A stretch of 64,000 bases of DNA, taken from Steroidobacteraceae bacterium. Its GTDB lineage: Bacteria > Pseudomonadota > Gammaproteobacteria > Steroidobacterales > Steroidobacteraceae. The notes beneath the pieces are model-generated. The model ran no database searches. It saw only the letters and a list, made by a program, of their open reading frames with translations, and was not told where the DNA came from. Of the stretch, positions 1 through 64,000 are shown piece by piece; positions within the stretch are counted from its first letter, which is position 1; each line of letters opens with the position of its first letter. The position numbers and the translations under genes were made by a program. The DNA lies in the NCBI GenBank assembly GCA_027531255.1, contig JAPZRU010000007.1, positions 186,001-250,000 on the forward strand, written 5' to 3'.

Positions 1-1787
1 ACGTCGAGTCGCAGCTTGCCCGAGACGATGCGGCTCATGTCGAGGAGGTCCGCGATCAGCTGGTTCTGCACGCGCGCGTTGCGTTCGATCACGTCGATCG
101 CCTGCGCGAGCGTCCCCGGTTCGTCCGCCTTGCGCCGCAGCACGGTGGCCCAGCCGAGGATCGCGTTCAGCGGCGTGCGCAGCTCGTGCGACAGCGTGGC
201 GAGGAACTCGTCCTTCAGCGTGCTGGCATGCTCGGCCTGCGCCCGCGCGGCGCGCTCGGACTCGAGCAGCTGCTGGCGCTCGGCCTCGCGGCGCTTGCGC
301 TCGCCGACGTCCTCGACGGTGCCGACGAAGCGCGTCTCGCGACCGGGGCCGCGGAACACGCGGCCGGTCGCACGGACCCAGCGCACGATCCCGTCGGTGT
401 GTCCGATCGTGCGGTACTCGGCGTCGTAGTTTCCGGTGCCGTCCGGCGCGAGCGACTTCGCCACGGCCGCGAGCGTCGCGGCGCGGTCCTCGGGATGAAG
501 GCCCGCGACGAAGCTGCCCTCCTGCGTGACCTCGGCGTCCGGCGGCAGACCGAACAGCGCCTTGCAGCGCGCGTCCCAGTACAGCCGGTGGTCGTCGGGA
601 TGGAAGTCCCAGGTGCCGAGGCCGGTGGCGGCCAGCACCACCTCGAGGAACTCGCCGCGCTCCTTCGCCTCGCGCTCGGCGCGGCGCAGCGCGTGGATGT
701 CGGTCGCGACGCCCACCCAGCGCACGATCCGGCCGTCGAGGTCGCGCACCGGGTTGCTGCGCCCCAGCATGTGTCGGTACTCGCCGCTGCAGTGGAGCAG
801 GCGGAACTCCATCTCGTGCGGTTCGCCGGACTGGAGCCGTGCGAGCCACTCGCGCATCGTCGCCTCGCGCTCCGGCGGCGGCAGGAAGTCGGCCCAGCCC
901 CGGCGGCGCAGCTCGTCGAGCGAGGCGCCGGTGAACTCGTTCCAGCGGCGGTTCACGTAGTACGGCGTGCCCTCGGGGTCCGCCATCCAGACGATCTGGG
1001 GCGCCACCTCCGTCAGCAGCCGGTAGCGTTCCTCGCTGGCGCGCAGCTGCTCCGTCGCGAGCCGCAGTTCCGTGACGTCGAAGGTGGCGCCGACCATGCC
1101 CGCCAGCCGGCCGTCCGCATAGCGCAGGTTGCCGCGCCCCGCGGCCCACCGGACCGAGCCGTCGTGATGCAGGAACCGGTACTCGTCGTGCCAGACGAGT
1201 CCCTGCCGGGCGGCCACCGCTCGAACGCCAGCCCAGACGCGCTCGCGGTCGTCGGGGTGCAGTGCGCGCCTGAAGCTGTCGATCGTGCCGTCGAACTCGT
1301 GCTCCCCGAACCCCGCGAGACGCAGGTGATCGCCGCCCCACGACAGCCGGCCCGTCGCGACGTCCCACTCCCAGACGCTGACGCGCGCGGCGTCGGTGGC
1401 GATGCGGAACTGCGCCTCGCGGTTCGCGAGTTCCGCCGCGTGCGCGGCTGCGCGGTCGCGACTGGTGCGGAGCGCGCTCGCACCCGCGGCGATCGCGATG
1501 CCCGCGACGACGTAGAACAGCGTGTGGTAGAGCTCGGATGCGTCCGCGGGCAAGAAGCTGAAGCGCGGCGCCACGAACAGCCAGTGCCCGGCGAGCGCGC
1601 CGAGCACGGTGGCCACGAGCGCCGGCCGGGCGCCGCAGACCGCGGCCGTCAGCAGCACCGCGAGCAGGTAGACCAGGAACGGCGAGCGCTCCTCGAGGAG
1701 CGGGTCGAGCACGAAGCGCACCGCCGAGGCCAGCGCGACGCTGGCGACCGCCACGCCGTAGTTCCGCAGCGCACGCGTGTTCGTCAA
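1..1787 (-). CDS. Membrane PAS-domain sensor histidine kinase (3' end cut by window edge)
   Basis: Reverse-strand translation gives about 595 residues, open to the window edge. Residues about 1-115 are hydrophobic and resemble the DUF4118 (KdpD-like) membrane module. Three PAS/PAC modules follow (about 125-255, 260-380 and 390-510), each with WEWD-, WVGVATDI- or WDFHPDD-like signatures. A short linker leads to a HisKA dimerisation domain with the phospho-acceptor motif SHELRTPLNAI; the His is near residue 533. The HATPase domain and any receiver lie outside the window. The start is probably the TTG at 1787, since no in-frame ATG or GTG with a better ribosome site was found just upstream. The signal sensed is unknown. 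The PAS modules are of the type found in two-component kinases that respond to redox, light or small ligands. Confidence 0.85.
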   Translation of the reverse strand, partial: MTNTRALRNYGVAVASVALASAVRFVLDPLLEERSPFLVYLLAVLLTAAVCGARPALVATVLGALAGHWLFVAPRFSFLPADASELYHTLFYVVAGIAIAAGASALRTSRDRAAAHAAELANREAQFRIATDAARVSVWEWDVATGRLSWGGDHLRLAGFGEHEFDGTIDSFRRALHPDDRERVWAGVRAVAARQGLVWHDEYRFLHHDGSVRWAAGRGNLRYADGRLAGMVGATFDVTELRLATEQLRASEERYRLLTEVAPQIVWMADPEGTPYYVNRRWNEFTGASLDELRRRGWADFLPPPEREATMREWLARLQSGEPHEMEFRLLHCSGEYRHMLGRSNPVRDLDGRIVRWVGVATDIHALRRAEREAKERGEFLEVVLAATGLGTWDFHPDDHRLYWDARCKALFGLPPDAEVTQEGSFVAGLHPEDRAATLAAVAKSLAPDGTGNYDAEYRTIGHTDGIVRWVRATGRVFRGPGRETRFVGTVEDVGERKRREAERQQLLESERAARAQAEHASTLKDEFLATLSHELRTPLNAILGWATVLRRKADEPGTLAQAIDVIERNARVQNQLIADLLDMSRIVSGKLRLD

Positions 1788-1892
1788 GACGGCCCCCGCC
1801 GCGATCCTTCGCGAAGAGCACGGTAGCGCGTCGCGTGCGCGGCGTCAGCAGTCCGCGGGCGCCCGCGCTCGACCCGGCGCGCACGGGCGACC

Positions 1893-1919
1893 TTGGACGG
1901 CGGCGCGTCAGGCTATCAT
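1893..1919 (+). promoter_or_regulatory. Possible sigma70-type promoter for the DUF2007 gene
   Basis: A TTGGAC hexamer at 1893 and a TATCAT hexamer at 1914 are separated by 15 bases, in the gap between the divergent kinase and DUF2007 genes. The -10 box matches the consensus at 5 of 6 positions, but the spacer is short. This is a pattern call only. Confidence 0.3.
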
Positions 1920-1950
1920 CGGCGGCACCTGCCGCGTCCCGCGCGAGCCC

Positions 1951-2298
1951 ATGTTCCCGTCACGCCGCCAGCTCGATCCGCGCTGCGTCTACCAGGGCAA
2001 CACCGTGGTCGAGGCCGCGCACGTCCGCAACGTGCTCGAGCACGCCGGTATTCCCTGCGAAATTCGCAACGACCGCCTCTGGAGCGCGCTCGGCGAGATC
2101 CCGCTGCTAGAGGCGTGGCCGCAGGTCTGGGTCGCGGACGAACGCGATCGCGAGCGTGCGCGCGAGGTACTGCGCGACCTCGAGCGCGGACCGTCGCGGC
2201 CCGCGTGGAGTTGTCCGGCGTGCGACGAGTGGCTCGAAGGCCAGTTCACCGCCTGCTGGCGCTGCGGGTGCGAACGCTCCGCCGAGCCGGCGCCGTGA
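1951..2298 (+). CDS. DUF2007-domain small protein with C-terminal zinc-ribbon-like cysteines
   Basis: A 115-residue protein. Residues about 10-75 (VYQGNTVVEAAHVRNVLEHA...) fit the DUF2007 / putative signal-transducing (DUF2007, PF09413) pattern: a small alpha/beta domain that often precedes a zinc ribbon. The C-terminus carries CPAC (about residue 88) and CWRC-GC (about 102), giving four cysteines suited to binding zinc. The ATG at 1951 was chosen because the family typically begins a few residues before the YQG strand. The next gene follows after 16 bases on the same strand, so the two may be co-transcribed. No molecular role is established for the family. Confidence 0.75.
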   Translation: MFPSRRQLDPRCVYQGNTVVEAAHVRNVLEHAGIPCEIRNDRLWSALGEIPLLEAWPQVWVADERDRERAREVLRDLERGPSRPAWSCPACDEWLEGQFTACWRCGCERSAEPAP

Positions 2299-2314
2299 GG
2301 CGGGGCAGCCGACC

Positions 2315-3043
2315 GTGAAGCTCGCCGAGCTGACGATCGCGTCGCGCTTCCGCGGGCCGACCGGCTCGGGGAACGGCGGCTACGTCGCGGGTGCACTCGC
2401 CGCGTTCTCGGCGCTCGAGTCGCCGGCCGTGCGGCTGCTGCGCCCGCCGCCGCTCGACGTGCCGCTCGACGTCGTCGTGCCCGAAGTCGATGCGGTGGCG
2501 GACACGCTCGAACTCCGGGACGCGGCAGGCATGGTGGCCATGCTGTCGGACGGGACGCTCGGCTTCCTGCCGCCGCCGGCGCCGAGTGCCGACGAGGCGA
2601 GCGCCGGCCGAACACGGTACGCCGGTTCCCGATCGCACCCGTTTCCCGGCTGCTTCGTCTGCGGCCCCGAACGTGACGCCGGCGACGGCCTGCGGATCTA
2701 CGCGGGCCCGCCCGATCCCGCGGACCCGCACCGGGTGAGCGCCCCCTGGGTGCCCGACGAGTCGCTCGCAGGGACGCGCGGGCGGGTGCGCCCCGAGTTC
2801 CTGTGGGCCGCGCTCGACTGTCCGGGTTACTTCGCCGTCGCGCCGGACGGACGCACGATGCTGCTCGGTGCACTGACGGTGCGCCTGTATGCGCCGCTCG
2901 ACGTCGGACGCCCGTGCGTCATCGCGGGCTGGCGCATCGGCGCGACCGGGCGTCGCCACCAGGCCGGTACCGCCCTGTACGCCGACGGCGAGTGCGTCGC
3001 CGCCGGGCTCGCGACGTGGGTCGAGGTGCGGCCTCCGGGCTGA
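2315..3043 (+). CDS. Predicted hotdog-fold (thioesterase-like) protein
   Basis: A 242-residue protein starting at GTG 2315, 16 bases after the preceding stop. The N-terminal half (FRGPTGSGNGGYVAG, then VPLDV...) resembles acyl-CoA thioesterase-like hotdog domains, in which a GGY/NGGY helix follows the first strand. The central motif FPGCFVCGPER.AGDGLRI is characteristic of a conserved actinobacterial/proteobacterial family of unassigned function. The C-terminal half (LWAALDCPGYFA, LLGALTVRL) looks like a second hotdog repeat. It would plausibly bind an acyl thioester, but no catalytic residue can be assigned with confidence. The assignment is by motif recall, not alignment. Confidence 0.55.
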   Translation: MKLAELTIASRFRGPTGSGNGGYVAGALAAFSALESPAVRLLRPPPLDVPLDVVVPEVDAVADTLELRDAAGMVAMLSDGTLGFLPPPAPSADEASAGRTRYAGSRSHPFPGCFVCGPERDAGDGLRIYAGPPDPADPHRVSAPWVPDESLAGTRGRVRPEFLWAALDCPGYFAVAPDGRTMLLGALTVRLYAPLDVGRPCVIAGWRIGATGRRHQAGTALYADGECVAAGLATWVEVRPPG

Positions 3044-3192
3044 CCGCAGAGCGAACTCGTGCCGATCCTGCGTCGCTTGTGTCAGGAAGCGGACGAAGAT
3101 CCGCGCACCGATGCTCGCCGGCGTGCGCAGACGCGCTGCCCGCTGCGCCCGTAACGACCGGACCGGCACTGCACGACCGGTGCGGGCGTGCT

Positions 3193-4830
3193 TCAGCGAC
3201 GCAGTACGAGATAGGCGCCGGCCGCCACGGCGAGCCCGGCGCCCAGCCACGGCGCCGGCCACCCGAACGTGAACCACAGGGCGCCGCCGCCGAGCAGCGT
3301 GCAGGCGACGATCGTGCGGTCGGTGCGCCGCGCGGAGCGGTCGATCTCGGCGCGCAGTTCCTCGAGCCGTGGCAGGTTGCCCCGCAGCAGGTAGTCGCGG
3401 TGCTCGCCCTCGCGCACGATGCGGCGCACGAGCCCCGGCGCGGCCTTCAAGGACTCGACGAGGTCGGGCACGTGGCGGCGCCACTCCTTCAGCACCGCGC
3501 GTGGCGACAGGCGGTCGCGGTACCACGCGCGCAGCAGCGGCTGGGCCGTCTGCCAGAGGTCGAGCTGCGGATACAGGTCGCGACCGAGCCCCTCGATGTT
3601 CAGCAGCGTCTTCTGCAGCAGGACGAGCTGCGGCTGCACTTCCATCCGGAAGCGGCGCGCGACCTCGAACAGTCGCAGCAGCACGACGCCGAAGCTGATC
3701 TGGTCGAGCGGCTTCTCGAAGATGGGCTCGCAGACGGTGCGCACCGCGGCTTCGAGTTCGTCCACGCGCGTGTCGCGCGGAACCCAGCCGCTGTCGACGT
3801 GCAGCTCGGCGATGCGCCGGTAGTCGCGATCGAAGAATGCGAGGAAGTTGCCGGCCAGGTACTCGAGGTCGGCCGGGTCGAGCGTGCCGACGATGCCGAA
3901 GTCCACCGCGCAGTACTTCGGGTTCTCCGGATCCTCGATCAGCACGAAGATGTTGCCGGGATGCATGTCGGCGTGGAAGAAGTTGTGCCGCAGCATCTGC
4001 GTGAAGAAGATCTCGACGCCGTTCTCCGCCAGCCGGCGGATGTTCACGTTCCGCGCGCGCAGCGTCGCCATGTCGCTGATCGGCGTGCCGAAGATGCGTT
4101 CCATCACCATCACGTCGACGCGGCAGAGGTCGAAGTAGACCTCGGGCACGTACAGGAGCTCGGAGCCGGCGAAGTTGCGGCGCAGCTGCGTGGCGTTCGC
4201 CGCTTCGCGCATCAGGTCGAGCTCGTCGTTGATCGTCTTGTCGTACTCGCGCACGACCTCGACCGGGCGCAGGCGGCTCGCGTCGGGCACGTAGCGCACC
4301 ACCAGTTCGGCGAGCGCGTACATCACGTCGAGGTCGCGCCGGATCCGCTCGGCCATGCCGGGCCGCAGCACCTTGACGATCACGGCGCGCCCGTCGGGGA
4401 GCGTCGCCGCGTGCACCTGCGCGATCGAGGCGGCCGCCAGCGGCTGCTCGTCGAAGCTGGCGAACAGCTCGGCGACGGGCTTGCCGAGTGCGCGTTCGAT
4501 CGCCTCTCGCGCGAGCCTGCCGTCGAACGGCGGCACGCGGTCCTGCAGTTTCGCGAGCTCGTCCGCGATGTCGGCCGGGATCAGGTCGCGGCGCGTCGAG
4601 AGCGCCTGGCCGAACTTGATGAAGATCGGCCCCAGCTCCTCGAGCGCGAGCCGCAGGCGTTCGGCGCGCGACGCGCCACGCTCGCGCTCCGCCCACGTGC
4701 TCGGCTGCAGGTAGTACAGCCAGCGGAGCGGGCGGTAGAGGTGCGTGGCCTTCACGAACTCGTCGAGTCCGTGCCGGACGAGCACGCGCTGGATCTGCAG
4801 CAGGCGTCCGACGACGCGGCGGTTCAGCAT
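3193..4830 (-). CDS. ubiB: UbiB, ABC1/ADCK-family atypical kinase-like protein for ubiquinone synthesis
   Basis: 545 residues, normal for UbiB. The family-specific KxGQ motif is seen as KFGQ at residues 72-75. The ATP-lobe Lys lies in IVKVLRPG (about 150), the catalytic-loop equivalent HADMHPGN is at 286-293, and the metal-binding VDFG at 309-312. Two hydrophobic helices close the protein (about 505-540), anchoring it to the inner membrane as in E. coli UbiB. UbiB supports the hydroxylation stages of ubiquinone biosynthesis, probably as an ATPase that handles lipid intermediates. It is the last gene of a ubiE-ubiJ-ubiB run with short gaps (6 and 27 bases), so an operon is likely. Confidence 0.97.
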   Translation of the reverse strand: MLNRRVVGRLLQIQRVLVRHGLDEFVKATHLYRPLRWLYYLQPSTWAERERGASRAERLRLALEELGPIFIKFGQALSTRRDLIPADIADELAKLQDRVPPFDGRLAREAIERALGKPVAELFASFDEQPLAAASIAQVHAATLPDGRAVIVKVLRPGMAERIRRDLDVMYALAELVVRYVPDASRLRPVEVVREYDKTINDELDLMREAANATQLRRNFAGSELLYVPEVYFDLCRVDVMVMERIFGTPISDMATLRARNVNIRRLAENGVEIFFTQMLRHNFFHADMHPGNIFVLIEDPENPKYCAVDFGIVGTLDPADLEYLAGNFLAFFDRDYRRIAELHVDSGWVPRDTRVDELEAAVRTVCEPIFEKPLDQISFGVVLLRLFEVARRFRMEVQPQLVLLQKTLLNIEGLGRDLYPQLDLWQTAQPLLRAWYRDRLSPRAVLKEWRRHVPDLVESLKAAPGLVRRIVREGEHRDYLLRGNLPRLEELRAEIDRSARRTDRTIVACTLLGGGALWFTFGWPAPWLGAGLAVAAGAYLVLRR

Positions 4831-4857
4831 CGGGGCGGCAGGCGGGGCGGGGACGCG

Positions 4858-5520
4858 TCAGGCGCCGGGAGCGGTCGTGCGCGGCGGCACGTCGGGTGCG
4901 CCGGTCGCGCCGCGGACGCGCGCTTCGAGCAGGCGCAGGCGCGCCTCGGCGCGGTCGGCGTCCTCCCGCGTGCGATCCACGTCCGCGTAGAACTGCTCGG
5001 CTTCGGCGCGCGCCGGGACGTCGCGGCCCTCTTCCTGGAGGTACTCGCCGACGTTGCGGACGAAGGTGTCGGCCACCGTGCGGCCCCACTCGGCGAAGCC
5101 GCGGGCCGCGCGTGCCGCCTGGCGTGCCGGCACGTCGCCGACGAGACGCGCCAGTTCCTCCTCGAGATCCGGGCGCGCGTGCCGCAGCAGCTTCTCGAAC
5201 GCCTGGGCCACCTCGGCATCGCCCGAGATCGTCGCGCCGCTGGCGGCGACGCCGCTCGCCCGGCCCGAGACCAGCGCGGCGAGCGCGAACGGCGTGCCGG
5301 ACACGGTCGCATCCGCGGGCTCGTCGCCGGAGGTGACCGCGAGGCCGGTGGTTTCCGCACCGAGGCGAACGCGCAGCCGCGCGCCCGGCAGCGGCGCGAT
5401 CACCTCGAGAGCGAACGAGCGGCCGGCCAGTTCCGCGAGCAGTTGCCGGCCCGGCGTGGAGGCGCCGAGGTTGCGGTTCAGCAGGGATTCCAACGGCTTC
5501 AACAGCGGATCGACGTTCAT
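4858..5520 (-). CDS. ubiJ: UbiJ, SCP2-domain accessory protein of ubiquinone synthesis
   Basis: 220 residues. Residues about 10-110 form an SCP2-like sterol-carrier domain (LLNRNL...GRSFALEV...LRVRLG...AD.TVSGTPFAL). The C-terminal third is helical and charge-rich (LARLVGDVPARQAAR... then EAEQFYADVDRTREDADRAEARLRLLEARV), which fits the coiled-coil tail of UbiJ. In E. coli UbiJ binds ubiquinone intermediates and organises the soluble Ubi complex. Position between ubiE and ubiB is the classic arrangement and supports the call strongly. Confidence 0.93.
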   Translation of the reverse strand: MNVDPLLKPLESLLNRNLGASTPGRQLLAELAGRSFALEVIAPLPGARLRVRLGAETTGLAVTSGDEPADATVSGTPFALAALVSGRASGVAASGATISGDAEVAQAFEKLLRHARPDLEEELARLVGDVPARQAARAARGFAEWGRTVADTFVRNVGEYLQEEGRDVPARAEAEQFYADVDRTREDADRAEARLRLLEARVRGATGAPDVPPRTTAPGA

Positions 5521-5526
5521 GGCGCC

Positions 5527-6291
5527 TCAGTACTTCCAGCCGCGGTGCAGGGCGACGACGCCGCCGGTCAGGTTCTCGAACTTCACCGCGTCGAAACCGG
5601 CCTCGGTCATCATCCGTGCGAGGCGCTCCTGGTCCGGGAACGTGCGGATCGACTCCGCGAGGTAGCGGTAGCTCGCCGAGTCGTTGGCGACGAGCTTGCC
5701 GAGCACCGGCAGCACGCCGAACGAGTAGGCGTCGTAGAACGGCGCGATCGGCGCGATCGGCTTCGAGAACTCGAGGATCAGCAGCTGTCCGCCCGGCTTC
5801 AGCACGCGCAGCATCGAGCGCAGCGCGGCCGGCTTGTCGGTGACGTTGCGCAGCCCGAAGCCGATCGTCACGCAGTGGAAGCTGTCGTCCGCGAACGGCA
5901 GCTTCTCGGCGTTCGCGAGAGAGTACTCGACGTTGCCGGCGATGCCGCGGTCGAGCAGGCGGTCCCGGCCACGCGCGAGCATCGCCTCGTTGATGTCCGA
6001 CAGCACGACGCGGCCGGTCGGCCCGACCTGCCGCGACATGCCGGCCGCGAGGTCCCCGGTGCCGCCCGCGACGTCCAGCGCGGACTGACCGGCCCGCAGG
6101 CCGGTCTTCGACAGCGTGTGCCGCTTCCACAGCCGGTGGATGCCGAGCGACATCAGGTCGTTCATCACGTCGTACTTGTCCGCGACGGAATCGAACACCT
6201 CGCGGACGCGGCCGGCCTTGGCCTCGCGGGACACGCGCTGGTAGCCGAAGTCCACGCTTTCGGACTCGCGGCGGTCTTGCTCGGAACTCAT
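5527..6291 (-). CDS. ubiE: UbiE, demethylubiquinol/demethylmenaquinol C-methyltransferase
   Basis: 254 residues, typical length. The class I SAM-binding motif [12 protein letters not shown] lies near residue 70. The family signatures [17 protein letters not shown] (about 40), [10 protein letters not shown] (about 145) and [14 protein letters not shown] (C-terminus) are all intact. The enzyme adds the C-methyl group in ubiquinone (and menaquinone) biosynthesis. It is the first gene of ubiE-ubiJ-ubiB; the ATG start is 6291. A 274-base gap with no recognisable gene separates it from the BON-domain gene upstream. Confidence 0.98.
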
Positions 6292-6565
6292 GGCGTGCGC
6301 GCCGGATGCAGGAGGTGCGGCATTGTAACCCTGCGGCCGGGGTGTCGCGCGGCCGCTACGGTCGTTCGCGCGGACCGCGCGTTCGGAGTCGCCCCGGACC
6401 CGGCAGCCCCGCGCGGACGAACGCCGGCGGCGGTCCTGTCGCCGCCGCCGGTCTCGTGCCCAGCGCTCGCCCGCCGTCGCTCGGGTAGGCCGGCCGTACT
6501 GGTGCGTGCCGCCCTGCGAGCCGCCGGACTGATCGGTCGCCGGCCCTGCGCTCGACGCGGTGCGG

Positions 6566-7975
6566 TCAGGTGGACTTGCGCGACGGTCGCGTCTCGCCGG
6601 CCGATTTCTCGGCGCTCGCGCGATCGACGCCGACCGGGCCGCTGGACGTGGCGCCGCCGTTCGTGCCGGGGCCCGCGTTCCTCGGGCTCGTGGTCGTACC
6701 GGCGGTCGTGCCGCCCGAAGCCGACGCGTTCCGCAGGTCCGCGGTGCTCGCCATCAGCGGCGAGCCGTGCGTCGTACCGACGTTCGAACCCGTGGAGGTC
6801 GCATCGCCCGGGGCGGTGCGTGCGGCGTCCGGGTTCGGCTGCGTGCCGGGCTTCAGCGACTCCAGCCCTTCGGCCGTGGAGCCCGAGCGCTGCGGCCAGC
6901 GATCCTGCCCCTGGCCCGCGCGCTCGGTCTCGCTGCGCGGCCCGTAGACCCAACTGTCGTTCGGTGGCGTGCGCGTCTCGTCCACGTGGGACCTGCCCGC
7001 GTCGTGCGCGTGCTCGTGGCGGCCCGCGTGCTCGACGCGGTGTTCGTTCGCACCGCCGCCGAACAGCGAGGCGAGGAAGCCGCGACGCACCTTCAGGTGA
7101 TTTTCCACGTCCATCACGCCGTGGATGTGCTCGAGCATCTCCTCGATCTGGTACTTCGTGCGGCGGTCGTCCACCGTGCCCTCGAGCTTCACGACGCCGT
7201 CCTTCACGTGCACGTCGACGTCGCTCGAGTCGATGTGCGGGTCGTCGACGAGCCGCTCCGAGATGATCTCCTGCAGCCGCGCGTCGCTGCGCTGGTAGTT
7301 CTTCGGCCCGCGCCGCCGCATCTGGCCGGACGAGCGCTGCGGGCCGGAGTCGAGGTAGCCCTCGTGTGCGCCGTACGCGCGCGCACCGCCGTGGCCGCTC
7401 TGGCTGCCGGGGCCGAACGGACTCGCACCCCCCGCGACGTCGCCCTGCCGCCAGTGGCTCGCGCCCATCCCGTAGGTGCTCGAGCCGCTGCCGAACGCGC
7501 CTCGCCCGTACTGCGTCTGCGGTCGTCCCCAGCGCTGCTCGCCCTGCGGGTCCATCGGTCCGCGATCCTGGCCGCCGTAGCCGCGCTGCCCGTACTGGCG
7601 CTGGCCGTAACCGCCTTCGCCGTAGGCGCCCTCGCCGCGATGGCCGTACGGCTCGCCGGTGACGCCGAACCCGCCCTGGTGCGGGTACTCCGCGGCCGCG
7701 CCGCCGCTGCCGCCCTCGCGGCCACCCAGGTAGCCGCCGCGGCCCGAGCCGCGATCACCGAACTGGCCGACGCGATCCGCCTGCGGGCCCGCGCCCCACC
7801 GCGCACCCGGGGGCTCGTAGGCGCCCTGACCGCTGGCAGGGTCGCGCGACCGGTCGCGGCCCTCGGCGCCTGACTCGTGGCCGAACCAGCCGCTGGACTG
7901 CTCCGAGTACTGGCGTGAAGCGCGCTCGCCTTCGCGACCGGTCGCGCCGCGTCCACTCTCGTCGTTCCGTGACAT
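6566..7975 (-). CDS. BON-domain protein with long Gly/Arg/Tyr-rich and Ser/Thr-rich low-complexity arms
   Basis: 469 residues. One ordered module is visible, a BON domain at about 230-296 ([21 protein letters not shown]..., [33 protein letters not shown]). The first 225 residues are rich in Gly, Arg, Gln and Tyr with repeats such as [13 protein letters not shown]. The last 170 are rich in Ser, Thr, Gly and Pro. BON domains bind phospholipid or act in envelope and osmotic-stress proteins, but no signal peptide is present here, so the protein is probably cytoplasmic. Similar Gly/Arg-rich BON proteins occur in stress-tolerant proteobacteria next to general-stress genes. Function is not assigned. 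Confidence 0.8.
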
Positions 7976-8074
7976 GCGGGATCCCTCCGTGCTGTCGATG
8001 CGCGCGCGGATGCGCGCGGCCGCATGGAGGGAGGCGGAGCAAGTCCCGTGCCACGCGCCAACGCGCGTGCGGGA

Positions 8075-9238
8075 TCAGGCGCGATCGTCGCTCGCGAGCG
8101 TACCGGGGCGCGCCGACGCTGCATCGGCGCGCGGCAGCGCTTGCGGCTGCGGATCGAGGAAGGACGCGAGCACCGGGCGGAACAGGCGCTCCTCGACGAG
8201 GAACGCGTCGTGCCCGTATTGCGAGTGGAAATCGACGAACTCGGTGGGTACGCCGGCGGTGCGCAGCGCGGCGGCGAGCGCGCGCTGCTGCTCCAGCGGG
8301 AACAGCACGTCCTCGTGAACGCCGATCACGAGCGCGCGCTCGACGCGGATCGCGCTCGCGCCGCCGTGCGCGGCGAGATCGAAGAGGTCCATCGCGCGCG
8401 ACAGGTACCAGTACGACCACGGGTGGAACTGCCGGACGAACTTCCTGGCCTGGTGCTCGAGCCAGCTCTCGACCTCGAAGTCGGTACCGGACGCGCGTCC
8501 GGCGAAGGGTTCGTTCTGCTCGCGCGCGAAGCGTTCGTCGAGCAGCGCGTGGCCGACGTAGGAGAGCACGCCGATCTTGCGCGACCAGCACATCGCCTGC
8601 TGGACCTCGGCCTCGGGGGCGCCACGCATCAGCGCGTGGCCGAGGATCTCGCGCTGCAGCGCGCGCGTCGCGATCGCGTAGGCGTTCGCGGCCATCGCGC
8701 CGGAGATCGACACGAGCAGGCGTGCGCGGCCCGGGTACAGCGCCGCGTGCGCGAGCACGGTCATGCCGCCGAGCGAGGAACCGACGACCGCGTGCAGGCG
8801 CTCGATGCCGAAGTGTTCCACGGCCGCCTGGCCGGCGCGAGCGACGTCCTCGACGCGCAGTTCCGGGAACGCGCTCTCGTAGGCGCGGCCCGTGGCGGGA
8901 TCGGGCGAGCCCGGGCCCGTCGAGCCGTAGCAGCTGCCGAGCGAGTTCACGCAGATCACGAACAGCTGGTCCGTGTCGAGCGCGCGACCCGGGCCGATCA
9001 TCGCCTGCCACCAGCCGGGCGTCGGGTTCCCGGCGTGCGCCGCGGCGTGCCCGGAGGCGGACAGCCCGGTGAACAACAGCACCGCGTTGGAGCGAGCCGC
9101 GTCGAGCCTGCCGTAGGTCTCGACCGCGACCTCGGCACCCACGAGCCGCCCGCCCGCGTACAGCGGGAACGGCGACGGCAGCGGGATCTTGAGGTCCCCG
9201 GCCGGGAGGCGGACGTCGTCGGGCGGGTAAGCGCTCAT
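8075..9238 (-). CDS. MetX-family O-acyltransferase, probable serine O-succinyltransferase
   Basis: 387 residues with the alpha/beta-hydrolase fold of homoserine acyltransferases. The nucleophile elbow GSSLGGM places the catalytic Ser at about 155; the acid lies in GVHEDVLFP (about 317) and the His in SQYGHDAFL (about 350). The substrate-region motif NSLGSCYGSTGP is intact. Within MetX, one clade was shown to acylate serine rather than homoserine, mainly in Xanthomonadales, feeding O-succinylserine to cysteine synthase. The divergent cysteine synthase 140 bases away favours that role here, by inference. If it instead acts on homoserine, it would be metX of methionine synthesis. The acyl donor (succinyl versus acetyl) cannot be read off with certainty. 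Confidence 0.75.
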   Translation of the reverse strand: MSAYPPDDVRLPAGDLKIPLPSPFPLYAGGRLVGAEVAVETYGRLDAARSNAVLLFTGLSASGHAAAHAGNPTPGWWQAMIGPGRALDTDQLFVICVNSLGSCYGSTGPGSPDPATGRAYESAFPELRVEDVARAGQAAVEHFGIERLHAVVGSSLGGMTVLAHAALYPGRARLLVSISGAMAANAYAIATRALQREILGHALMRGAPEAEVQQAMCWSRKIGVLSYVGHALLDERFAREQNEPFAGRASGTDFEVESWLEHQARKFVRQFHPWSYWYLSRAMDLFDLAAHGGASAIRVERALVIGVHEDVLFPLEQQRALAAALRTAGVPTEFVDFHSQYGHDAFLVEERLFRPVLASFLDPQPQALPRADAASARPGTLASDDRA

Positions 9239-9323
9239 TGCTGCGATTCTGGACCCGGCGCCCCGCGCGGGCGACCGTGGCCCGAGAATCGTTCGTTATG
9301 GTCGCATGCCGATCCGGCCGGCC

Positions 9324-9342
9324 GGCGGCGCGGGTCGCCGCC
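9324..9342 (+). promoter_or_regulatory. Perfect inverted repeat in the cysM leader
   Basis: GGCGGCG and CGCCGCC flank a five-base loop, ending 36 bases before the cysM ATG. A TAGACT hexamer (possible -10) follows immediately. It could be an operator or leader hairpin in the divergent cysM/MetX promoter region. In DNA this GC-rich, chance formation is possible. Confidence 0.3.
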
Positions 9343-9378
9343 TAGACTGCCAAAGCGCCAAACAGGACGGGCAACCCC

Positions 9379-10347
9379 ATGATCTACGACAACATCCTGC
9401 AGACCGTAGGCCGCACCCCGATCGTCCGCATCAACCGGCTCGCACCCGAGCACGTCGAGATGTACGTGAAGGTCGAGTACTTCAACCCCGGCGGCTCCGT
9501 GAAGGATCGCCTCGCGCTCGGCATCATCGAGGACGCCGAGCGGCGCGGGTTGCTGAAGCCGGGCCAGACCGTCGTCGAGGCGACCTCCGGCAACACCGGC
9601 ATCGCGCTCGCGATGGTCTGCGCGGCGAAGGGCTACCCGTTCGTCGCGGTGATGGTCGAGACCTTCTCGATCGAGCGCCGCAAGATCATGCGCGCGTTCG
9701 GCGCGAAGGTGATCCTGACGCCGGCCGCCGAGCGCGGCAGCGGCATGGTGCGCAAGGCGAAGGAGCTTGCCGACAAGAACGGCTGGTTCCTCGCGCGCCA
9801 GTTCGAGAACGAGGCGAACCCAGCGTACCACCGCCAGACCACGGGCCCCGAGATCCTCTCGGACTTCGCGGGCCGGCGGCTCGACTACTTCGTCGCGGGC
9901 TGGGGCACCGGCGGCACGATGACCGGCGCGGGCCAGGTGCTCAAGAAGGCGCGTCCCGACCTCAAGATCGTGACGACGGAGCCGGCCGGTGCGCGGCTGC
10001 TCGCGGGCGGCGAGTTCAAGCCGCACAAGATCCAGGGCTGGACGCCCGACTTCGTGCCGGCGGTCCTCGATCGCACCGTGTTCGACGACAACGTGCCGGT
10101 CACCGACGAGGAGTCGGTCGCGACCGCGAAGGCGCTCGCGCAGAGGGAAGGCATCTTCGTCGGCATCAGCGCGGGCGGCACGTTCGCCGCGGCGCTCAAG
10201 GTCGCGGAGAAGGCTCCCGCGGGCAGCGCGATCCTCGCGATGCTGCCCGACACCGGCGAGCGCTATCTCTCGACCGTACTGTTCGAGGGCATCGCCGAAG
10301 GCTCGGACGCGGAACCGGAGCCGGCGAACCCCGCAGCTCTCCCGTAG
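9379..10347 (+). CDS. cysM: Cysteine synthase (PLP-dependent, CysM type)
   Basis: 322 residues. Fold-type II PLP enzyme with the cofactor Lys in GGSVKDR (Lys42), the substrate loop TSGNTG (69-74) and the phosphate-binding stretch WGTGGTMTG (about 175). The N-terminal VGRTPIVRIN is typical of O-acetylserine sulfhydrylases. The enzyme replaces the acyl group of O-acetyl- or O-succinylserine with sulfide to give L-cysteine. It is divergent from the MetX-like acyltransferase, which would supply the activated serine. The 5' leader holds a 7-bp-stem hairpin at 9324-9342 that may be regulatory. CysK and CysM cannot be told apart firmly by eye. Confidence 0.9.
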   Translation: MIYDNILQTVGRTPIVRINRLAPEHVEMYVKVEYFNPGGSVKDRLALGIIEDAERRGLLKPGQTVVEATSGNTGIALAMVCAAKGYPFVAVMVETFSIERRKIMRAFGAKVILTPAAERGSGMVRKAKELADKNGWFLARQFENEANPAYHRQTTGPEILSDFAGRRLDYFVAGWGTGGTMTGAGQVLKKARPDLKIVTTEPAGARLLAGGEFKPHKIQGWTPDFVPAVLDRTVFDDNVPVTDEESVATAKALAQREGIFVGISAGGTFAAALKVAEKAPAGSAILAMLPDTGERYLSTVLFEGIAEGSDAEPEPANPAALP

Positions 10348-10453
10348 AAAGGCGGGTCAGTCCCCTCTGCTCCGCAGGGTGGGCCGGCGCGGCGTTTCGA
10401 CGCGCCGTCGCAGCGCGCTTGTTTCCTGCGCGCGATTCCGCTTCGATGCGGCC

Positions 10454-12073
10454 ATGGAAGCGGACTATGTGGTCGTCGGCGGAGGCACGGCCGGCTGCGT
10501 GATCGCGGCGCGGCTCGCGGCGCCCGGCCGCTCGGTGGTCCTGCTCGAGGCCGGCGACGAACGCGACAATCCCTACACACGCATTCCCGCGGGCGCGCTG
10601 CACCTCGTCGGCAGTCCGGCGTACGACTCGCCGATCGCCTCCGAACCCGATCCCACCGCGCACGGGCGTCGCACGATCTGGTCCGCGGCGCGCGTGCTGG
10701 GCGGCGGCAGCCTGATCAGCGGCATGGTCTACGCGCGCGGCTGGGCGGCCGACTACGACGAGTGGGCCGCGGGCGGCGCGCGGGGCTGGTCGTGGGCCGA
10801 GGTTGCGCCGTGGTTCGAGCGGCTCGAGCGCTGGCACGGCGGACCGGCCCCCCGGCCCGGGCGCGGCGACGCGGGACCGGTGTACGTCGCGCACGCCCGC
10901 TCGCCGCTGCCACTCGCGGAACTGTTCCTCGCCGCCTGCGAGCAGAGCGGCCTCGCGCGCCTGTCCGACGTGAACGCGCCGCGGCCGGACGGCGCCGGGC
11001 TCGCGCAGGTGACGATGCGCGAGGGGCGTCGCTGGAGCGCCGCGGACGCCTACCTGGGCGAGCGGCGGCGCGACCCGCACCTGACGATCCTGACGCGCAC
11101 CCGCGCGCTGAAGCTGCAGCTGAACGCGAGCGGGAACCGCTGCATCGGCGTCTACGCGCGCCGCAACGGCCGCGAGCTGCAGGTGCGCGCGCGACGCGAG
11201 GTGATCCTCGCGTGCGGCACTTTCGGCTCGCCGCGGCTGCTGCAGCTGTCGGGCATCGGCGCGCCGGGGCTGCTGCAGTCCGCAGGCGTGAAGCTCGTGC
11301 ACGAGCTGCCCGGCGTCGGCGCGAACCTGTCTGACCAGGTCGGCGTGCAGGCTACGCTCGCGGTCGCGACGCGCACGGTCTCGCGACGCGACCAGGCGCC
11401 GTGGCGCGCGCTGGGCGCGTTCGCGCGGTGGGCAACGTCCGGCGGCGGCGTGCTCGCGAGTCCGATCGTGCTCGCGACCGCCTGCGTGCGTTCCACCGAG
11501 GGACTCGCCGATCCCGACCTGCAGGTGCAGTTCACGGGCTGCGCGTTCGAGGGCGGCGACGCCGGCCCGTTGCGGCTGCGCCGCGAGTACGCGGTGACGA
11601 CGAGCGTGAACGTGCGACGTCCGCGGGCGCGCGGGCGCGTGCGGATCACCTCGCCCGATCCTGACGCCCCGCTGCGGGTCGAGCACCTGTCGCTGATCGA
11701 TGCCGGCGAGGTCGCGAAGCTGGTCGCGGGCCTGCGCTGGCTGCGCCGCCTCTACGCCGCGCCGGCGTTCGCGGCGGTCGCCAGGGACGAACTCGCGCCC
11801 GGACCGGCGCTGCAGTCCGGCGCGGAGCTCGAGGAGTACGTACGCCGCAGCTCGTTCACGCAGTACCATCCGGTCGGCACGTGCCGGATGGGCGCGACCG
11901 ACGACCCCGACGCGGTCGTCGATCCGCGCCTGTGCGTGCAGGGCATGAAGGGACTTCGGGTGGCCGACGCATCGGTGATGCCGTTCGTGCCGAGCGCGAA
12001 CGCCGGCGGCCCTACGCTGATGATCGCCGAGCGCGCGGCGCGGTTCGTGGTGGAGGACGAGGGGGGCGGATGA
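10454..12073 (+). CDS. GMC-family FAD oxidoreductase (choline/alcohol dehydrogenase-like)
   Basis: 539 residues. The N-terminal Rossmann motif VVVGGGTAGCVIAARLA (5-21) ends in the ADP-ribose-binding Glu of LLEAGD. The GMC signature 1 region is seen as WSAARVLGGGSLISGMVYARG, and signature 2 as ACGTFGSPRLLQLSGIG. The catalytic His lies in QYHPVGTCRMG near the C-terminus, followed by NAGGPTLMIAERAA. Family members oxidise alcohols, either to O2 (oxidases) or to an electron-transfer chain (dehydrogenases). Substrate is unknown. The stop overlaps the next ATG (ATGA), so it is coupled to the HbpS-like gene and then to the CxxCxxCC gene. Confidence 0.9.
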   Translation: MEADYVVVGGGTAGCVIAARLAAPGRSVVLLEAGDERDNPYTRIPAGALHLVGSPAYDSPIASEPDPTAHGRRTIWSAARVLGGGSLISGMVYARGWAADYDEWAAGGARGWSWAEVAPWFERLERWHGGPAPRPGRGDAGPVYVAHARSPLPLAELFLAACEQSGLARLSDVNAPRPDGAGLAQVTMREGRRWSAADAYLGERRRDPHLTILTRTRALKLQLNASGNRCIGVYARRNGRELQVRARREVILACGTFGSPRLLQLSGIGAPGLLQSAGVKLVHELPGVGANLSDQVGVQATLAVATRTVSRRDQAPWRALGAFARWATSGGGVLASPIVLATACVRSTEGLADPDLQVQFTGCAFEGGDAGPLRLRREYAVTTSVNVRRPRARGRVRITSPDPDAPLRVEHLSLIDAGEVAKLVAGLRWLRRLYAAPAFAAVARDELAPGPALQSGAELEEYVRRSSFTQYHPVGTCRMGATDDPDAVVDPRLCVQGMKGLRVADASVMPFVPSANAGGPTLMIAERAARFVVEDEGGG

Positions 12074-12543
12074 CGGATCACGGGAGTGGCGGTGCGGGTC
12101 GCGCGGCGCCGACGGGGCTGACGCTCGCGCTCGCCGAGCGCATGGCGGACGCCGCGCTCGCGGCAGCGCGCGGCAGGGGAATGGATCCGATCGCGCTGGC
12201 GGTGCTCGACGGCGGGGGGCACGTCGTGCTCGCGAAGCGCGAGGACGGCTGCCCGTTCCTGATCGGCCGCGTCGCGCACGGCAAGGCCTACGGCGCGATC
12301 GCGCTCGGCCGTCCGTCGAGCGTGCTCGCCCAGTTCGGCGTCGCGGTGCCGAACCTGATCCCGGCGCTGGTCGGGCTCGCCGACGGCCTGCTGCTCGCCG
12401 CACCCGGTGCCGTGCTGGTCCGCGACGCCGCGGGCTCGCTGCTCGGCAGTCTCGGCGTCAGCGGTGGCGCGGCCGAGGACGACGAGGCCGTGGCGATCGC
12501 CGCCGTGCGCGCCGCCGGGCTGGTGCCGGAGCCGAACCCATGA
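12070..12543 (+). CDS. GlcG/HbpS-family small protein
   Basis: 157 residues. The body LTLALAERMADAALAAARGRGM-PIALAVLDGGGHVVLAKREDG matches the GlcG/HbpS (DUF336, PF03928) domain across nearly its whole length. Streptomyces HbpS binds haem and protects against oxidative stress; GlcG sits in glycolate oxidase operons and its role is not settled. No signal peptide is visible. It overlaps the GMC oxidoreductase stop (ATGA) and its own stop overlaps the next start the same way, so the three are translationally coupled. The link with an FAD alcohol oxidoreductase echoes glcG beside glycolate oxidase. Confidence 0.85.
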   Translation: MTDHGSGGAGRAAPTGLTLALAERMADAALAAARGRGMDPIALAVLDGGGHVVLAKREDGCPFLIGRVAHGKAYGAIALGRPSSVLAQFGVAVPNLIPALVGLADGLLLAAPGAVLVRDAAGSLLGSLGVSGGAAEDDEAVAIAAVRAAGLVPEPNP

Positions 12544-12908
12544 AGGTCCGTTACGACTGCTCGAAGTGCCCCGGCTACTGCTGCTCGTACGACCGCATCT
12601 CGGTCACGGAGCGGGACATCGCGCGCCTCGCGCGGCACTTCGAACTGCCGGTGGACGTCGCGCGCGAACGCTTCACCTACCGCTACGTCGCCGACGGCGT
12701 GGACGAGCGCATCCTGCGCCACCACAAGGACCAGGTGTTCAAGTCGGTGTGCCGCTTCTTCGACCGCGACGAGCGCCGCTGCACCGTCTACGAGGCGCGG
12801 CCGACGGTGTGCCGGCAGTACCCGTACCTGCCGAAGTGCGGCTACTACGATTTCCTGAAGTTCGAGCGCGAGCAGCAGGGGGACGACGAGTTCATCCCGT
12901 CGGCCTAG
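12540..12908 (+). CDS. YkgJ-type CxxCxxCC zinc/iron-chelating domain protein
   Basis: 122 residues, all one domain. Conserved cysteines are seen in YDCSKCPGYCCSY (residues 6-16), VCRFFDRDERRCTVYEARPTVCRQYP (about 70-95) and KCGYYDF. This is the pattern of the CxxCxxCC (PF03692) family, annotated as a putative zinc- or iron-chelating domain. The ATGA overlap with the preceding gene places it third in the GMC-HbpS-like operon. Its 3' end overlaps the convergent DUF971 gene by 17 bases. A metal-binding partner for the HbpS-like protein is an inference from context only. Confidence 0.88.
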   Translation: MKVRYDCSKCPGYCCSYDRISVTERDIARLARHFELPVDVARERFTYRYVADGVDERILRHHKDQVFKSVCRFFDRDERRCTVYEARPTVCRQYPYLPKCGYYDFLKFEREQQGDDEFIPSA

Positions 12909-13275
12909 GCTTCCGCTCGTACCCGATCCCGTCCAGCCGCCGCAGGTAGCGCGCCCACTTCGCGTCGTGGGTCTCGCCGAGTTCGCGCAGGTACTTCCAG
13001 GTGTAGAGCCCGGTGTCGTGCCCGTCGTCGAATACGAGCTTCACGGCGTAGTTGCCGACCGGCTCGACCGCCACGACCTGCACGTTCTCCTTGGCGATCT
13101 GCAGCACGTCCTGCCCGGGCCCGTGCCCCTGCACTTCGGCGGACGGCGAGTGCACGCGCAGGTACTCGAAGGACAGGGCGAAACGCGCGCCGTCCGGGAA
13201 AGCGACCTCGAGCACCCGCGACTTGCGGCGGAGCCTGATCTCGGTCGGCGGCGGTACGGGCGGGGCGGCGGTCAT
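12892..13275 (-). CDS. DUF971 protein (GBBH-like N-terminal domain)
   Basis: 127 residues. The motif TEIRLRRKSRVLEVAFPDGARFALSFEYLRVHSPSAEVQGHG followed by VEPVGNYAVKLVFDDGHDTGLYTWKYL is diagnostic of DUF971, the stand-alone form of the gamma-butyrobetaine hydroxylase N-terminal domain. In Pseudomonas this gene sits between hslVU and the ubiE cluster. The same neighbourhood is recognisable here, with extra genes inserted on either side. Related domains bind zinc or occur in Fe-S carrier fusions, but the role of the stand-alone protein is not established. Confidence 0.92.
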   Translation of the reverse strand: MTAAPPVPPPTEIRLRRKSRVLEVAFPDGARFALSFEYLRVHSPSAEVQGHGPGQDVLQIAKENVQVVAVEPVGNYAVKLVFDDGHDTGLYTWKYLRELGETHDAKWARYLRRLDGIGYERKPRPTG

Positions 13276-13385
13276 GGGGGCGGCGAATTGCGACGGGGGT
13301 CACGATCCTCGCGGCACTTCCGCCATGGGTCAACCGCGTGGCGCCTCGGACGTTTGTCGTCGGCCCCTGATCCCGGGTTTCGCCG

Positions 13386-14351
13386 ATGATGCCGATCGCC
13401 CGTCCTTTGCTCCGCTCGCTCGCCCTCGTCGCGGCTCTCGCGGCCGCCGGGCCGGCTCGGGCAGCCGACGACGCCGAAGCCGCACCCCGCTGGACGCTCG
13501 GCGCGCTCGTGCAGGTCGACGACGAGGACGGGCACGCCGTGGCCGGCAGCGTCGGCTACGCGTTCACGCGGAACACCCGGCTGCGTCTCAGCGCCGACGC
13601 GTCCGATGCGAGCGGTGCCGGCACCGAGTACTCGACGACGGCCGTCGGTCTCGACCTGCGCCATGCGTTCGGCGCCGTGGCGCTGACGGTCGGCCTGCAC
13701 CGCTGGGAAGATCCGGACGTGGTCGCCGCGGACGAGTTCCGCGCGGAACTCGAGTTCGGCGGCGAATCGCTCGGCGTCGCGCTGCTCGGCTCCTACCGGC
13801 GGAGCGACTTCGAGCCGATCGCGGCCAACTCGACCATCCAGCTGCGCGACGGCCGGGCTCTGACGGTCCGGGCCCGCGCCGACTGCCGACTCGACGACGT
13901 CGGCTACGGCCTGCGGCTCGCCTGGTCCGGCGTCGCGTGGGGCGCGTACGCGAGCGCCCGAGGCCACGACTACGGCGACGTCGAGTGCCGCTTCGACTCG
14001 CCCGGTCTCGACGCGCTGTCCCGCGCGCGCAATGCCGAGTTCCGGCAGTTCGCCGGCCGGGCGACGAACGCGCTTGGACTCGGCGCCGGCACGCGTATCG
14101 GCGCCGAGAACGTACTGCTCGACCGCAGCGTCGCCGCGGGCGCGTGGTTCCAGCCGGCGCGCTTCGGCGTGGCCGCGGACGTCGCGCGCATGCGCGACTA
14201 CTTCAGCGGCACGGAGTCGGACACGCTGTCCGCGTCCCTGCTCTGGTCCGTGACGCCGTCGCTCGACCTCGAACTGACGCTGGGCACGACCGACGCCGAA
14301 CGCTTCGGCAGCACCGGGTTCGCGGGCCTGCGCCTGCAGGCCCGGTTCTGA
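13386..14351 (+). CDS. Predicted outer-membrane beta-barrel protein
   Basis: 321 residues. Residues about 1-27 form a signal peptide (positively charged start, LLRSLALVAALAAAG core, ARA-A cleavage). The remainder alternates hydrophobic and polar residues in strand-like runs (LRLSADASD, LTVGLHRWED, GVALLGSYRRSD, LELTLGTTDAERFG). It ends in LRLQARF, with the terminal Phe expected for BAM-dependent outer-membrane proteins. No named family is recognised. The ATG at 13389 is an equally possible start. It lies between DUF971 and a GNAT gene with which it converges (17-base gap). Confidence 0.65.
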   Translation: MMPIARPLLRSLALVAALAAAGPARAADDAEAAPRWTLGALVQVDDEDGHAVAGSVGYAFTRNTRLRLSADASDASGAGTEYSTTAVGLDLRHAFGAVALTVGLHRWEDPDVVAADEFRAELEFGGESLGVALLGSYRRSDFEPIAANSTIQLRDGRALTVRARADCRLDDVGYGLRLAWSGVAWGAYASARGHDYGDVECRFDSPGLDALSRARNAEFRQFAGRATNALGLGAGTRIGAENVLLDRSVAAGAWFQPARFGVAADVARMRDYFSGTESDTLSASLLWSVTPSLDLELTLGTTDAERFGSTGFAGLRLQARF

Positions 14352-14368
14352 GGCGGCACCCCGGTGGA

Positions 14369-14851
14369 TCAACCCGCCGGCAGGGTCGGGAGCGCGACCG
14401 CGAGCTCGCGCCGCATCCGGATCGCGTCCTCGGCGCCCTGGTAGTAGCCGCGGATGCGGCCGGTCTCGCGGTAGCCGAGCGCGCGGTAGAAGCGCTCGGC
14501 GACCGCATTGTGCGCGCGCAGTTCCAGATCCACGGTGAACGTGCCGGCGACGCGCGCGGATTCCTCGAGCCACGCGACGAGCGCACGGCCGACGCCGGCG
14601 CGGCGCACCCGCGGCTCCACCGCGAGCAGGTTCAGATGGGCCGTGGTGTCGCCGAACTGCATGATCGCGAAGCCGACGGTCTCGCCACGCAGCTTGGCGA
14701 CGATCGCGACGCTGTCGTCGTGGGCGACGTGCCGCTCGATGCGCTCGGCGGTCCACGACGGCTCGAGACCGGCCTCGACGAGGCGGCGCGACATCGCCGC
14801 GAGGCGCGGGGCGTCGCGTCGGCGGGCCAGCGAGATCTCGGCGGGGCTCAT
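14369..14851 (-). CDS. GNAT-family N-acetyltransferase
   Basis: 160 residues. The acetyl-CoA loop is seen as VEPRVRRAGVGRALVAWLEE (R/Q-x-x-G-x-G/A pattern), followed by VDLELRAHNAVAERFYRALGYRETGRIRGYYQGAEDAIRMRREL. That C-terminal signature (N..A..FY..LGY...G.I.GYY.G.D...M) is typical of RimI-like N-alpha-acetyltransferases. The substrate could be a protein N-terminus or a small amine. The start at 14851 gives a protein beginning MSPAEISLARRRDA. It is convergent with the outer-membrane protein gene. Confidence 0.85.
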   Translation of the reverse strand: MSPAEISLARRRDAPRLAAMSRRLVEAGLEPSWTAERIERHVAHDDSVAIVAKLRGETVGFAIMQFGDTTAHLNLLAVEPRVRRAGVGRALVAWLEESARVAGTFTVDLELRAHNAVAERFYRALGYRETGRIRGYYQGAEDAIRMRRELAVALPTLPAG

Positions 14852-14954
14852 CGCGCCGGAGTCTAAGCGTGGCGCGGGCGTCGCGTCTTGCCTAAAGGTC
14901 TTCCCGCGCCGCGAGGTGCGCCGAGCCCTGAAAATCGCGTCGCAGCGCCGATCA

Positions 14955-14989
14955 GGTCGGGAACAGGGGCCGATTCCCCTGCCCCGACC
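14955..14989. repeat. Intergenic palindrome (two-block hairpin)
   Basis: GGTCGGG plus CAGGGG on the left pair with CCCCTG plus CCCGACC on the right across a CCGATT-like loop. This gives 7 + 6 base pairs with a small internal bulge. It lies between the GNAT start and the kinase remnant. It resembles the other GGGGTC/GACCCC palindromes found at gene ends in this window. Confidence 0.6.
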
Positions 14990-15025
14990 CTTGAGATGCG
15001 CGTGCGCAGCGCCGAAACAGCGGCG

Positions 15026-15513
15026 ATGCGAGCTTCTCCTGCCGCTACCCAGCCCGCCTCTGGCGCGCGGGGTCCCAGTTTCACGACGCAGATCCGCCAT
15101 GCGTACGCGGCGGTGCTGGTCGCCGCCGGGCTGGTGCTGGCGGGCGGCGCCCTCGACGCGGGGGGGGCTTCCTGGCGGCGCGGGGCTCCGACGCCGCGCT
15201 GATGAGCGAGGCGGGCCGCCTCCGTCTGCTCAGCGCTTCCACGCTCGCGCAGGCCGTCGCGCGGGAGGCGACGGGCGCGCCCGACTACGTCGTTGCGACC
15301 GAACAGTCGATCGCGCGCTGGCGCGATGCGCTGGACCGCACGAGCATGCGGATCGAGACCGCGGACAACGGCCGCATCGCCCTCGAGCGGCTCGCGAGAT
15401 CCGCCTTCGACCTCGTGCTGATGGACTGCCGGATGCCCGAGATGGACGGCTACGAGGCGACGCGCCGGCTGAGCGCCGTCCGGCGCGGGGCACTCAGAGG
15501 ATGTAGCGGCTGA
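15026..15513 (+). pseudogene. Remnant of a hybrid sensor histidine kinase (N-terminus fused to truncated receiver)
   Basis: Reading from ATG 15026, a hydrophobic helix ([20 protein letters not shown]) leads into a run of eight G residues near 15160, after which the sensible reading continues in another frame. That second frame ([26 protein letters not shown]) resembles the PilJ/NarX-type sensor segment AGRxRMLSQ. It jumps at about 15345 straight into a receiver-domain core ([10 protein letters not shown]...[22 protein letters not shown]), then stops after the third helix. HAMP, HisKA and HATPase are missing, so a frameshift, an internal deletion and a 3' truncation have all occurred. The last 20 bases overlap the 3' end of hslU. 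Confidence 0.7.
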
Positions 15514-16837
15514 GGTCCTCGTCGCGCGCGAGCGCACCGAGGTTCTGCTCCACGTAGGCCGCGTCCACGAGCAGCGTCCGCCCGCCCCGATCGGCGGCCT
15601 CGAACGACACCTTCTCCAGCAGCCGCTCCATCACGGTGTGCAGCCGCCGCGCGCCGATGTTCTCGGTCTTCTCGTTGACCTGGAACGCGACCTCCGCGAG
15701 CCGGCGCACGCCGTCCGGCGCGAACTCGACCTTCACGCCCTCGGTCGCGAGCAGCGCCTGGTACTGCCGGCACAGCGAGGCGTCCGGCTCCGTCAGGATC
15801 CGGACGAAGTCCTCGACCTCGAGCGAGTCCAGCTCGACGCGGATCGGGAAGCGGCCCTGCAGTTCCGGGATCAGGTCCGAGGGCTTCGACATGTGGAACG
15901 CGCCGCTCGCGATGAACAGCACGTGGTCGGTGCGCACCATGCCGTACTTCGTGTTGACGGTGGAGCCCTCGACGAGCGGCAGCAGGTCGCGCTGCACGCC
16001 CTCCCGCGAGACGTCGGCGCCGTGCGTCTCGCCGCGGCGCGCGATCTTGTCGATCTCGTCGATGAACACGATGCCGTTCTGCTCGGCATTCTGCACGGCG
16101 CGCAGCTTGAGTTCTTCCTCGTTGACGAGCTTCGACGCTTCCTCGTCGACGAGCAGCTTGCGCGCCTCGCGGATCTTCAGCTTGCGCGCGCGCGTGCGGC
16201 CGCCGCCGAGGTTCTGGAACATCGCCTGCAGCTGCTGCGTCATCTCCTCCATGCCGGGCGGCGCCATGATCTCGACCCCGGGCGGCAGCATCCGCACTTC
16301 GATCTCGATCTCGCGGTCGTCCAGCTGGCGTTCGCGCAGCATCTTCCGGAACTTCTGCCGCGTGTCGGCGTCGCGGGGCGCGGCGTCGGGGTCGTAGCCG
16401 CCCTGGAAGCCGATCGTGCGCGGGCGCGGCAGCAGCGCGTCGAGGATGCGGTCCTCCGCCGCGTCCTCGGCGCGATGACGGACCTTGTCCATCTCCTCCT
16501 CGCGCGTGAGCTTCACGCTGGTCTCGACGAGGTCCTTGACGATGGAGTCGACCTCGCGGCCGACGTAGCCGACCTCGGTGAACTTGGTGGCCTCGACCTT
16601 TACGAACGGCGCCTTGGCGAGCTTCGCGAGCCGGCGCGCGATCTCGGTCTTGCCGACGCCGGTGGGGCCGATCATCAGGATGTTCTTCGGCGTGATCTCC
16701 TGCCGCAGGCCCTCGTCGACCTGCATCCGCCGCCAGCGGTTGCGCAGCGCGATCGCGACGGCCCGCTTGGCCGCACCCTGACCGACGATGTGCTTGTCCA
16801 GTTCCTGGACGATCTCGCGCGGGGTCATCTGGGACAT
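15494..16837 (-). CDS. hslU: HslU, ATPase subunit of the HslUV protease
   Basis: 447 residues, normal length. Walker A GPTGVGKT is at 57-64, the pore-loop motif GYVGR near 91, Walker B IVFIDEID near 255, and the C-terminal LSRYIL tail that docks into HslV is intact. It unfolds substrates and threads them into HslV. It lies directly downstream of hslV with a one-base gap, so the pair is co-transcribed. The I-domain between Walker A and B (about 110-240) is present and includes a Met/Pro-rich stretch. Confidence 0.98.
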
Positions 16838-16838
16838 G

Positions 16839-17369
16839 TCAGCCGAGCACCTCGATCGTGAGATTGCGGTTCGTGTGGATGTCGATGTCGCCCGCGATGT
16901 GGAGCGCGCGCTCGACGATCTCGCGCGCGCCGAGCTCGGTGTTCTCCAGGAGCGCGCGCGCCGCGGCCTGCGCGTAGGGGCCGCCTGAGCCCACGGCGAT
17001 CAGCGAACCGCCAGCCGTGTTCTCGGGTTCGATCACGTCGCCGTTGCCCGAGACGATCAGCGAGGCCTGCGCGTCGGCGACGATCAGCAGCGCCTCGAGC
17101 CGACGCAGGCTGCGGTCGGTGCGCCAGTCCTTCGCGAGTTCGACCGCCGCGCGCGCCAGGTTCCCGTGCTTCTCGAGCTTGCCCTCGAAGCGCTCGAAAA
17201 GCGTGAAAGCGTCGGCCGTGCCGCCGGCGAAGCCGGCGAGCACGCGACCGTCGTGCAGGCGCCGCACCTTGCGGGCGTTGCCCTTCATCACGGTGGTGCC
17301 GAGGGTGACCTGGCCGTCGCCGCCGAGGGCGACGACGCCGTTGCGGCGGACGGAGACGATGGTTGTCAT
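16839..17369 (-). CDS. hslV: HslV, peptidase subunit of the HslUV protease
   Basis: 176 residues. After Met removal the N-terminal Thr ([11 protein letters not shown]) becomes the catalytic nucleophile, as in proteasome beta subunits. The conserved GGDGQVTLG, the Lys in [10 protein letters not shown] and [14 protein letters not shown] are all present. It forms a double hexameric ring that degrades substrates delivered by HslU. It heads the hslV-hslU pair, 56 bases downstream of xerC. Confidence 0.98.
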
Positions 17370-17425
17370 GCGGTGAGCGTATCGGCGGTTGGCGGGGCGG
17401 CGCGAGCGCCGCCGTGTCGCGCGAT

Positions 17426-18394
17426 TCAGCGCGGACGGCGCCGTGCGCGTGGATGCGCCTGGTCGTATATCCGGGCCAGGTGCTGGAAATCAAGATGGGT
17501 ATAGGCCTGGGTCGTCGAGATGTTCGCGTGGCCGAGCAGTTCCTGGACGCCGCGCAGGTCCTGGCTCGACTCCAGCAGGTGCGTCGCGAACGAGTGGCGG
17601 AACAGGTGCGGGTGCACCTTCACGTCGAGGCCCTGGCGCTTCGCCCACGCCGCGACGCGCAGCTGTACGGCGCGCGCGCCCAGGCGCCGGCCGTTGCGTC
17701 CGACGAACACCGCGCGCTCGTCGATGCCCGCCAGCGTGGCGCGCTCGCGCAGCCACCTCGTCAACGCCGCGCCGGCCTGCGCACCGACCGGCACGATGCG
17801 GGTCTTCGCGCCCTTGCCGAGCACGCGCACCGTACGGTCCTTCAGGTCGACGTGCTCGAGGTCGAGCCCGACCAGTTCCGCGAGGCGCAGCCCGCTCGAG
17901 TAGAGGAGCTCCATGATCGCGAAGTCGCGCGCGAGCAGTGCGGGCGAGTCCGAGTCGGCCTCGGCCTCGGCGCCGGCGCGGCGGGGCCGAGGCTCCGGCT
18001 CGCCGGCGCGCGCGGGGCCGTCCAGCAGCCGCTGCATTCGGTCGACGTCGAGCGCATTCGGCAGTCGCTTCGCGGCCTTCGGTGCGCGCACGTCCGCGGC
18101 GGGGTCGCGTTCGAGCACGCCTTCGCGGATCAGCCACCGGAAGAAGCCGCGCAGCGCCGAGAGCCGTCGCTGTATCGAGCGCGGCGCGAGCCCACCCTTG
18201 TGGCTCGCGGCCGCGAACGCGCGCACGTGCTGCGAGTCGATCGCGCTCCACCGGGAGATGCCCTGCGATTCGCACCAGCCGGCGAAGGCGTCGAGGTCGC
18301 GGCGATAGTTGGAGTCGGTGTGCGGGCTCAGCCGGCGCTCGTGCGACAGGTGTCGCAGGTAGTCGCCGATCCGGGCGCGCTCGTCGGCGTTCAC
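17426..18394 (-). CDS. xerC: XerC-type tyrosine recombinase
   Basis: 322 residues from GTG 18394, which overlaps the DUF484 stop by 4 bases. The N-terminal SAM-like domain (about 1-100) and the catalytic domain are present. Catalytic residues are seen in SSGLRLAEL (Arg), KGAKTRIVP (Lys), [12 protein letters not shown] (His and Arg), [15 protein letters not shown] (His and the nucleophile Tyr). XerC with XerD resolves chromosome dimers at dif. Between the two domains is an Arg/Glu/Ala-rich insertion of about 25 residues ([19 protein letters not shown]) not normally present. The dapF-DUF484-xerC order is the usual gammaproteobacterial one and supports XerC over a phage integrase. Confidence 0.95.
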
Positions 18395-19113
18395 TCGAGC
18401 GCGGTGGCGACGAGGTCCCCGATGCGCGCGAGGAAATCCGTGCTCATCGTCGGGTTGAAGTGGTCCGCGTCCGGGGAGGCGATCGCGAGCAGGCCGAGGC
18501 TGCCGCCGGCGCCGAGCGGCACGAGCGCCACCGAGCCGACGGCGACGTCCTGCGACGGGAACAGGAATTCGCGCTGCGAGTCCCGCACGCGGCCGCACCG
18601 CGGCTTGCCCGACGCGAACAGCGATTCGAACGAGCGCACGCCGGCGTCGTCGGCGGCGACGAGGCGCAGATGCCGCGCCTCCAGCCCCTTCAGCTGCGGA
18701 TCCTGCTTCGTCAGCAGGAGCACGAACTCGCGTGCATCGAAGTCCTCGCGCAGCGAGGCCTCGATCGAACCGACGCGGTGGGCCAGGTCGCGCGCGTGGA
18801 TCAGGCGCTTCGTCAGCCGGTGGATCTTCTCGGCCAGGACGTCGTTCGCGCGGCCGTTGTCGACCAGCGTCCGCAGCCGCAGCTCCAGCTCGCGATTCTT
18901 CTCGCGGAGCACGTCGACCTGGCGCTCGACCAGCGACACCGTGGTGCCGTCGCCGCGCACGTGCGGGAGGCGGAGCTGCGCGAGCAGCGCGGCGTGGCGG
19001 TCGAAGAAGTCCGGGTGCCCGGCGAGGTACTGCGCGACGCGGCTGTCCTCGCCGTCGGCGCGCGCCGCCTTCGTCTCGGGTTTGCCCTCGGACTTCGGCT
19101 GCGGGGTCGTCAT
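18391..19113 (-). CDS. DUF484 family protein
   Basis: 240 residues. Starts with a polar tail, then RVAQYLAGHPDFFDRHAALLAQLRLPHVRGDGTTVSLVERQVDVLREKNRELELRL, the hallmark of DUF484. A short coiled coil precedes a GAF-like C-terminal half (GSVALVPLGAGGSLGLLAIASPDADHF). The function is not established. The gene is conserved between dapF and xerC, and here overlaps both neighbours by 4 bases (ATGA with dapF's end, GTGA with xerC's start). Confidence 0.95.
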   Translation of the reverse strand: MTTPQPKSEGKPETKAARADGEDSRVAQYLAGHPDFFDRHAALLAQLRLPHVRGDGTTVSLVERQVDVLREKNRELELRLRTLVDNGRANDVLAEKIHRLTKRLIHARDLAHRVGSIEASLREDFDAREFVLLLTKQDPQLKGLEARHLRLVAADDAGVRSFESLFASGKPRCGRVRDSQREFLFPSQDVAVGSVALVPLGAGGSLGLLAIASPDADHFNPTMSTDFLARIGDLVATALE

Positions 19114-19940
19114 AGCTCAGTGTGTCCTTCGAAGACGGTTTCGGTGGGGCCGGTGAGCCAGATCGGCTCGCCGGGGCCGCGCCACTGCACGATCAGGCGG
19201 CCGCCCGGCAGGTCGACCTTCACCTCTTCCGCGAGGACGCCATGGCGGCGGCCGACCGCGACCGCGCCGCAGGCGCCGGTGCCGCAGGCGCGCGTCTCGC
19301 CGGCACCGCGTTCGTGCACGCGCAGGCGGACGTGGTCCGGGGCGACCACTTCCATGAACTCGACGTTCGTGCGCCTCGGGAAGCGCCGATGATTCTCCAC
19401 GGCGGGTCCGAGCCTGTCCACCGGAGCGGCCGCGACCGAGGGCACGCGGATCACGGCATGCGGATTGCCGATCGACACCACACCGACGTCGATCGTCTGC
19501 CCGCCGACCTCGAGCGGGTAGATTGTCGCTTCGCCGCTCGCCTCGAACGGCAGCGAGGCCGGCGCGAAGTTCGGCACGTCCATGCGCACCGAGACGAGGC
19601 CGTCGTCGCGCAGGCGCGCGTGGACGAGCCCGCCCGGGCTGTCCATCGTGATTTCACCAGCCGCTCGGCCGAGCCGGCGCGCGACCAGTGCGGCCACGCA
19701 GCGCGCACCGTTGCCGCACTGTTCGACCTCGCCGCCGTCGGAGTTGAAGATGCGGTAGTGGACCGCGGTGTCCGGCCGCTTCGGCGGCTCGAGCACGAGC
19801 GCCTGGTCGAAGCCGATGCCGGTGCGGCGATCGCCGAGGCGGCGGAGTTCGTCGGCGGTGGGCAGCCGGCCGGCGGGCGGGACCTCGAACACGATGAAGT
19901 CGTTGCCGAGGCCGTGCATCTTCACGAAGTCGAGCCGCAT
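19110..19940 (-). CDS. dapF: Diaminopimelate epimerase
   Basis: 276 residues. Both catalytic cysteines are seen, in EQCGNGARC (about residue 73) and ACGTGACG (about 218), with the N-terminal FVKMHGLGNDFIV and substrate motif GNPHAVI. The enzyme converts LL-diaminopimelate to the meso form for lysine and peptidoglycan synthesis. The start at 19940 (MRLDFVKMHG) fits the family better than the in-frame ATG at 19949. It leads a dapF-DUF484-xerC overlap operon. lysA, which often precedes dapF in gammaproteobacteria, is replaced here by the M48/LemA pair. Confidence 0.97.
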   Translation of the reverse strand: MRLDFVKMHGLGNDFIVFEVPPAGRLPTADELRRLGDRRTGIGFDQALVLEPPKRPDTAVHYRIFNSDGGEVEQCGNGARCVAALVARRLGRAAGEITMDSPGGLVHARLRDDGLVSVRMDVPNFAPASLPFEASGEATIYPLEVGGQTIDVGVVSIGNPHAVIRVPSVAAAPVDRLGPAVENHRRFPRRTNVEFMEVVAPDHVRLRVHERGAGETRACGTGACGAVAVGRRHGVLAEEVKVDLPGGRLIVQWRGPGEPIWLTGPTETVFEGHTEL

Positions 19941-19984
19941 GGCGCGCATGATAGTGCGATTCGCGGCGCGTCGCGCGCCGGCGG

Positions 19985-21973
19985 CTAGGACGCCTCGCGT
20001 GCGCCTCGCGCGTCGCCGGCGTCCGGTGCATCCGGTGCATCCGGTGCGGCGTGCGCGTCGAGTGCGGCGAGCAGCGGCGGCAGCGGGCAGTGCAGCGCGG
20101 CGCACGTCGCGCGGAACAGTTCGGCCTCGCCCGGCTCGACGCGGCCGTCGTGCTCGACGCAGCGCGCGAGCGCTTCCACCAGCAGTTCCTTCGCGGCCGG
20201 CGCGAGCCGGTCGAGCCGTGCCAGCGCGGCGTCCAGCGCGCCCGCCCACCCGGTGGCGGATGGCGCCGCGTAGTCCGGGCGCGCGCGCGGCAGCAGGGCG
20301 CCGAGGCCGCGCTCGTAGGCGCGGCGTGCCGCCGCGTCGTCCGCGTGGCCGTGGTGGGCGAGCGCCGCGAACAGCACGCCCAGCTCCGCGGCGGCATCCT
20401 CGAGGCCGAGGGTGCCGCCCTGCGCAGGCCCGTCGACCTGCTCGCCGAGGTACCGGGCGCCGAGCGTGCCGAGCAGCCACTCCAACACGTCGATGCGGGC
20501 GTCCGCGCGCGCGAGGTCGCGCCCGAGGGCAACCAGCGCGAGGCGCCGCTCGCGCGGCAGCTGCGCGAGCGCGGGCAACGCGCGCTGCAGCAACGGCAGC
20601 CGCTGGAGGACCGGCAGCGCCGCGATGCGCGGGTGGAGGCGGCCGACCGCGTCGGCGACCGCCGGGCCGAGCGCAGCGGCGACGGTGGCGACCTGGCGTG
20701 CACGGATCGCCGCGTCGGCCGACAGCCCGACCGCGAGCCAGACGCACGCGGCGGTCGAGCCCCGCGCCAGCAGGTCCGCCAGGTCGTCGGGCAGCGCTTC
20801 GCGGAGTGCCCGCGCGTAGCGCACCGCGTCGAGTCCCGGGTTGCCCACCCGCGAAGCGACGCGCGCCGGGTCGAGCGCGCGAGGTGCGCCGCCCGCGAGC
20901 GCCGAACTCGCGGCCGCGGGGGCGGGTGCCAGCAGCTCGTCCGCGTCCGCGACCTCGGCCACCGGCTCCGGCGCGAGGCGCCCGAGCGCGTCCAGATCGA
21001 AGCGCGGGTCCAGCGCCCGGATCCGCTCGGGCAGCGGCGGGTGGGTCGCGAACGCGCGGTCGTAGGCGCTCGCGATGAACAGGTGCGCGAGGTCCTCGCC
21101 TTCGGCGCTCGCGACGCGCGAGCCGGCTCCCGAGCGTGCGATGCGCACGAGTGCGTCGCGCAGCCCGGTCGTGTCGCGCGTGAACTGCACGCTGGAGGCG
21201 TCGGCCAGGAATTCGCGCTGGCGACAGATCGCCGCCTGCAGCAGGCGGCCGAGCCAGACGCCGAGGTAGCCGATCACCATGATCGCGAGCGCGGCGAGCA
21301 CGAACGCGCCGGCCCGGCGGTCGCGGGCGCCGCGCAGGCCTTCGACCACGTGGCGGGCCACGATCGCGATCACGAGCAGGCCGAACAGCGGTCCGGCGAG
21401 GCGCGTGTTCAGCCGCATGTCGCCGTTCAGCACGTGACTGAACTCGTGGCCGATCACGCCCTGCAGCTCGGCGCGCGTCAGCCGCTCCAGCGCGCCGCGC
21501 GTGACCGCGATCGCTGCGTCGGTGGGTGCGAGCCCGGCCGCGAACGCATTGATGCCGTTCTCCTGCTCGAGCACGTAGACCGCGGGCACCGGCACGCCCG
21601 AGGCGATCGCCATCTCGTCGACGACGTTCAGCAGCCGCCGGCGCTTCGGGTCGGCGGTCTCGCGGGGCACCCGCTCTCCGCCGAGCGCGCGGGCGACCGC
21701 GCCGCCGCCGCCCCGCAGCTGGTACGAGCGGTACAGCGAGGCGAACGCGATCACGCCGAGCACGATCATGCCGGTGAACACCGCGACGTCGAGGTTCGCC
21801 GCCATCCGCGCGGAATAGGGCACCGGCGAGTAGGCGTCGGTGGCCAGCATCACGAGCGTCGCGAGCACCACCCACGAGATCGCGGCCACGACCACCGCGA
21901 CCGCGAGCGCGTAAGCGACGAGCAGGCGGCGCGTCCGGCGGCGCGCCGCGGCCTGGGCGGCGAAGAAGTGCAC
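19985..21973 (-). CDS. M48-family integral membrane zinc metallopeptidase
   Basis: 662 residues from a GTG start. Two transmembrane helices (about 18-45 and 62-82) precede the active site HEFSH (176-180); two more lie at about 192-212 and 222-245. The third zinc ligand Glu is in REFLADA (about 254). This is the HtpX/Ste24-like arrangement. Residues about 350-650 are a helical, Ala/Arg-rich C-terminal half not found in HtpX, ending in a DAPDAPDAP repeat. It starts one base after the stop of the LemA gene, a pairing known for M48 proteases, which suggests a LemA-linked envelope quality-control role. Confidence 0.9.
20022..20048 (-). repeat. Three tandem 9-bp units encoding Asp-Ala-Pro repeats
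   Basis: TCCGGTGCA occurs twice and TCCGGTGCG once in direct succession inside the 3' end of the M48 gene. On the coding strand this gives consecutive Asp-Ala-Pro triplets. Copy number could vary between strains without shifting the frame. Confidence 0.85.
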
Positions 21974-21974
21974 G

Positions 21975-22562
21975 TCAGCCGAACTGGACCTTCGGCACCG
22001 CGCGCTTCTCGGGCGACTCGATCTCGAGCATCGCGGCCGGCTGGAAGCCGAACGTGCCGGCGACGAGGTTGTTCGGGAACACCTCGCGCGTGTTGTTGTA
22101 GCCGAGCACGGCGTCGTTGTAGGCCTGGCGGGCGAACGCGACCCGGTTCTCGGTCGTCGTCAGCTCCTCCATCAGCTGCTGCATGGTCGTGTTGGCCTTC
22201 AGGTCCGGGTAGGCCTCGACGACCGCGAGCAGCCGTCCGAGCGCGCCGCCGAGCACGCCCTCGGCGCTCGCGAGCTGCGCGAGCGCCTGAGCGTTGCCCG
22301 GGTCCGCGGCCGCGCCCTTCAGGCCCGCGAACGCGGCATTGCGCGCCTGGATCACCGCCTCGAGCGTGCCGCGCTCGTGCGCGAGGTAGCCCTTGGCGGT
22401 CTCGACGAGATTCGGGATCAGGTCGTACCGGCGCGTCAGCTGCACGTCGATCTGCGCGAACGCGTTCCGGTAGCCGTTCCGGGCGGTGACGAGCCGGTTG
22501 TAGATCGAGACGACGAACAGGATCAGCGCGGCGGCGATGCCGAGGATGATCAGCATTTCCAT
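21975..22562 (-). CDS. lemA: LemA family membrane protein
   Basis: 195 residues from ATG 22562, preceded by a GGAGGG ribosome site. One N-terminal transmembrane helix (about 3-20), then the family core [31 protein letters not shown] and [22 protein letters not shown]. The rest is helical and extracytoplasmic in LemA proteins. Its role is not well defined. The adjacency to an M48 protease, with a single-base gap, is a recurrent arrangement and suggests the two act together. Confidence 0.95.
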
Positions 22563-22766
22563 GGAGCCCTCCCCGCCGGCGCCCGCCGGCGGCGCTATCT
22601 TTGGGGCGCGGCGCGGCCGTTGCAAATGCCGGGACGCGGGATCGGAGTTGCGTCACGCTCCGAGCCGCCCGCCGCGCTGGCCGGTGCTCCGACCGCCCGG
22701 GTAGAATGCATCCCCCGCGCCGGACCGCCCGGCCGCCTGCCCGCCCGCTGGGTCCCCTCCGCCCCC

Positions 22767-24107
22767 ATGAGTTCGTCCGCGTCCCGAAGCCCCCGCGTCG
22801 GCTTCGTCAGCCTCGGCTGCCCGAAGGCGCTCGTCGATTCCGAACGCATCCTCACGCAGCTGCGCGCCGAGGGCTACGAGGTCGCGCCCACGTACGAGGC
22901 GGCCGACCTCGTGGTCGTGAACACCTGCGGCTTCATCGACGACGCGGTGCACGAGTCGCTCGACACGATCGGCGAGGCGCTGAACCGCAACGGCAAGGTG
23001 GTCGTCACCGGCTGCCTCGGCGCGCAGCCCGAGAAGATCCGCGAGCGTCACCCGCAGGTGCTCGGCATCACGGGCCCGCACGCCTACGAGGACGTGCTCG
23101 GCCACGTGCACTCCCACCTGCCGCGCCCCCACGACCCGTTCGTGGATCTCGTGCCGCCGCAGGGCGTCAAGCTGACGCCGAAGCACTACGCGTACCTGAA
23201 GATCTCGGAAGGCTGCAACCACCGTTGCAGCTTCTGCATCATCCCGTCGATGCGCGGCGATCTCGCCTCGCGCCCGATCACGCACGTGCTGAACGAGGGC
23301 ATCCGGCTGTTGAACGCCGGCGTGAGGGAACTGCTCGTGATCTCGCAGGACACGAGCGCCTACGGCGTGGACGTGAAGTACGCGGCGGAGCCGTGGGGCT
23401 CGCGCGAGATCCGCACGAAGTTCCAGGATCTGGCGGTCGAGCTCGGCGCGCTCGCCAAGGAGCGTGGCGCGTGGGTGCGCCTGCACTACGTGTATCCGTA
23501 TCCACACGTCGACGACGTGATCCCGCTGATGGGCGAGACGGGGCTGCTGCCGTACCTCGACATCCCGTTCCAGCACGGCAGTCCGCGCGTGCTGAAGGCG
23601 ATGCGGCGCCCCGCGCACGCCGAGAACACGCTCGCGCGCATCGCGAAGTGGCGCGCCGGGCGTCCGGACCTCGCGATCCGCAGCACGTTCATCGTCGGCT
23701 TTCCCGGCGAGACGGACGAGGACTTCGACCTGCTGCTCGACTGGCTCGAGGAGGCGCAGCTCGACCGCGTCGGCTGCTTCAAGTATTCGCCGGTCGCGGG
23801 CGCTGCCGCGAACGAGCTCGACGGCCCGGTGCCGGACGAGCTCAAGCAGGAACGCTGGGAGCGCTTCATGGAAGCCGCCGCGCGCATCAGCGCGGGGCGG
23901 CTGGCCGCCAAGGTGGGGACGCGCCAGCGCGTGCTGGTCGACGCGATCGAAGGCGAGGGTCCGGACGCCGTCGCGATCGCGCGCACGCGCGCGGACGCAC
24001 CCGAGATCGACGGCACGGTGCGGATCGAGAACGGCTCGCGCTTCCGGCCGGGCGAGTTCGCCGACGTCGAGATCCGGGGCGCCGACACCTACGACCTCTA
24101 CGCCTGA
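22767..24107 (+). CDS. rimO: RimO, ribosomal protein S12 methylthiotransferase
   Basis: 446 residues. N-terminal MTTase domain with cluster cysteines in [16 protein letters not shown] and GCLGAQ. The radical-SAM motif CNHRCSFC (CxxxCxxC) lies near residue 150, and a C-terminal TRAM domain spans about 375-440. It inserts a methylthio group on Asp88 (E. coli numbering) of S12. The [13 protein letters not shown] signature separates RimO from MiaB. The start at ATG 22767 is followed by a short Ser-rich lead. A terminator-like hairpin lies just past its stop. Confidence 0.96.
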
Positions 24108-24113
24108 AGAAGG

Positions 24114-24135
24114 GAACTGACCGCTTTTTCAGTTC
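24114..24135. terminator. Bidirectional hairpin between convergent rimO and the NTF2-like gene
   Basis: GAACTGA (24114-24120) pairs with TCAGTTC (24129-24135) around an eight-base loop rich in T. The right arm overlaps the stop codon of the reverse-strand gene. Placement between convergent genes suits a shared terminator, and its flanks resemble the GGGGTC/GACCCC palindrome family in this window. Confidence 0.6.
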
Positions 24136-25046
24136 GGGATGACGAGCTCCGCGGCGAGCCGGCAGCGGCGGCCCACGTCCCAGGCCTGCACGTACACGAA
24201 GCGCCGCCGCGGCGCGTCCGCGCGCGCGGGGATGTCGTACTCCCCGTAGGTGATCACGAGGTCGCCGCCCGCGGAGGCGAGGCTGCGCGCCACGCGGTTG
24301 GCGCCGAGCGGCGCACCGTCCAGCGTGTCCAGTCGGCGCGCCTGCTTCGCGCCGTCGGCCGGCGGCGAGTTGGTGTGCAGCAGTCGCACGTCCTTCGCGC
24401 CGAACTCCTCGAGCGCCTCCGCGCGGCCGTCCTCGCGCCAGAGATTCGCGAACTGCACGCTGCAGTCCTCTTCGCGGCCCCGGCCGCCGCCGGGCTTTCG
24501 CAGCCGGGGCACGACCGCCAGGTGGCCGTCGCGTTCCGAGTCGGTGACGGGGTAGGGCGCGCGTGCGTCGAGCACCACGCGCCACGAGCCGTCGGCCTCG
24601 CGGCGCCACGCGGTCAGGTAGTGGCCGCCCGCGGCGTGGCGCGCGCCGGTGGCGGAGTTCCAGTACAGCCAGGGCCCGCTCGTCCAGCCGAACTCCGCGT
24701 CGCCGCTGATCGCGGCGACGTTGGCCTGCCACCGGTGCCGCGCGCCCGTCTCCGGCTGCGCCTCCCAGTGTCCGCGCGCCGGCACCGGCCGCGGCCGGAA
24801 CGACACCGCGCTTTCGGCGAGGTAGGCGAGCCAGCCCGCACGCTCGCCGCGTGTGACGAGCGCCTCCTGCAGCGTCGCTTCGGCGTCGAGCAGCGCCTGC
24901 GCCGCGTCCTGGGGCGCCGCGTGTGCGGCGCTCGCGGCGCAGACGGTGAGGGCGGCCGGCACGAGCCATCCGACCACCGCTGGCGGCCGACCCGGGCGCT
25001 GCACGCGTACGGGGCTGGGCAGCGGTGAAGGACCGACTTCGAACAT
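24129..25046 (-). CDS. Secreted protein with NTF2/SnoaL-like domain
   Basis: 305 residues. Residues about 25-44 are a hydrophobic signal segment ending AHAAPQDA. From about 48 the sequence AQALLDAEATLQEALVTRGERAGWLAYLAESAVSFRP, followed by WTSGPWLYWNS and YLTAWRREADGSWRVVLD, follows the alpha + beta pattern of SnoaL/NTF2-like ketosteroid-isomerase-type domains. A second, similar half may follow (LITYGEYDIP, FVYVQAWD). No catalytic residue can be assigned. It is 29 bases downstream of the anti-sigma-like gene on the same strand, so possibly co-transcribed. Confidence 0.6.
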   Translation of the reverse strand: MFEVGPSPLPSPVRVQRPGRPPAVVGWLVPAALTVCAASAAHAAPQDAAQALLDAEATLQEALVTRGERAGWLAYLAESAVSFRPRPVPARGHWEAQPETGARHRWQANVAAISGDAEFGWTSGPWLYWNSATGARHAAGGHYLTAWRREADGSWRVVLDARAPYPVTDSERDGHLAVVPRLRKPGGGRGREEDCSVQFANLWREDGRAEALEEFGAKDVRLLHTNSPPADGAKQARRLDTLDGAPLGANRVARSLASAGGDLVITYGEYDIPARADAPRRRFVYVQAWDVGRRCRLAAELVIPN

Positions 25047-25075
25047 GCGGGCTCCGCGCGTATGCGGCGATGCGC

Positions 25076-25768
25076 TCAGCGCGGCGCGACGCGCAAGCGG
25101 AACCGACCGACGATCTCGCCCTCGCCGCGCAGGTTCACCGCCTGCAGTTCGACGAGGTAGGTGCCCGTCGCGAACGCACCGGAGTTGAGGGCCAGCCGCA
25201 ACTCGCCGTTCGAGTCGCGCACGAGGTTGTCGAGCCGGGCCCAGTACGTGCCGTCGTCCCGCTTCACCGCGGCCTCGAACAGGTTGCCGCGCACCCAGCC
25301 GGTGTCGATGCGCAGTTCCGCGAGCGTCGGCGACTCGCGCGTGCCGAGGTCGAGCGTCGGCACGGCCTCGCCCGTCCGGCCCGGCGCGACGCGGACGACC
25401 GTCGTTCGCGTCGGCGCCAGCAGAAGACCTTCGGTCGCGGTCTGCTGCAGCCGCGCATGCTCGGCGGCGAGTTCGCGCTTGCCGAGCCAGGTGCTCGTCG
25501 CGACGAGCAGTGCGAGCACGAGCGCGCCCGCGAGGCCGAGCGGCACGCGCACGTCGTGCCAGAACTTCGGCGCTTCCTCCCGCCACTCGGTGCCGGTCTC
25601 GTCGAGCAGGCGCATCGTCCGCCGCAGCGCGTCGGGCAGGCCCATGCGCTCGGCCAGCTGGGGCGACTTTCGGACCACCTGCTCGAAGAACTTGGCCTCG
25701 GGCGGCGTCAGTCGGCCGAGCAGGTAGCGCTCGACCAGTTGCTTCTGCTCGATGATCTTGAGGTCCAT
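25076..25768 (-). CDS. Single-pass membrane protein with anti-sigma-factor-like architecture
   Basis: 230 residues. The cytoplasmic N-terminus (IEQKQLVERYLLGRLTPPEAKFFEQVVRKSPQLAE) resembles the helical domain of ZAS-type anti-sigma factors but lacks the His/Cys zinc ligands. One transmembrane helix lies at about 76-95 (VPLGLAGALVLALLVATSTWL). The periplasmic part (about 96-230) is beta-rich (TLAELRIDTGWV, YWARLDNLVRD, TYLVELQAVN). No sigma factor gene is adjacent. I do not recognise a named family, so the regulatory reading is an inference from layout alone. Confidence 0.6.
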   Translation of the reverse strand: MDLKIIEQKQLVERYLLGRLTPPEAKFFEQVVRKSPQLAERMGLPDALRRTMRLLDETGTEWREEAPKFWHDVRVPLGLAGALVLALLVATSTWLGKRELAAEHARLQQTATEGLLLAPTRTTVVRVAPGRTGEAVPTLDLGTRESPTLAELRIDTGWVRGNLFEAAVKRDDGTYWARLDNLVRDSNGELRLALNSGAFATGTYLVELQAVNLRGEGEIVGRFRLRVAPR

Positions 25769-25926
25769 GGCGGCGCGGGTCCTGACTCGCCGTCATGGTG
25801 CAGCACGGCAACGCGGAGCGACGCGAGGCCCGTCACAGCCGGTCCGGCACCCTGCCGGGCGGCCGCGACGGACGTCACAGTTCGACGCGTTGCGGGTTCC
25901 GCCGCAGCGGAGCGCCGGCCGCGCGC

Positions 25927-26328
25927 TCAGGTCCCGGCTTCGGACCCGCCGCGGTGCGTGCCCATCTGCGCATCGATCTCGCGTTCCGCGCGCAGCCAGT
26001 CGTCGAGCTCGCCGCCGGGTTCGAAACCGCGCTCGGTGGCGTAGACGTACGCGCGCTCGCAGATCATCTGGTAGCGCTGCTCCGCGGCGCTCGGACTTGC
26101 GGATTCGTCGAGCGGCGTCTCGCCGACGATCGTGATGCGCTCGGCTCCCAGCAGCGGCTCGGCGCCCGGGATCTCTTCGCCGGCGAGCGCCGACGGTCCC
26201 GGGGCCTGGATCCCTGCCGCCGAGGAGTCCCCTCCCGCCGCACCCTGCGCCTCGGCCGGGGTGCCGGCCGCGCGGCCCGGCGCGGACCGCTTGCGGCTGT
26301 GCGTCCTCCGCGTCGTCTTCTGCTCCAT
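25927..26328 (-). CDS. DUF2934-domain protein
   Basis: 133 residues from ATG 26328, chosen because a strong GGAGGAAGG ribosome site lies just upstream. The first half is a basic, low-complexity tail (TTRRTHSRKRSAPGRAAG). Residues about 85-120 (EQRYQMICERAYVYATERGFEPGGELDDWLRAEREID) are the DUF2934 helical domain. These small proteins occur across proteobacteria with no known function. It is divergent from the prolyl oligopeptidase gene, sharing a 145-base promoter region. Confidence 0.85.
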   Translation of the reverse strand: MEQKTTRRTHSRKRSAPGRAAGTPAEAQGAAGGDSSAAGIQAPGPSALAGEEIPGAEPLLGAERITIVGETPLDESASPSAAEQRYQMICERAYVYATERGFEPGGELDDWLRAEREIDAQMGTHRGGSEAGT

Positions 26329-26414
26329 GAAGCCTTCCTCCGTGAACGACCGCCCTCCGGGACAGCGGACGCGAGCCTCGCACGCCCGTCGACGGAAAGG
26401 TAAGCCGAGCCGCG

Positions 26415-26443
26415 TTGCCGCTGTGTCGGCGCTTGCGTAGATT
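26415..26443 (+). promoter_or_regulatory. Possible sigma70-type promoter for the S9 peptidase gene
   Basis: TTGCCG at 26415 and TAGATT at 26438 are spaced by exactly 17 bases, 30 bases before the ATG at 26474. Each hexamer matches the consensus at 4 of 6 positions. Confidence 0.35.
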
Positions 26444-26473
26444 GGCGCGCCCGCCCGTACCCTGAATCCGTCC

Positions 26474-28663
26474 ATGAGAACGATGCTGGTTCGATCGATG
26501 GTGCTGTCGCTGGGCGCGCTGCTCGGCGGCCTCGCTTCGTCCGCTGGCGCGGCCGACGCGGCCGACGCGGCCGGTACCGGAGTCCCGAGTGGAGGCGCGA
26601 AGGCATTGAGCGATCCGTACCTGTGGCTGGAAGACGTCGAGGGCGAGCGCGCGCTCGCGTGGGCACGCGAGCGGAACGAGCGTTCGCTCGGCGAACTCCG
26701 CGCCGATCCGCGGTTCCCCCGGTTCGAGGCCGACGCCCGCGCCATCCTCGAGGCGCAGGACCGCATCCCCGACCCGGTACTGATGGGTGGCCGCGTCTAC
26801 AACTTCTGGCAGGACGCCACGAACGTACGCGGCCTGCTGCGCCGCGCCGACTGGGCGAGCTGGGAGTCCGGCGAGCCGCGCTGGGAGACCGTGCTCGACG
26901 TCGACGCGCTGTCGGCCAAGGACGGCAAGCGCTGGGTCACGGGCATGCCGCGCTGCCTGCCCCCGGAGTACCGTCGGTGCCTCGTGACGCTGTCAGACGG
27001 CGGCAAGGACGCGGCGCTCGTCCGCGAGTTCGACGTCGAGACCCGGGAGTTCGTCGCCGGCGGCTTCACGCTGCCGGAGGCGAAGTCGCAGGAGAGCTGG
27101 CTGGACGCCGACACGCTGGCCGTCGCGACCGACTGGGGTCCGGGCACGATGACCGAGTCCGGCTACCCGTTCGTGATGAAGCTCTGGCGGCGCGGCCAGC
27201 CGCTCTCGGCGGCGACCGAGGTGTTCCGCGGCACGCCGCGCGACGTCGGCATCTTCCCGGTGTCGCTGCGCGATCGCGACGGCACGCGCGTGCTGGTGAT
27301 GGCGCGGCTCGAGACCTTCTTCGAATCCACCCAGCACGTGCTGGTCGGCGAGCGCACCGTGCAGCTGCCGGTGCCGCGGCGCGCGAGCGTGCAGGGGCTG
27401 TGGAAAGGCCAGCTGGTGGTCTCGCTGGAAGAGCCCTGGCGCGTGCCGGCCGCGCAGGTGGCGGTGGCATCCGGCGCGGCCGAGGTCGAGTTCCCGAAGG
27501 GCGCGGTCGTCTCGTTCGCGCTGCGCGAGTTGCTCGACGGCGGGCGCCTGCGCGTGCACGAGGTCTACCGGCCCGGCCCGCGCGAGTCGTTCCAGTCCTT
27601 CGGTGGGGCGAAGTCGAGCGCGTTCCTGCTCGCCTCCGACAACGTCGTCACGCGCGCGCACCGCTACGACTTCGCGGACGGGCGCTGGACGCGGCTCGGC
27701 ACGCTGGCGCTCCCCGAGGGCGCGCAGGTCACCGCCGGCGACGCCGAAGTGGACGACGACCGCGCGTTCTTCTATGCCGAGGGTTTCCTGGTGCCGCGCA
27801 GCCTGTGGCTCGCGGACGCGGCCACCGGCGCGGTGAAGCCCGTCGACGAGATGCCGCCGCGCTTCGACGCGTCGAAGCACGTCGTCGAGCAGTTCGAGGC
27901 GACCTCGAAGGACGGCACGAAGGTCCCGTACTTCGTCGTGCGGCCGAAGGATCTCGAGTACGACGGCGCGGCGCCGACGCTGCTGTACGCGTACGGCGGC
28001 TTCCAGGTCCCGATGCCGCCCGCCTACTCGGGCACCCTGGGCAAGCTGTGGCTCGAGAGCGGCGGTGTCTACGTGCTCGCGAACATCCGCGGCGGCGGCG
28101 AGTTCGGGCCCGCGTGGCACCAGGCCGGCCTCAAGACGAAGCGCCAGGTGATCTACGACGACTTCGTCGCGGTCGCCGAAGACCTCGTCGCGCGGAAGAT
28201 CACGACGCCGCGACGGCTCGGGATCATGGGCGGCTCGAACGGCGGCCTGCTGATGGGCGTGATGCTCACGCAGCGCCCCGATCTCTGGAACGCAGTGGTC
28301 GTGCAGGTGCCGCTGCTCGACATGCTGCGCTACCACCTGCTGCTCGCGGGCGCCTCGTGGGTCGACGAGTACGGCAGCCCGGACGTGCCGGAGGAGCGCG
28401 CGTTCCTCGAACGCATCTCGCCGTACCACAACCTGCGCGCAGGCGTGCGCTATCCGCCGCCGTTCTTCGTGACCTCGACGAAGGACGACCGCGTGCATCC
28501 CGCGCACGCGCGCAAGACGGCGGCGCGGCTCGAAGAACTGGGCCAGCCGTACTACTACTACGAGAACATGGACGGCGGGCACGCCGCGGCGTCGGACCAG
28601 CGCGAGCGCGCGAAGCGGATCGCGCTCGAGTTCACTTACCTGTCGCGGCGGCTCAAGGACTGA
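26474..28663 (+). CDS. Secreted prolyl oligopeptidase-family serine peptidase (S9A)
   Basis: 729 residues. A signal peptide covers about 1-27 (MLVRSMVLSLGALLGGLASSAGA), followed by a three-unit Ala-Asp-Ala repeat. Residues about 47-110 (DPYLWLEDVEGERALAWARERNE) are the typical S9 N-terminus, then a seven-bladed propeller to about 440. The C-terminal hydrolase domain carries YAYGGFQ, the nucleophile Ser in GGSNGGLLMG, the Asp in TSTKDDRVHP and the His in GGHAAAS. It would cleave proline-containing peptides in the periplasm. Downstream is a tandem palindromic repeat. Confidence 0.93.
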   Translation: MRTMLVRSMVLSLGALLGGLASSAGAADAADAAGTGVPSGGAKALSDPYLWLEDVEGERALAWARERNERSLGELRADPRFPRFEADARAILEAQDRIPDPVLMGGRVYNFWQDATNVRGLLRRADWASWESGEPRWETVLDVDALSAKDGKRWVTGMPRCLPPEYRRCLVTLSDGGKDAALVREFDVETREFVAGGFTLPEAKSQESWLDADTLAVATDWGPGTMTESGYPFVMKLWRRGQPLSAATEVFRGTPRDVGIFPVSLRDRDGTRVLVMARLETFFESTQHVLVGERTVQLPVPRRASVQGLWKGQLVVSLEEPWRVPAAQVAVASGAAEVEFPKGAVVSFALRELLDGGRLRVHEVYRPGPRESFQSFGGAKSSAFLLASDNVVTRAHRYDFADGRWTRLGTLALPEGAQVTAGDAEVDDDRAFFYAEGFLVPRSLWLADAATGAVKPVDEMPPRFDASKHVVEQFEATSKDGTKVPYFVVRPKDLEYDGAAPTLLYAYGGFQVPMPPAYSGTLGKLWLESGGVYVLANIRGGGEFGPAWHQAGLKTKRQVIYDDFVAVAEDLVARKITTPRRLGIMGGSNGGLLMGVMLTQRPDLWNAVVVQVPLLDMLRYHLLLAGASWVDEYGSPDVPEERAFLERISPYHNLRAGVRYPPPFFVTSTKDDRVHPAHARKTAARLEELGQPYYYYENMDGGHAAASDQRERAKRIALEFTYLSRRLKD

Positions 28664-28715
28664 AACGAGGGGTCCGACCCCGGTTTCGACCTGGTGGAAA
28701 ACGGGGTCTGACCCC
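28662..28715. repeat. Tandem GGGGTC/GACCCC palindromes between convergent genes
   Basis: First unit 28662-28687: GAAAC...GGGGTC pairs with GACCCC...GTTTC. Second unit 28703-28715: GGGGTC-T-GACCCC, then CTTTGTC. The first begins inside the stop of the S9 peptidase gene and the second ends 5 bases before the stop of the convergent kinase-like gene. It is suited to bidirectional termination and may also be a dispersed REP-like element. Confidence 0.75.
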
Positions 28716-28719
28716 TTTG

Positions 28720-29766
28720 TCAGGTGACCGACACCGCCTGCCGCGCGCACGCGCGCGCGACCGCGAGCAGTGCGCCGAAGCGCGGATCCTTCGAGTGGCC
28801 GTCGCGCCAGCGGCGGTAGATCTGCTGCGCCACGACGCCGAGCCGGAAGTGGCCGTAGCACCGGTAGAAGGCCGCGTCGCGTAGGGCACGGCCGCTGACC
28901 TGCTCGTAGCGTTCCAGGAACTCGGCGCGCGTGATCATCCCTGCGCGCCACGGCACCAGCGCCTGCAGTTCCGGCGGATCGCCCGGTTCGAGCAGGTAAG
29001 CGAGCGAGCCGCCGACCTCCATCGCAGGATCGCCGAGCGTCGCCATCTCCCAGTCGAGCACCGCGACGATCCTCGCAGGGTCGGCCGGGTCGACCACCAG
29101 GTTGTCGTACTTGAAGTCGTTGTGGATCAGCGCGGCGCCGGACTCCGCCGGCAGGTTCGCCGCGAGCCAGCGCGCGGCGGCGTCCATCTCGGGGATCTCG
29201 TCCGTGGCCGCGCGCACGTAGCGCTCGCTCCAACCCTCGACCTGCCGGCGCACGTAGCCCTCGGGCCGGCCGAAGTCCGCGAGGCCCGCGGCACGGTAGT
29301 CGAACGCGTGGAGTTCCGCGAGCGCGTCGACGAGCGCGAAGCCCATGCGCCGCATCGTCGCCGCGTCCGGCGCGAGCCGCGCGAGCGTGTCCGCGCGCGG
29401 CACCACGCCCTGCACGCGCTCCATCACGTAGAACGGCGCGCCGAGCACCGCTTCGTCGGTGCAGTAGGCGAGCGGGCGTGGCACCTTGCCGTACACCGGA
29501 TGCAGGGCCGAGAGCACGCGGAACTCGCGGCCCATGTCGTGGGCCGACTTGATGCGCGCCCCGAACGGCGGCCGCCGCAGCACGAACTCGCGGCCGCCGA
29601 GCTCGAGCGCATAGGTCAGGTTCGAGAAGCCGCTCGGGAACTGCCGCACGCGCAGCGGCCCGGTCGCATCCGGCAGCACCGTGCCCAACCAGGCTTCGAG
29701 CTTCGCGACGTCGAGTTCCTCGCCCGCGCGGACCGGGCGGCTGGCGTCGGTGTCGATCGGTGACAA
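28720..29766 (-). CDS. APH-fold phosphotransferase family protein (ACAD10/11-type)
   Basis: 348 residues from TTG 29766, with GGGAG seven bases upstream. The kinase-like fold is seen in FPSGFSNLTYALELGGREFVLRRPPFG (nucleotide-binding lobe), the catalytic loop LIHNDFKYDNLVVDP and VLDWEMATLGDP (metal-binding Asp). This sequence type matches the phosphotransferase family related to the N-terminal domain of ACAD10/11 rather than antibiotic kinases. Members act near acyl-CoA dehydrogenases in fatty-acid or hydroxy-acid breakdown. The substrate cannot be stated. Confidence 0.85.
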   Translation of the reverse strand: MSPIDTDASRPVRAGEELDVAKLEAWLGTVLPDATGPLRVRQFPSGFSNLTYALELGGREFVLRRPPFGARIKSAHDMGREFRVLSALHPVYGKVPRPLAYCTDEAVLGAPFYVMERVQGVVPRADTLARLAPDAATMRRMGFALVDALAELHAFDYRAAGLADFGRPEGYVRRQVEGWSERYVRAATDEIPEMDAAARWLAANLPAESGAALIHNDFKYDNLVVDPADPARIVAVLDWEMATLGDPAMEVGGSLAYLLEPGDPPELQALVPWRAGMITRAEFLERYEQVSGRALRDAAFYRCYGHFRLGVVAQQIYRRWRDGHSKDPRFGALLAVARACARQAVSVT

Positions 29767-29819
29767 GGCGCACTCCCGCGATGGCTGCCGCGCGCGAGTG
29801 TAAGTTAGGCTCGCGCGCG

Positions 29820-30209
29820 ATGCTGCCCGACGCCGCTTTTCTCGCCGCCCTCGAGGCCGGTCGGCTGCCGCCCGCCGAGTTCGATCACCGTGCGCACCTG
29901 CGTGCCGGTTTCCTCTACCTGCGGCGGTACGAGTTCCCGGAAGCGTGCGTGGCCATGAAGCGCGCGGTCCGCGCGCACGCGGGCGCGCTCGGCAAGCCGG
30001 GGCTGTATCACGAGACCCTGACGATCGCCCACCTCGCGCTGATCGCCGAGCGGCTGATCGAGGAGCCCGCCGAGCTCGGTTTCGATTCCTTCCTCGAGCG
30101 CTACCCGGAACTCGCGAGCCGCGAGTACTTCGAGCGCTACTACCCGCGCGGCGAACTCGATACGCCGGAGGCCCGCGCGACGTTCGTACTGCCGCGTCCG
30201 CGCGGCTGA
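29820..30209 (+). CDS. Conserved hypothetical protein
   Basis: 129 residues from ATG 29820, divergent from the phosphotransferase with a 53-base gap. The motif FDHRAHLRAGFLYLRRYEFPEACVAMKRAVRAHA and HETLTIAHLALIAERL recurs in short hypothetical proteins of proteobacteria. It is helical throughout, without a signal peptide or transmembrane segment. The conserved His residues (HRAH, YHET, IAHL) could bind metal, but this is a guess. No function assigned. Confidence 0.6.
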   Translation: MLPDAAFLAALEAGRLPPAEFDHRAHLRAGFLYLRRYEFPEACVAMKRAVRAHAGALGKPGLYHETLTIAHLALIAERLIEEPAELGFDSFLERYPELASREYFERYYPRGELDTPEARATFVLPRPRG

Positions 30210-30387
30210 GGCGGCGAGTCGCCGCACCGTCGAACCGCACACCGTCACACCCGGGCACTCCCGCGTCCGGCCTCTGGCCGCGTTGCGGCCTACCGAAACC
30301 GGGCGCCCGACTACGTGGGATCCGCAACGCGCCGGCCGGAATCCCCGTGTTAAGAACCTTTCGGAAATCTTCATACCGAGGGGTTCG

Positions 30388-30993
30388 ATGCGGTTCCTGC
30401 CGCCCGCCGACCGGGCCGGTCTCCGGGTGTTCCCGGTCTGGCTCGCGCTGCTCGCCTGCTGGTGGAGCGCCGGTGCGCTCGCGCACGGGCTGCGGCTGCA
30501 CCTGCAGGCGGACGCCTCGACGGTGCGAGGGCAGGCGTTCTACGCGGACGGCTCGCCCGCCGGGGGTGCCCGCGTCTCGTTCCCGGGGCCCCAGGAGCCC
30601 GACGCCGTGCTCGTCTCGGCGGTCACCGACGCCGACGGACGCTTCTCGGCGAACGTCGCGGCGAGGGGCGTCGTGAGGGTCGTGGTCGAGGACGAAGAGG
30701 GGCACCGCGCGGAGGGCAGCGTTACGCTGGTCCCGCCCGCGACGAGCCCGTCGGGTGCGGCAACGTCGCCCGGCCCGGCGGGCCTGGGCACACCGGTTTC
30801 AGCCGACACGGCCGACGCCCTGTTCGACGACGCGCGACTGCGCGCCGCGCTGCGCGCCGAACTGCAGCCGCTGCGCGAGCAGGTCGCCCGGCTCGAACAC
30901 CGTTTGCGCCTCGCCGACGCGCTCGCCGGCGTCGGCTTCCTGGTCGGCCTCGCGGGCGCCTGGGCGCTGTTCCGCGCTCGACGGAGCACCTGA
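30388..30993 (+). CDS. NikL-like accessory component of an ECF-type nickel/cobalt importer
   Basis: 201 residues. A signal/anchor segment spans about 15-32 (WLALLACWWSAGALAHG). It is followed by a beta-sandwich resembling carboxypeptidase regulatory domains (LRLHLQADASTVRGQAFYADGSPAGGARVSF, AVTDADGRFSANVAARGVVRVVV). A helical stretch then leads to a C-terminal transmembrane helix (about 176-193). The mature N-terminus begins with the His of AHG. This layout is that of NikL-type extra components in NikM-L-Q-O transporters. Its stop overlaps the cbiM start (TGATG), so it is part of the transporter operon. Confidence 0.75.
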   Translation: MRFLPPADRAGLRVFPVWLALLACWWSAGALAHGLRLHLQADASTVRGQAFYADGSPAGGARVSFPGPQEPDAVLVSAVTDADGRFSANVAARGVVRVVVEDEEGHRAEGSVTLVPPATSPSGAATSPGPAGLGTPVSADTADALFDDARLRAALRAELQPLREQVARLEHRLRLADALAGVGFLVGLAGAWALFRARRST

Positions 30994-31616
30994 TGCATCT
31001 CGCCGAAGGCGTGCTCTCGCTGCCCGCACTCGCCGCCACCGCGAGCCTCGCGGTCGCGGGCGTCGCGATCGGCCTGAAGCGCCTCGAGGACTCGCGCCTG
31101 CCGCTCGCCGCACTGCTCGGCAGCGCGTTCTTGGTCGCGGGCGCGATCCACGTGCCGCTCGGCGTCGGCAGCGTGCACCTGCTGCTGAACGGGCTGGCCG
31201 GCCTGCTGCTGGGTTGGGCCGCGTTCCCGGTCCTGCTCGCCGCGCTGCTGCTGCAGGCCGCGCTGTTCGGCTTCGGTGGCTTCGCGGTGCTCGGCGCCAA
31301 CCTGCTGATCATGGCCGTGCCCGCGGTGCTCGCTCACTACCTGCTGCGCGGCCTCGCGAGCGACGCCGCGCCCTGGCGGCTGCGCCTGGCGGGCGCGCTC
31401 GCGGGCGTGATCGGCGTCGGCGGTGCCGGCGCGCTGGCCGCGGTCGTACTGACGCTCGGGGGTGGCCGCGAGTTCGCGGGTCTCGCCGCGCTGTTCGGGG
31501 CCGCGCACCTGCCGGTGCTCGCGCTCGACGCAGCACTCGGGGCGGTCGCCGTGCCGGCGCTCGCGCGCCTGGTGCCCGACTTCACTCGCCGCGGCACCGT
31601 GGAGTGGGCGCGGTGA
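30993..31616 (+). CDS. cbiM: CbiM/NikM substrate-specific component of nickel/cobalt ECF importer
   Basis: 207 residues, all membrane. The start MHLAEGVLS carries the Met1-His2 pair that, in CbiM/NikM, helps coordinate the metal; another conserved His is in GAIHVPLGVGSVHLLLNG. Six or so hydrophobic segments follow. It determines metal specificity (Ni2+ or Co2+), which cannot be decided from the sequence. It is slightly shorter than many CbiM proteins, and no CbiN is present. The stop overlaps the cbiQ GTG by 4 bases (GTGA). Confidence 0.9.
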   Translation: MHLAEGVLSLPALAATASLAVAGVAIGLKRLEDSRLPLAALLGSAFLVAGAIHVPLGVGSVHLLLNGLAGLLLGWAAFPVLLAALLLQAALFGFGGFAVLGANLLIMAVPAVLAHYLLRGLASDAAPWRLRLAGALAGVIGVGGAGALAAVVLTLGGGREFAGLAALFGAAHLPVLALDAALGAVAVPALARLVPDFTRRGTVEWAR

Positions 31617-32350
31617 TCGCGTCGGGGCGTATCGCCGCCGGAGTCGCCCTGCACCCGCGCGGTCGACTGGCCGCCGCCGTGCTCGCGAGCGTCGGCATCG
31701 CCGTCACGTCGCACCGTCTCGCCCTCGCGCTGCTGTTGCTCGCCGCGCTCGGCGCGTGCGCCTGCGCGATCGTGCAGGGCGCGCTCGCGGCGGGCACCGC
31801 GCTCGGCCGCGTGGCGGCGGTCAACGGGTTCGTGGCGCTGACCGCGCTGACGTTGCCGTTCGCGTGGACCGCCGCCGGCCCGGTGCTCGATCCCTCCGGC
31901 GTCGAACTCGCCTGGCTCGTCGTGCTGCGCGCAAACGCAGTCGTTCTGGCGTGCACCGCGCTGCTCGCGGGATTCGACGCCGCCACGCTGGCGCGCGCCG
32001 CCGCGGGCCTGCGCGCGCCCGACAAACTCTGTCGGCTGCTGTTCCTGATCGCGCGCTATCTGGACCTGCTCGGGGCCGAACGTGCACGGATCGAGCGCGC
32101 GATGCGCGCCCGCGGCTTCGTGCCCCGGTCCGACCGGCGCACCGTGGAGGCGTACGGCAAGCTGGTCGCCGCGCTGCTGGCCGGCGCCGTCGCGCGTGCC
32201 GAGCGCGTGGAGCGCGCGATGCGGGCGCGCGGCTTCGGCCGGGCGGTGCCCGCCGCACCGGTGCGCGAGGCGAAGGCGCGCGAGTGGGCATGGGCGGGCG
32301 GCACTGCCTGCGTGCTTGCCGCCGCGTGGGCCTACGCCGGCGTCGGCTGA
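31613..32350 (+). CDS. cbiQ: CbiQ-type transmembrane (T) component of ECF importer
   Basis: 245 residues from GTG 31613. Five hydrophobic segments are visible. Two ERAMRARGF motifs (ERARIERAMRARGFVP and ERVERAMRARGFGR) sit in cytoplasmic coupling helices; the A-R-G pattern contacts the ATPase subunit. It couples ATP hydrolysis by the CbiO-like protein to movement of CbiM. It sits in order NikL-like, CbiM, CbiQ, CbiO. Confidence 0.9.
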   Translation: MIASGRIAAGVALHPRGRLAAAVLASVGIAVTSHRLALALLLLAALGACACAIVQGALAAGTALGRVAAVNGFVALTALTLPFAWTAAGPVLDPSGVELAWLVVLRANAVVLACTALLAGFDAATLARAAAGLRAPDKLCRLLFLIARYLDLLGAERARIERAMRARGFVPRSDRRTVEAYGKLVAALLAGAVARAERVERAMRARGFGRAVPAAPVREAKAREWAWAGGTACVLAAAWAYAGVG

Positions 32351-32362
32351 CTCCCCAGCCCC

Positions 32363-33040
32363 ATGTCCTCCGAACGTGCGCTCTCGACGACCGAGCCCCT
32401 GCTGCGCGCCCGCGACCTCGTCGCGAGCCGCGGCGCGCGGCGCGTGCTCGACGGCGCGGCGCTGGAACTGCACGAGGGCGAGCGCCTCGTCGTGCTCGGC
32501 GAGAACGGCGCCGGCAAGAGCACGCTGCTGATGGCGCTGCTCGGCCTGCTGCCCGGCGTCGCCGGCGAAGTCGAGATCTTCGGCCGGCCCTGTCGCACCG
32601 AGGCGGACTTCGCGCCGAACCGAGGGCCGGTCGGGCTGCTGTTCCAGGACCCCGACGACCAGTTGTTCTGCGCCACCGTCGCCGAGGACGCGGCCTTCGG
32701 GCCGCTGAACCGTGGCGCGACCCCCGAAGCGGCGGCCCGGGCCGCGCACGCGGCGCTGGGCGCGCTCGGCATCGCGCGCCTGGCCGACCGCCCACCCCAC
32801 GCGCTCTCCGGTGGCGAGAAGCGCCTGGCCGCGCTCGCGGGCGTGCTGGCGATGCGTCCGCGCGTGCTGCTGCTCGACGAGCCGACCGCGTCGCTCGAGG
32901 CGGGCGCGACCACCCGCGTGCTCGAGGCGCTGCTCGGCACCGGTCTCCCGCTCGTGGTCGCGACACACGACCCGGCGTGCGATGCGGCGCTCGGCACACG
33001 GCGCCTGCGGCTCGCCGACGGGCGCTGTCGCGAGGCCTGA
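32363..33040 (+). CDS. cbiO: CbiO-type ATPase of ECF nickel/cobalt importer
   Basis: 225 residues. Walker A GENGAGKST (about 48), Q-loop LLFQDPDDQLFC, signature LSGGEKR, Walker B VLLLDEPTAS and switch His in VVATHD are all intact. The Q-loop DPDDQLF is typical of ECF ATPases. Only one ATPase gene is present, implying a homodimer. It is 12 bases after cbiQ and convergent with the histidine phosphatase gene. Confidence 0.93.
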   Translation: MSSERALSTTEPLLRARDLVASRGARRVLDGAALELHEGERLVVLGENGAGKSTLLMALLGLLPGVAGEVEIFGRPCRTEADFAPNRGPVGLLFQDPDDQLFCATVAEDAAFGPLNRGATPEAAARAAHAALGALGIARLADRPPHALSGGEKRLAALAGVLAMRPRVLLLDEPTASLEAGATTRVLEALLGTGLPLVVATHDPACDAALGTRRLRLADGRCREA

Positions 33041-33050
33041 GGCGTCGCGC

Positions 33051-33776
33051 CTACACGGCGGTCGCGTGCCTGGGGTCCGCGAGGTGCGGCAGCGCGTTGA
33101 AGCTGACGAGGCTGCGGCGCCGACCGGACCAGCTCACCTCCGTGAGCGCGGTGTTCCGCAGCACGACCGACAGGTCGATCACCCGGTCGTCGTCGAGCCC
33201 GAGCAGCCAGCCGACCGTCGCCGACACGAGCCCGCCCGAGGTGAACGCGACCGCGCCCGCGCCGCCGCGGTCCGACGCCGCACCCGGCGCCGTGCACAGC
33301 AGGTCGAGCGCCCGCAGCGCGCGCGTGCGGAACTCGGGCCACGGTTCGACGCCGTCGACCGTGATCGTGCCGCGCGCCCAGTCCCGCATGATCTCCAGGT
33401 AGTGGCGGAAGAACTGCCGGATCGCGTGCTCGCGCTCCCCGTCGCCGATCTCGCCGGGGTGCAGCGCGTCGTTGTCGAGGTCCGCGCGCCCGAGCTGGCG
33501 CTTGATGACCGTGAGGCCGTGGTGCTCGTCGAGCTCGGGCAGTTCGATCGCGCGCGGCCACGGCAGCCCGCGCTCGGCGTAGGCCGCGGCGACGAGTTCG
33601 CAGGTCTCGCGGTGGCGCGTGCGGGGTCCGACGTACACCCGGTCGAACGCGACCCCGTGCGCGGCCCAGTGCAGGCCGAGCGCGCGCGCCTGCTCGCGGC
33701 CGAGCGGCGACAGCCGGTCGTAGCTGGCACCGAAGAACGACGCCTGTCCGTGGCGGACGAGGATCACCCTGCCCAT
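33051..33776 (-). CDS. Histidine phosphatase superfamily protein
   Basis: 241 residues from ATG 33776. The N-terminal catalytic motif ILVRHGQAS carries the phospho-accepting His; the second Arg lies in YVGPRTRHRET. A Glu acid is available in LPELDEHHG. The second catalytic His of the C-terminal motif is not obvious: the expected position reads AFTSGGLVSA, with Ser-Gly in place of the usual His-Gly. It may therefore be a weakened or altered phosphatase. The substrate is unknown. Confidence 0.85.
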   Translation of the reverse strand: MGRVILVRHGQASFFGASYDRLSPLGREQARALGLHWAAHGVAFDRVYVGPRTRHRETCELVAAAYAERGLPWPRAIELPELDEHHGLTVIKRQLGRADLDNDALHPGEIGDGEREHAIRQFFRHYLEIMRDWARGTITVDGVEPWPEFRTRALRALDLLCTAPGAASDRGGAGAVAFTSGGLVSATVGWLLGLDDDRVIDLSVVLRNTALTEVSWSGRRRSLVSFNALPHLADPRHATAV

Positions 33777-33814
33777 CGTGTCTCTCCGCCGGGCCGGGTC
33801 CGCACGCGGCGGCC

Positions 33815-35131
33815 TCAGTCCAGCACGTTCAGGAACGCCGTGATCAGCAGCGCGTTCGCGAAGTCGATGAAGAACGCCCCGACCATCGGTGCGACCAGGA
33901 ATGCGGTGGGCGCCGGGCCGTAGCGCTCGACTAGCGCCCGCATCACCGCCATCGCGTTCGCGGCGGTGCCCAGCATGAAGCCGACGAAGCCGCCGGTCAT
34001 CACCGCGGATTCGTAGTCGCGGCCCATCGCGCGGAACACGAACAGCCACGCGAACGCGGCGGCCAGCAGCACCTGCGCGACGAGCATGACCACGAGCGGC
34101 AGCGCGAGCCCGGCGAGCTCCCAGAGCTTAAGGGTAATGATCGCCATCGCGAGGAACAGCGACAGCGTGACCGCGCCGAACTCGCCGACGAAGCGCGGCG
34201 AGAGGCCGATCCAGCCGGTGTGGTCGTCGAGGTTGCGCAGCGCCGCCGCGACCAGCATCGCGCCGATGTAGCCGGGCAGGGTGATGCCGGCGCGCACGAA
34301 GGCTTCGCCGAGCAGGCTGCCGAGCCACATCGCGACCAGGATCGCGCAGACGTTCCGGACGATGCGCTGGGCGTCCGGCGTGTCCTCGTCGGCCGACGAC
34401 TGCACCGCGTCGCGGGCGCGCTCGCGGCGCTGACGGCGCGACTCGCGCGCAGCGCGCGGCGTGCTCGCCGATGCGCTGGCCGATGCGCCGGCCGACGATC
34501 CGGCCGTGGCGCCTCGAGGCGCCGCGGCTCCGGGCGCCTCGGTGCCTGCGTTCGCTCCGTTCGCCGCGGCGAGGCCGTGCCGCGACATCAGTGCGGTCGC
34601 GATCGGCCCGCCGAACAGCCCGCCGAGCACGATGCCGCCCATCGCGACCGCGACCGCCACCGAGGCCGCGCCGGTCACGCCGGCGGCCTCGAAGAGTGGC
34701 GCGAACGCGAGGCCGGTCGCCGGGCCGCCGGTGAGGGTGACGGAGCCGGCCAGTACTCCGAACAGCGGGTCGAGCCCGAAAGCCAGCGCGAGGCCGATGC
34801 CCAGCAGGTTCTGGGCCACCGCGAACAACGCCGCGAGCGCGAAGAAGCGCAGCACCAGCGGCCCGCCCGTGCGCAGGAGCCGCAGGCTCGCCGCGAACCC
34901 GATCGTGGTGAAGAACGCCACCATCAGCGGCCGCTGCAGCGTGGTGTCGAACTCGAAGAGGACGTGGCCCTGGTCGCGCGCGATCAGGACGGCGAGCGCG
35001 ACCAGCAGCCCGCCGAGGATCGGCGCAGGCACGTTGTACCGGCCGAGCGGCGGCACGGCGCGACGGATGCCGTAGCCGACGAGCAGCGCGAGCCCGGCGA
35101 GGGCGAGGGTTCCGATCAGGTCGAGGCGCAC
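33815..35131 (-). CDS. gltS: Sodium/glutamate symporter GltS family
   Basis: 438 residues from GTG 35131. About ten to twelve transmembrane segments in two inverted halves. The family motifs VTLTGGPATGLAFAPLFE (about 131-148) and GFVGFMLGTAANAMAVM in the second half are the paired GGxGTA-like re-entrant loops. Between halves is a cytoplasmic loop of about 75 residues (183-258) rich in Ala, Ser and Arg, longer than in E. coli GltS. It imports glutamate with Na+. Confidence 0.88.
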   Translation of the reverse strand: MRLDLIGTLALAGLALLVGYGIRRAVPPLGRYNVPAPILGGLLVALAVLIARDQGHVLFEFDTTLQRPLMVAFFTTIGFAASLRLLRTGGPLVLRFFALAALFAVAQNLLGIGLALAFGLDPLFGVLAGSVTLTGGPATGLAFAPLFEAAGVTGAASVAVAVAMGGIVLGGLFGGPIATALMSRHGLAAANGANAGTEAPGAAAPRGATAGSSAGASASASASTPRAARESRRQRRERARDAVQSSADEDTPDAQRIVRNVCAILVAMWLGSLLGEAFVRAGITLPGYIGAMLVAAALRNLDDHTGWIGLSPRFVGEFGAVTLSLFLAMAIITLKLWELAGLALPLVVMLVAQVLLAAAFAWLFVFRAMGRDYESAVMTGGFVGFMLGTAANAMAVMRALVERYGPAPTAFLVAPMVGAFFIDFANALLITAFLNVLD

Positions 35132-35229
35132 CCGCGCATCGTACCCGCAGCGGCGGCTCCGAGGAGTCTAGGCGCCCCGCGCAGGCCGGGTGGCAGGCAC
35201 CCGGCCACGCTCGGTCTTCGCTCGGGGAA

Positions 35230-36006
35230 TCAGGATCCCACCGCGCGCAGCCCGCGCGAGTTCGTGGGGCCCTTGGTTTCGCCGCCCGACGAGTCGTCCA
35301 GCGATTCCAGCAGCTTCGTGTCGAGTTCCGGAACGGTCGCGAGGCCCTTCGCATCCTCGATCAGCGGCTCGAGCTGCCCGTGCAGCTGCAGCGTCAGAGC
35401 GTGCAGGTCGCGGTAGCGGCTGCCCAGCGTCGCGGCATTTCGCGACAGCTCGGCGAGCTTCTGGTCCTGCTTGCGCTTCTCGGCGCGGAGCGCATTCAGC
35501 GCAGCCTCGATTTCGCGGCGCGCTTCCGCTTCCTCCTGTTTCTGCTTCCTGAGCGCGCCCATCTTCTGGAGCACGTTCGCAGGGGTGTCGGCGAGCGCCG
35601 TGTTGATCGCCTTGAGGGACTTCTCGCGCTCGGCCAGGCGCTCCTTGACCTTCTGCAGCTCGGCCGCCGCTGCCGCGCGCTGGTTGGCGATCTGCTGGAC
35701 GGCCGCCTCGTGGGCGGACCGGGCGTCGGTCGCCTCTTTCCGCGCAGTCGCGAGATCCAGGTCGCGCGCAGCCAGCGTCTTCTCGAGCGCGGCGATGGCG
35801 ACCTTCGCCTCCGACTTCGCGTCGGCGAGTTCCTTCTCCGCCTCGGCGATGCGCTTCAGCACGCCTTCCAGCGCCTGCTTCAGCTCGTCCTGGGTGCATT
35901 CCGGATCGAGCTTGAGCGCGTCCGTCGCCGCTCGCATCAGCATCTGCTTGCTGATCGCGAGTTCCTTCCAAACCTTCAACTGGACGTCTTGTTCCACTTG
36001 GCTCAC
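35230..36006 (-). CDS. Coiled-coil protein of unknown function
   Basis: 258 residues from GTG 36006, preceded by GAGGAG four bases upstream. Residues about 10-45 form an ordered start (VEQDVQLKVWKELAISKQMLMRAATDALKLDPECTQ). From about 50 to 200 it is a long heptad-rich coiled coil of Ala, Glu, Lys and Arg. The tail (GLATVPELDTKLLESLDDSSGG) is acidic. No signal peptide, membrane segment or catalytic domain is seen. No family is recognised. Confidence 0.75.
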   Translation of the reverse strand: MSQVEQDVQLKVWKELAISKQMLMRAATDALKLDPECTQDELKQALEGVLKRIAEAEKELADAKSEAKVAIAALEKTLAARDLDLATARKEATDARSAHEAAVQQIANQRAAAAAELQKVKERLAEREKSLKAINTALADTPANVLQKMGALRKQKQEEAEARREIEAALNALRAEKRKQDQKLAELSRNAATLGSRYRDLHALTLQLHGQLEPLIEDAKGLATVPELDTKLLESLDDSSGGETKGPTNSRGLRAVGS

Positions 36007-36316
36007 ATCGCTCCTCGGATCAGGGCATTGATCGATCAGGGGCGCGAAGTGTAATCCAGAGCCGAGCCGGGCTGCGCCGGGTCGGAGCAGGGATTCCTGA
36101 AGGAATGTGCTTGGAAGGCACTTTCCACCCGAAACGGGGCGGTCTGGCGCGGCCAGCCGGTCGCCGGTACCGGGTGCGCCCCCCCCTTCGACGGCCGGGC
36201 ACCCCCGCGGTTCCGCCGGAGCCAGCCCGGGCGGTCCAGGACTCTGCGAGATTCGCCGAGGCGTCACGGGGGCCCGCAGGCCCCCGTCGCGCCGCTCCCG
36301 CCCCGGTCCCGGGCCC
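36007..36316. other. 310-base gap between the coiled-coil gene and fadE
   Basis: No gene was found. The stretch holds a run of eight C residues near 36180 and a strong hairpin at 36266-36287 (nine-base arms ACGGGGGCC/GGCCCCCGT, loop of four). The hairpin lies 30 bases past the fadE stop on the reverse strand and would suit termination, though no U-tract follows. Confidence 0.6.
36266..36287 (-). terminator. Hairpin downstream of fadE
   Basis: Perfect nine-base-pair GC-rich stem with a four-base loop, about 30 bases after the fadE stop. It lacks a T-tract, so termination may need Rho, or the hairpin may only stabilise the 3' end. Confidence 0.5.
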
Positions 36317-38809
36317 TCAGGCCACCGCCTGCGCCGTCCGCGCGCGCAGCGTCGCCTCGGCCTGCGACATCGTGCCGAGTTCGTGCGGCTCGAAGTCGTC
36401 GACGTTGACGAGGTCCATCACCTTGCGGTCGTACTCGCGCAGCAGCGCGGCTTCCGTCTCGGTGACGATGCCGGCCGCGAGCGCCTGCGCGATCTGGCCC
36501 GGCAGGTCGAGCGCGGTGACCTTGCCGGTCTTCGTGCCCTCGACGCGGATCTTCTTCTCCAGGGGTTCCGCCTGCAGCGCGAGCACCAGCGCCTCCTGCA
36601 GCAGCCCGATCGGGTTGCCCGGCTCGACGGTGCGGTAGATGCCGTGCGTCAGGCGATCGCGCGCGTCCGACGGGTTCAGCACCAGCTCGACGACCTGACG
36701 GCCCAGCCGATCGCTCGGCGCGAAGTAGGTCAGCCCGCGCGGGAAGATGAACAGGCGCATCAGCGTGCCCAGCCAGCGCACCGGGAAGTTGCGCAGGAAC
36801 GAGTGCAGCTGCTCCTGCGCCTTGTAGAGCAGCGAGCGGCAGGCCCACTCGACCAGCAGCTGGTCCGCCTCCGGCCCGCCCTGGTTCTGGTGGTGCTTCA
36901 GCACCATCGAGGCCAGGTACATGCACGACAGCACGTCGCCGAGCCGCGCGGAGAGGTTCTCCTTCTTCTTGAGGTAGCCGCCGAGCGAGAGCATCGCGAC
37001 GTCGGTCGCGAACGCGAAGCTCGCGCTGAAGCGGTTGATGTGCTGGAAGTAGCGCGTGGAGGCGCCCGCGTCCGGCACCGTCGTGAAGCGCGCGAGCGTC
37101 AGCGCCATCACGAGCGACCGCGCCGCGTTGCTGATCGTGAAGCCGATGTGCCCGAACAGCGCCGAGTCGAAGTCGGCGAGTCCGCGCTCGCGGTTCGGGT
37201 CCTTCGCGGCGTTCATCTCCTTCAGCACGTAAGGGTGGCAGCGCACCGCGCCCTGGCCGAAGATGATCAGGTTGCGCGTCAGGATGTTCGCGCCTTCGAC
37301 CGTGATCGCGACCGGCACGACCTGGTAGCCGCGGCCGAGATAGTTCTTGGGGCCGAGGCAGATGCCCTTGCCGCCGGCGACGTCCATCGCGTCGTTCGCG
37401 ACCTGCCGGCCCATCTCGGTGACGTGGTACTTCAGCATCGCGGACGGTACCGAGGGCTTCTCGCCGCCGTCGATCGCGCCGGCGGTGACGCTGCGGCCCG
37501 CGTCCATGATGTAGGTCATGCCCGCCATCCGGGCGATGACCTCGGACACGCCCTCGAACCTGCCGACCGACATGTTGAACTGCCGGCGGATGCGCGCGTA
37601 GGCGCCGGTCGCGAACGTGCCGGCCTTCGCGCCGCCCGTCGTGTTCGACGGCAGCGAGATGCAGCGGCCGACGGAGAGCTGCTCGACGAGCATCCGCCAG
37701 CCCTGGCCCGCCATCTTCGGCCCGCCGATGATGTAGTCGAGCGGCACGAAGACGTCCTTGCCCTGGATCGGCCCGTTCTGGAACGGGATGTTCAGCGGGA
37801 AGTGACGGCGGCCGATCGCGATGCCCGGCGTGTTGCGCGGGATCAGCGCGCAGGTGATGCCGAGGTCGGTCCGGTCGCCGAGCAGCCGGTCCGGGTCGTA
37901 CATCTTGAACGCGAGGCCGATGACCGTCGCCACCGGCGCGAGCGTGATGTAGCGCTTCGAGAAGTTGAGCCTGAGGCCCACGACCTCGCGGCCCTGCCAC
38001 AGGCCCTTGGTGACGACGCCCGTATCCGGGATCGACGAGGCGTCCGACCCCGCGCGTGGGCCGGTCAGCGCGAAGCAGGGCACGTCCTCGCCGCGCGCGA
38101 GCCGCGGCAGGTAGTGGTTCTTCTGCTCCTCGGTGCCGTAGTGGAGCAGCAGTTCCGCGGGGCCGAGCGAGTTCGGCACTGCGACCGTGGAGCCGAGCGT
38201 CGCGCTGCGGCTCGACAGCTTCACGAGCACGCACGAGTGTGCGTACGCGCTGAACTCCAGGCCGCCGTACTTCTTCGGGATGATCATCGCGAAGAAGCCC
38301 TTGGCCTTCAGGTAGTCCCAGACCTGCGGCGGCAGGTCGCCGCGCTGGTGGGTGACCTCCCAGTCGTCGACCATCCGGCACAGTTCCTCGCACGGGCCGT
38401 CGAGGAAGGCCTGCTCTTCCGCGGTCAGCGCCGGCGCCTTCGCCTGCATCAGCTTCGACCAGTCCGGGCCGCCGGTGAACAGCTCGCCGTCCCACCAGAC
38501 CGTGCCGGCTTCGAGCGCCTCGCGCTCCGTGGACGACATCGACGGCAGCATCCGCCGGTACAGCAGCAGGAACGGCCTGGTGACAAAGGCGAGGCGCAGC
38601 GGTGTGACGTTCAGGAGCGCCATCGGCGCGAACGCGAGCCACAGGATCGTCTTCCACGCCGCGCCGGCGTCGCCCCAGAAGGTGTACGCGAGCAGGAGGG
38701 CGCCGAGGGCGAGGGTGGCTTTCGCGAGGCTCATGCGCCGGTAGGCGAGGTAGAGCGCAAGGCCGACGAAGGCGAGAACCCAGGCGAGACCGACGATGAC
38801 ACTGAGCAT
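36317..38809 (-). CDS. fadE: FadE-type long acyl-CoA dehydrogenase
   Basis: 830 residues, close to E. coli FadE (814). Two or three N-terminal transmembrane helices (about 3-50, then LWLAFAPMALLNVTP), then the acyl-CoA dehydrogenase N, middle and C domains (about 120-520). Motifs FALTGPRAGSDASSIPD (substrate/flavin loop), DVAGGKGICLGPKNYLGR and EGANILTRNLIIFGQGA are intact. A C-terminal domain of about 250 residues (DUF1974-type) follows. It starts beta-oxidation by oxidising acyl-CoA to trans-2-enoyl-CoA at the membrane. A TetR-like palindrome lies about 110 bases upstream of the start. Confidence 0.95.
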   Translation of the reverse strand: MLSVIVGLAWVLAFVGLALYLAYRRMSLAKATLALGALLLAYTFWGDAGAAWKTILWLAFAPMALLNVTPLRLAFVTRPFLLLYRRMLPSMSSTEREALEAGTVWWDGELFTGGPDWSKLMQAKAPALTAEEQAFLDGPCEELCRMVDDWEVTHQRGDLPPQVWDYLKAKGFFAMIIPKKYGGLEFSAYAHSCVLVKLSSRSATLGSTVAVPNSLGPAELLLHYGTEEQKNHYLPRLARGEDVPCFALTGPRAGSDASSIPDTGVVTKGLWQGREVVGLRLNFSKRYITLAPVATVIGLAFKMYDPDRLLGDRTDLGITCALIPRNTPGIAIGRRHFPLNIPFQNGPIQGKDVFVPLDYIIGGPKMAGQGWRMLVEQLSVGRCISLPSNTTGGAKAGTFATGAYARIRRQFNMSVGRFEGVSEVIARMAGMTYIMDAGRSVTAGAIDGGEKPSVPSAMLKYHVTEMGRQVANDAMDVAGGKGICLGPKNYLGRGYQVVPVAITVEGANILTRNLIIFGQGAVRCHPYVLKEMNAAKDPNRERGLADFDSALFGHIGFTISNAARSLVMALTLARFTTVPDAGASTRYFQHINRFSASFAFATDVAMLSLGGYLKKKENLSARLGDVLSCMYLASMVLKHHQNQGGPEADQLLVEWACRSLLYKAQEQLHSFLRNFPVRWLGTLMRLFIFPRGLTYFAPSDRLGRQVVELVLNPSDARDRLTHGIYRTVEPGNPIGLLQEALVLALQAEPLEKKIRVEGTKTGKVTALDLPGQIAQALAAGIVTETEAALLREYDRKVMDLVNVDDFEPHELGTMSQAEATLRARTAQAVA

Positions 38810-38918
38810 GCGGCGACTCCGTGACGAACCCGGGAGCGTCCGGGCAGCGGGCGAGAGGCGGTCGCAGCCGACTATACCGAAGAAAATAGCTAGGCGGATC
38901 GGCCGGTTGTGTTTTAGT

Positions 38919-38930
38919 ACGACCGGTCGT
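38919..38930. promoter_or_regulatory. Perfect 12-bp palindrome upstream of fadE, TetR-type operator candidate
   Basis: ACGACCGGTCGT is its own reverse complement and sits in an AT-enriched patch (GTGTTTTAGT...TTTATGG) that stands out from the GC-rich surroundings. A related half-site, GGCCGGTTGTG, lies just before it. The ACCGGT core and symmetry match operators of TetR-family regulators, a class that often controls fatty-acid degradation genes. No regulator gene is in this window. Confidence 0.5.
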
Positions 38931-38963
38931 TTTATGGTCTGAGCGGTCCGGGACCGAACGCGG

Positions 38964-38996
38964 GGGGGCGGTCGTGGCCGCGCCGCGACCGCCCCC
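38964..38996 (-). terminator. Strong hairpin after the Ig/Fn3 secreted protein gene
   Basis: Fourteen-base arms (GGGGGCGGTCGTGG with CCGCGACCGCCCCC, one G-T wobble) close a five-base loop, 10 bases after the stop of the gene at 39007. No clear T-tract follows. Confidence 0.55.
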
Positions 38997-39006
38997 GGGC
39001 CTCGGG

Positions 39007-39924
39007 TCAATAGACGAGCTTGCTGGTCGCGCTGCTCTGCACGCTCTCGATCCCGTTCCCGTCGAGCGCGGTCACCACGAACCAGTAGGTCCCCGGCGGC
39101 AGGTTCTCGACGACGAAGCTCGTGAGCCCGGGATTGGCGACCGGGACCTGGTTGGGATAGCCGCCCTGCGTCGTCCCGTAGTAGATCCGGTAACCCGTCA
39201 GGTTAGTCAGCGGTGTGCCGTCCGTGCGCGTCGTGGGCGGCTGCCACGTGATCGTCGCCGCGCCCAGCGACGCCGCCTGCACGCCGATCGCGAACGGCGC
39301 GAGCGCGGCGGAGCGGGTGCCGTTGCTGGTCGAGATCGTGATGTTCGAGTAGGTGCCCACGTCGCCCGCGCCGGGCGTGCCGCTCAGCGTGCCCGTGGCG
39401 GGAGCGAACGTCGCCCAGTACGGCTTGTTCGCGATCGAGAAGGTCAGCGGCAGCCCGGCCGGATCTCGTGCGGTGGGCGTGAACGAGTAGACCTGGCCGA
39501 CGCGCGCGCTGGTCGACGGCGTGCCCGAGATCGTCGGTGCCGCAACCACCGGCGCAGGGTTCGCGACCGTGATGCCGAAGGGCGCGAGCCGCGCGACGTG
39601 CGTGCCGTCGGAGACGCTGATCACGATGTTCGAGTGCGTAACGACCACGGTCGGCGTGCCGCTCAGGCGGCCGCTGCGCCGACTGAACGACGCCCAGGCA
39701 GGCTTGTTGGCGATCGAGAATCGCAGCGTGTCACCGTCCGCGTCGTAGGCATTCGGCCGGAAGTAGTAGGTGGTGCCCGGCGCGACGGACGTGGAAGGAG
39801 TGCCGCTGATCGTCGGCGCCACGTGCGAGTAGGCCAGCGGCGACGCGAGCGCGCAGGTGACCGCGAGGACCGCACGCAAATCGGGGACGGCCGAACGCTT
39901 GTCCGGCGAGTGGGCTCGGGACAT
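39007..39924 (-). CDS. Secreted protein with two putative Ig (He_PIG) domains and a fibronectin type III domain
   Basis: 305 residues. A signal peptide spans about 15-33 (LRAVLAVTCALASPLAYSH). Two repeats of about 95 residues (APTISGTPSTSVAPGTTYYF...GRLSGTPT; APTISGTPSTSARVGQVYSF...GTLSGTPG) are He_PIG domains. They are followed by an Fn3 domain (ITWQPPTTRTDGTPLTNLTGYRIYYG...PGTYWFVVTALDGNGIES) running to the end. No PEP-CTERM, LPXTG or autotransporter tail is visible. Ig/Fn3 strings act in cell-surface adhesion or matrix binding. It lies beside the 1313-residue modular protein and the exopolysaccharide locus. Confidence 0.8.
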   Translation of the reverse strand: MSRAHSPDKRSAVPDLRAVLAVTCALASPLAYSHVAPTISGTPSTSVAPGTTYYFRPNAYDADGDTLRFSIANKPAWASFSRRSGRLSGTPTVVVTHSNIVISVSDGTHVARLAPFGITVANPAPVVAAPTISGTPSTSARVGQVYSFTPTARDPAGLPLTFSIANKPYWATFAPATGTLSGTPGAGDVGTYSNITISTSNGTRSAALAPFAIGVQAASLGAATITWQPPTTRTDGTPLTNLTGYRIYYGTTQGGYPNQVPVANPGLTSFVVENLPPGTYWFVVTALDGNGIESVQSSATSKLVY

Positions 39925-40147
39925 CGGATACCTCTTTGTATGTGTCGTGACGGCCGGGCCGATCGGTGCGATCGCGGCGGCGCGTGGCGGCAGGCGCGGT
40001 CTGCGCCCTGCACGGGGCGCGACTACGTCGGGAGGGATCCTAGCGAGCGCGCTCGTCGAACGGTGCGCGCGTTGCGTCGGCGTTGTGCGACGCGCGCGCG
40101 ATTCGCGCGCTTCGCGCGTTAAATCGCGTTAAGCATCGGGGGTGCGC

Positions 40148-43100
40148 TCAACGCGGGACGAAGATGACGTCGACCCAGTAGTTGGTCGACTGCCAGGTCG
40201 CGGTCGGGAAGCCCGAGCTGGTGCCGTACCGGTACACGCCGTTGCCGCCGCTCTCGCCGTCGCGCAGCGCGTACAGCGGGCCGTTCTGAGTGCCGGCGGT
40301 CGCGAAGAAGCCGGTATTGGACGCGTAACGTCCGGCCGGCGCGAAGTAGGACGCGACGTAGACCGTGCCGGCGGTGACCGCGACGGGCGTCGTGAACGTA
40401 AGCGTCTGCCAGCCCGAGGCGGTTTCGTTCTGGAACGTGCCGGTCGCGAGCCGCGCGCCCGTGGCGCTCCACAGGTTGCCGACGTGCGGCCCGGCGTTCG
40501 CGCTCGATCCCTTATAGAAGCGGAGGCCGGTGATCGCGCCGTCGACCGCGGGCCGGAACTTCACGCCGAGCTCCACGCTGCCGGTGTCGGCGTTCTCGGG
40601 GACCTGCGGAACCGCGCCCGCGGGGAAGAGCGTGTACACGGAGCCGCCGCCGCTGCTCGCGGTCGTGAACGACCAGGTGTCGTCGGCGGCGAGCGCGTTG
40701 CCGGCGAGGTCGGTGACGCGCGCACCGGTGGTCCCACCGCGGACCGTCACCGTGTAGCCCGTCCCGGCGGCCAGCGCCGCGGACGGCGTCAGCGTGACGC
40801 GCGGACCGGCGGCGTCGTAGGCGATCGCCGTCGAGATCAGCGCACCGCCCGCTCCGCGGAGTTCGGCTGCGCCGGTCGTCACGCTCGCCGCGGCGAGCGG
40901 CTCGGAGAACGTCACGACGATGGTCGTGCTCGTCGCGACCCCGGTGGCGCCCGCCGCCGGCACGCGCGCGGTCACCGTCGGCCGCGTGGTGTCGCCGCCG
41001 GCCGCCCCGGTGCTGAAGCCGGCGGTGTAGGTCGCCGCGAGCGCGTTGCCCGCGACGTCCTTGATGCGCGGATCCGTGGCGCCGCCGCGCAACGTGAAAG
41101 TGTGGGCAGTGCCGGCGGGCAGCGCCACGTTCGGCGTCAGCGTGACGCGTCGGCTCGTCGCGTCGTAGGCGACGGCGGCAGGCACGAGCGTGCCCGAGCC
41201 GCTCCGCAGTTCGACCGTTCCGGTCGAGACGGTCGCCGCATCCAGCGGCTCGCTGAACGTCGCGACGACGGTCGTGGTCGTCGGCACGCCCGTCGCGCCG
41301 GATGCCGGCGCGACGGACGTGACCGTCGGCGGGGTCGTGTCCGCCCCGCCGCCGACGCTCGTCGCGAACACGACGTCGATCCAGTAGTTGGTGCCCTGAT
41401 AGGACTGTGTCGGGAAGCCGGAGGTGCTGCCGTAGCGGAAGAGGCCGTTGCCGCCGCCTTCGCCGTCGCGGAACAGGTAGAGCGGCCCGCTGGTGAAGCC
41501 CGTGCTTGCGAAGAAACCGGCCGTCGCGGCGTAGCCGCCCTGCGGCGCGAAGTACGACGCCACGTAGGCGGTGCCCGCGGTCACTGCCACTGGATTCGCG
41601 AACGTCACGGTCTGCCAGCCGGTCGCGGTCTCGTTGCGGAAGGTCGCGCTCGCGAGCAGCGCGCCGCCGGCGGACCAGAGATTGCCGACGTGAGTGCCGC
41701 CGTTGCCCGCGCCCTTGTAGAAGCGCAGGCCGGTGACCCAGCCGGACACGCTCGGCCTGAACCGCACGCCCAGCTCGACCGGACTCGCGTCGGCGAACGA
41801 TTCGACGGCGGGCCGCGCGTCCGGCGCGAACGCGCTGCAGGGGCAGGCCGGGCCCGCCGCCGTCGTGAAGCTCCACGTGACGTCGGCCGCGAGCGCGTTG
41901 CCCGCGGCATCCTCGATGCGCGGGTCGGTGGCACCACCCTTCAGCGTCGCGGCGTAGGTCGCGTTCGCGGCCAGGGCCGCGGCCGGCGTGAACACCGCCG
42001 TCGACGTGCCGCCGACGTAGGTCACCGTGCCCGCGACCGCCGTGCCGCCGGCAGTGCGCAACTGGAACGTGTTCGCGTTCACGCTGGCCGGGTCCAGCGG
42101 TTCCGCGAAGGATGCGGTGACCGTCGTCGTGGTCGAGACGCCCGTCGCGCCGGCGGCCGGCGAGCGCGAGGCGACCGTCGGTGCGGTCGTGTCGCCGCCC
42201 CAGTTCGCGGTGTACGTGCCGGCGGTGGCCGCGAAGACGGCGTAGACCGTGCCCTTGAGCGCCTGGAGCACGTAGGGAACGTCGGCGGTACCACGACGCA
42301 GGCTCTGCAGCGTGCCCCCGCGCGACGCATACGGCAGCATCGCCTGCAGGCCGCTGGCGCCCGCGCCGGGAGCGACCGAGAACGACAGCGCCTCGCCGCT
42401 GCGTGCCAGCGACCCGAACGACGAAGCGTTGCGGCCGTCGAGCCAGGCGAGCATCTGGCGCGCGTTGACGACCGGCACGCCCCGCGCGCGCGCCGAGGCC
42501 ACGACCGAGTCGGACACCGGCGTCGTCGCCGCGTCGGTGTGCGAGTTGACGGTGTAGACGCCGTAGTGCTCCTCGGACCCGAGCGCGCGGTCGAGCAGGG
42601 TGTCGATGGTGAACGGGTACCACTGGCCGGATTCGTCCGTCATCTGCGTGACGACCTGGTAGACGTCGATGAGCCTGCCGTCGAGAGCGGCGAAGCGCAT
42701 CGGCATCGCGGAGCCGGTGAAGTGGCCGGGTCGGTTCGCGACCCACTCCGGCGGCCAGAGGTAGTAGCTCGTGTCGAGCCGGATTCCGCTGGTCCGCACG
42801 ACCGTGGCACCGCTCGCCCAGTCGGACCAGACGACGCAGTGATAGCGGTTCGTGGTCGGTGCGGGCACGCTGGGATAGCGCTGCGCGAAGGCGGTCAGCT
42901 GTCCCGAGACGAAGCTCGCGAGCGAGCTCGGCGTGAAGTCCTGGCAGTTCGTGTTCAGGTGCGAGGCGATCTCGAAGCCACGCGAGACGTAGCTCGCCGC
43001 CTGGGCGTCGGACAGCGGCGTCTGGCCGAAGCCGAACTGAAAGCTCGGCACCACCGAGGCGTAGACGGTCGCGCGCACGCACTCCCAGCGGTCCACCGAA

Positions 43101-44089
43101 CAGCCCGACGGGCTGCTGGCGATCAGCCGGTCGAGCCACTGCGCCGGACCGTAGACCCCGTGGTCGTCGCCGGTCAGCACCACCGCCGCGCGATGTCGGT
43201 CGGGCAGGTACCAGAAGCGCGGCAACGGGCGGCGGTCGAGGCTGAGTTCGGTCACGAGCTTCGCGAAGAAGCGCTGCTGCTCGTCGGCCTGCGGGATCCA
43301 GAGGCGGTCGAGGTCGATCCAGTCCGGCTGCGGATCGCGCGTCGAGGGGCCGTAGTACTTGTCGTTCGAGCGGATCGGCGGGCGGCCGTCCCGCTCCTGC
43401 GAGGCCCACGCGGGATTGCCCTGGCGCGCGCGCACGATCGAGGTCGCGAGGTCGAAGGTATAGGCGACCGCCTGGCCGCCGTTCGTGCCGGCACTGCGCA
43501 GCGTGATCGCCGGCACTCCGGCGGACTGCGTCGCCGACGAATACAGCGTTGCGAGCGTCGTCGCGCCGCTGGCCGTGAACGTGCGGGCCGTGCCGTGGAA
43601 CTGCAGGGTCTGCGTCGGGAAGCCGGTGCCCAGTCCACCGCCCGCCTCGATCCGCAGGTAGCCGCCCGAGAGCGTGCCGCCGTTCGGCGCGATGCCGAGG
43701 AGTCCCGACAGCTGCGGGTCGGGGTCCATCGCGATCAGCTTGCCCCCGCCGGTGACCCATTCGGACAGCAGGCTCGCCTGCGACGACGTGAGCGCGGTCC
43801 GCGCGAGCACGACCACGTCGGCGCCGCCGAGCAGGCTCGTCGTCAGCGTGGAGATGTCCGCGACCTCGAACGCGTTGAGACCCTCGGCGCGCAGGATCTC
43901 GGCGTAGAAGGTGCCGAAGCTCGCCGTGCCCGAGGTGAGGACGAGCACCGGACCGCCGGGGCCGCGCGCCGGATCCGACTGCGCGCGACTCTCGAGAGGA
44001 ACCGCGGAGGCGAACAGCAGCAGCGCGAGAACTGCGAGCCAGGACGACGTGGCGTGCCGCGCCCGCGACCCGACCTGGATACGGCTCAT
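40148..44089 (-). CDS. Large secreted modular protein: deacetylase-like domain, Ig-like repeats, two DUF4082 domains
   Basis: 1313 residues. A signal peptide covers about 1-36. Residues 46-240 (VLVLTSGTASFGTFYAEILRAEGLNAFEVADI) resemble a ThuA/glutamine-amidotransferase-like fold. Residues about 300-560 resemble a NodB-type polysaccharide deacetylase: TGDDHG (306-311) in place of TFDDG, ASHLNTNC (375-382), and NSHTD (515-519). Three SbsA-type Ig-like domains (about 632-745, 918-1020 and 1023-1126) carry PxxGATGVxTxTxVxxxFxEPL. Two DUF4082 domains (about 750-909 and 1142-1313) are near copies. It is divergent from the tyrosine-kinase gene and probably acts on, or binds, the cell's own polysaccharide. 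No PEP-CTERM tail. Confidence 0.8.
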   Translation of the reverse strand: MSRIQVGSRARHATSSWLAVLALLLFASAVPLESRAQSDPARGPGGPVLVLTSGTASFGTFYAEILRAEGLNAFEVADISTLTTSLLGGADVVVLARTALTSSQASLLSEWVTGGGKLIAMDPDPQLSGLLGIAPNGGTLSGGYLRIEAGGGLGTGFPTQTLQFHGTARTFTASGATTLATLYSSATQSAGVPAITLRSAGTNGGQAVAYTFDLATSIVRARQGNPAWASQERDGRPPIRSNDKYYGPSTRDPQPDWIDLDRLWIPQADEQQRFFAKLVTELSLDRRPLPRFWYLPDRHRAAVVLTGDDHGVYGPAQWLDRLIASSPSGCSVDRWECVRATVYASVVPSFQFGFGQTPLSDAQAASYVSRGFEIASHLNTNCQDFTPSSLASFVSGQLTAFAQRYPSVPAPTTNRYHCVVWSDWASGATVVRTSGIRLDTSYYLWPPEWVANRPGHFTGSAMPMRFAALDGRLIDVYQVVTQMTDESGQWYPFTIDTLLDRALGSEEHYGVYTVNSHTDAATTPVSDSVVASARARGVPVVNARQMLAWLDGRNASSFGSLARSGEALSFSVAPGAGASGLQAMLPYASRGGTLQSLRRGTADVPYVLQALKGTVYAVFAATAGTYTANWGGDTTAPTVASRSPAAGATGVSTTTTVTASFAEPLDPASVNANTFQLRTAGGTAVAGTVTYVGGTSTAVFTPAAALAANATYAATLKGGATDPRIEDAAGNALAADVTWSFTTAAGPACPCSAFAPDARPAVESFADASPVELGVRFRPSVSGWVTGLRFYKGAGNGGTHVGNLWSAGGALLASATFRNETATGWQTVTFANPVAVTAGTAYVASYFAPQGGYAATAGFFASTGFTSGPLYLFRDGEGGGNGLFRYGSTSGFPTQSYQGTNYWIDVVFATSVGGGADTTPPTVTSVAPASGATGVPTTTTVVATFSEPLDAATVSTGTVELRSGSGTLVPAAVAYDATSRRVTLTPNVALPAGTAHTFTLRGGATDPRIKDVAGNALAATYTAGFSTGAAGGDTTRPTVTARVPAAGATGVATSTTIVVTFSEPLAAASVTTGAAELRGAGGALISTAIAYDAAGPRVTLTPSAALAAGTGYTVTVRGGTTGARVTDLAGNALAADDTWSFTTASSGGGSVYTLFPAGAVPQVPENADTGSVELGVKFRPAVDGAITGLRFYKGSSANAGPHVGNLWSATGARLATGTFQNETASGWQTLTFTTPVAVTAGTVYVASYFAPAGRYASNTGFFATAGTQNGPLYALRDGESGGNGVYRYGTSSGFPTATWQSTNYWVDVIFVPR

Positions 44090-44278
44090 CGCGCGACCTC
44101 CCTTCCCCGCTCGCGAGGCATCATGGTCGGCGCTTCGGGCGCGCCGCTTGCGAAGTGGAAACTTGGCGTGAGCGCAGGCGAGGCGTGGCCGTCGATATTG
44201 GCTACCGCAGCACCGGCGGCCTGGACCATCGTGCGCTCCACCAGCACGCGGTGAGTCGACGTGCGGCGAGGCCTGCCG

Positions 44279-45217
44279 GTGAGCCTGATCGAGAGAGCCA
44301 TCCAGCGCGTACGCGACGGCGCGCCGCACGCGGGCACGTCGTTTCCGGCGTTCGCCGGGGTGCGTGCAACGCGTGCGATCCGTCCTTCCGAGGGGGCCGA
44401 CGGACTGGCGGTCGAGTCGATCGACGCCGCCCCTGAGCCGCGTCGGGTCGTCGCGATCGATCGCGTGGCGCTCGCGGACGCCGGGCTGCTGCCGCCGCCC
44501 GCGGAGGCCGCGCGCTTCGCGCGGCAGTACCGGCGCGTGAAGTTCCCGCTGATCGAGGCGTTGCGCGATCGCGCGGTGGCACCCAGGGGAAACCTCATCC
44601 TCATCGCCAGCGCGCTGCCGGGCGAGGGCAAGACCTTCACCGCGACGAACCTCGCGCTCAGCCTCGCGCGCGAGCGCGACGTGGAGGTGCTGCTGGTCGA
44701 CGGCGACGTCGCGAAGCCGCAGATCAGTGCGGCGCTCGGCCTGGGCGACGAGCCGGGACTGATCGATGCGCTCGCCGACGCGTCGCTCGACGTCGCGTCG
44801 CTGATCGTGGGGACCGACGTGCGGCACCTCGGCGTGCTGCCGGCGGGCCGGGCGCACGAGGACAGCGCGACCGAGTTGCTGTCGAGCGCACGGATGAAGG
44901 ACCTGCTGGCGCGGCTGGTCGCGTCGCGTCCGAACCGCCTGGTCGTGTTCGACTCGCCGCCGCTGCTCGCCACGACGGAGTCGCACGTGCTGGCGCGACT
45001 CGCCGGGCAGATCGTGCTCGTCGTGCGCTCGGGCGAGACGCCTCGCGCGGCGGTGCTCGCGGCGGTGCACACGCTCGGGGACCATCGGCCCATCGGCGTC
45101 GTGCTGAACCACGTGCGCCGCGAGACCGCCGGCTACCACGGCTACGGAGCCTATGGCGGCTACGGCCGCGAACGGGCCGACGACGGCGAGCCCGTGACGG
45201 ACGAGCGGACGCAGTGA
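44279..45217 (+). CDS. XrtA-type cytoplasmic tyrosine autokinase (BY-kinase)
   Basis: 312 residues from GTG 44279, chosen because VSLIERAIQRV matches the usual MSLIEKAL start and a GAGG ribosome site precedes it. Walker A SALPGEGKTF (111-120), A' VLLVDGDVAKP (138-147) and Walker B RLVVFDSPPLL are present. The tail GYHGYGAYGGYGRE supplies a cluster of Tyr residues for autophosphorylation. Such kinases pair with Wzz-like chain-length proteins (here at 52290) to control exopolysaccharide assembly. The sequence matches the PEP-CTERM/XrtA-associated subfamily by recall. Confidence 0.88.
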   Translation: MSLIERAIQRVRDGAPHAGTSFPAFAGVRATRAIRPSEGADGLAVESIDAAPEPRRVVAIDRVALADAGLLPPPAEAARFARQYRRVKFPLIEALRDRAVAPRGNLILIASALPGEGKTFTATNLALSLARERDVEVLLVDGDVAKPQISAALGLGDEPGLIDALADASLDVASLIVGTDVRHLGVLPAGRAHEDSATELLSSARMKDLLARLVASRPNRLVVFDSPPLLATTESHVLARLAGQIVLVVRSGETPRAAVLAAVHTLGDHRPIGVVLNHVRRETAGYHGYGAYGGYGRERADDGEPVTDERTQ

Positions 45218-45321
45218 GGCGCATCCGGTAGCGCGCGACGCTGCGGTCCGCGGGCCGCCGGGGCGCCACGGGGGATCGCGGCAGAGGAAGGCATCGAACC
45301 GGTGCAGGGAGGCATCGCACG

Positions 45322-47238
45322 ATGTGCGGCATTTGCGGCCAGTACCACTACGCGGGCGGCAGACCGGTCGCGCGCGCGACGGTCGAGGCGATGACGGCCG
45401 CGATCGCCCATCGCGGACCGGACGACGCCGGCCATCACTTTGCGCCGGGCTTCGGCCTCGGTTTCCGCCGGCTGTCGATCATCGACCTCGCCGGCGGTCA
45501 CCAGCCGATGGCCGACGCGGACGGCACCGTGCACGTCGCGTTCAACGGCGAGATCTACAACTTCCGAGAACTGCGACGCGAGCTCGAGGCCGCCGGCCAT
45601 GCGTTCCGGACCCGTTCGGACACGGAGGTCATCGTCCACGGCTACCGGCACTGGGGCACGGGCGTGCTCGACCGGCTCGACGGGATGTTCGGGCTCGCGA
45701 TCTGGGACGCACCGCGCCGTCGCCTGGTGCTCGCTCGGGACGCCGCGGGCATCAAGCCCGTCTACTACCGCGTCGACGGCGGCACCGTGACCTTCGGTTC
45801 GGAACTGCGCGCGATCCTCGCCGCGCTGCCCGCGCACCCGGAGCTCGACCTGCAGGCGCTGAACCTGTTCCTGCGCTATCGCTACGTGCCGGCGCCGCTG
45901 ACGCCGTACGCCGGAATCCGCAAGCTCGCGTCCGGCACGATGGCGGTGTTCGAGGATGGCGGCTGGCGCGTCGAGCGCTGGCGTCGACCTGCCGCTGCAA
46001 TCGATCGCGCGATCCCGTCCGATGGCGAGGCCGTAGAAGAACTGCTCGCCGTCTACGATCGCGCACTCGAGCGCCACCTCGTCGCGGACGTGCCGGTCGG
46101 ACTGCTGCTGAGCGGCGGCGTCGATTCGGGGCTGCTGCTCGCCCTGATGAGTCGGCGCGGGCGTGGCTGGCCGACGTACACGGTCGGTTACGGTCGCCAA
46201 GCCTACGCCGACGACGAACTCGCGGACGCGGCCGCCACCGCGCGGACGTTCGGCGCACGACATACGGAAGTGCGCATCGATCGCGCCGGCTTCGAGGCCG
46301 CGCTCGCGAAGGCCGTCGCCGTGGTCGAGGAGCCGGTGGCCGCTTCCTCGATCGTCCCGATGTGGTTCGTCTGCGCGCGGGCGCGCGAGGACGTAAAGGT
46401 GGCGCTCGTGGGGCAGGGTCCCGACGAGCTGTTCGGCGGCTACAGGCGTCACCTGGGCGTGCACTACGGCGCGTGGTGGCGCCGCACTCCGCCGTGGCTG
46501 CGGGCCGTGATCGAGGGCGGCGTGCAGCGACTGCCGCGCACGGAGACCCTGAAGCGCGGCGCGGGCGCGCTCGCGACGCCCGACCGCCTCGAACGCTATC
46601 GGGACGTGTTCTCCGTTCTGCCGGGTCCGGCCGTCGACCGGCTGTTCCGCCCGGGACTGCTCGAGAGCGGCGCCGGCGACCGCGTCTGCGAGCTCTGGGC
46701 CGAGGTCGCGCCGGAGGCCTGCGACGCGGACGAACTGGGCGGTTTCCAGGCGCTCGAGCTCCGCTCGTCGCTGCCCGACGAACTGCTGCTGTATGCGGAC
46801 AAGCTGTCGATGGCCCACGGGCTCGAGGTGCGCGTGCCGTATCTCGACCGCGAGATCGTCGACTACGCGGCGCGCCTGCCGGCGTCGTTCAAGATCCGTC
46901 ACGGCCGGCGCAAGTGGCTGCACCGCCGCGCCTGCGAGCGCCTGCTGCCCGCGGAGATGCTGGCGCGGAAGAAGCGCGGCTTCGCGGTCGACGCGGTGGA
47001 CCGCTGGTTCCGCGAGTCGCTCGACGGGAAGCTCGGCGCCTACCTGCTCGATCCCGCCGCAGTCCTGTACCGGTACCTCGATCCGGCGCCGGTCTCGCGA
47101 CTGCTCGACGAACATCGAGCCGGTCGGCACGACCGTCACAAGATGCTGTTCAGCCTCGTCGTGCTGGAGGAGTGGCTGCGCACGTGCGCCGCCGCTTCCG
47201 CAACGCGGCGGCCGGCGCCGGCGCTCGTGGGGACCTGA
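45322..47238 (+). CDS. AsnB-type glutamine amidotransferase of the exopolysaccharide locus
   Basis: 638 residues. The class II glutaminase nucleophile Cys2 is intact (MCGICGQY), with AHRGPDD, RLSIIDL and FNGEIYNF. The synthetase domain has the ATP-pyrophosphatase loop LLLSGGVDSG (about 263-272) and GQGPDELFGGY. In polysaccharide clusters such proteins amidate a sugar carboxylate, using glutamine ammonia, rather than making asparagine. Context (XrtA-type kinase before, glycosyltransferase after) supports that. The C-terminal tail past 610 is low complexity. Confidence 0.85.
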   Translation: MCGICGQYHYAGGRPVARATVEAMTAAIAHRGPDDAGHHFAPGFGLGFRRLSIIDLAGGHQPMADADGTVHVAFNGEIYNFRELRRELEAAGHAFRTRSDTEVIVHGYRHWGTGVLDRLDGMFGLAIWDAPRRRLVLARDAAGIKPVYYRVDGGTVTFGSELRAILAALPAHPELDLQALNLFLRYRYVPAPLTPYAGIRKLASGTMAVFEDGGWRVERWRRPAAAIDRAIPSDGEAVEELLAVYDRALERHLVADVPVGLLLSGGVDSGLLLALMSRRGRGWPTYTVGYGRQAYADDELADAAATARTFGARHTEVRIDRAGFEAALAKAVAVVEEPVAASSIVPMWFVCARAREDVKVALVGQGPDELFGGYRRHLGVHYGAWWRRTPPWLRAVIEGGVQRLPRTETLKRGAGALATPDRLERYRDVFSVLPGPAVDRLFRPGLLESGAGDRVCELWAEVAPEACDADELGGFQALELRSSLPDELLLYADKLSMAHGLEVRVPYLDREIVDYAARLPASFKIRHGRRKWLHRRACERLLPAEMLARKKRGFAVDAVDRWFRESLDGKLGAYLLDPAAVLYRYLDPAPVSRLLDEHRAGRHDRHKMLFSLVVLEEWLRTCAAASATRRPAPALVGT

Positions 47239-47240
47239 AG

Positions 47241-48143
47241 ATGCCGCTCGACTACGTTCTCGTCACGCCCGCCCGCAACGAAGCCGCGTTCGTCCGGCGT
47301 ACGCTCGAGTCGGTGGTCGCGCAGACCGTCCTGCCGAAACGCTGGGTCGTCGTGAGCGACGGCTCGACCGACGACACCGACGCGATCGTCGAGGAGTACC
47401 GCCGAGGACGGTCCTGGCTCGAACTCGTGCGGCTGCCGCCGCGGACTGAGCGGGATTTCGCGGCCAAGGCGCGCGCGGTGGGCATCGGCTATGCGCGCGT
47501 GGCGCCGCTCGCGTTCGACGTCGTCGGCAACCTCGATGCCGACGTCTCGTTCGGCCCGGATTTCATGGAGTACCTGCTCGCGAAGTTCGCCGCGATGCCG
47601 CGGCTCGGCGTCGCCAGCACGTACTACCGCGAGGGTGATTTCCACTCGTGGCGCGACAGCTGGATCAGCGAGACGCACGTGACCGGGCAGGTCCAGCTGT
47701 TCCGCCGGGACTGCTTCGAGGAGATCGGCGGCTACGTGCCGAGCCGCGGCGGGGGCGTCGACTGGATCGCCGAGACGACGGCGCGGATGAAGGGGTGGGA
47801 GACGCGATCGTTCGGCGAGCGAACCTTCGAACACCACCGGAAGTCCGGCACGGCGGGGGGCAGCGAACTGCGCGCGCGCTTCGACTACGGCCTCAAGGAC
47901 TGGTTCCTCGGCGGCCACCCCCTCTGGCAGCTGGGTCGAGGTGCCTTCCAGATGACGAAGCGACCGTACGTCGTCGGCGGGCTCGGGCTGCTCGCGGGGT
48001 ACGCCTGGGGCTTCGTCACGCGCCGCGAGCGCGCGGTGTCGGACGAGTTGACGCGCTTCCACCGCGCCGAGCAGCTGGCGCGGCTGCGCCTGCTGGCGCG
48101 ACGGCCGCTCGACGCGGTGCGCCGCGCGTCGCGAGCGGCCTGA
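47241..48143 (+). CDS. Glycosyltransferase family 2
   Basis: 300 residues from ATG 47241, two bases after the preceding stop. GT-A fold motifs VTPARNEAAFVRRTLESV, VVSDGSTDDTDAIV (nucleotide binding) and NLDADVSF (DxD metal site) are present. The acceptor-side acidic region is seen as GGGVDWIAETTARMKGWE. It would add one sugar to the lipid-linked repeat unit at the inner membrane face. A short hydrophobic stretch near 245-262 may associate it with the membrane. Confidence 0.9.
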   Translation: MPLDYVLVTPARNEAAFVRRTLESVVAQTVLPKRWVVVSDGSTDDTDAIVEEYRRGRSWLELVRLPPRTERDFAAKARAVGIGYARVAPLAFDVVGNLDADVSFGPDFMEYLLAKFAAMPRLGVASTYYREGDFHSWRDSWISETHVTGQVQLFRRDCFEEIGGYVPSRGGGVDWIAETTARMKGWETRSFGERTFEHHRKSGTAGGSELRARFDYGLKDWFLGGHPLWQLGRGAFQMTKRPYVVGGLGLLAGYAWGFVTRRERAVSDELTRFHRAEQLARLRLLARRPLDAVRRASRAA

Positions 48144-48148
48144 ACCTC

Positions 48149-49642
48149 GTGGCAGCTCCGTCCTTCGTCGATCGCGCGGAGGCGCCGGCCCTGCGGGTCG
48201 TCCTGCGCTGCGCGGAGCGGCACCGGCGGCGAGCTCGGTACGCTTTCGACACGCTGCTGATGGCGGCCGGAGTTCCAGTGGAGTACGGCACGGTGCCGGC
48301 TCGCGACGGGCTCACTCTCGTCTACTCCGCTGCGCAGGACGTGCCCGGAGTGGATGAACGGCGCACCCTGATCTTGAGCCACGTGCCCGCGGCGTGGGAG
48401 CGTCTGGACGGCCGGACGGACCCTGATCGGCTCGCGACGGTCGACGGCCTGCCGGTGGTTCTCCCCGAGGCCGGCACCGAGCGAGCGGACGTGTCGTTCG
48501 ACCTGCCCGCCAACGCGTTCTACTTCCTGAGTTCCTGGTCCGAACGGCGCGCGCGCGGCGCGAACGGCGCTCGTGCGCTGTATGCGGACAGCGTGTACGC
48601 GCGGCTCGGCGTGCCGCAGGACGTGGTCGACCGCTACCTCGGGGCACTGCTCGCGCAACTGGCGCGCGTCGCGGAGCGGGCCGGCCTCGCATGGCCGGCG
48701 CCCGCCCGCTGGCCCGGCGGTGCCACGCACGCGGTGGTGCTCTCGCACGACGTCGACTTCCTGCCGGTTCGTCCGCTGGTCGACTCCGCGGTCCAGGGCG
48801 CGAAGACGCTGGCGCGCCATCTCGTCCGTCAGCGGGATCCCGCGAGCGCCGCGCGTGCAGTCGCCGGGCTGCTCGGCGCCGCGCTGCGCGGCCGTGATCC
48901 CTACGGCTGCGTGCCCGAGCTGATCGCGCGCGAGAGCGCCCTCGGTGTCCGCGCGTCGATCCAGGTGGCCGTCGCGCGTCGCCACCCTCGCGACGTCAAC
49001 TACTCCGTCGAGGATCCGCGCGTCGCCGCCTACCTGCGCGTCGTGAGGGACTCGGGCTTCGACCTCTGCCTGCACGGCAGCTACCGCTCCACCGAGGCGC
49101 CGGGGTGGTACGAGGCGGAGGTCGAGCGGCTCGCGAGTGCGCTCGGCCGCCCCGAGGGCTCGCGCCAGCACTATCTCGCGTTCGACTACGACGCGCTGTT
49201 CCGCGCCCAGGAGCGCGCCGGGATCCGCTACGACATGTCGGTGGGCTACCCGGACCATCCCGGCCCCCGCGCCGGCTTCTCGTTCCCGTACTTCCCGTAC
49301 TCCCTCGCCGAGGACCGACCCTACGACGTCGTCGAGATCGGGCTCGTGCTGATGGACGTGACCCTGCAGAGCTACCTGCGGCTCGATGCGCGCCGCGCCT
49401 GGGGCACGATCGAGGCCTGCCTCGCGGACCTGGCGGCCAAGGGCGGCGCCGCGTCGGTGGTCTGGCACCCGATCGTGTTCGGCAACGCGCGCGATCCGGG
49501 CTACGGCGAGCTCTGGTGGCGACTGGTCGACGCGGTCAGGGCGGCGGGCGGCGCCGCCACCGACGGGCGCACGGTGAACGCGTGGTGGCGCGCGCGTGCG
49601 TGCGCCTATCCGAGCTTCGCGCCGGCGGCGCGGGCGGCGTAG
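48149..49642 (+). CDS. Polysaccharide deacetylase-like protein of the exopolysaccharide locus
   Basis: 497 residues from GTG 48149. The first about 180 residues form a separate N-terminal domain (RYAFDTLLMAAGVPVEYGT..., LILSHVPAAWERLDG), resembling DUF7033. The second part carries the metal motif LSHDVDFLP (about residue 205), then HGSYRST (about 315) and WHPIVFGNARDPGY (about 445), the scattered motifs of NodB-type deacetylases in a divergent form. No signal peptide is seen, so it may act on lipid-linked or nucleotide sugars inside the cell, or be a pseudoenzyme. It starts 5 bases after the GT2 stop. Confidence 0.7.
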   Translation: MAAPSFVDRAEAPALRVVLRCAERHRRRARYAFDTLLMAAGVPVEYGTVPARDGLTLVYSAAQDVPGVDERRTLILSHVPAAWERLDGRTDPDRLATVDGLPVVLPEAGTERADVSFDLPANAFYFLSSWSERRARGANGARALYADSVYARLGVPQDVVDRYLGALLAQLARVAERAGLAWPAPARWPGGATHAVVLSHDVDFLPVRPLVDSAVQGAKTLARHLVRQRDPASAARAVAGLLGAALRGRDPYGCVPELIARESALGVRASIQVAVARRHPRDVNYSVEDPRVAAYLRVVRDSGFDLCLHGSYRSTEAPGWYEAEVERLASALGRPEGSRQHYLAFDYDALFRAQERAGIRYDMSVGYPDHPGPRAGFSFPYFPYSLAEDRPYDVVEIGLVLMDVTLQSYLRLDARRAWGTIEACLADLAAKGGAASVVWHPIVFGNARDPGYGELWWRLVDAVRAAGGAATDGRTVNAWWRARACAYPSFAPAARAA

Positions 49643-49644
49643 TC

Positions 49645-50880
49645 GTGGCCGCCGTGTTCATGGCTGCGTACACGAACTACCGGCGCGACCCGCGCGTTCG
49701 CCGCGAAGCCGAGGCGCTGGTCGAGGCGGGGCACGAGGTCACCTTCCTGGCCTGCCGACAGCCCGGCGAGCCCGACCACGAGCGGATCGCCGGGGTCGAG
49801 CTGCACAAGGTGGCCGGTGCGGGTCATGACCGGACGTCCGCGCTGGGCTACCTCTTCGGCTACGGGCGCTACTTCCTCGCGCTCGCGGCGCACCTGGCGC
49901 GTGCTCCGCGTCGCTACGACCTGATCCACGTCAACAACATGCCGGACTTCCTGGTGTTCGCGGCCTGGCTGCCGCGCCTGCTCGGCGTGCCCGTGATCCA
50001 CGACGTCCACGACCTGATGCCCGAGCTGTACCAGGAGAAGTTCGGCGTGCCGGCGTCGCACTGGGTCGTACGTGCCGTCCGGCAGCAGGAACGCTGGGCC
50101 GGGCGCTTCGCCAGCGCCGTGCTGACCGTCGAGGCGCGATTGCGCGAGACGCTGGCGACCCGCGGCATGCCCGCGGACAAGATCCACGTGCTGATGAACC
50201 TTCCCGACGACCGGATCTTCGCACGGCGTCCGCCACCGCCGCCCAGGGCCCCGGGTGCGCCGTTCGTGCTCGTCTATCACGGCACGCTCGCGCGCCGGCT
50301 AGGACTCGACGTCGCGATCGAGGCCGTGGCCCGCCTGCGGCCGCGCATCCCGGAGATCGAACTGCGGATATTCGGTGCCGGCGAGGAGCGCGCCACCCTG
50401 ATCGCGCTCGCGGCCGAGCTCGGACTCGGCGCGCACGTCACGTTCAGCGAGGGATTCGTGCCGGTCGAGCGCGTGCCGGCGCTGATCGCCGCTGCCGACT
50501 TGGGCGTGATCCCGCTGCGACGCTGCGCCGGCACCGACGTGATGCTGCCGACGAAGCTGCTCGAGTACGTGGCCGTCGGCATCCCCTGCGTCGTGCCCCG
50601 CACCCCGACCGTGGCGCGCTACTTCGATGCCGGGATGGTCGAGTTCTTCGCGGCCGAGGACGTCGACTCGCTGGCGGCCGCGATCCTGCGGCTGCACGCC
50701 TCGCCGGCGCGGCGGGCGGCGCTCGCCGAATGCGCCACGGAGCGCTTCGGTCGCCGCCACGCGTGGAGCGAGCACCGGAAATCGTACGTGCAGCTCGTGG
50801 AGGCGCTGCTGGCGCCGCGCGGGCGCACCTCGCTGCAGCCCACGTCGGAAGTCGAGCCCTCGAGGCGCACCGGGAGCTGA
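49645..50880 (+). CDS. Glycosyltransferase family 4
   Basis: 411 residues; GTG 49645 is two bases after the previous stop, and ATG 49660 is an alternative. GT-B fold: an N-terminal half (MAAYTNYRRDPRVRREAEALVEAGHEVTFLA) and a C-terminal donor-binding half with YHGTLARRLGLDVAIEAV, FSEGFVPVERVPALIAAADLGVIPL and MLPTKLLEYVAVGIPCV (the E-x7-E region). It would transfer a sugar from a nucleotide donor to the growing repeat unit. Confidence 0.9.
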   Translation: MAAVFMAAYTNYRRDPRVRREAEALVEAGHEVTFLACRQPGEPDHERIAGVELHKVAGAGHDRTSALGYLFGYGRYFLALAAHLARAPRRYDLIHVNNMPDFLVFAAWLPRLLGVPVIHDVHDLMPELYQEKFGVPASHWVVRAVRQQERWAGRFASAVLTVEARLRETLATRGMPADKIHVLMNLPDDRIFARRPPPPPRAPGAPFVLVYHGTLARRLGLDVAIEAVARLRPRIPEIELRIFGAGEERATLIALAAELGLGAHVTFSEGFVPVERVPALIAAADLGVIPLRRCAGTDVMLPTKLLEYVAVGIPCVVPRTPTVARYFDAGMVEFFAAEDVDSLAAAILRLHASPARRAALAECATERFGRRHAWSEHRKSYVQLVEALLAPRGRTSLQPTSEVEPSRRTGS

Positions 50881-50882
50881 CG

Positions 50883-52277
50883 ATGCCAGGAGACAGCCGC
50901 ATCACGGTCGTCGGTGGCGGTCGAATGGGACTGCCGCTCGCCTGCGCCTTCGCGAGCCGCGGCGCCGAGGTCACGGTCGCCGACGTGAACGCGGGCCTCG
51001 TCGCCAGGATCCACGCCGGCGCGTGCCCGTACGAGGAGCCGGAACTCGCCGCCCTGATGCGCGAACTGCACGTCGCCGGCCGGCTGCGTGCGACGACCCG
51101 CACCGCGGAGGCGGCGGCCGGTTCCGACGCCATCGTCGTGATCGTGCCGGCGCACCTGACGGCCGAGCGCGAGATCGATCTCGCGACGCTCGAGTCCGCG
51201 TCGGCGGACGTGGGTCGCGGCCTCCGTCCGGGAACGCTGGTCGTCTACGAGACGACCGTGACCGTCGGCGCGACGCGTCGCCGGCTCGTGCCGGTGCTGG
51301 AGGCGCGCAGCGGCCTCCGCGCGGGGCGCGACTTCCACGTCGCCTACAGTCCCGAGCGCGTCAAGGCGAATCTAGTGCTGCAGTGGCTCGGCACGACGCC
51401 GAAGGTGATCGGCGGTCTCGACGACGCGTCACGCGCGCGTGCCACCGCGTTCTACGCGCGTTTCCTCGGCGCGCCCGTCGACGACGTCGGCACGCTCGAG
51501 GCCGCGGAGATGACCAAGCTCGCCGGCATGCTGTACCGCGACGTCAACATCGCGCTCGCGAACGAGCTCGCGGCGTTCTGCGAGCTCGCCGGGATCGACT
51601 TCGAGCGCGTCCGGGTGGCCGCCAACGCGGACGGGGAGGGGAGCCTGCTGCTGGCGGGCATCGGCGTCGGCGGGCATTGCACGCCGGTGTATCCCTACTT
51701 CCTGACGCGCGAAGCGCGGCGGCTCGGGTTGCCGCAGCGGATCGCGGAGGCTGCACGCGAGATCAACGACGCGCAGCCCGGTCGTCACCTCGAGCGCGTC
51801 GCGGCCGGCTGGCGCCCGCTCCGGGGCGAACGCGTGCACCTGCTCGGACTCGGCTTCCGGCCGGGCGTGAAGGTGGACGTGCTGAGCCCGGCCTACGCCC
51901 TGCGCGATCACCTGCGGCGCGCCGGCGCCCACGTCACGATCGAAGATCCCTGCTACGCGGACGACGAACTGCGGCGGGCCGGCTTCGTGCCGGGCCGGGC
52001 GGTCGACGCCGCGCTCGTCGTGCTCAATACCGCGCACCCGCCGTTCCTGGCCCCGGATTTCGCGGGCTGGCGGCGAGCCGGTGTCGAGGTCGTGCTGGAC
52101 GGCCGCAACGCCTGGCGACAGCAGGACGTCGAGGCCGCCGGGCTCCTCTACTTCGGCGTGGGGCGCCGCCCCGCGGAGCCCCTCGCGCGCAACTCGGGCG
52201 GCGATTCCGGCATCCGCTCACGCGACCTCGTCCCGCCCGGCGGCGAGCAGCGCGTCGCCACCGACGCGCAACACTGA
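50883..52277 (+). CDS. Nucleotide-sugar 6-dehydrogenase (WecC-like)
   Basis: 464 residues from ATG 50883 with GGGAG six bases upstream. NAD-binding GGGRMGLPLACAFASRG, middle-domain AYSPERVKANLV and the catalytic Cys in GVGGHCTPVYPYFL (about 262) are intact. The HC-PVYPY form is closest to UDP-ManNAc dehydrogenases (WecC) rather than UDP-glucose dehydrogenases. It would supply a uronic-acid donor, whose carboxylate the adjacent amidotransferases could modify. No WecB-like epimerase is in the window. The last 30 residues are low complexity. Confidence 0.88.
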   Translation: MPGDSRITVVGGGRMGLPLACAFASRGAEVTVADVNAGLVARIHAGACPYEEPELAALMRELHVAGRLRATTRTAEAAAGSDAIVVIVPAHLTAEREIDLATLESASADVGRGLRPGTLVVYETTVTVGATRRRLVPVLEARSGLRAGRDFHVAYSPERVKANLVLQWLGTTPKVIGGLDDASRARATAFYARFLGAPVDDVGTLEAAEMTKLAGMLYRDVNIALANELAAFCELAGIDFERVRVAANADGEGSLLLAGIGVGGHCTPVYPYFLTREARRLGLPQRIAEAAREINDAQPGRHLERVAAGWRPLRGERVHLLGLGFRPGVKVDVLSPAYALRDHLRRAGAHVTIEDPCYADDELRRAGFVPGRAVDAALVVLNTAHPPFLAPDFAGWRRAGVEVVLDGRNAWRQQDVEAAGLLYFGVGRRPAEPLARNSGGDSGIRSRDLVPPGGEQRVATDAQH

Positions 52278-52289
52278 CGGAGAGCTCCG

Positions 52290-53867
52290 ATGGGAACGCT
52301 GCAACTCGCGATGGACCACGCGTTCGACCGGCTCGGCGGCGCGGCGCGCTACCTGAAGCCGGCCGTCGTGGTCGCGTGGGCCGCTTGCCTGGTCGGCTGG
52401 GGTGCGGTGCTGGCGCTGCCGAACGAGTACGAGGCGGGTACGCGCGTCTTCGTCGACACGCGGACCGCCCTCTCGCCCGTACTGCGGGGGCTCGCGATCG
52501 AGGACGACGCGTCCGCATACCTGAATTTCGCACGGGAATCGCTCGTCGGCGAGGCGCGCCTGAACGCCGTCGTCGAGAAGGCGCGACTGGTCCCGCGGAA
52601 CGCGACGGCGCTGGAGCGCGCGCGCGCGGTCTCGCACCTGCGCGAGACGGTCGACATCGAGGTTTCCGGCGACCGCGCGCAGCCGACCGGCGTGGTCTAC
52701 ACGATCCGGTACCGCGACCGTACGCCCGGGCGCAGCCTCGCGGTCGTCACGCTGCTGCTGGACGGCTTCGTCGAGGGCACGCTGGGCGGGAAGCGCGAGA
52801 GTTCCGCGACGGCCGAGGCGTTCCTGTCGACGCAGATCGCCGAAAGCGAGCGGCGGCTGCGCACGGCGGAGCAGCGCCTCGCCGACTTCAAGCAGCGCAA
52901 CGTAGGCCTGATGCCGGGAACCGAGGGCAACTACTTCGTGCGCCTGCAGGACGAGTCGGATGCATTGCGCAAGGCGCAGGCCGCGCTGTCGTTCGCGACG
53001 GCACGGCGGGACGACATCGTCCGCCAGCAGCGGGGCGAGACGCCGTTCACCGCGGCGCGCACGGCTGCGGCCGGCGGTGGCGTGACCACGGCCGACACGC
53101 CCACGATGCTGGCCGAGGCACGGCGGAAGCTGAACGCGCTGCTGGTCCGCTACACGGAGAACCATCCGGGCGTGATCACCCTGCGGCAGGAGATCGCGGA
53201 ACTGGAGCGCCAGCGGCAGCGGGAGGTCGCCGCGCTCCGCGACGGCGACCCGGAGGCCGTGCTCGCGAGCGGTGCCGGCGCGAACCCGGTCTACCAGAGC
53301 ATCCAGCTCGCGATGAACGAGGCCGACATCAAGGTCGCCGAGCTCCGGAGCGAGATCGGCCAGCGCGAGCGCAGGATAGGCGAGCTGCGCGACCTGATGC
53401 GCTCGATGCCCGCGGTCGAAGCCGAGTTCGCACAGCTCAACCGCGACTACGAGTCCACCCGCGGCCAGCACGCCGCGCTCGTCGACCGGCTGCGGAAGGC
53501 GCAGCTGGGCCAGGACGCCGAAGCGCGCTCGAGCGTGCGCTTCGAGGTGATCGATCCGCCCGCAGCCGGCGTCGAGCCGGTCGCGCCGAACCGCGCCAAG
53601 CTCGTGCTCGCGGTGTTCCTCGCGGCGCTGCTGCTCGCCGCCGCGCTGCCGTACCTGCTGAACCGGCTACGGCCGGTGCTCTGCAGCGCGCGTGATATCA
53701 CCGACGCGACGGGGCTGCCGCTCCTCGGCGAGATCTCGGTGATCGGCCTCGACTCGCAGCTCGCGGCCGCACGCCGGGGGCGTCGCCTCGTCGCCGGCGC
53801 CGCGATCGCGCTGGTGCTCGCCCTGGCGGGCGTGCTGGGCGTCGTGACCGGACCTGCGCTCGCCTGA
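52290..53867 (+). CDS. XrtA-type polysaccharide chain-length determinant (Wzz/GNVR family)
   Basis: 525 residues. Transmembrane helix at about 24-43 (AVVVAWAACLVGWGAVLALP), then the Wzz domain (NEYEAGTRVFVDTRTALSPVLRGLAI), a long periplasmic coiled coil (about 170-410) and the GNVR-like MPAVEAEFAQLNRDYEST motif. A second helix follows at about 434-455 and a third at the C-terminus. No kinase domain is fused; the partner is the BY-kinase at 44279. It sets polymer length and links the kinase to export. The N-terminus matches the PEP-CTERM-associated chain-length subfamily by recall. Confidence 0.88.
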   Translation: MGTLQLAMDHAFDRLGGAARYLKPAVVVAWAACLVGWGAVLALPNEYEAGTRVFVDTRTALSPVLRGLAIEDDASAYLNFARESLVGEARLNAVVEKARLVPRNATALERARAVSHLRETVDIEVSGDRAQPTGVVYTIRYRDRTPGRSLAVVTLLLDGFVEGTLGGKRESSATAEAFLSTQIAESERRLRTAEQRLADFKQRNVGLMPGTEGNYFVRLQDESDALRKAQAALSFATARRDDIVRQQRGETPFTAARTAAAGGGVTTADTPTMLAEARRKLNALLVRYTENHPGVITLRQEIAELERQRQREVAALRDGDPEAVLASGAGANPVYQSIQLAMNEADIKVAELRSEIGQRERRIGELRDLMRSMPAVEAEFAQLNRDYESTRGQHAALVDRLRKAQLGQDAEARSSVRFEVIDPPAAGVEPVAPNRAKLVLAVFLAALLLAAALPYLLNRLRPVLCSARDITDATGLPLLGEISVIGLDSQLAAARRGRRLVAGAAIALVLALAGVLGVVTGPALA

Positions 53868-54365
53868 TCCGCGCGCCATGCCGTCGTGGGCACCGTCCCG
53901 GGCGTCGCCGATCACGCGGGCCGGCACGCCGGCCACGACGGCGTGATCGGGGACGTCGCGCGTCACCACCGCTCCCGCGCCGACGAGCGCGCCGACGCCG
54001 ATGGTCACCCCGGCCACGATCGTCGCATTGGAGCCGATCGACGCCGTCCGCCGGACGAGCGTCGGCTCCACGGACCAGTCGGACTCGCCCTGCGGCGAGC
54101 CGTCGTCGTTCGTGGCGCGCGGCCGGCGATCGTTGGTGAACATCACGCCGTGCCCGACGAATACCTCGTCCTCGATCGTCACGCCCTCGCAGACGAATGT
54201 ATGCGAGGAGATCTTGCAGCGCGCGCCGATCGTGGCGTTCTTCTGGATCTCGACGAACGCGCCTATGCGCGTGTCGTCGCCGATCCGGCAACCGTAGAGG
54301 TTGACCAGCGACGGGTGGTGGATCCTCACGTCGCGTCCCAGCGCGACGGTGTCGGCGATCGGCAT
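53667..54365 (-). CDS. Hexapeptide-repeat (left-handed beta-helix) acyltransferase
   Basis: 232 residues from ATG 54365, preceded by GGAGG. Residues about 5-155 form hexapeptide repeats (IHHPSLVNLYGCRIGDDTRIGAFVEIQKNATIGARCKISSHTFVCEGVTIEDEVFVGHGVMFTND), of the WbbJ/WlbB-type sugar N- or O-acetyltransferase kind. The helix ends at VVAGVPARVIGDA. The remaining 70 residues are charged and do not fold like the family; they run antisense across the 3' end of the chain-length gene for 201 bases, probably because the original stop was lost. It probably acetylates an amino sugar of the repeat unit. Confidence 0.85.
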   Translation of the reverse strand: MPIADTVALGRDVRIHHPSLVNLYGCRIGDDTRIGAFVEIQKNATIGARCKISSHTFVCEGVTIEDEVFVGHGVMFTNDRRPRATNDDGSPQGESDWSVEPTLVRRTASIGSNATIVAGVTIGVGALVGAGAVVTRDVPDHAVVAGVPARVIGDARDGAHDGMARGSGERRSGHDAQHARQGEHQRDRGAGDEATPPACGRELRVEADHRDLAEERQPRRVGDITRAAEHRP

Positions 54366-55609
54366 CGTGACGCCTCCTGTTCCGTGGAGTCCGCGCTCGG
54401 GCGCGCGGCCGCGCCGCAGGGCGCACCGGTGGACTTTGCACGGTCCGTGCCGTGCGACGAGTCGGCTCCGGGGGACGGAGCGCGGAAATGCAGCGCGGGG
54501 CCGCGCCCAGCCGCGCCGAGTTCGCGGACCACGCGCTCGGCCAGCGCGAGCGCGGCCGTGAGGCCCGGCGACTCGATCCCGAACAGGTGCACGAGACCGG
54601 CGACGCCGTGCGCCGCGGGTCCGTCGATGCGGAAGTCCGCCGGGGGCAGGCCCGGCGCCTGCAGTTTCGCGCGGATGCCGACGAAATCGGGCACCAGGCG
54701 CTCCGGATCGATGCGCGGGTAGTAGCGGGCGATCGCCGCCGCGAACTCGGCGCGGCGGTCGCGGCCGAACTCGTAATCGCGGCGCGGGCTCCACTCGACG
54801 TCGGGCCCGAAGCGGACGCGGCCCGCGAGGTCGAGCGTCACGTGCGTGCCGAGGCCCGCGGATTCCGCCACCGGGTAGACGAGTCTCGCGAACGGGGCGC
54901 GTCCGCGCAGCGCATAGTAGTGTCCGCGCGCATGGTGGACCGCGGGGAAGTCGACGTCGGCATCGACCTCGATGCGGCGCGCGACGTCGATGGCGTCCAG
55001 GCCCGCCGAGTTCACGAACTCGCGGCAGTCGAGCTGCGTCGCCTCTGCGTCGTCGAGTGCGACGCGAAACCCGCTGCCGGTGCGCTCCGCGCGCGCGAAG
55101 CCGGTGCGTAGGACGACCTGGCCGCCGGCCGACTCGAGGTCGCCCTGCAATGCCAGCATCAGTTCGTGTACGTCGACGATCCCGGTCGTCGTGGAGTGGA
55201 GCGCGCCCACGCATCGCAACTCGGGTTCGAGGCGCGCGACCTGCGGGGGATCGAGCCAGTCGACGCGCCCGGCCCCGTTCGCCGCCGCGGTCGCCGCGTA
55301 GCGCTCGAGCGCGCCGATTTCCCCGGGCGTCGTCGCTACCACCAGTTTCCCGCAGCGACGGTGCGCGATGCCGCGCTCCCGGCAGTACTCGTACAGCAGC
55401 GCCTTGCCGCGCACGCAGGACTCGGCCTTCAGCGAGCCGGGGGTGTAGTAGAGGCCGGCGTGGATCACGCCCGAGTTCCGGCTGCTGGTCTCGCAGCCGA
55501 TGCCGGCATGGCGCTCGAGCACGACGACCTCGCGCCCGGCCGCCGCGAGCGCGCGCGCGATCGCGAGGCCGACCACTCCTGCGCCGACGACGACGGTGTC
55601 CGTGTCCAT
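54326..55609 (-). CDS. LhgO-like FAD-dependent oxidoreductase
   Basis: 427 residues. The N-terminal Rossmann motif VVVGAGVVGLAIARALA ends in VVLERHAGIGCETSSRNSGVIHAGLYY, the signature of L-2-hydroxyglutarate dehydrogenase/oxidase proteins. The C-terminal GPDVEW, VPDFVGIRAKL and GIESPGLTAALALAERV match DAO/LhgO. The last 45 residues are low complexity and overlap the acyltransferase start by 40 bases. The same fold oxidises various 2-hydroxy acids and amines. In this locus a role on a sugar acid or amino sugar is possible, but the family's known substrate is L-2-hydroxyglutarate. Confidence 0.82.
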   Translation of the reverse strand: MDTDTVVVGAGVVGLAIARALAAAGREVVVLERHAGIGCETSSRNSGVIHAGLYYTPGSLKAESCVRGKALLYEYCRERGIAHRRCGKLVVATTPGEIGALERYAATAAANGAGRVDWLDPPQVARLEPELRCVGALHSTTTGIVDVHELMLALQGDLESAGGQVVLRTGFARAERTGSGFRVALDDAEATQLDCREFVNSAGLDAIDVARRIEVDADVDFPAVHHARGHYYALRGRAPFARLVYPVAESAGLGTHVTLDLAGRVRFGPDVEWSPRRDYEFGRDRRAEFAAAIARYYPRIDPERLVPDFVGIRAKLQAPGLPPADFRIDGPAAHGVAGLVHLFGIESPGLTAALALAERVVRELGAAGRGPALHFRAPSPGADSSHGTDRAKSTGAPCGAAARPSADSTEQEASRCRSPTPSRWDAT

Positions 55610-55618
55610 GCGAGGACT

Positions 55619-57022
55619 CTAGCGGCCGCCGCGCGCGCGGGGCGCGGCGACCGGCCGGCGCTGCGGGTACACCGGCGGCCGCTCGTAAGGGCCTGCATGC
55701 ACGCTGCCGCGCTGCGTCGCCGCCGCATGGCGGCCAGCGCGCTCGACCGCGACGAGGAAGAACAGCGTCCACACGAGGTGCGTGCCCTTGAAGGCCGCCT
55801 CGGTGTAGTTGAAGGCCAGGATCGCGAACAGGCACGCGATCCTGAAGTCGGCCAGTCCGAACTCCGGAGTCAACTGTGCACGGATGCGGCGGAAGGTATC
55901 GGCGATCACGACGGCCAGCAGGGCGATGCCGACGAAGCCGAGATTCAGCCACGTCTCGAGGTACCCGTTGTGCGCCTGGTTCGGGTGCCACCACCAGTGG
56001 TCCCAGAGCGTCTTCAGTCGGTCGCCGAGCCAGAAGCCCTCGAAGCCCGCGCCGAACAGCAGGTTGGGCTGCAGGGCGATCACGTCCGCCCACAGCGCCG
56101 TGCGGTCGGTCAGGGTCGGGTCGCGGCCGAGCGCCGCGATGACGCGCGCGTACGGATCGAAGAGCAACTCCGCGATGCCGGCGAGGACGACCGCAGCGAC
56201 GACCCACGTGCCCAGCTTCGCCTTGTCCACCAGCCCGAATCTGAGCGCCAGCAGCGTGCCCGCGCCGATCGCCAGCGTCGCGAGCGAGGTGGCGCTGCGG
56301 GCGGAGTAGAGCAGCCAGCCGGCCAGCGCCAGGAACAGCAGGCTGAGCGCGATCTCGCGCCGCCGCTCCTGCCGCGCAGCGGCACCGGCGGCCAGCGCGT
56401 TCCACACGAAGAACAGCCCGGACACCATGCACAGGTAGCCGAGATCGTTCTTGGTCAGCCCGACGCCGTGGTTCGTCGGCTCGCCGGTCCAGGCGTTGTA
56501 GCCACGGCCGTACTCTGGCAGGTACTTGATCAGCAGTACCGACGCCGGCAGCAGCACGTACGCGCAGCGCTTCAGCACGATTCGCACGGCTTCCACGGGC
56601 CGTGGGTCGGTGAGCACGACCAGCGCCATCACCGGGTGCCCGAGCGCCTTGATCCAGCGCTTGAACGACGTGAACGGATACTCCGACCAGAGTACCGACG
56701 CGAGTCCGTAGAGCGCGAATACCGCCAGCCACCGGTTCGCCCGCCACAGCGCCGCCCAGTCGGGCCGTCGGCGCACGAGCACGACGATGCCGAGGACGAT
56801 CAGCAGCCCGAAGCAGGCGGCGTCGACCGGGCTGCCGTCGCTGCCGGCGGCGTCCCCGCCGCCGCCGAGGCCCAGCCACTGCGAGACGAAGCGCGACCCG
56901 ACGACCAGCAGCCAGAGCACGGGAATCCACAGGGCCGGGCTCGACTCGCGCAGCCGCGTGTCGCCGGCGAGCAGGGCGACGACGACGACGAGCGTGATCA
57001 GCATGGCGACGACAGTTGGCAT
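55619..57022 (-). CDS. O-antigen ligase/polymerase family membrane protein
   Basis: 467 residues. About ten to twelve transmembrane segments, with the large periplasmic loop (LFGAGFEGFWLGDRLKTLWDHWWWHPNQAHNGYLETWLNLGFVG) typical of the Wzy_C/WaaL/ExoQ family; the H-N-x-Y-L-E motif is the family hallmark. It would either polymerise repeat units or ligate polymer to an acceptor. Its N-terminal half differs from the XrtA-specific ligase, so I call it a general ExoQ-like polymerase/ligase. The C-terminal 40 residues are polar. Confidence 0.85.
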   Translation of the reverse strand: MPTVVAMLITLVVVVALLAGDTRLRESSPALWIPVLWLLVVGSRFVSQWLGLGGGGDAAGSDGSPVDAACFGLLIVLGIVVLVRRRPDWAALWRANRWLAVFALYGLASVLWSEYPFTSFKRWIKALGHPVMALVVLTDPRPVEAVRIVLKRCAYVLLPASVLLIKYLPEYGRGYNAWTGEPTNHGVGLTKNDLGYLCMVSGLFFVWNALAAGAAARQERRREIALSLLFLALAGWLLYSARSATSLATLAIGAGTLLALRFGLVDKAKLGTWVVAAVVLAGIAELLFDPYARVIAALGRDPTLTDRTALWADVIALQPNLLFGAGFEGFWLGDRLKTLWDHWWWHPNQAHNGYLETWLNLGFVGIALLAVVIADTFRRIRAQLTPEFGLADFRIACLFAILAFNYTEAAFKGTHLVWTLFFLVAVERAGRHAAATQRGSVHAGPYERPPVYPQRRPVAAPRARGGR

Positions 57023-57036
57023 CGGGTGGGCTCGTC

Positions 57037-58284
57037 CTAGCGCTCCGCGAGCACGTTCGCGTATGCGCCGGCCGTCAGCCGCGCGCCCGTGCTCCAGCCG
57101 TTCCGTTCGCGCGCAAGGGCCGCGATCCCCGCGCGACTCGCCGCACCCTCCCGGTAGAGAGGCCCCTCGAAGAAGGTTCTCAGCGCTCGCGCCAGATCCG
57201 CCGGATCGCGCGGGCGGCAGACGTGGCCGGTCGCACCTTCGACGACCTCGGCGGCGAGAGCGCCGACGTCGGTGACGATCACCGGTAGTCCGAATCCATA
57301 GGCCAGGAACAGCACGCCGCTCTGGAAGATCTCCGTGTACGGCAGCACGAGCACGTCCGCGGCCTCGAACCAGGCTTCGACGTCGGTGTCGGGCACGTGG
57401 CCGAGCGACACCCGCACGCGCGACCGCAAGGCCGCCCGGCCGAGAACGGGCTGCAAAGCGGACCAGTAGGCGTCGCAGCCCTCCTTGACCCGGCCGGCGA
57501 CGAGCAGCAGCAGGTCGTCGAGTTCGGGCGCGAGCCGTTCGACCGCTCCCAGGAGGTATTCGAGGCCCTTGTAGGGCGCGATCTGCCCGAAGAACAGCAC
57601 GGTCCGATGCGCCGGGTCGATGCCGAGCCGCCGGCGCGCCGCGTCGCGGCCGAGACCGGTGCGCGGCACGGCGTCGTTCACGCCGAACGGAATCACGCCG
57701 ACGCGACCCGCCGGCACGCCGAACTCCTCGATCAGTTCCCGCTTCATCGGCTCCGTGTGCACGAACACGTGATCGCACAGCCGGTACTGGCACCGCAGCG
57801 TCAGCCGGTTCAGCGGGCCGTCGCATCCGTCGCGTCGGGCGCGGTTGACGTTGTGCGCGGTCAGCAGCACGCGGCGCCCGAGCATCCGGTACCACGCCAT
57901 CAGCAGCGTGCGGTCGAACCACTCGACCTTGTTGTTCCACAGCACGTGGAACAGCCGGGGCTCGGCCCGGACCGCGTAGGCGAGCAGCCGTACGTAGTAG
58001 CGTGCCAGGCGCCAGACCTTCGCGGACCACTGGGCCGACGGGTCCTGATCGCCGCGCAGGTTCAGGAAACGGATTCGCGGGTCGCTGCGGACCTCGGGAC
58101 GGTCGAGATCGTCGCTGCCGACGAAGTCCACGTGCACGCCGATGGCGGCGAGCGCGCATGCGAGCCCGCACGCGTAGTGCGGATCGTTGCCCGCCGTCAG
58201 CAGCGCGACGCGGAGTACGCGGTCGGTTGCCGTCGCCGCCGTGCGATGCTTCCAGGGCGCCGCATCGGTGGGCTGCAGGCTCAT
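57037..58284 (-). CDS. Glycosyltransferase family 4
   Basis: 415 residues. N-terminal half with LLTAGNDPHYACGLACALAAIGVHVDFVG and HVLWNNKVEWFDRTLLMAWYRMLGRRVLLTAHNVN. Donor-binding half with LFFGQIAPYKGLEYLLGAVERL, SLGHVPDTDVEAWFEAADVLVLPYTEIFQSGVLFLAYGFGLPVIVTDVG (the family E-x7-E region in variant form). The start at ATG 58284 overlaps the upstream amidotransferase stop by 4 bases (ATGA). It would add a sugar to the repeat unit. Confidence 0.88.
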   Translation of the reverse strand: MSLQPTDAAPWKHRTAATATDRVLRVALLTAGNDPHYACGLACALAAIGVHVDFVGSDDLDRPEVRSDPRIRFLNLRGDQDPSAQWSAKVWRLARYYVRLLAYAVRAEPRLFHVLWNNKVEWFDRTLLMAWYRMLGRRVLLTAHNVNRARRDGCDGPLNRLTLRCQYRLCDHVFVHTEPMKRELIEEFGVPAGRVGVIPFGVNDAVPRTGLGRDAARRRLGIDPAHRTVLFFGQIAPYKGLEYLLGAVERLAPELDDLLLLVAGRVKEGCDAYWSALQPVLGRAALRSRVRVSLGHVPDTDVEAWFEAADVLVLPYTEIFQSGVLFLAYGFGLPVIVTDVGALAAEVVEGATGHVCRPRDPADLARALRTFFEGPLYREGAASRAGIAALARERNGWSTGARLTAGAYANVLAER

Positions 58285-60110
58285 GCGCACTCCGCGTCGC
58301 ACGCCCGGACCGGCGGTGCGAGCAGCAGCCTGTCGATCGCTTCCAGCGTGAGAACGACGTGGAGTGCGTGCACGCCGTCGCACTCGCCGCGCCGATGCGC
58401 CGCGGCGACCGCGGCGGGTGCGTCCCCACGCCAGAACCCGAGCCGCCGCACGCGCGGATCGTTCGCGACGGCCTCCACGTGGCCGGCGAGCTCGACCTGG
58501 AACCAGCGCCGGTACGAAAGAAACCTGTGCCGTCCGAGCAGGGACGTGCGGCGGAGCAGCGGCAGCAACGGGGCGATCGCGCGCAGGCGGCGCGGCAACT
58601 CGTCGCTGTCGACGTAGTCGAGCTTCGCCGTCAGGACCGCCGCTCCACGCCGCAGTCGCGCACGCAGCGCGCCGTCGCCGGCGCGAAGCCCGCCGTCGGT
58701 CGGGATCGCCGCGAGCGCGGGAGCGAGCGCCCGCACGACCTGGAGCGACGGCCCGGCGCTGAGCCGCGACTCCGGCGGCGCGCGGTACGCGAGGCGTACC
58801 AGTTCGTCGTCGAGGTACGGCGTGCGGCACGTCAGTTGCGATCGCGCGGCCGCCAGCGTGCCGTAGAGGTGCCAGGGGATCTCGCGGAAGGCGGCCGCGG
58901 TGACCGGATGTACGCGCCGTTCCTCGGGCGTCGCCTCCGCCAGCCGCGCCTCGAAGTCCGGCGCGACGAAACCCGCGGGCAGCGATCTCGGCTTCAGCGT
59001 CGACACGCCGCGCAGCACCTCGCTGCCGTAGTTGCCGGTCAGTCGGACCGGTGCCAGTTCGCGCGCGAGGCGACTGAGAGGCAGTTCGTGCGCGCCGGTC
59101 GCTCCCGCGCAGCCGTCGCTGATCTCGACGGCAGTGTCGACGTGCTCGCCGTACCGAGCTAGGAAGTCGGGCGCGAGCCGCAGCGTGTGGTGCTCGAGCC
59201 CGCACTCGGCCGCGACGCGACGGCCGATGCGAACGTCGAGGGTTTCGCCGACGGCGCCCGCGTAGGTGTAGCAGACCGGCCGGCGAGTGCCGGTACGCAG
59301 GCACGCCATGATCATCCGCGTGTCCAGTCCACCGGTGATCGAGATGCCGACCGCCCCGCCTTCCGCGCCGGCCTGTAGCGGCGCGCGGCGGCGCAGCGTC
59401 TCCGCAAGGTCCTCCGCGAAAGCCTTCGGCGTCGCGACCGGCAACGTCTCCCAGTCCTCCGGCCGAAACCAGCGCGTGCGTGCGAGGCGCCCGGACGCCT
59501 CGACGACCCACGCGGAACCGCCGGGCAGGAGGCGAACGTCGCGGAAGAGCGTCCGGCCGTCGCGGGTGCTGCCGTAGCGCAGGAACTGCGCGACCCCGAA
59601 CTCGTCGAACGCGCGCAGTGCGGGCAGGACCCGCAGCAGCGCCTTGGCTTCGCTGGCGAACCACACGAGCCCGTCGCGCTCGTGCACGTACAGACGTTCG
59701 CTGCCGTAGCGGTCGTTGAACAGCACCGCACGCCCGCGCACCGGGTCGACCACGAGGCCGCAGTGGAGCCCGTTGAGCCCGTCCACGAACCCCGGACCGC
59801 GCGCCCGATAGCGTGCGAGCACCGCTGCGGGGTCGGTCGTGCCGCCGTCTGCCGTGGGCTTCGCTTCGCCGTCCGGCCGACACTCGCCCGCGAACAGCAG
59901 CCGCGCGCCGTCCGGCTCGCGGTGCAGGCAGGCGCGTTCGGCGAACGAGCCGCGGTGCGCCGTCCAGGCCGCGTGGACCCCGAGCGTGGGTGCGTGGAGC
60001 AGGCCCGACGCATGGAAGGGTTCGCGATGCAGCGCGCCCAGCATCGCGACCAGCGCGGTGCCGAGTACGGCGGGATCGCCGTGACCGAGAACTCCTGCGA
60101 GGCCCGGCAC
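58281..60110 (-). CDS. AsnB-like amidotransferase with degenerate glutaminase active site
   Basis: 609 residues from GTG 60110, supported by a GGAGG site eight bases upstream. The start reads Met-Pro-Gly-Leu-Ala-Gly, so the class II glutaminase nucleophile Cys2 is replaced by Pro. FNDRYGSERLYVHE and FASEAKALLRVLP show that the domain is otherwise recognisable. The synthetase half has ISITGGLDTRMIMA (about 257-270), a variant of SGGxDS. It therefore probably uses free ammonia or another acceptor amine, or is a non-amidating ATP-dependent ligase. It is the second such protein in the locus and overlaps the downstream GT4 gene by 4 bases. Confidence 0.8.
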   Translation of the reverse strand: MPGLAGVLGHGDPAVLGTALVAMLGALHREPFHASGLLHAPTLGVHAAWTAHRGSFAERACLHREPDGARLLFAGECRPDGEAKPTADGGTTDPAAVLARYRARGPGFVDGLNGLHCGLVVDPVRGRAVLFNDRYGSERLYVHERDGLVWFASEAKALLRVLPALRAFDEFGVAQFLRYGSTRDGRTLFRDVRLLPGGSAWVVEASGRLARTRWFRPEDWETLPVATPKAFAEDLAETLRRRAPLQAGAEGGAVGISITGGLDTRMIMACLRTGTRRPVCYTYAGAVGETLDVRIGRRVAAECGLEHHTLRLAPDFLARYGEHVDTAVEISDGCAGATGAHELPLSRLARELAPVRLTGNYGSEVLRGVSTLKPRSLPAGFVAPDFEARLAEATPEERRVHPVTAAAFREIPWHLYGTLAAARSQLTCRTPYLDDELVRLAYRAPPESRLSAGPSLQVVRALAPALAAIPTDGGLRAGDGALRARLRRGAAVLTAKLDYVDSDELPRRLRAIAPLLPLLRRTSLLGRHRFLSYRRWFQVELAGHVEAVANDPRVRRLGFWRGDAPAAVAAAHRRGECDGVHALHVVLTLEAIDRLLLAPPVRACDAECA

Positions 60111-60134
60111 GGCGTCAGCCTCCGCGGGCCGTGC

Positions 60135-60899
60135 TCAGGCGTGGCACAGCGGCACCACGTCGACGTGCCGCTCGCCGGGCATCGGCACCCGCAGTGGGCA
60201 CTCGGGCGTCGGCCAGCGCGTCCGATCTTCGTAGACGTACGGCTGGCATGCCTCCGGCAGGCGGTCGGAGCCGATGCGTTCGACGCGCGTGAAATGCCGC
60301 TCGTAGCGGTCGAAGTAGTCGAGGCCCGGCGCGCGGACGTGACCGAACTCGGCGGGATTGGGGGCGTGATACTCGACGGTCCGCACGCCGACGACGGGCA
60401 CCGGCAGGATCGCGACGCCGCCGGGCCGCAGGATGCGCCGCACCTCCGCGAGCGCGCGATCGTCGTCGGGCACGTGCTCGAGTACGTGCGAGGCGAAGAC
60501 GAGATCCCAGCTCGCGTCGTCGAACGGCAGCTTCTGCAGGTCGACGTGGTGGTCGACGCCGGGCGCATCGAGATCCGCGGTCTCATAGCGACCGAAGCGA
60601 GGCGGCAGCCGCGTCTCGAAGAACGGCTCGGGCGCAAAGTGCAGCATCGCGGCCGAGCGGGTGTCGAGTTGCGCGAACAGCCGCTCGAACACGAGCCACT
60701 GCGCGCGGTGCCGCTCGAGCGCGCCGCAGCGCGGGCATTTGGCGTGCCGTCGCCGACCGGTTGGCGCGTCCACGTCGCGGAACGGCCCCGAGTACCGGCA
60801 GACGGGACAGGTGAAGGTCGCCTTGTCGCGGTTGGCGAGCCGGAAGACCGGCAGCCTCAGCGCGTCGACCGCGCGTCGCACACGTTGCCTGTAGGTCAC
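60135..60899 (-). CDS. SAM-dependent methyltransferase with N-terminal zinc-ribbon
   Basis: 254 residues from GTG 60899, supported by GGGAG about eight bases upstream. Two CxxC pairs (FTCPVCRYSGPF and CPRCGALERHR) form a zinc-ribbon at about residues 31-60. The methyltransferase domain shows MLHFAPEPFFE, YETADLDAPGVDHHVDLQKLPFDDASWDLVFASHVLEHVPDDDRAL and LRPGGVAILPVPV. This ribbon-plus-Methyltransf_11 type is common in polysaccharide clusters and probably methylates a sugar or sugar-linked group. Confidence 0.85.
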   Translation of the reverse strand: MTYRQRVRRAVDALRLPVFRLANRDKATFTCPVCRYSGPFRDVDAPTGRRRHAKCPRCGALERHRAQWLVFERLFAQLDTRSAAMLHFAPEPFFETRLPPRFGRYETADLDAPGVDHHVDLQKLPFDDASWDLVFASHVLEHVPDDDRALAEVRRILRPGGVAILPVPVVGVRTVEYHAPNPAEFGHVRAPGLDYFDRYERHFTRVERIGSDRLPEACQPYVYEDRTRWPTPECPLRVPMPGERHVDVVPLCHA

Positions 60900-61244
60900 G
60901 TCGTTGCTCCCTGCGGTGGACGCCGCACTCGACGTGCGGCGTCGCGTGGTCGAACATCCCTTCGACCCCGCCGCGAAGCGTGCCCGCGGCGCGATCCGAG
61001 TCTCTGCCATCCGGTGCGCGAGTTCAAACGTGGCGCGGGCGGCGCGCGCTGCTCCGACGCCGGCCTCGCGTCGCGAACACTACGAACTCTTAATGTCGCC
61101 GATCGCATACGTTCGCGCGCTGGACCCTCGAGCGCCCCTGCTGTGTGATTCCCGCGCGTCGTCGATCCCGTTCGACGCGGACGCTGGCCACGCGATCCGC
61201 GTGCGTGCCGCTCGATCACTACTACTACACACGGGGCATCGTTC
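60900..61244. other. 345-base divergent intergenic region
   Basis: It lies between the methyltransferase (reverse) and the beta-helix protein (forward) and must hold both promoters. It shows an AT-richer patch (CGAACTCTTAATGTCGCCG) near 61083-61100 and a CACTACTACTACACA run near 61217. No conserved promoter or regulator site could be assigned. Confidence 0.5.
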
Positions 61245-63152
61245 ATGATTCACCGCTCGCTCTGCCGCCGACGCCTGGCGTCGCGCGGCGCCCTGTTCGC
61301 ACTGCTGCTCTGCGTTGCCGCGCCGTCCGCGCAGGCCGCACCCTGGTCCGGAGTCGTCGATCCGGCGCGCGCCACCGATTGGTCCGGCGCAGGCGTGGCC
61401 GGCGGGATCCCGAGTCGCACGACCGTCTGCACGACGCTGAGCCCCGGCGCGACGGCGGCGCAGATCAACTCGGCGCTCGCCGGCTGTCCCGCCGGGCAGG
61501 TCGTCTCCCTGGCCGCGGGCACGTACAACCTCTCGGGCATGCTCACCGTCGCGCGCAGCAACGTGACGCTGCGCGGCGCCGGCGCCGACCGCACGAAGCT
61601 CGTGTTCACCGCGAGGGGCAACTGCGGCGGGACGCCGGCGGCCGTGTGCGTCAACGGGCCGTGGATCCAGGGCTGGAACAACGGCACGCCGCAGAACCTC
61701 GCGAACTGGACGGCGGGCTACGCGCAGGGCTCGCGGACGATCACGCTCAGCACCACCGCGAACCTGCAGCCGGGCTCCCGGATCATCCTCGAGCAGAGCG
61801 ACGACGCGGCGGACTCCGCGGGCGTGTACGTCTGCGCGATGGCCGGCGTCTGCGGCTACACGGCGCCGAACGGCGACTACCGCGGCAACCGGCGGCAGCG
61901 GCAGATCGTCACCGTCGCCTCGGTCAGCGGCAGCCAGGTCACGCTCAACGAGCCCCTCCACATGCCGAACTGGCGCGCGAGCCAGGTGCCGGCCGCGCGC
62001 TGGACCTCGGGCGGCCTCCAGGGCGTCGGCATCGAGGATCTCTCGGTGCAGGTGCCGGGACCGCCGGTCCACAACGGCGGCAGCAACTTCGTGCTGTTCG
62101 GCGCCACGAACTCGTGGCTCGAGGGTGTGCGCTCGGTCCACGCCGAGCGGAACCACGTGACGATCTACCAGTCCGCGCGCATCACCGTGCGCGACTCCTA
62201 TTTCTACGGGAGCAACTTCGCGCATTACACGAGCTACGGCATCGAGATCTATGCCGCCTCGAGCAGCAATCTGGTCGAGAACAACGTCTTCCAGCACGTC
62301 ACCAACCCGGTGATCATCAACGACGGCGGCTCCGGCATGGTCGTCGGCTACAACTTCGCGATCGACAACTACCGGGTCAACCCGTCGAACCTGATGGTTG
62401 CGTTCTTCCAGGTGCACGCGCCGGGCGCCGGCATGAACCTGATCGAGGGCAACAGCGGCACGGCGGTGGCGGCCGACAACTGGTACGGCACCACCCACTT
62501 CATGACCTTCTTCCGCAACCACCTCTACGGGGACGTGTGCAGCGCTTACCTGTCGGGGTGTCCGACGAAGGACTCGCAGACCTGGGTCATGCAGATCGCC
62601 GCGTTCTCGCGCTTCTTCAACTTCGTCGGCAACGTGCTCGGCAGGACCGGCTACTACACGACCTACCAGCCGACCAGCTACACGCAGTGCGATCCGCGCA
62701 CCATCTGGTGCCTCGGCTATTCCCACGCGAACGGCGGTCCGACCGACGCGCAGACGAAGCCGCGCGCCATGCGCTGGGGCAATTTCGACACGGTGACCGG
62801 CCAGGTCCGCTGGGATGCGACCGAGGTCCCGTCCGGGCTCGCGCAGTTCGCGAACGCCGTACCCGCGTCGCGACAGCTGCCGCCGTCCTTCTACCTGGCC
62901 GCGCGCCCGGCGTGGTTCGGCAATGCCCCGTATCCGGCCGTCGGGCCGGACGTCACGGGCGGTACCGTGACCGGCTACGCAGGCCTCGTGCACCGGATCC
63001 CCGCGCGCGCCTGCTGGGAGTCGCTCGCGACCGACCCGGCCTTCGGCTCGGCCTACGAGGGTGGGCAGGTGCGCGTCTTCAACGCCGACGCGTGCTACTA
63101 CGGCACGCGGACGTCGCGGCCCAACCCGCCCACGAACGTGCAGGCGCGCTGA
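61245..63152 (+). CDS. Secreted right-handed parallel beta-helix protein
   Basis: 635 residues. A signal peptide spans about 12-31 (ASRGALFALLLCVAAPSAQAA). From about 75 the sequence (INSALAGCPAGQVVSLAAGTYNLSGMLTVARSNVTLRGAGADRTKLVF) is the typical opening of pectate-lyase-like beta-helices. Repeated coils follow (IEDLSVQV, GVRSVHAERNHVTIYQSARITVRDSYFYGSN, SNLVENNVFQHVTNPVIINDGG). Eight or more Cys suggest disulfides. No catalytic site can be named. It ends in RPNPPTNVQAR, a stretch that usually opens an Fn3 domain. It may be a polysaccharide lyase or binding protein for the neighbouring locus. Confidence 0.8.
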   Translation: MIHRSLCRRRLASRGALFALLLCVAAPSAQAAPWSGVVDPARATDWSGAGVAGGIPSRTTVCTTLSPGATAAQINSALAGCPAGQVVSLAAGTYNLSGMLTVARSNVTLRGAGADRTKLVFTARGNCGGTPAAVCVNGPWIQGWNNGTPQNLANWTAGYAQGSRTITLSTTANLQPGSRIILEQSDDAADSAGVYVCAMAGVCGYTAPNGDYRGNRRQRQIVTVASVSGSQVTLNEPLHMPNWRASQVPAARWTSGGLQGVGIEDLSVQVPGPPVHNGGSNFVLFGATNSWLEGVRSVHAERNHVTIYQSARITVRDSYFYGSNFAHYTSYGIEIYAASSSNLVENNVFQHVTNPVIINDGGSGMVVGYNFAIDNYRVNPSNLMVAFFQVHAPGAGMNLIEGNSGTAVAADNWYGTTHFMTFFRNHLYGDVCSAYLSGCPTKDSQTWVMQIAAFSRFFNFVGNVLGRTGYYTTYQPTSYTQCDPRTIWCLGYSHANGGPTDAQTKPRAMRWGNFDTVTGQVRWDATEVPSGLAQFANAVPASRQLPPSFYLAARPAWFGNAPYPAVGPDVTGGTVTGYAGLVHRIPARACWESLATDPAFGSAYEGGQVRVFNADACYYGTRTSRPNPPTNVQAR

Positions 63153-63196
63153 TCGCGGCTCCGCGCAACGCTCTGCTCGAGTTGGTGACGGGGCGC

Positions 63197-64000
63197 TCAC
63201 GGGGGCGCCCCGTCCACGACGCCACCGGACGTGCCGCGCGCCCGCGACCGACGCTGCACGGCGTACCAGCGGCCCCGAAGTGCCGCGAGCCCGCGCCGCA
63301 CGCGGGGCGGCAGTCGCGCCGCGAGCCCGCGGTGCAGGCCGAGCGCGAGCGCGAGTCGCCCGCGCGCGTTCAGCGGCACCCAGCACCGTGCGTACTCGAG
63401 CCGCTCGAAGCCGTTGTGGCGCTTGAACTGCAGCAGCGAGTCGCCGCTGCCGCCGCCGTAGTCGAACCTGTCGTAGACGAGCAGGCGTGCGCCACGCGCG
63501 GACGCGACCGCGACCGACTTGGCGATCAGCGCGTTAGATACCGGGAGTTCGCGGCGCGACAGTCGCGCGATGATGTGCATCGTGTTGGCGGTGGCGCCTG
63601 CATAGACGAGCTTGACGAACCCGACGAGTTCGTCGCCCAGGTAGGCGCCGACGAACTCCGAGCGGTCCGGAAAGGTCTCGTGGATGCGCTGCAACTCCGC
63701 GAGACTCCTGCGGTAGTGCCAGAACGGCTTGCCCTGGCGTACGGGGCTCTCGTCGTAGATCTCCTGGATCCCGCGCAGCAGCACCTCGTCGAGCGGGACC
63801 ACCCTCAGTGTCACGCCGGCGCGTTCGGCCTTGCGGACGAGCGCACGCGTCTTCGAGCCGATCTGCCGCGTCCACCAGTGGTCGTAGCCGCGCAGCTCGA
63901 TCGCGGCGCAGTTCTCGGTCTCGCGCAAGTGCGCCGCGGGATCGGGGCCGTCCGGAGGCCGGCAGGGGAACGTGAACACGTCGGCGCCTGCCCGCGCGAG
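63197..64000 (-). CDS. GNAT/FemAB-like protein (5' end at window edge)
   Basis: At least 260 residues; the frame is open through the window edge, so the true start is probably outside, although GTG 63979 is a possible start. The sequence WWTRQIGSKTRALVRKAERAGVTLRVV, then RQGKPFWHY and FVGAYLGDELVGFVKLVYAGATANTMHIIARLS, resembles FemAB/GNAT-like transferases seen in exopolysaccharide clusters. Residues DRFDYGGGSGDSLLQFKRHNGFERLEY are consistent with the fold. The last 60 residues are Arg-rich and poorly conserved. It would transfer an acyl or aminoacyl group. Confidence 0.65.
   Translation of the reverse strand, partial: LARAGADVFTFPCRPPDGPDPAAHLRETENCAAIELRGYDHWWTRQIGSKTRALVRKAERAGVTLRVVPLDEVLLRGIQEIYDESPVRQGKPFWHYRRSLAELQRIHETFPDRSEFVGAYLGDELVGFVKLVYAGATANTMHIIARLSRRELPVSNALIAKSVAVASARGARLLVYDRFDYGGGSGDSLLQFKRHNGFERLEYARCWVPLNARGRLALALGLHRGLAARLPPRVRRGLAALRGRWYAVQRRSRARGTSGGVVDGAPP

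Follow-up and report, generated by a model that had tools for sequence, protein, structure and literature searches.

Which polysaccharide system does a locus belong to when its kinase and chain-length protein are of XrtA lineage and no exosortase lies near them? This question is raised by a stretch of 64,000 nucleotides from a Steroidobacteraceae genome (G000:C29:186001-250000, hereafter the window; all coordinates are given in window numbering). The preliminary description of this DNA proposed that either the locus continues past 64 kb or it is an XrtA-less variant that kept only the export parts. That interpretation is, as a whole, partly supported: the parts called missing mostly turn up a short way past 64 kb or in other regions of the genome. 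In our favored reading (probability about 0.75), the bacterium is exosortase-positive and the locus, which spans about 32 kb from 44279 to about 76460, specifies an accessory Wzx/Wzy-type polysaccharide. On this reading, its kinase and its chain-length protein belong to the XrtA lineage, and it lacks a dedicated exporter.

Extent and composition of the locus

As described earlier, the kinase (44279) and chain-length (52290) genes bracket five sugar-modifying or transfer genes on the forward strand, encoding an asparagine-synthase-like protein, a GT2 glycosyltransferase, a VimE-like protein, a GT4 glycosyltransferase and a dehydrogenase. A second arm occupies the opposite strand (54326-60899 inside the window) and comprises genes for a FAD oxidase, a Wzy_C protein, another GT4 glycosyltransferase, a second asparagine-synthase-like protein and a methyltransferase (Table 1). 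The proposed continuation is borne out: the reverse arm extends 12.5 kb beyond 64 kb, ending at about 76460, and there carries genes for a Wzx flippase, an initiating transferase, two DegT proteins, an epimerase, an acetyltransferase and Gfo/Idh proteins, amino-sugar genes among them. Intergenic gaps in this arm are at most 77 bases, with the sole exception of 2297 bases containing the beta-helix gene. The flippase (PF13440 and PF01943), initiating transferase (PF02397) and Wzy_C (PF04932) models are all matched over their cut-offs. The genome has three initiating transferases, one of which sits in the locus.

Table 1. Predicted genes of the locus and its borders within the window.
Feature	Coordinates	Strand	Basis
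Secreted 1313-aa protein, DUF4082 + Big_5	40148..44089	-	PF13313 350.8 bits, PF13205 230.5 bits
BY-type tyrosine autokinase	44279..45217	+	Best family TIGR03018, below cut-off
Asparagine-synthase-like amidotransferase, nucleophile Cys2, WbpS-like	45322..47238	+	Passes TIGR01536
GT2 glycosyltransferase	47184..48143	+	NCBIfam, Pfam
VimE-kind deacetylase	about 48278..49642	+	NF053580
GT4 glycosyltransferase	49639..50880	+	NCBIfam, Pfam; from the ORF list, absent from gene caller output
UDP-sugar 6-dehydrogenase	50883..52277	+	TIGR03026 over cut-off
XrtA-lineage polysaccharide chain-length protein	52290..53867	+	TIGR03007 over cut-off
FAD-dependent oxidase	54326..55609	-	Nearest L-2-hydroxyglutarate oxidase, 216.8 vs cut-off 299
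Membrane polymerase or ligase	55619..57022	-	Wzy_C over cut-off
GT4 glycosyltransferase	57037..58284	-	NCBIfam
Second asparagine-synthase-like protein	58281..60110	-	PP-loop retained, without Cys2
SAM-dependent methyltransferase	60135..60899	-	NCBIfam, Pfam
Secreted beta-helix protein	61245..63152	+	Pfam Beta_helix 24.6, slightly under cut-off 25.9
FemAB/GNAT-like acyltransferase	63197..64000, on to 64183 past window end	-	Weak TIGR03019 match

The absences reported for the window were also confirmed. Genome-wide searches placed no exosortase, no PEP-CTERM tail over cut-off and no initiating transferase inside it, the PF02563 exporter model had no match on the whole of contig C29, window included, and no flippase model was matched by the 19 proteins of 33.8-64 kb (NCBIfam; 10 of the 19 also Pfam). 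PrsK, PrsT and the regulator were not found among the scanned genes of the locus.

Judged by sequence similarity, relatives carry some of the sugar module as well. In G098, a genome of the same family, homologues of the VimE-like protein (55%), the GT4 glycosyltransferase (66%), the dehydrogenase (72%) and the chain-length protein (49.5%) lie within 20.2 kb together with DegT (70-73%) and Gfo/Idh (74%) homologues, a grouping that ties genes of the window to genes beyond it. The FAD oxidase also has a homologue in G098. The 38 kb examined there (E 1e-8) contained no match to the kinase, the initiating transferase, GT2, Wzy, Wzx, FemAB or the two asparagine-synthase-like proteins. In Methylobacter luteus (L036), the order first asparagine-synthase-like protein, GT2, VimE-like, GT4 is repeated at 56-64%, and a beta-helix homologue is present; in this stretch the dehydrogenase, the kinase, the chain-length protein and FemAB went unmatched. 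M. psychrophilus has homologues of GT2, Wzy, the VimE-like protein, GT4, the dehydrogenase, FemAB and the second asparagine-synthase-like protein, and its chain-length-like and kinase-like genes are adjacent, in the usual order. These comparisons bear on the possibility that two unrelated loci merely abut, one per strand. The change of strand and the 458 bases separating 53867 from 54326 would be compatible with it, but in G098 and M. psychrophilus genes from the two arms have homologues that lie together, and we regard such a chance junction as highly improbable.

Exosortase-related genes elsewhere in the genome

The sole exosortase match of the genome lies on another contig (C40:35613-36287; 140.7 bits vs 105.55). 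Its best exosortase model is TIGR03109 (XrtA; 180.5, cut-off 208), and the general model TIGR02602 passes. Its neighbors on C40 are genes for PrsK, PrsT, a TIGR02915 (PrsR-type) regulator, an EpsB_2 transferase, a TIGR03006 deacetylase and two copies of the TIGR03027 exporter, each scoring over its cut-off. Eight of the eleven PEP-CTERM matches in the genome exceed the cut-off; genome-wide absence of such tails, along with the other parts, was what the preliminary description would have taken as a sign of a variant system. The four PF02563 matches are all off contig C29. Of the parts that were to be sought beyond 64 kb, the initiating transferase is there; the exosortase is on C40, and C29 has no PF02563 exporter. 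A standard XrtA cluster immediately downstream, which would have contradicted the preliminary description, was not found; the rest of the locus occupies that place. XrtA-type parts are spread over contigs C26, C29, C30 and C40. Finding a kinase or chain-length gene of an XrtA subfamily does not, therefore, mean that the exosortase lies in the same locus.

Among 148 genomes, 61 have an exosortase over cut-off. Of the 60 genomes with TIGR03007 over cut-off, 12 have no such exosortase; three of the 12 show weak matches, and of the other nine, seven are at least 90% complete. These relatives are what can be said for an XrtA-less variant reduced to its export parts; the genome under study lends it nothing. 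With the C40 exosortase, the Prs set, eight PEP-CTERM proteins and XrtA-type partners over cut-off, this reading is ruled out here unless C40 is contamination (listed as 0.09 for the genome), and is barely credible overall.

Comparison with the XrtA/PEP-CTERM exopolysaccharide cluster (PMC1569441; model names from NCBIfam) shows common features: TIGR03007 over cut-off, a TIGR03018-like kinase, a TIGR03108-like amidotransferase and, elsewhere in the genome, an exosortase together with Prs proteins. In contrast, the window locus has neither exosortase nor TIGR03027 exporter, its scanned genes lack PrsK, PrsT and the regulator, and its kinase and chain-length genes are reversed and 7.25 kb apart.

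Separation of the kinase and chain-length genes

The assignment of both proteins to XrtA subfamilies stands for the chain-length protein (TIGR03007, 376.6 bits, cut-off 278.85). The kinase has TIGR03018 as its best family but stays below its cut-off (210.9 of 230.65), a strict one since only 21 of the 148 genomes pass it. In the kinase, Walker B was recognized by pattern and Walker A (PGEGKT) by eye, the pattern search for Walker A-prime had no match, and the last 45 residues carry four tyrosines.

The preliminary description had remarked on the layout, and the remark is well founded. In the 148 genomes (own included), 59 TIGR03007 genes share contig and strand with a kinase gene; 58 of these pairs show the chain-length gene followed by the kinase within 1 kb, and the window alone has the reversed order with a 7.25-kb gap. 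A kinase gene following immediately on the chain-length gene is the usual arrangement as measured here, with no curated criterion behind it. The split is real and unusual among relatives. In a tree, the window chain-length protein is sister to that of G098 (support 100/99). The two mark a chain-length lineage without direct kinase pairing, alongside the recurring VimE-like/GT4/dehydrogenase module. A distinct XrtA-independent TIGR03007 clade was also considered and is unsupported, because exosortase-linked (16) and exosortase-less (9) rows interleave in the tree (36 rows, 11 belonging to neither group); each group needs six changes, a value as low in 84 and 81 of 500 shuffles.

The sugar module and its putative product

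The sugar genes recall the Porphyromonas gingivalis Wbp/Vim linking-sugar system (PMC7468200), with relatives of WbpA, WbpS and VimE, putative relatives of WbpB and WbpE, and perhaps one of VimA. The locus differs in scoring below curated cut-offs where models exist, in its VioB/PerB-kind acetyltransferase and in its second, Cys2-less asparagine-synthase-like protein.

Individual matches vary. The first asparagine-synthase-like protein (45322-47238) has TIGR03108 as best match, below its cut-off. For the VimE-like protein, NF053580 is the only NCBIfam match (61.6 bits vs 440; profile positions 65-411 of 431), Pfam gave no match, and a PDB sequence search returned one match only, at chance level (E 0.77); its SHDVD and HGS motifs are CE4-like by reading, and its true start is probably upstream of 48278. 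The FemAB-like protein scores 19.7 bits with TIGR03019 (cut-off 260.35), with no Pfam match and no PDB sequence match at E 1. AlphaFold models of the VimE-like (4 sequences) and FemAB-like (2 sequences) proteins are too low in confidence to be usable (pLDDT 41.9 and 36.9). The DegT aminotransferase matches the WbpE chain 3nyu at 2.4e-96, and three other PDB sequences, including QdtB, score higher. The WbpB-like Gfo/Idh protein has NF040723 as best NCBIfam model (158.7 vs 450 bits) and mixed PDB matches. The nearest PDB sequences of the acetyltransferase are VioB and perosamine N-acetyltransferases (PerB kind); 3mqg, which we take to be the WlbB structure, is matched at only 6.4e-7. We do not accept a full Wbp/Vim pathway, given this VioB/PerB-like acetyltransferase and VimE and TIGR03019 scores that fall far short of their cut-offs. 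The FAD oxidase (54326) was considered as support for a WbpB-type step by recycling 2-hydroxyglutarate. In Pseudomonas aeruginosa, WbpB yields the D form (PMC8651671), whereas the oxidase is nearest to an L-type enzyme, so we mention this idea only in passing.

An amino-acid-modified sugar as exosortase acceptor is a published speculation concerning VimA/FemAB relatives, raised in PMC7468200. Applied here, a Wbp/Vim-like aminoacylated amino-uronamide would be the acceptor to which exosortase joins PEP-CTERM proteins. VimE-, WbpE-, WbpB-, WbpA-, WbpS- and FemAB-like genes do stand together in the locus, and an exosortase over cut-off is found in its own genome as well as in all four genomes behind a set of VimE-like loci. 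However, only 4 of 148 genomes match the VimE-like model (two weakly), whereas 61 have an exosortase over cut-off, so that this sugar cannot be a general acceptor. Three of these four have an over-cut-off exosortase, too few genomes for co-occurrence to be argued; G098 (74% complete), one of the two strong carriers, shows none. With the VimE-like protein as sole query, 1 of 40 matched, its own genome. Further arguments against it are the low scores for VimE and TIGR03019, the lack of a TIGR03019 match for the FemAB-like homologue of M. psychrophilus, and an acetyltransferase that is not WbpD-like. It is thus unlikely that the locus sugar is an exosortase acceptor, and a linking-sugar function for the locus is very improbable. 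Slightly less probable still is the version specific to this lineage, in which such a sugar, aminoacylated and amidated in the Wbp/Vim manner on an exported polymer, would be the long-sought acceptor for the C40 exosortase, the chain-length gene having been uncoupled from the kinase as part of the reassignment. The VimE-like/GT4/dehydrogenase module nevertheless offers a concrete place for testing the speculation.

The accessory Wzx/Wzy-type reading agrees with capsule and exopolysaccharide loci in the initiating transferase, flippase, Wzy_C protein, chain-length protein, BY-kinase and glycosyltransferases, and differs from them in the lack of an outer-membrane exporter in the window locus. 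Predicted activities would combine as follows. The 6-dehydrogenase, Gfo/Idh dehydrogenase, DegT aminotransferase and acetyltransferase may produce an activated amino- or diamino-uronic acid, which the VimE-like deacetylase, amidotransferases, methyltransferases and FemAB-like protein would trim or amidate. The initiating transferase and glycosyltransferases would build the repeat unit on undecaprenyl phosphate, Wzx would flip it and the Wzy_C protein would polymerize it. The XrtA-lineage chain-length protein and kinase would then control length and drive export, with an outer-membrane exporter presumably supplied from elsewhere in the genome.

Given that C29 has no PF02563 exporter, the product could also be an LPS O-chain. 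The Wzx/Wzy product would then be ligated to lipid A core, with no exporter needed and the TIGR03007 protein acting as Wzz; Wzx, Wzy_C and the initiating transferase fit such an O-antigen locus. However, BY-kinases and TIGR03007 chain-length proteins are associated with capsule or exopolysaccharide export, and a BY-kinase with C-terminal tyrosines together with a TIGR03007 protein suits that role, so an O-antigen locus seems rather doubtful.

Counting against the accessory Wzx/Wzy-type locus are the kinase, TIGR03108, VimE and TIGR03019 scores, all below curated cut-offs, and the relatives, which have parts of the locus only and, in M. psychrophilus, keep the common chain-length/kinase arrangement. 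From its sequence, the beta-helix protein is possibly a polysaccharide-acting enzyme. At the other border, the 40148..44089 gene is a doubtful member of the locus; it is divergent from the kinase gene, and its product contains a TGDDHG motif.

Layout of the locus and rarity of the split

Gene models were obtained with a simple codon-usage caller, supplemented by one open reading frame that it had missed, and were then submitted to family scans, which together bore out the coordinates of the preliminary description (Table). TIGR03018 is the best family for the kinase (210.9 bits, under the cut-off of 230.65), and the chain-length protein is over the TIGR03007 cut-off (376.6 bits versus 278.85). 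The interval between the two contains five genes in the same orientation, and another five point the opposite way, from 60899 back to 54326. The true start of the VimE-like gene is probably upstream of the called one, since in-frame residues at 48146-48280 resemble the N-terminus of the Methylobacter psychrophilus homologue.

Table. Features of the window's locus (window positions), its continuation and related proteins
Feature	Position	Remarks
DUF4082/Big_5 protein	40148-44089	large, secreted; divergent from kinase; TGDDHG motif like that of polysaccharide deacetylases
Kinase	44279-45217
AsnS1, asparagine-synthase-like	45322-47238
VimE-like deacetylase	about 48278-49642	called start
Reading frame missed by caller	49639-50880
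Chain-length protein	52290-53867
FAD oxidase	54326-55609	L-2-hydroxyglutarate oxidase nearest; 9 bases from Wzy_C gene
Wzy_C gene	55619-57022
AsnS2, asparagine-synthase-like	58281-60110
Beta-helix protein	61245-63152	secreted
FemAB-like protein	63197-64183	reverse arm
Methyltransferase	64183-64878	reverse arm
Three transferases	up to 68620	reverse arm
Wzx flippase	68646-70142	reverse arm
DegT aminotransferase	70139-71314	reverse arm
Epimerase	71311-72288	reverse arm
Initiating sugar transferase	72298-73467	reverse arm
Hexapeptide acetyltransferase	73516-74205	reverse arm
Second DegT	74205-75323	reverse arm
Gfo/Idh dehydrogenase	75372-76460	reverse arm
Exosortase	C40:35613-36287	own genome
TIGR03007 remnant	L004:4631-4798	C40; truncated, ~55 residues
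Fused protein	L077:5335-7434	G098; AMP-binding + phosphopantetheine + hexapeptide
AsnS2 homologue	L035:1225-3048	M. psychrophilus

Among 148 genomes, own included, 60 have an over-cut-off match to TIGR03007 and 61 to the exosortase model; 48 have both (odds ratio 23, kinship ignored). For 35 chain-length places, the contig also carries an over-cut-off exosortase, at a distance of 0.2 to 8.9 kb. A TIGR03018-type kinase occurs on the same contig and strand at 59 of the 63 over-cut-off TIGR03007 places, and in 58 of these 59 pairs the chain-length gene precedes the kinase by less than 1 kb. The single exception is the window, where the kinase comes first and 7250 bases separate the matches; the layout noticed earlier is thus confirmed, and is rarer (1/59 pairs) than could be known from the window. 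The remaining four chain-length places, in genomes G074, G078, G098 and G103, show no kinase of matching contig and strand in the listed rows; two of them (G078, G103) border a contig end, and the match in G074 breaks off at position 420 of 498. An over-cut-off exosortase is lacking in 12 of the 60 genomes with TIGR03007; three of the 12 show weak matches, and of the remaining nine, seven have a completeness of 90% or more. According to PMC1569441, PEP-CTERM-free genomes contain relatives of the exopolysaccharide partners but not of EpsH.

Continuation of the locus and its genomic setting

The preliminary description proposed that the locus either continues past 64 kb or is an XrtA-less variant. 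It does continue: in L002, a stretch beginning at window position 62001, on the 437,716-base contig C29 (genome 4.2 Mb, 40 contigs; window at C29:186001-250000), the reverse arm runs on to about 76460, with a Wzx flippase and an initiating transferase. Its intergenic gaps are at most 77 bases, except one of 2297 bases containing the beta-helix gene. Beyond the arm are two genes named by eye from their N-termini, one for a MarC-like membrane protein and one malate-dehydrogenase-like.

The genome has a single exosortase match, on contig C40 (140.7 bits versus a cut-off of 105.55). The protein also carries an EpsI domain, and XrtA is its top-scoring exosortase model, yet under its own cut-off (180.5 versus 208). 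Also on C40, all over cut-off, are two TIGR03027 exporters (70.6% mutual identity), a TIGR03006 deacetylase, PrsK, PrsT, a TIGR02915 response regulator (PrsR-type) and an EpsB_2 transferase. Eight of 11 PEP-CTERM matches are over cut-off, none of the matches of this genome-wide search being inside the window; in 14 control genomes, none was over cut-off. An XrtA-nearest exosortase and eight such matches refute the XrtA-less variant for this genome. Besides the window copy (376.1 bits in the genome-wide search), TIGR03007 matches lie on C30 (455.9 bits) and C26 (203.7 bits, under cut-off), and a remnant (61.9 bits) on C40. PF02563 exporters number four (C26, C30, two on C40), with none on C29 in the genome-wide search, and PF02397 initiating transferases three (C29 just past the window, C26, C40). 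The genome is thus exosortase-positive and has several polysaccharide loci, of which the window's is one. The remnant sits behind the second TIGR03027 exporter, and its similarity to the window copy (54.5%) differs little from that to the C30 copy (51.9%).

Relatives of the sugar module

The sugar module is a recurring but rare unit. The VimE-like model matches 4 of the 148 genomes, strongly in two (own and G098, of the same family) and weakly in two. In a tree of 36 chain-length proteins, the window copy joins that of G098 (support 100/99) and not the own-genome C30 copy. Within 20.2 kb of its contig C88, G098 has homologues of the VimE-like protein (55%), GT4 (66%), dehydrogenase (72%), chain-length protein (49.5%), DegT (70-73%, divided between two sequence stretches) and Gfo/Idh (74%). 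Its FAD oxidase homologue (58%) lies past these, about 8 kb from the Gfo/Idh gene. Over 38 kb of G098, at E 1e-8, there was no match to GT2, asparagine-synthase-like, Wzy, Wzx, FemAB, initiating transferase or kinase. A fused protein is placed there between sugar module and chain-length gene, and different beta-helix-like proteins are nearby.

A genome-contig scan with the VimE-like protein gave four loci, and all four genomes (4/4) have an over-cut-off exosortase. Methylobacter luteus keeps the order AsnS1-GT2-VimE-like-GT4 (56-64% identity), and also has homologues of Wzx, Wzy and the beta-helix protein (30% for the last, in its locus L036); this stretch gave no match to dehydrogenase, kinase, chain-length or FemAB. 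M. psychrophilus has homologues of FemAB (31%), AsnS2 (31%), GT2, Wzy, VimE-like, GT4 and dehydrogenase. Its neighbouring chain-length-like (230.9 bits, TIGR03007) and kinase-like (195.7 bits, TIGR03018) genes, both under cut-off, adjoin in the usual order; the module is therefore not always accompanied by the split. In a Methylococcaceae MAG, VimE-like and GT4 homologues share a 3.2 kb contig, and a Hydrogenedentota MAG locus has less in common with the window.

Predicted sugar product

The gene set suggests an amidated amino-uronic sugar as predicted product. The UDP-sugar 6-dehydrogenase is over the TIGR03026 cut-off, its nearest PDB sequences being CalS8 and a UDP-ManNAc-uronate dehydrogenase. 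UDP-GlcNAc 3-dehydrogenase is nearest to the Gfo/Idh protein, under cut-off, and WbpE is among the top hits of the DegT protein (2.4e-96). For the VimE-like deacetylase, the VimE model is the only NCBIfam match, under cut-off, and a Pfam scan gave no match. VimA-related FemAB proteins of PEP-CTERM bacteria have been proposed, in PMC7468200, to make the exosortase acceptor.

A full Wbp/Vim pathway is argued against by the acetyltransferase, which is VioB/PerB-like, by the FemAB-like protein, scoring 19.7 of 260.35 bits for TIGR03019, and by its M. psychrophilus homologue, without TIGR03019 match. Among the matches listed in later literature on exosortase/PEP-CTERM with VimA, Wbp or a linking sugar, none besides PMC7468200 (Veith et al. 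2020) combines the two subjects.

AsnS1 has Cys2 and is over cut-off for the general model TIGR01536. AsnS2 and its M. psychrophilus homologue keep the PP-loop motif and lack the glutaminase nucleophile Cys2, so that AsnS2 probably does not use glutamine. Such Cys2-less asparagine-synthase-like proteins may couple a carboxylate with some amine that is not ammonia.
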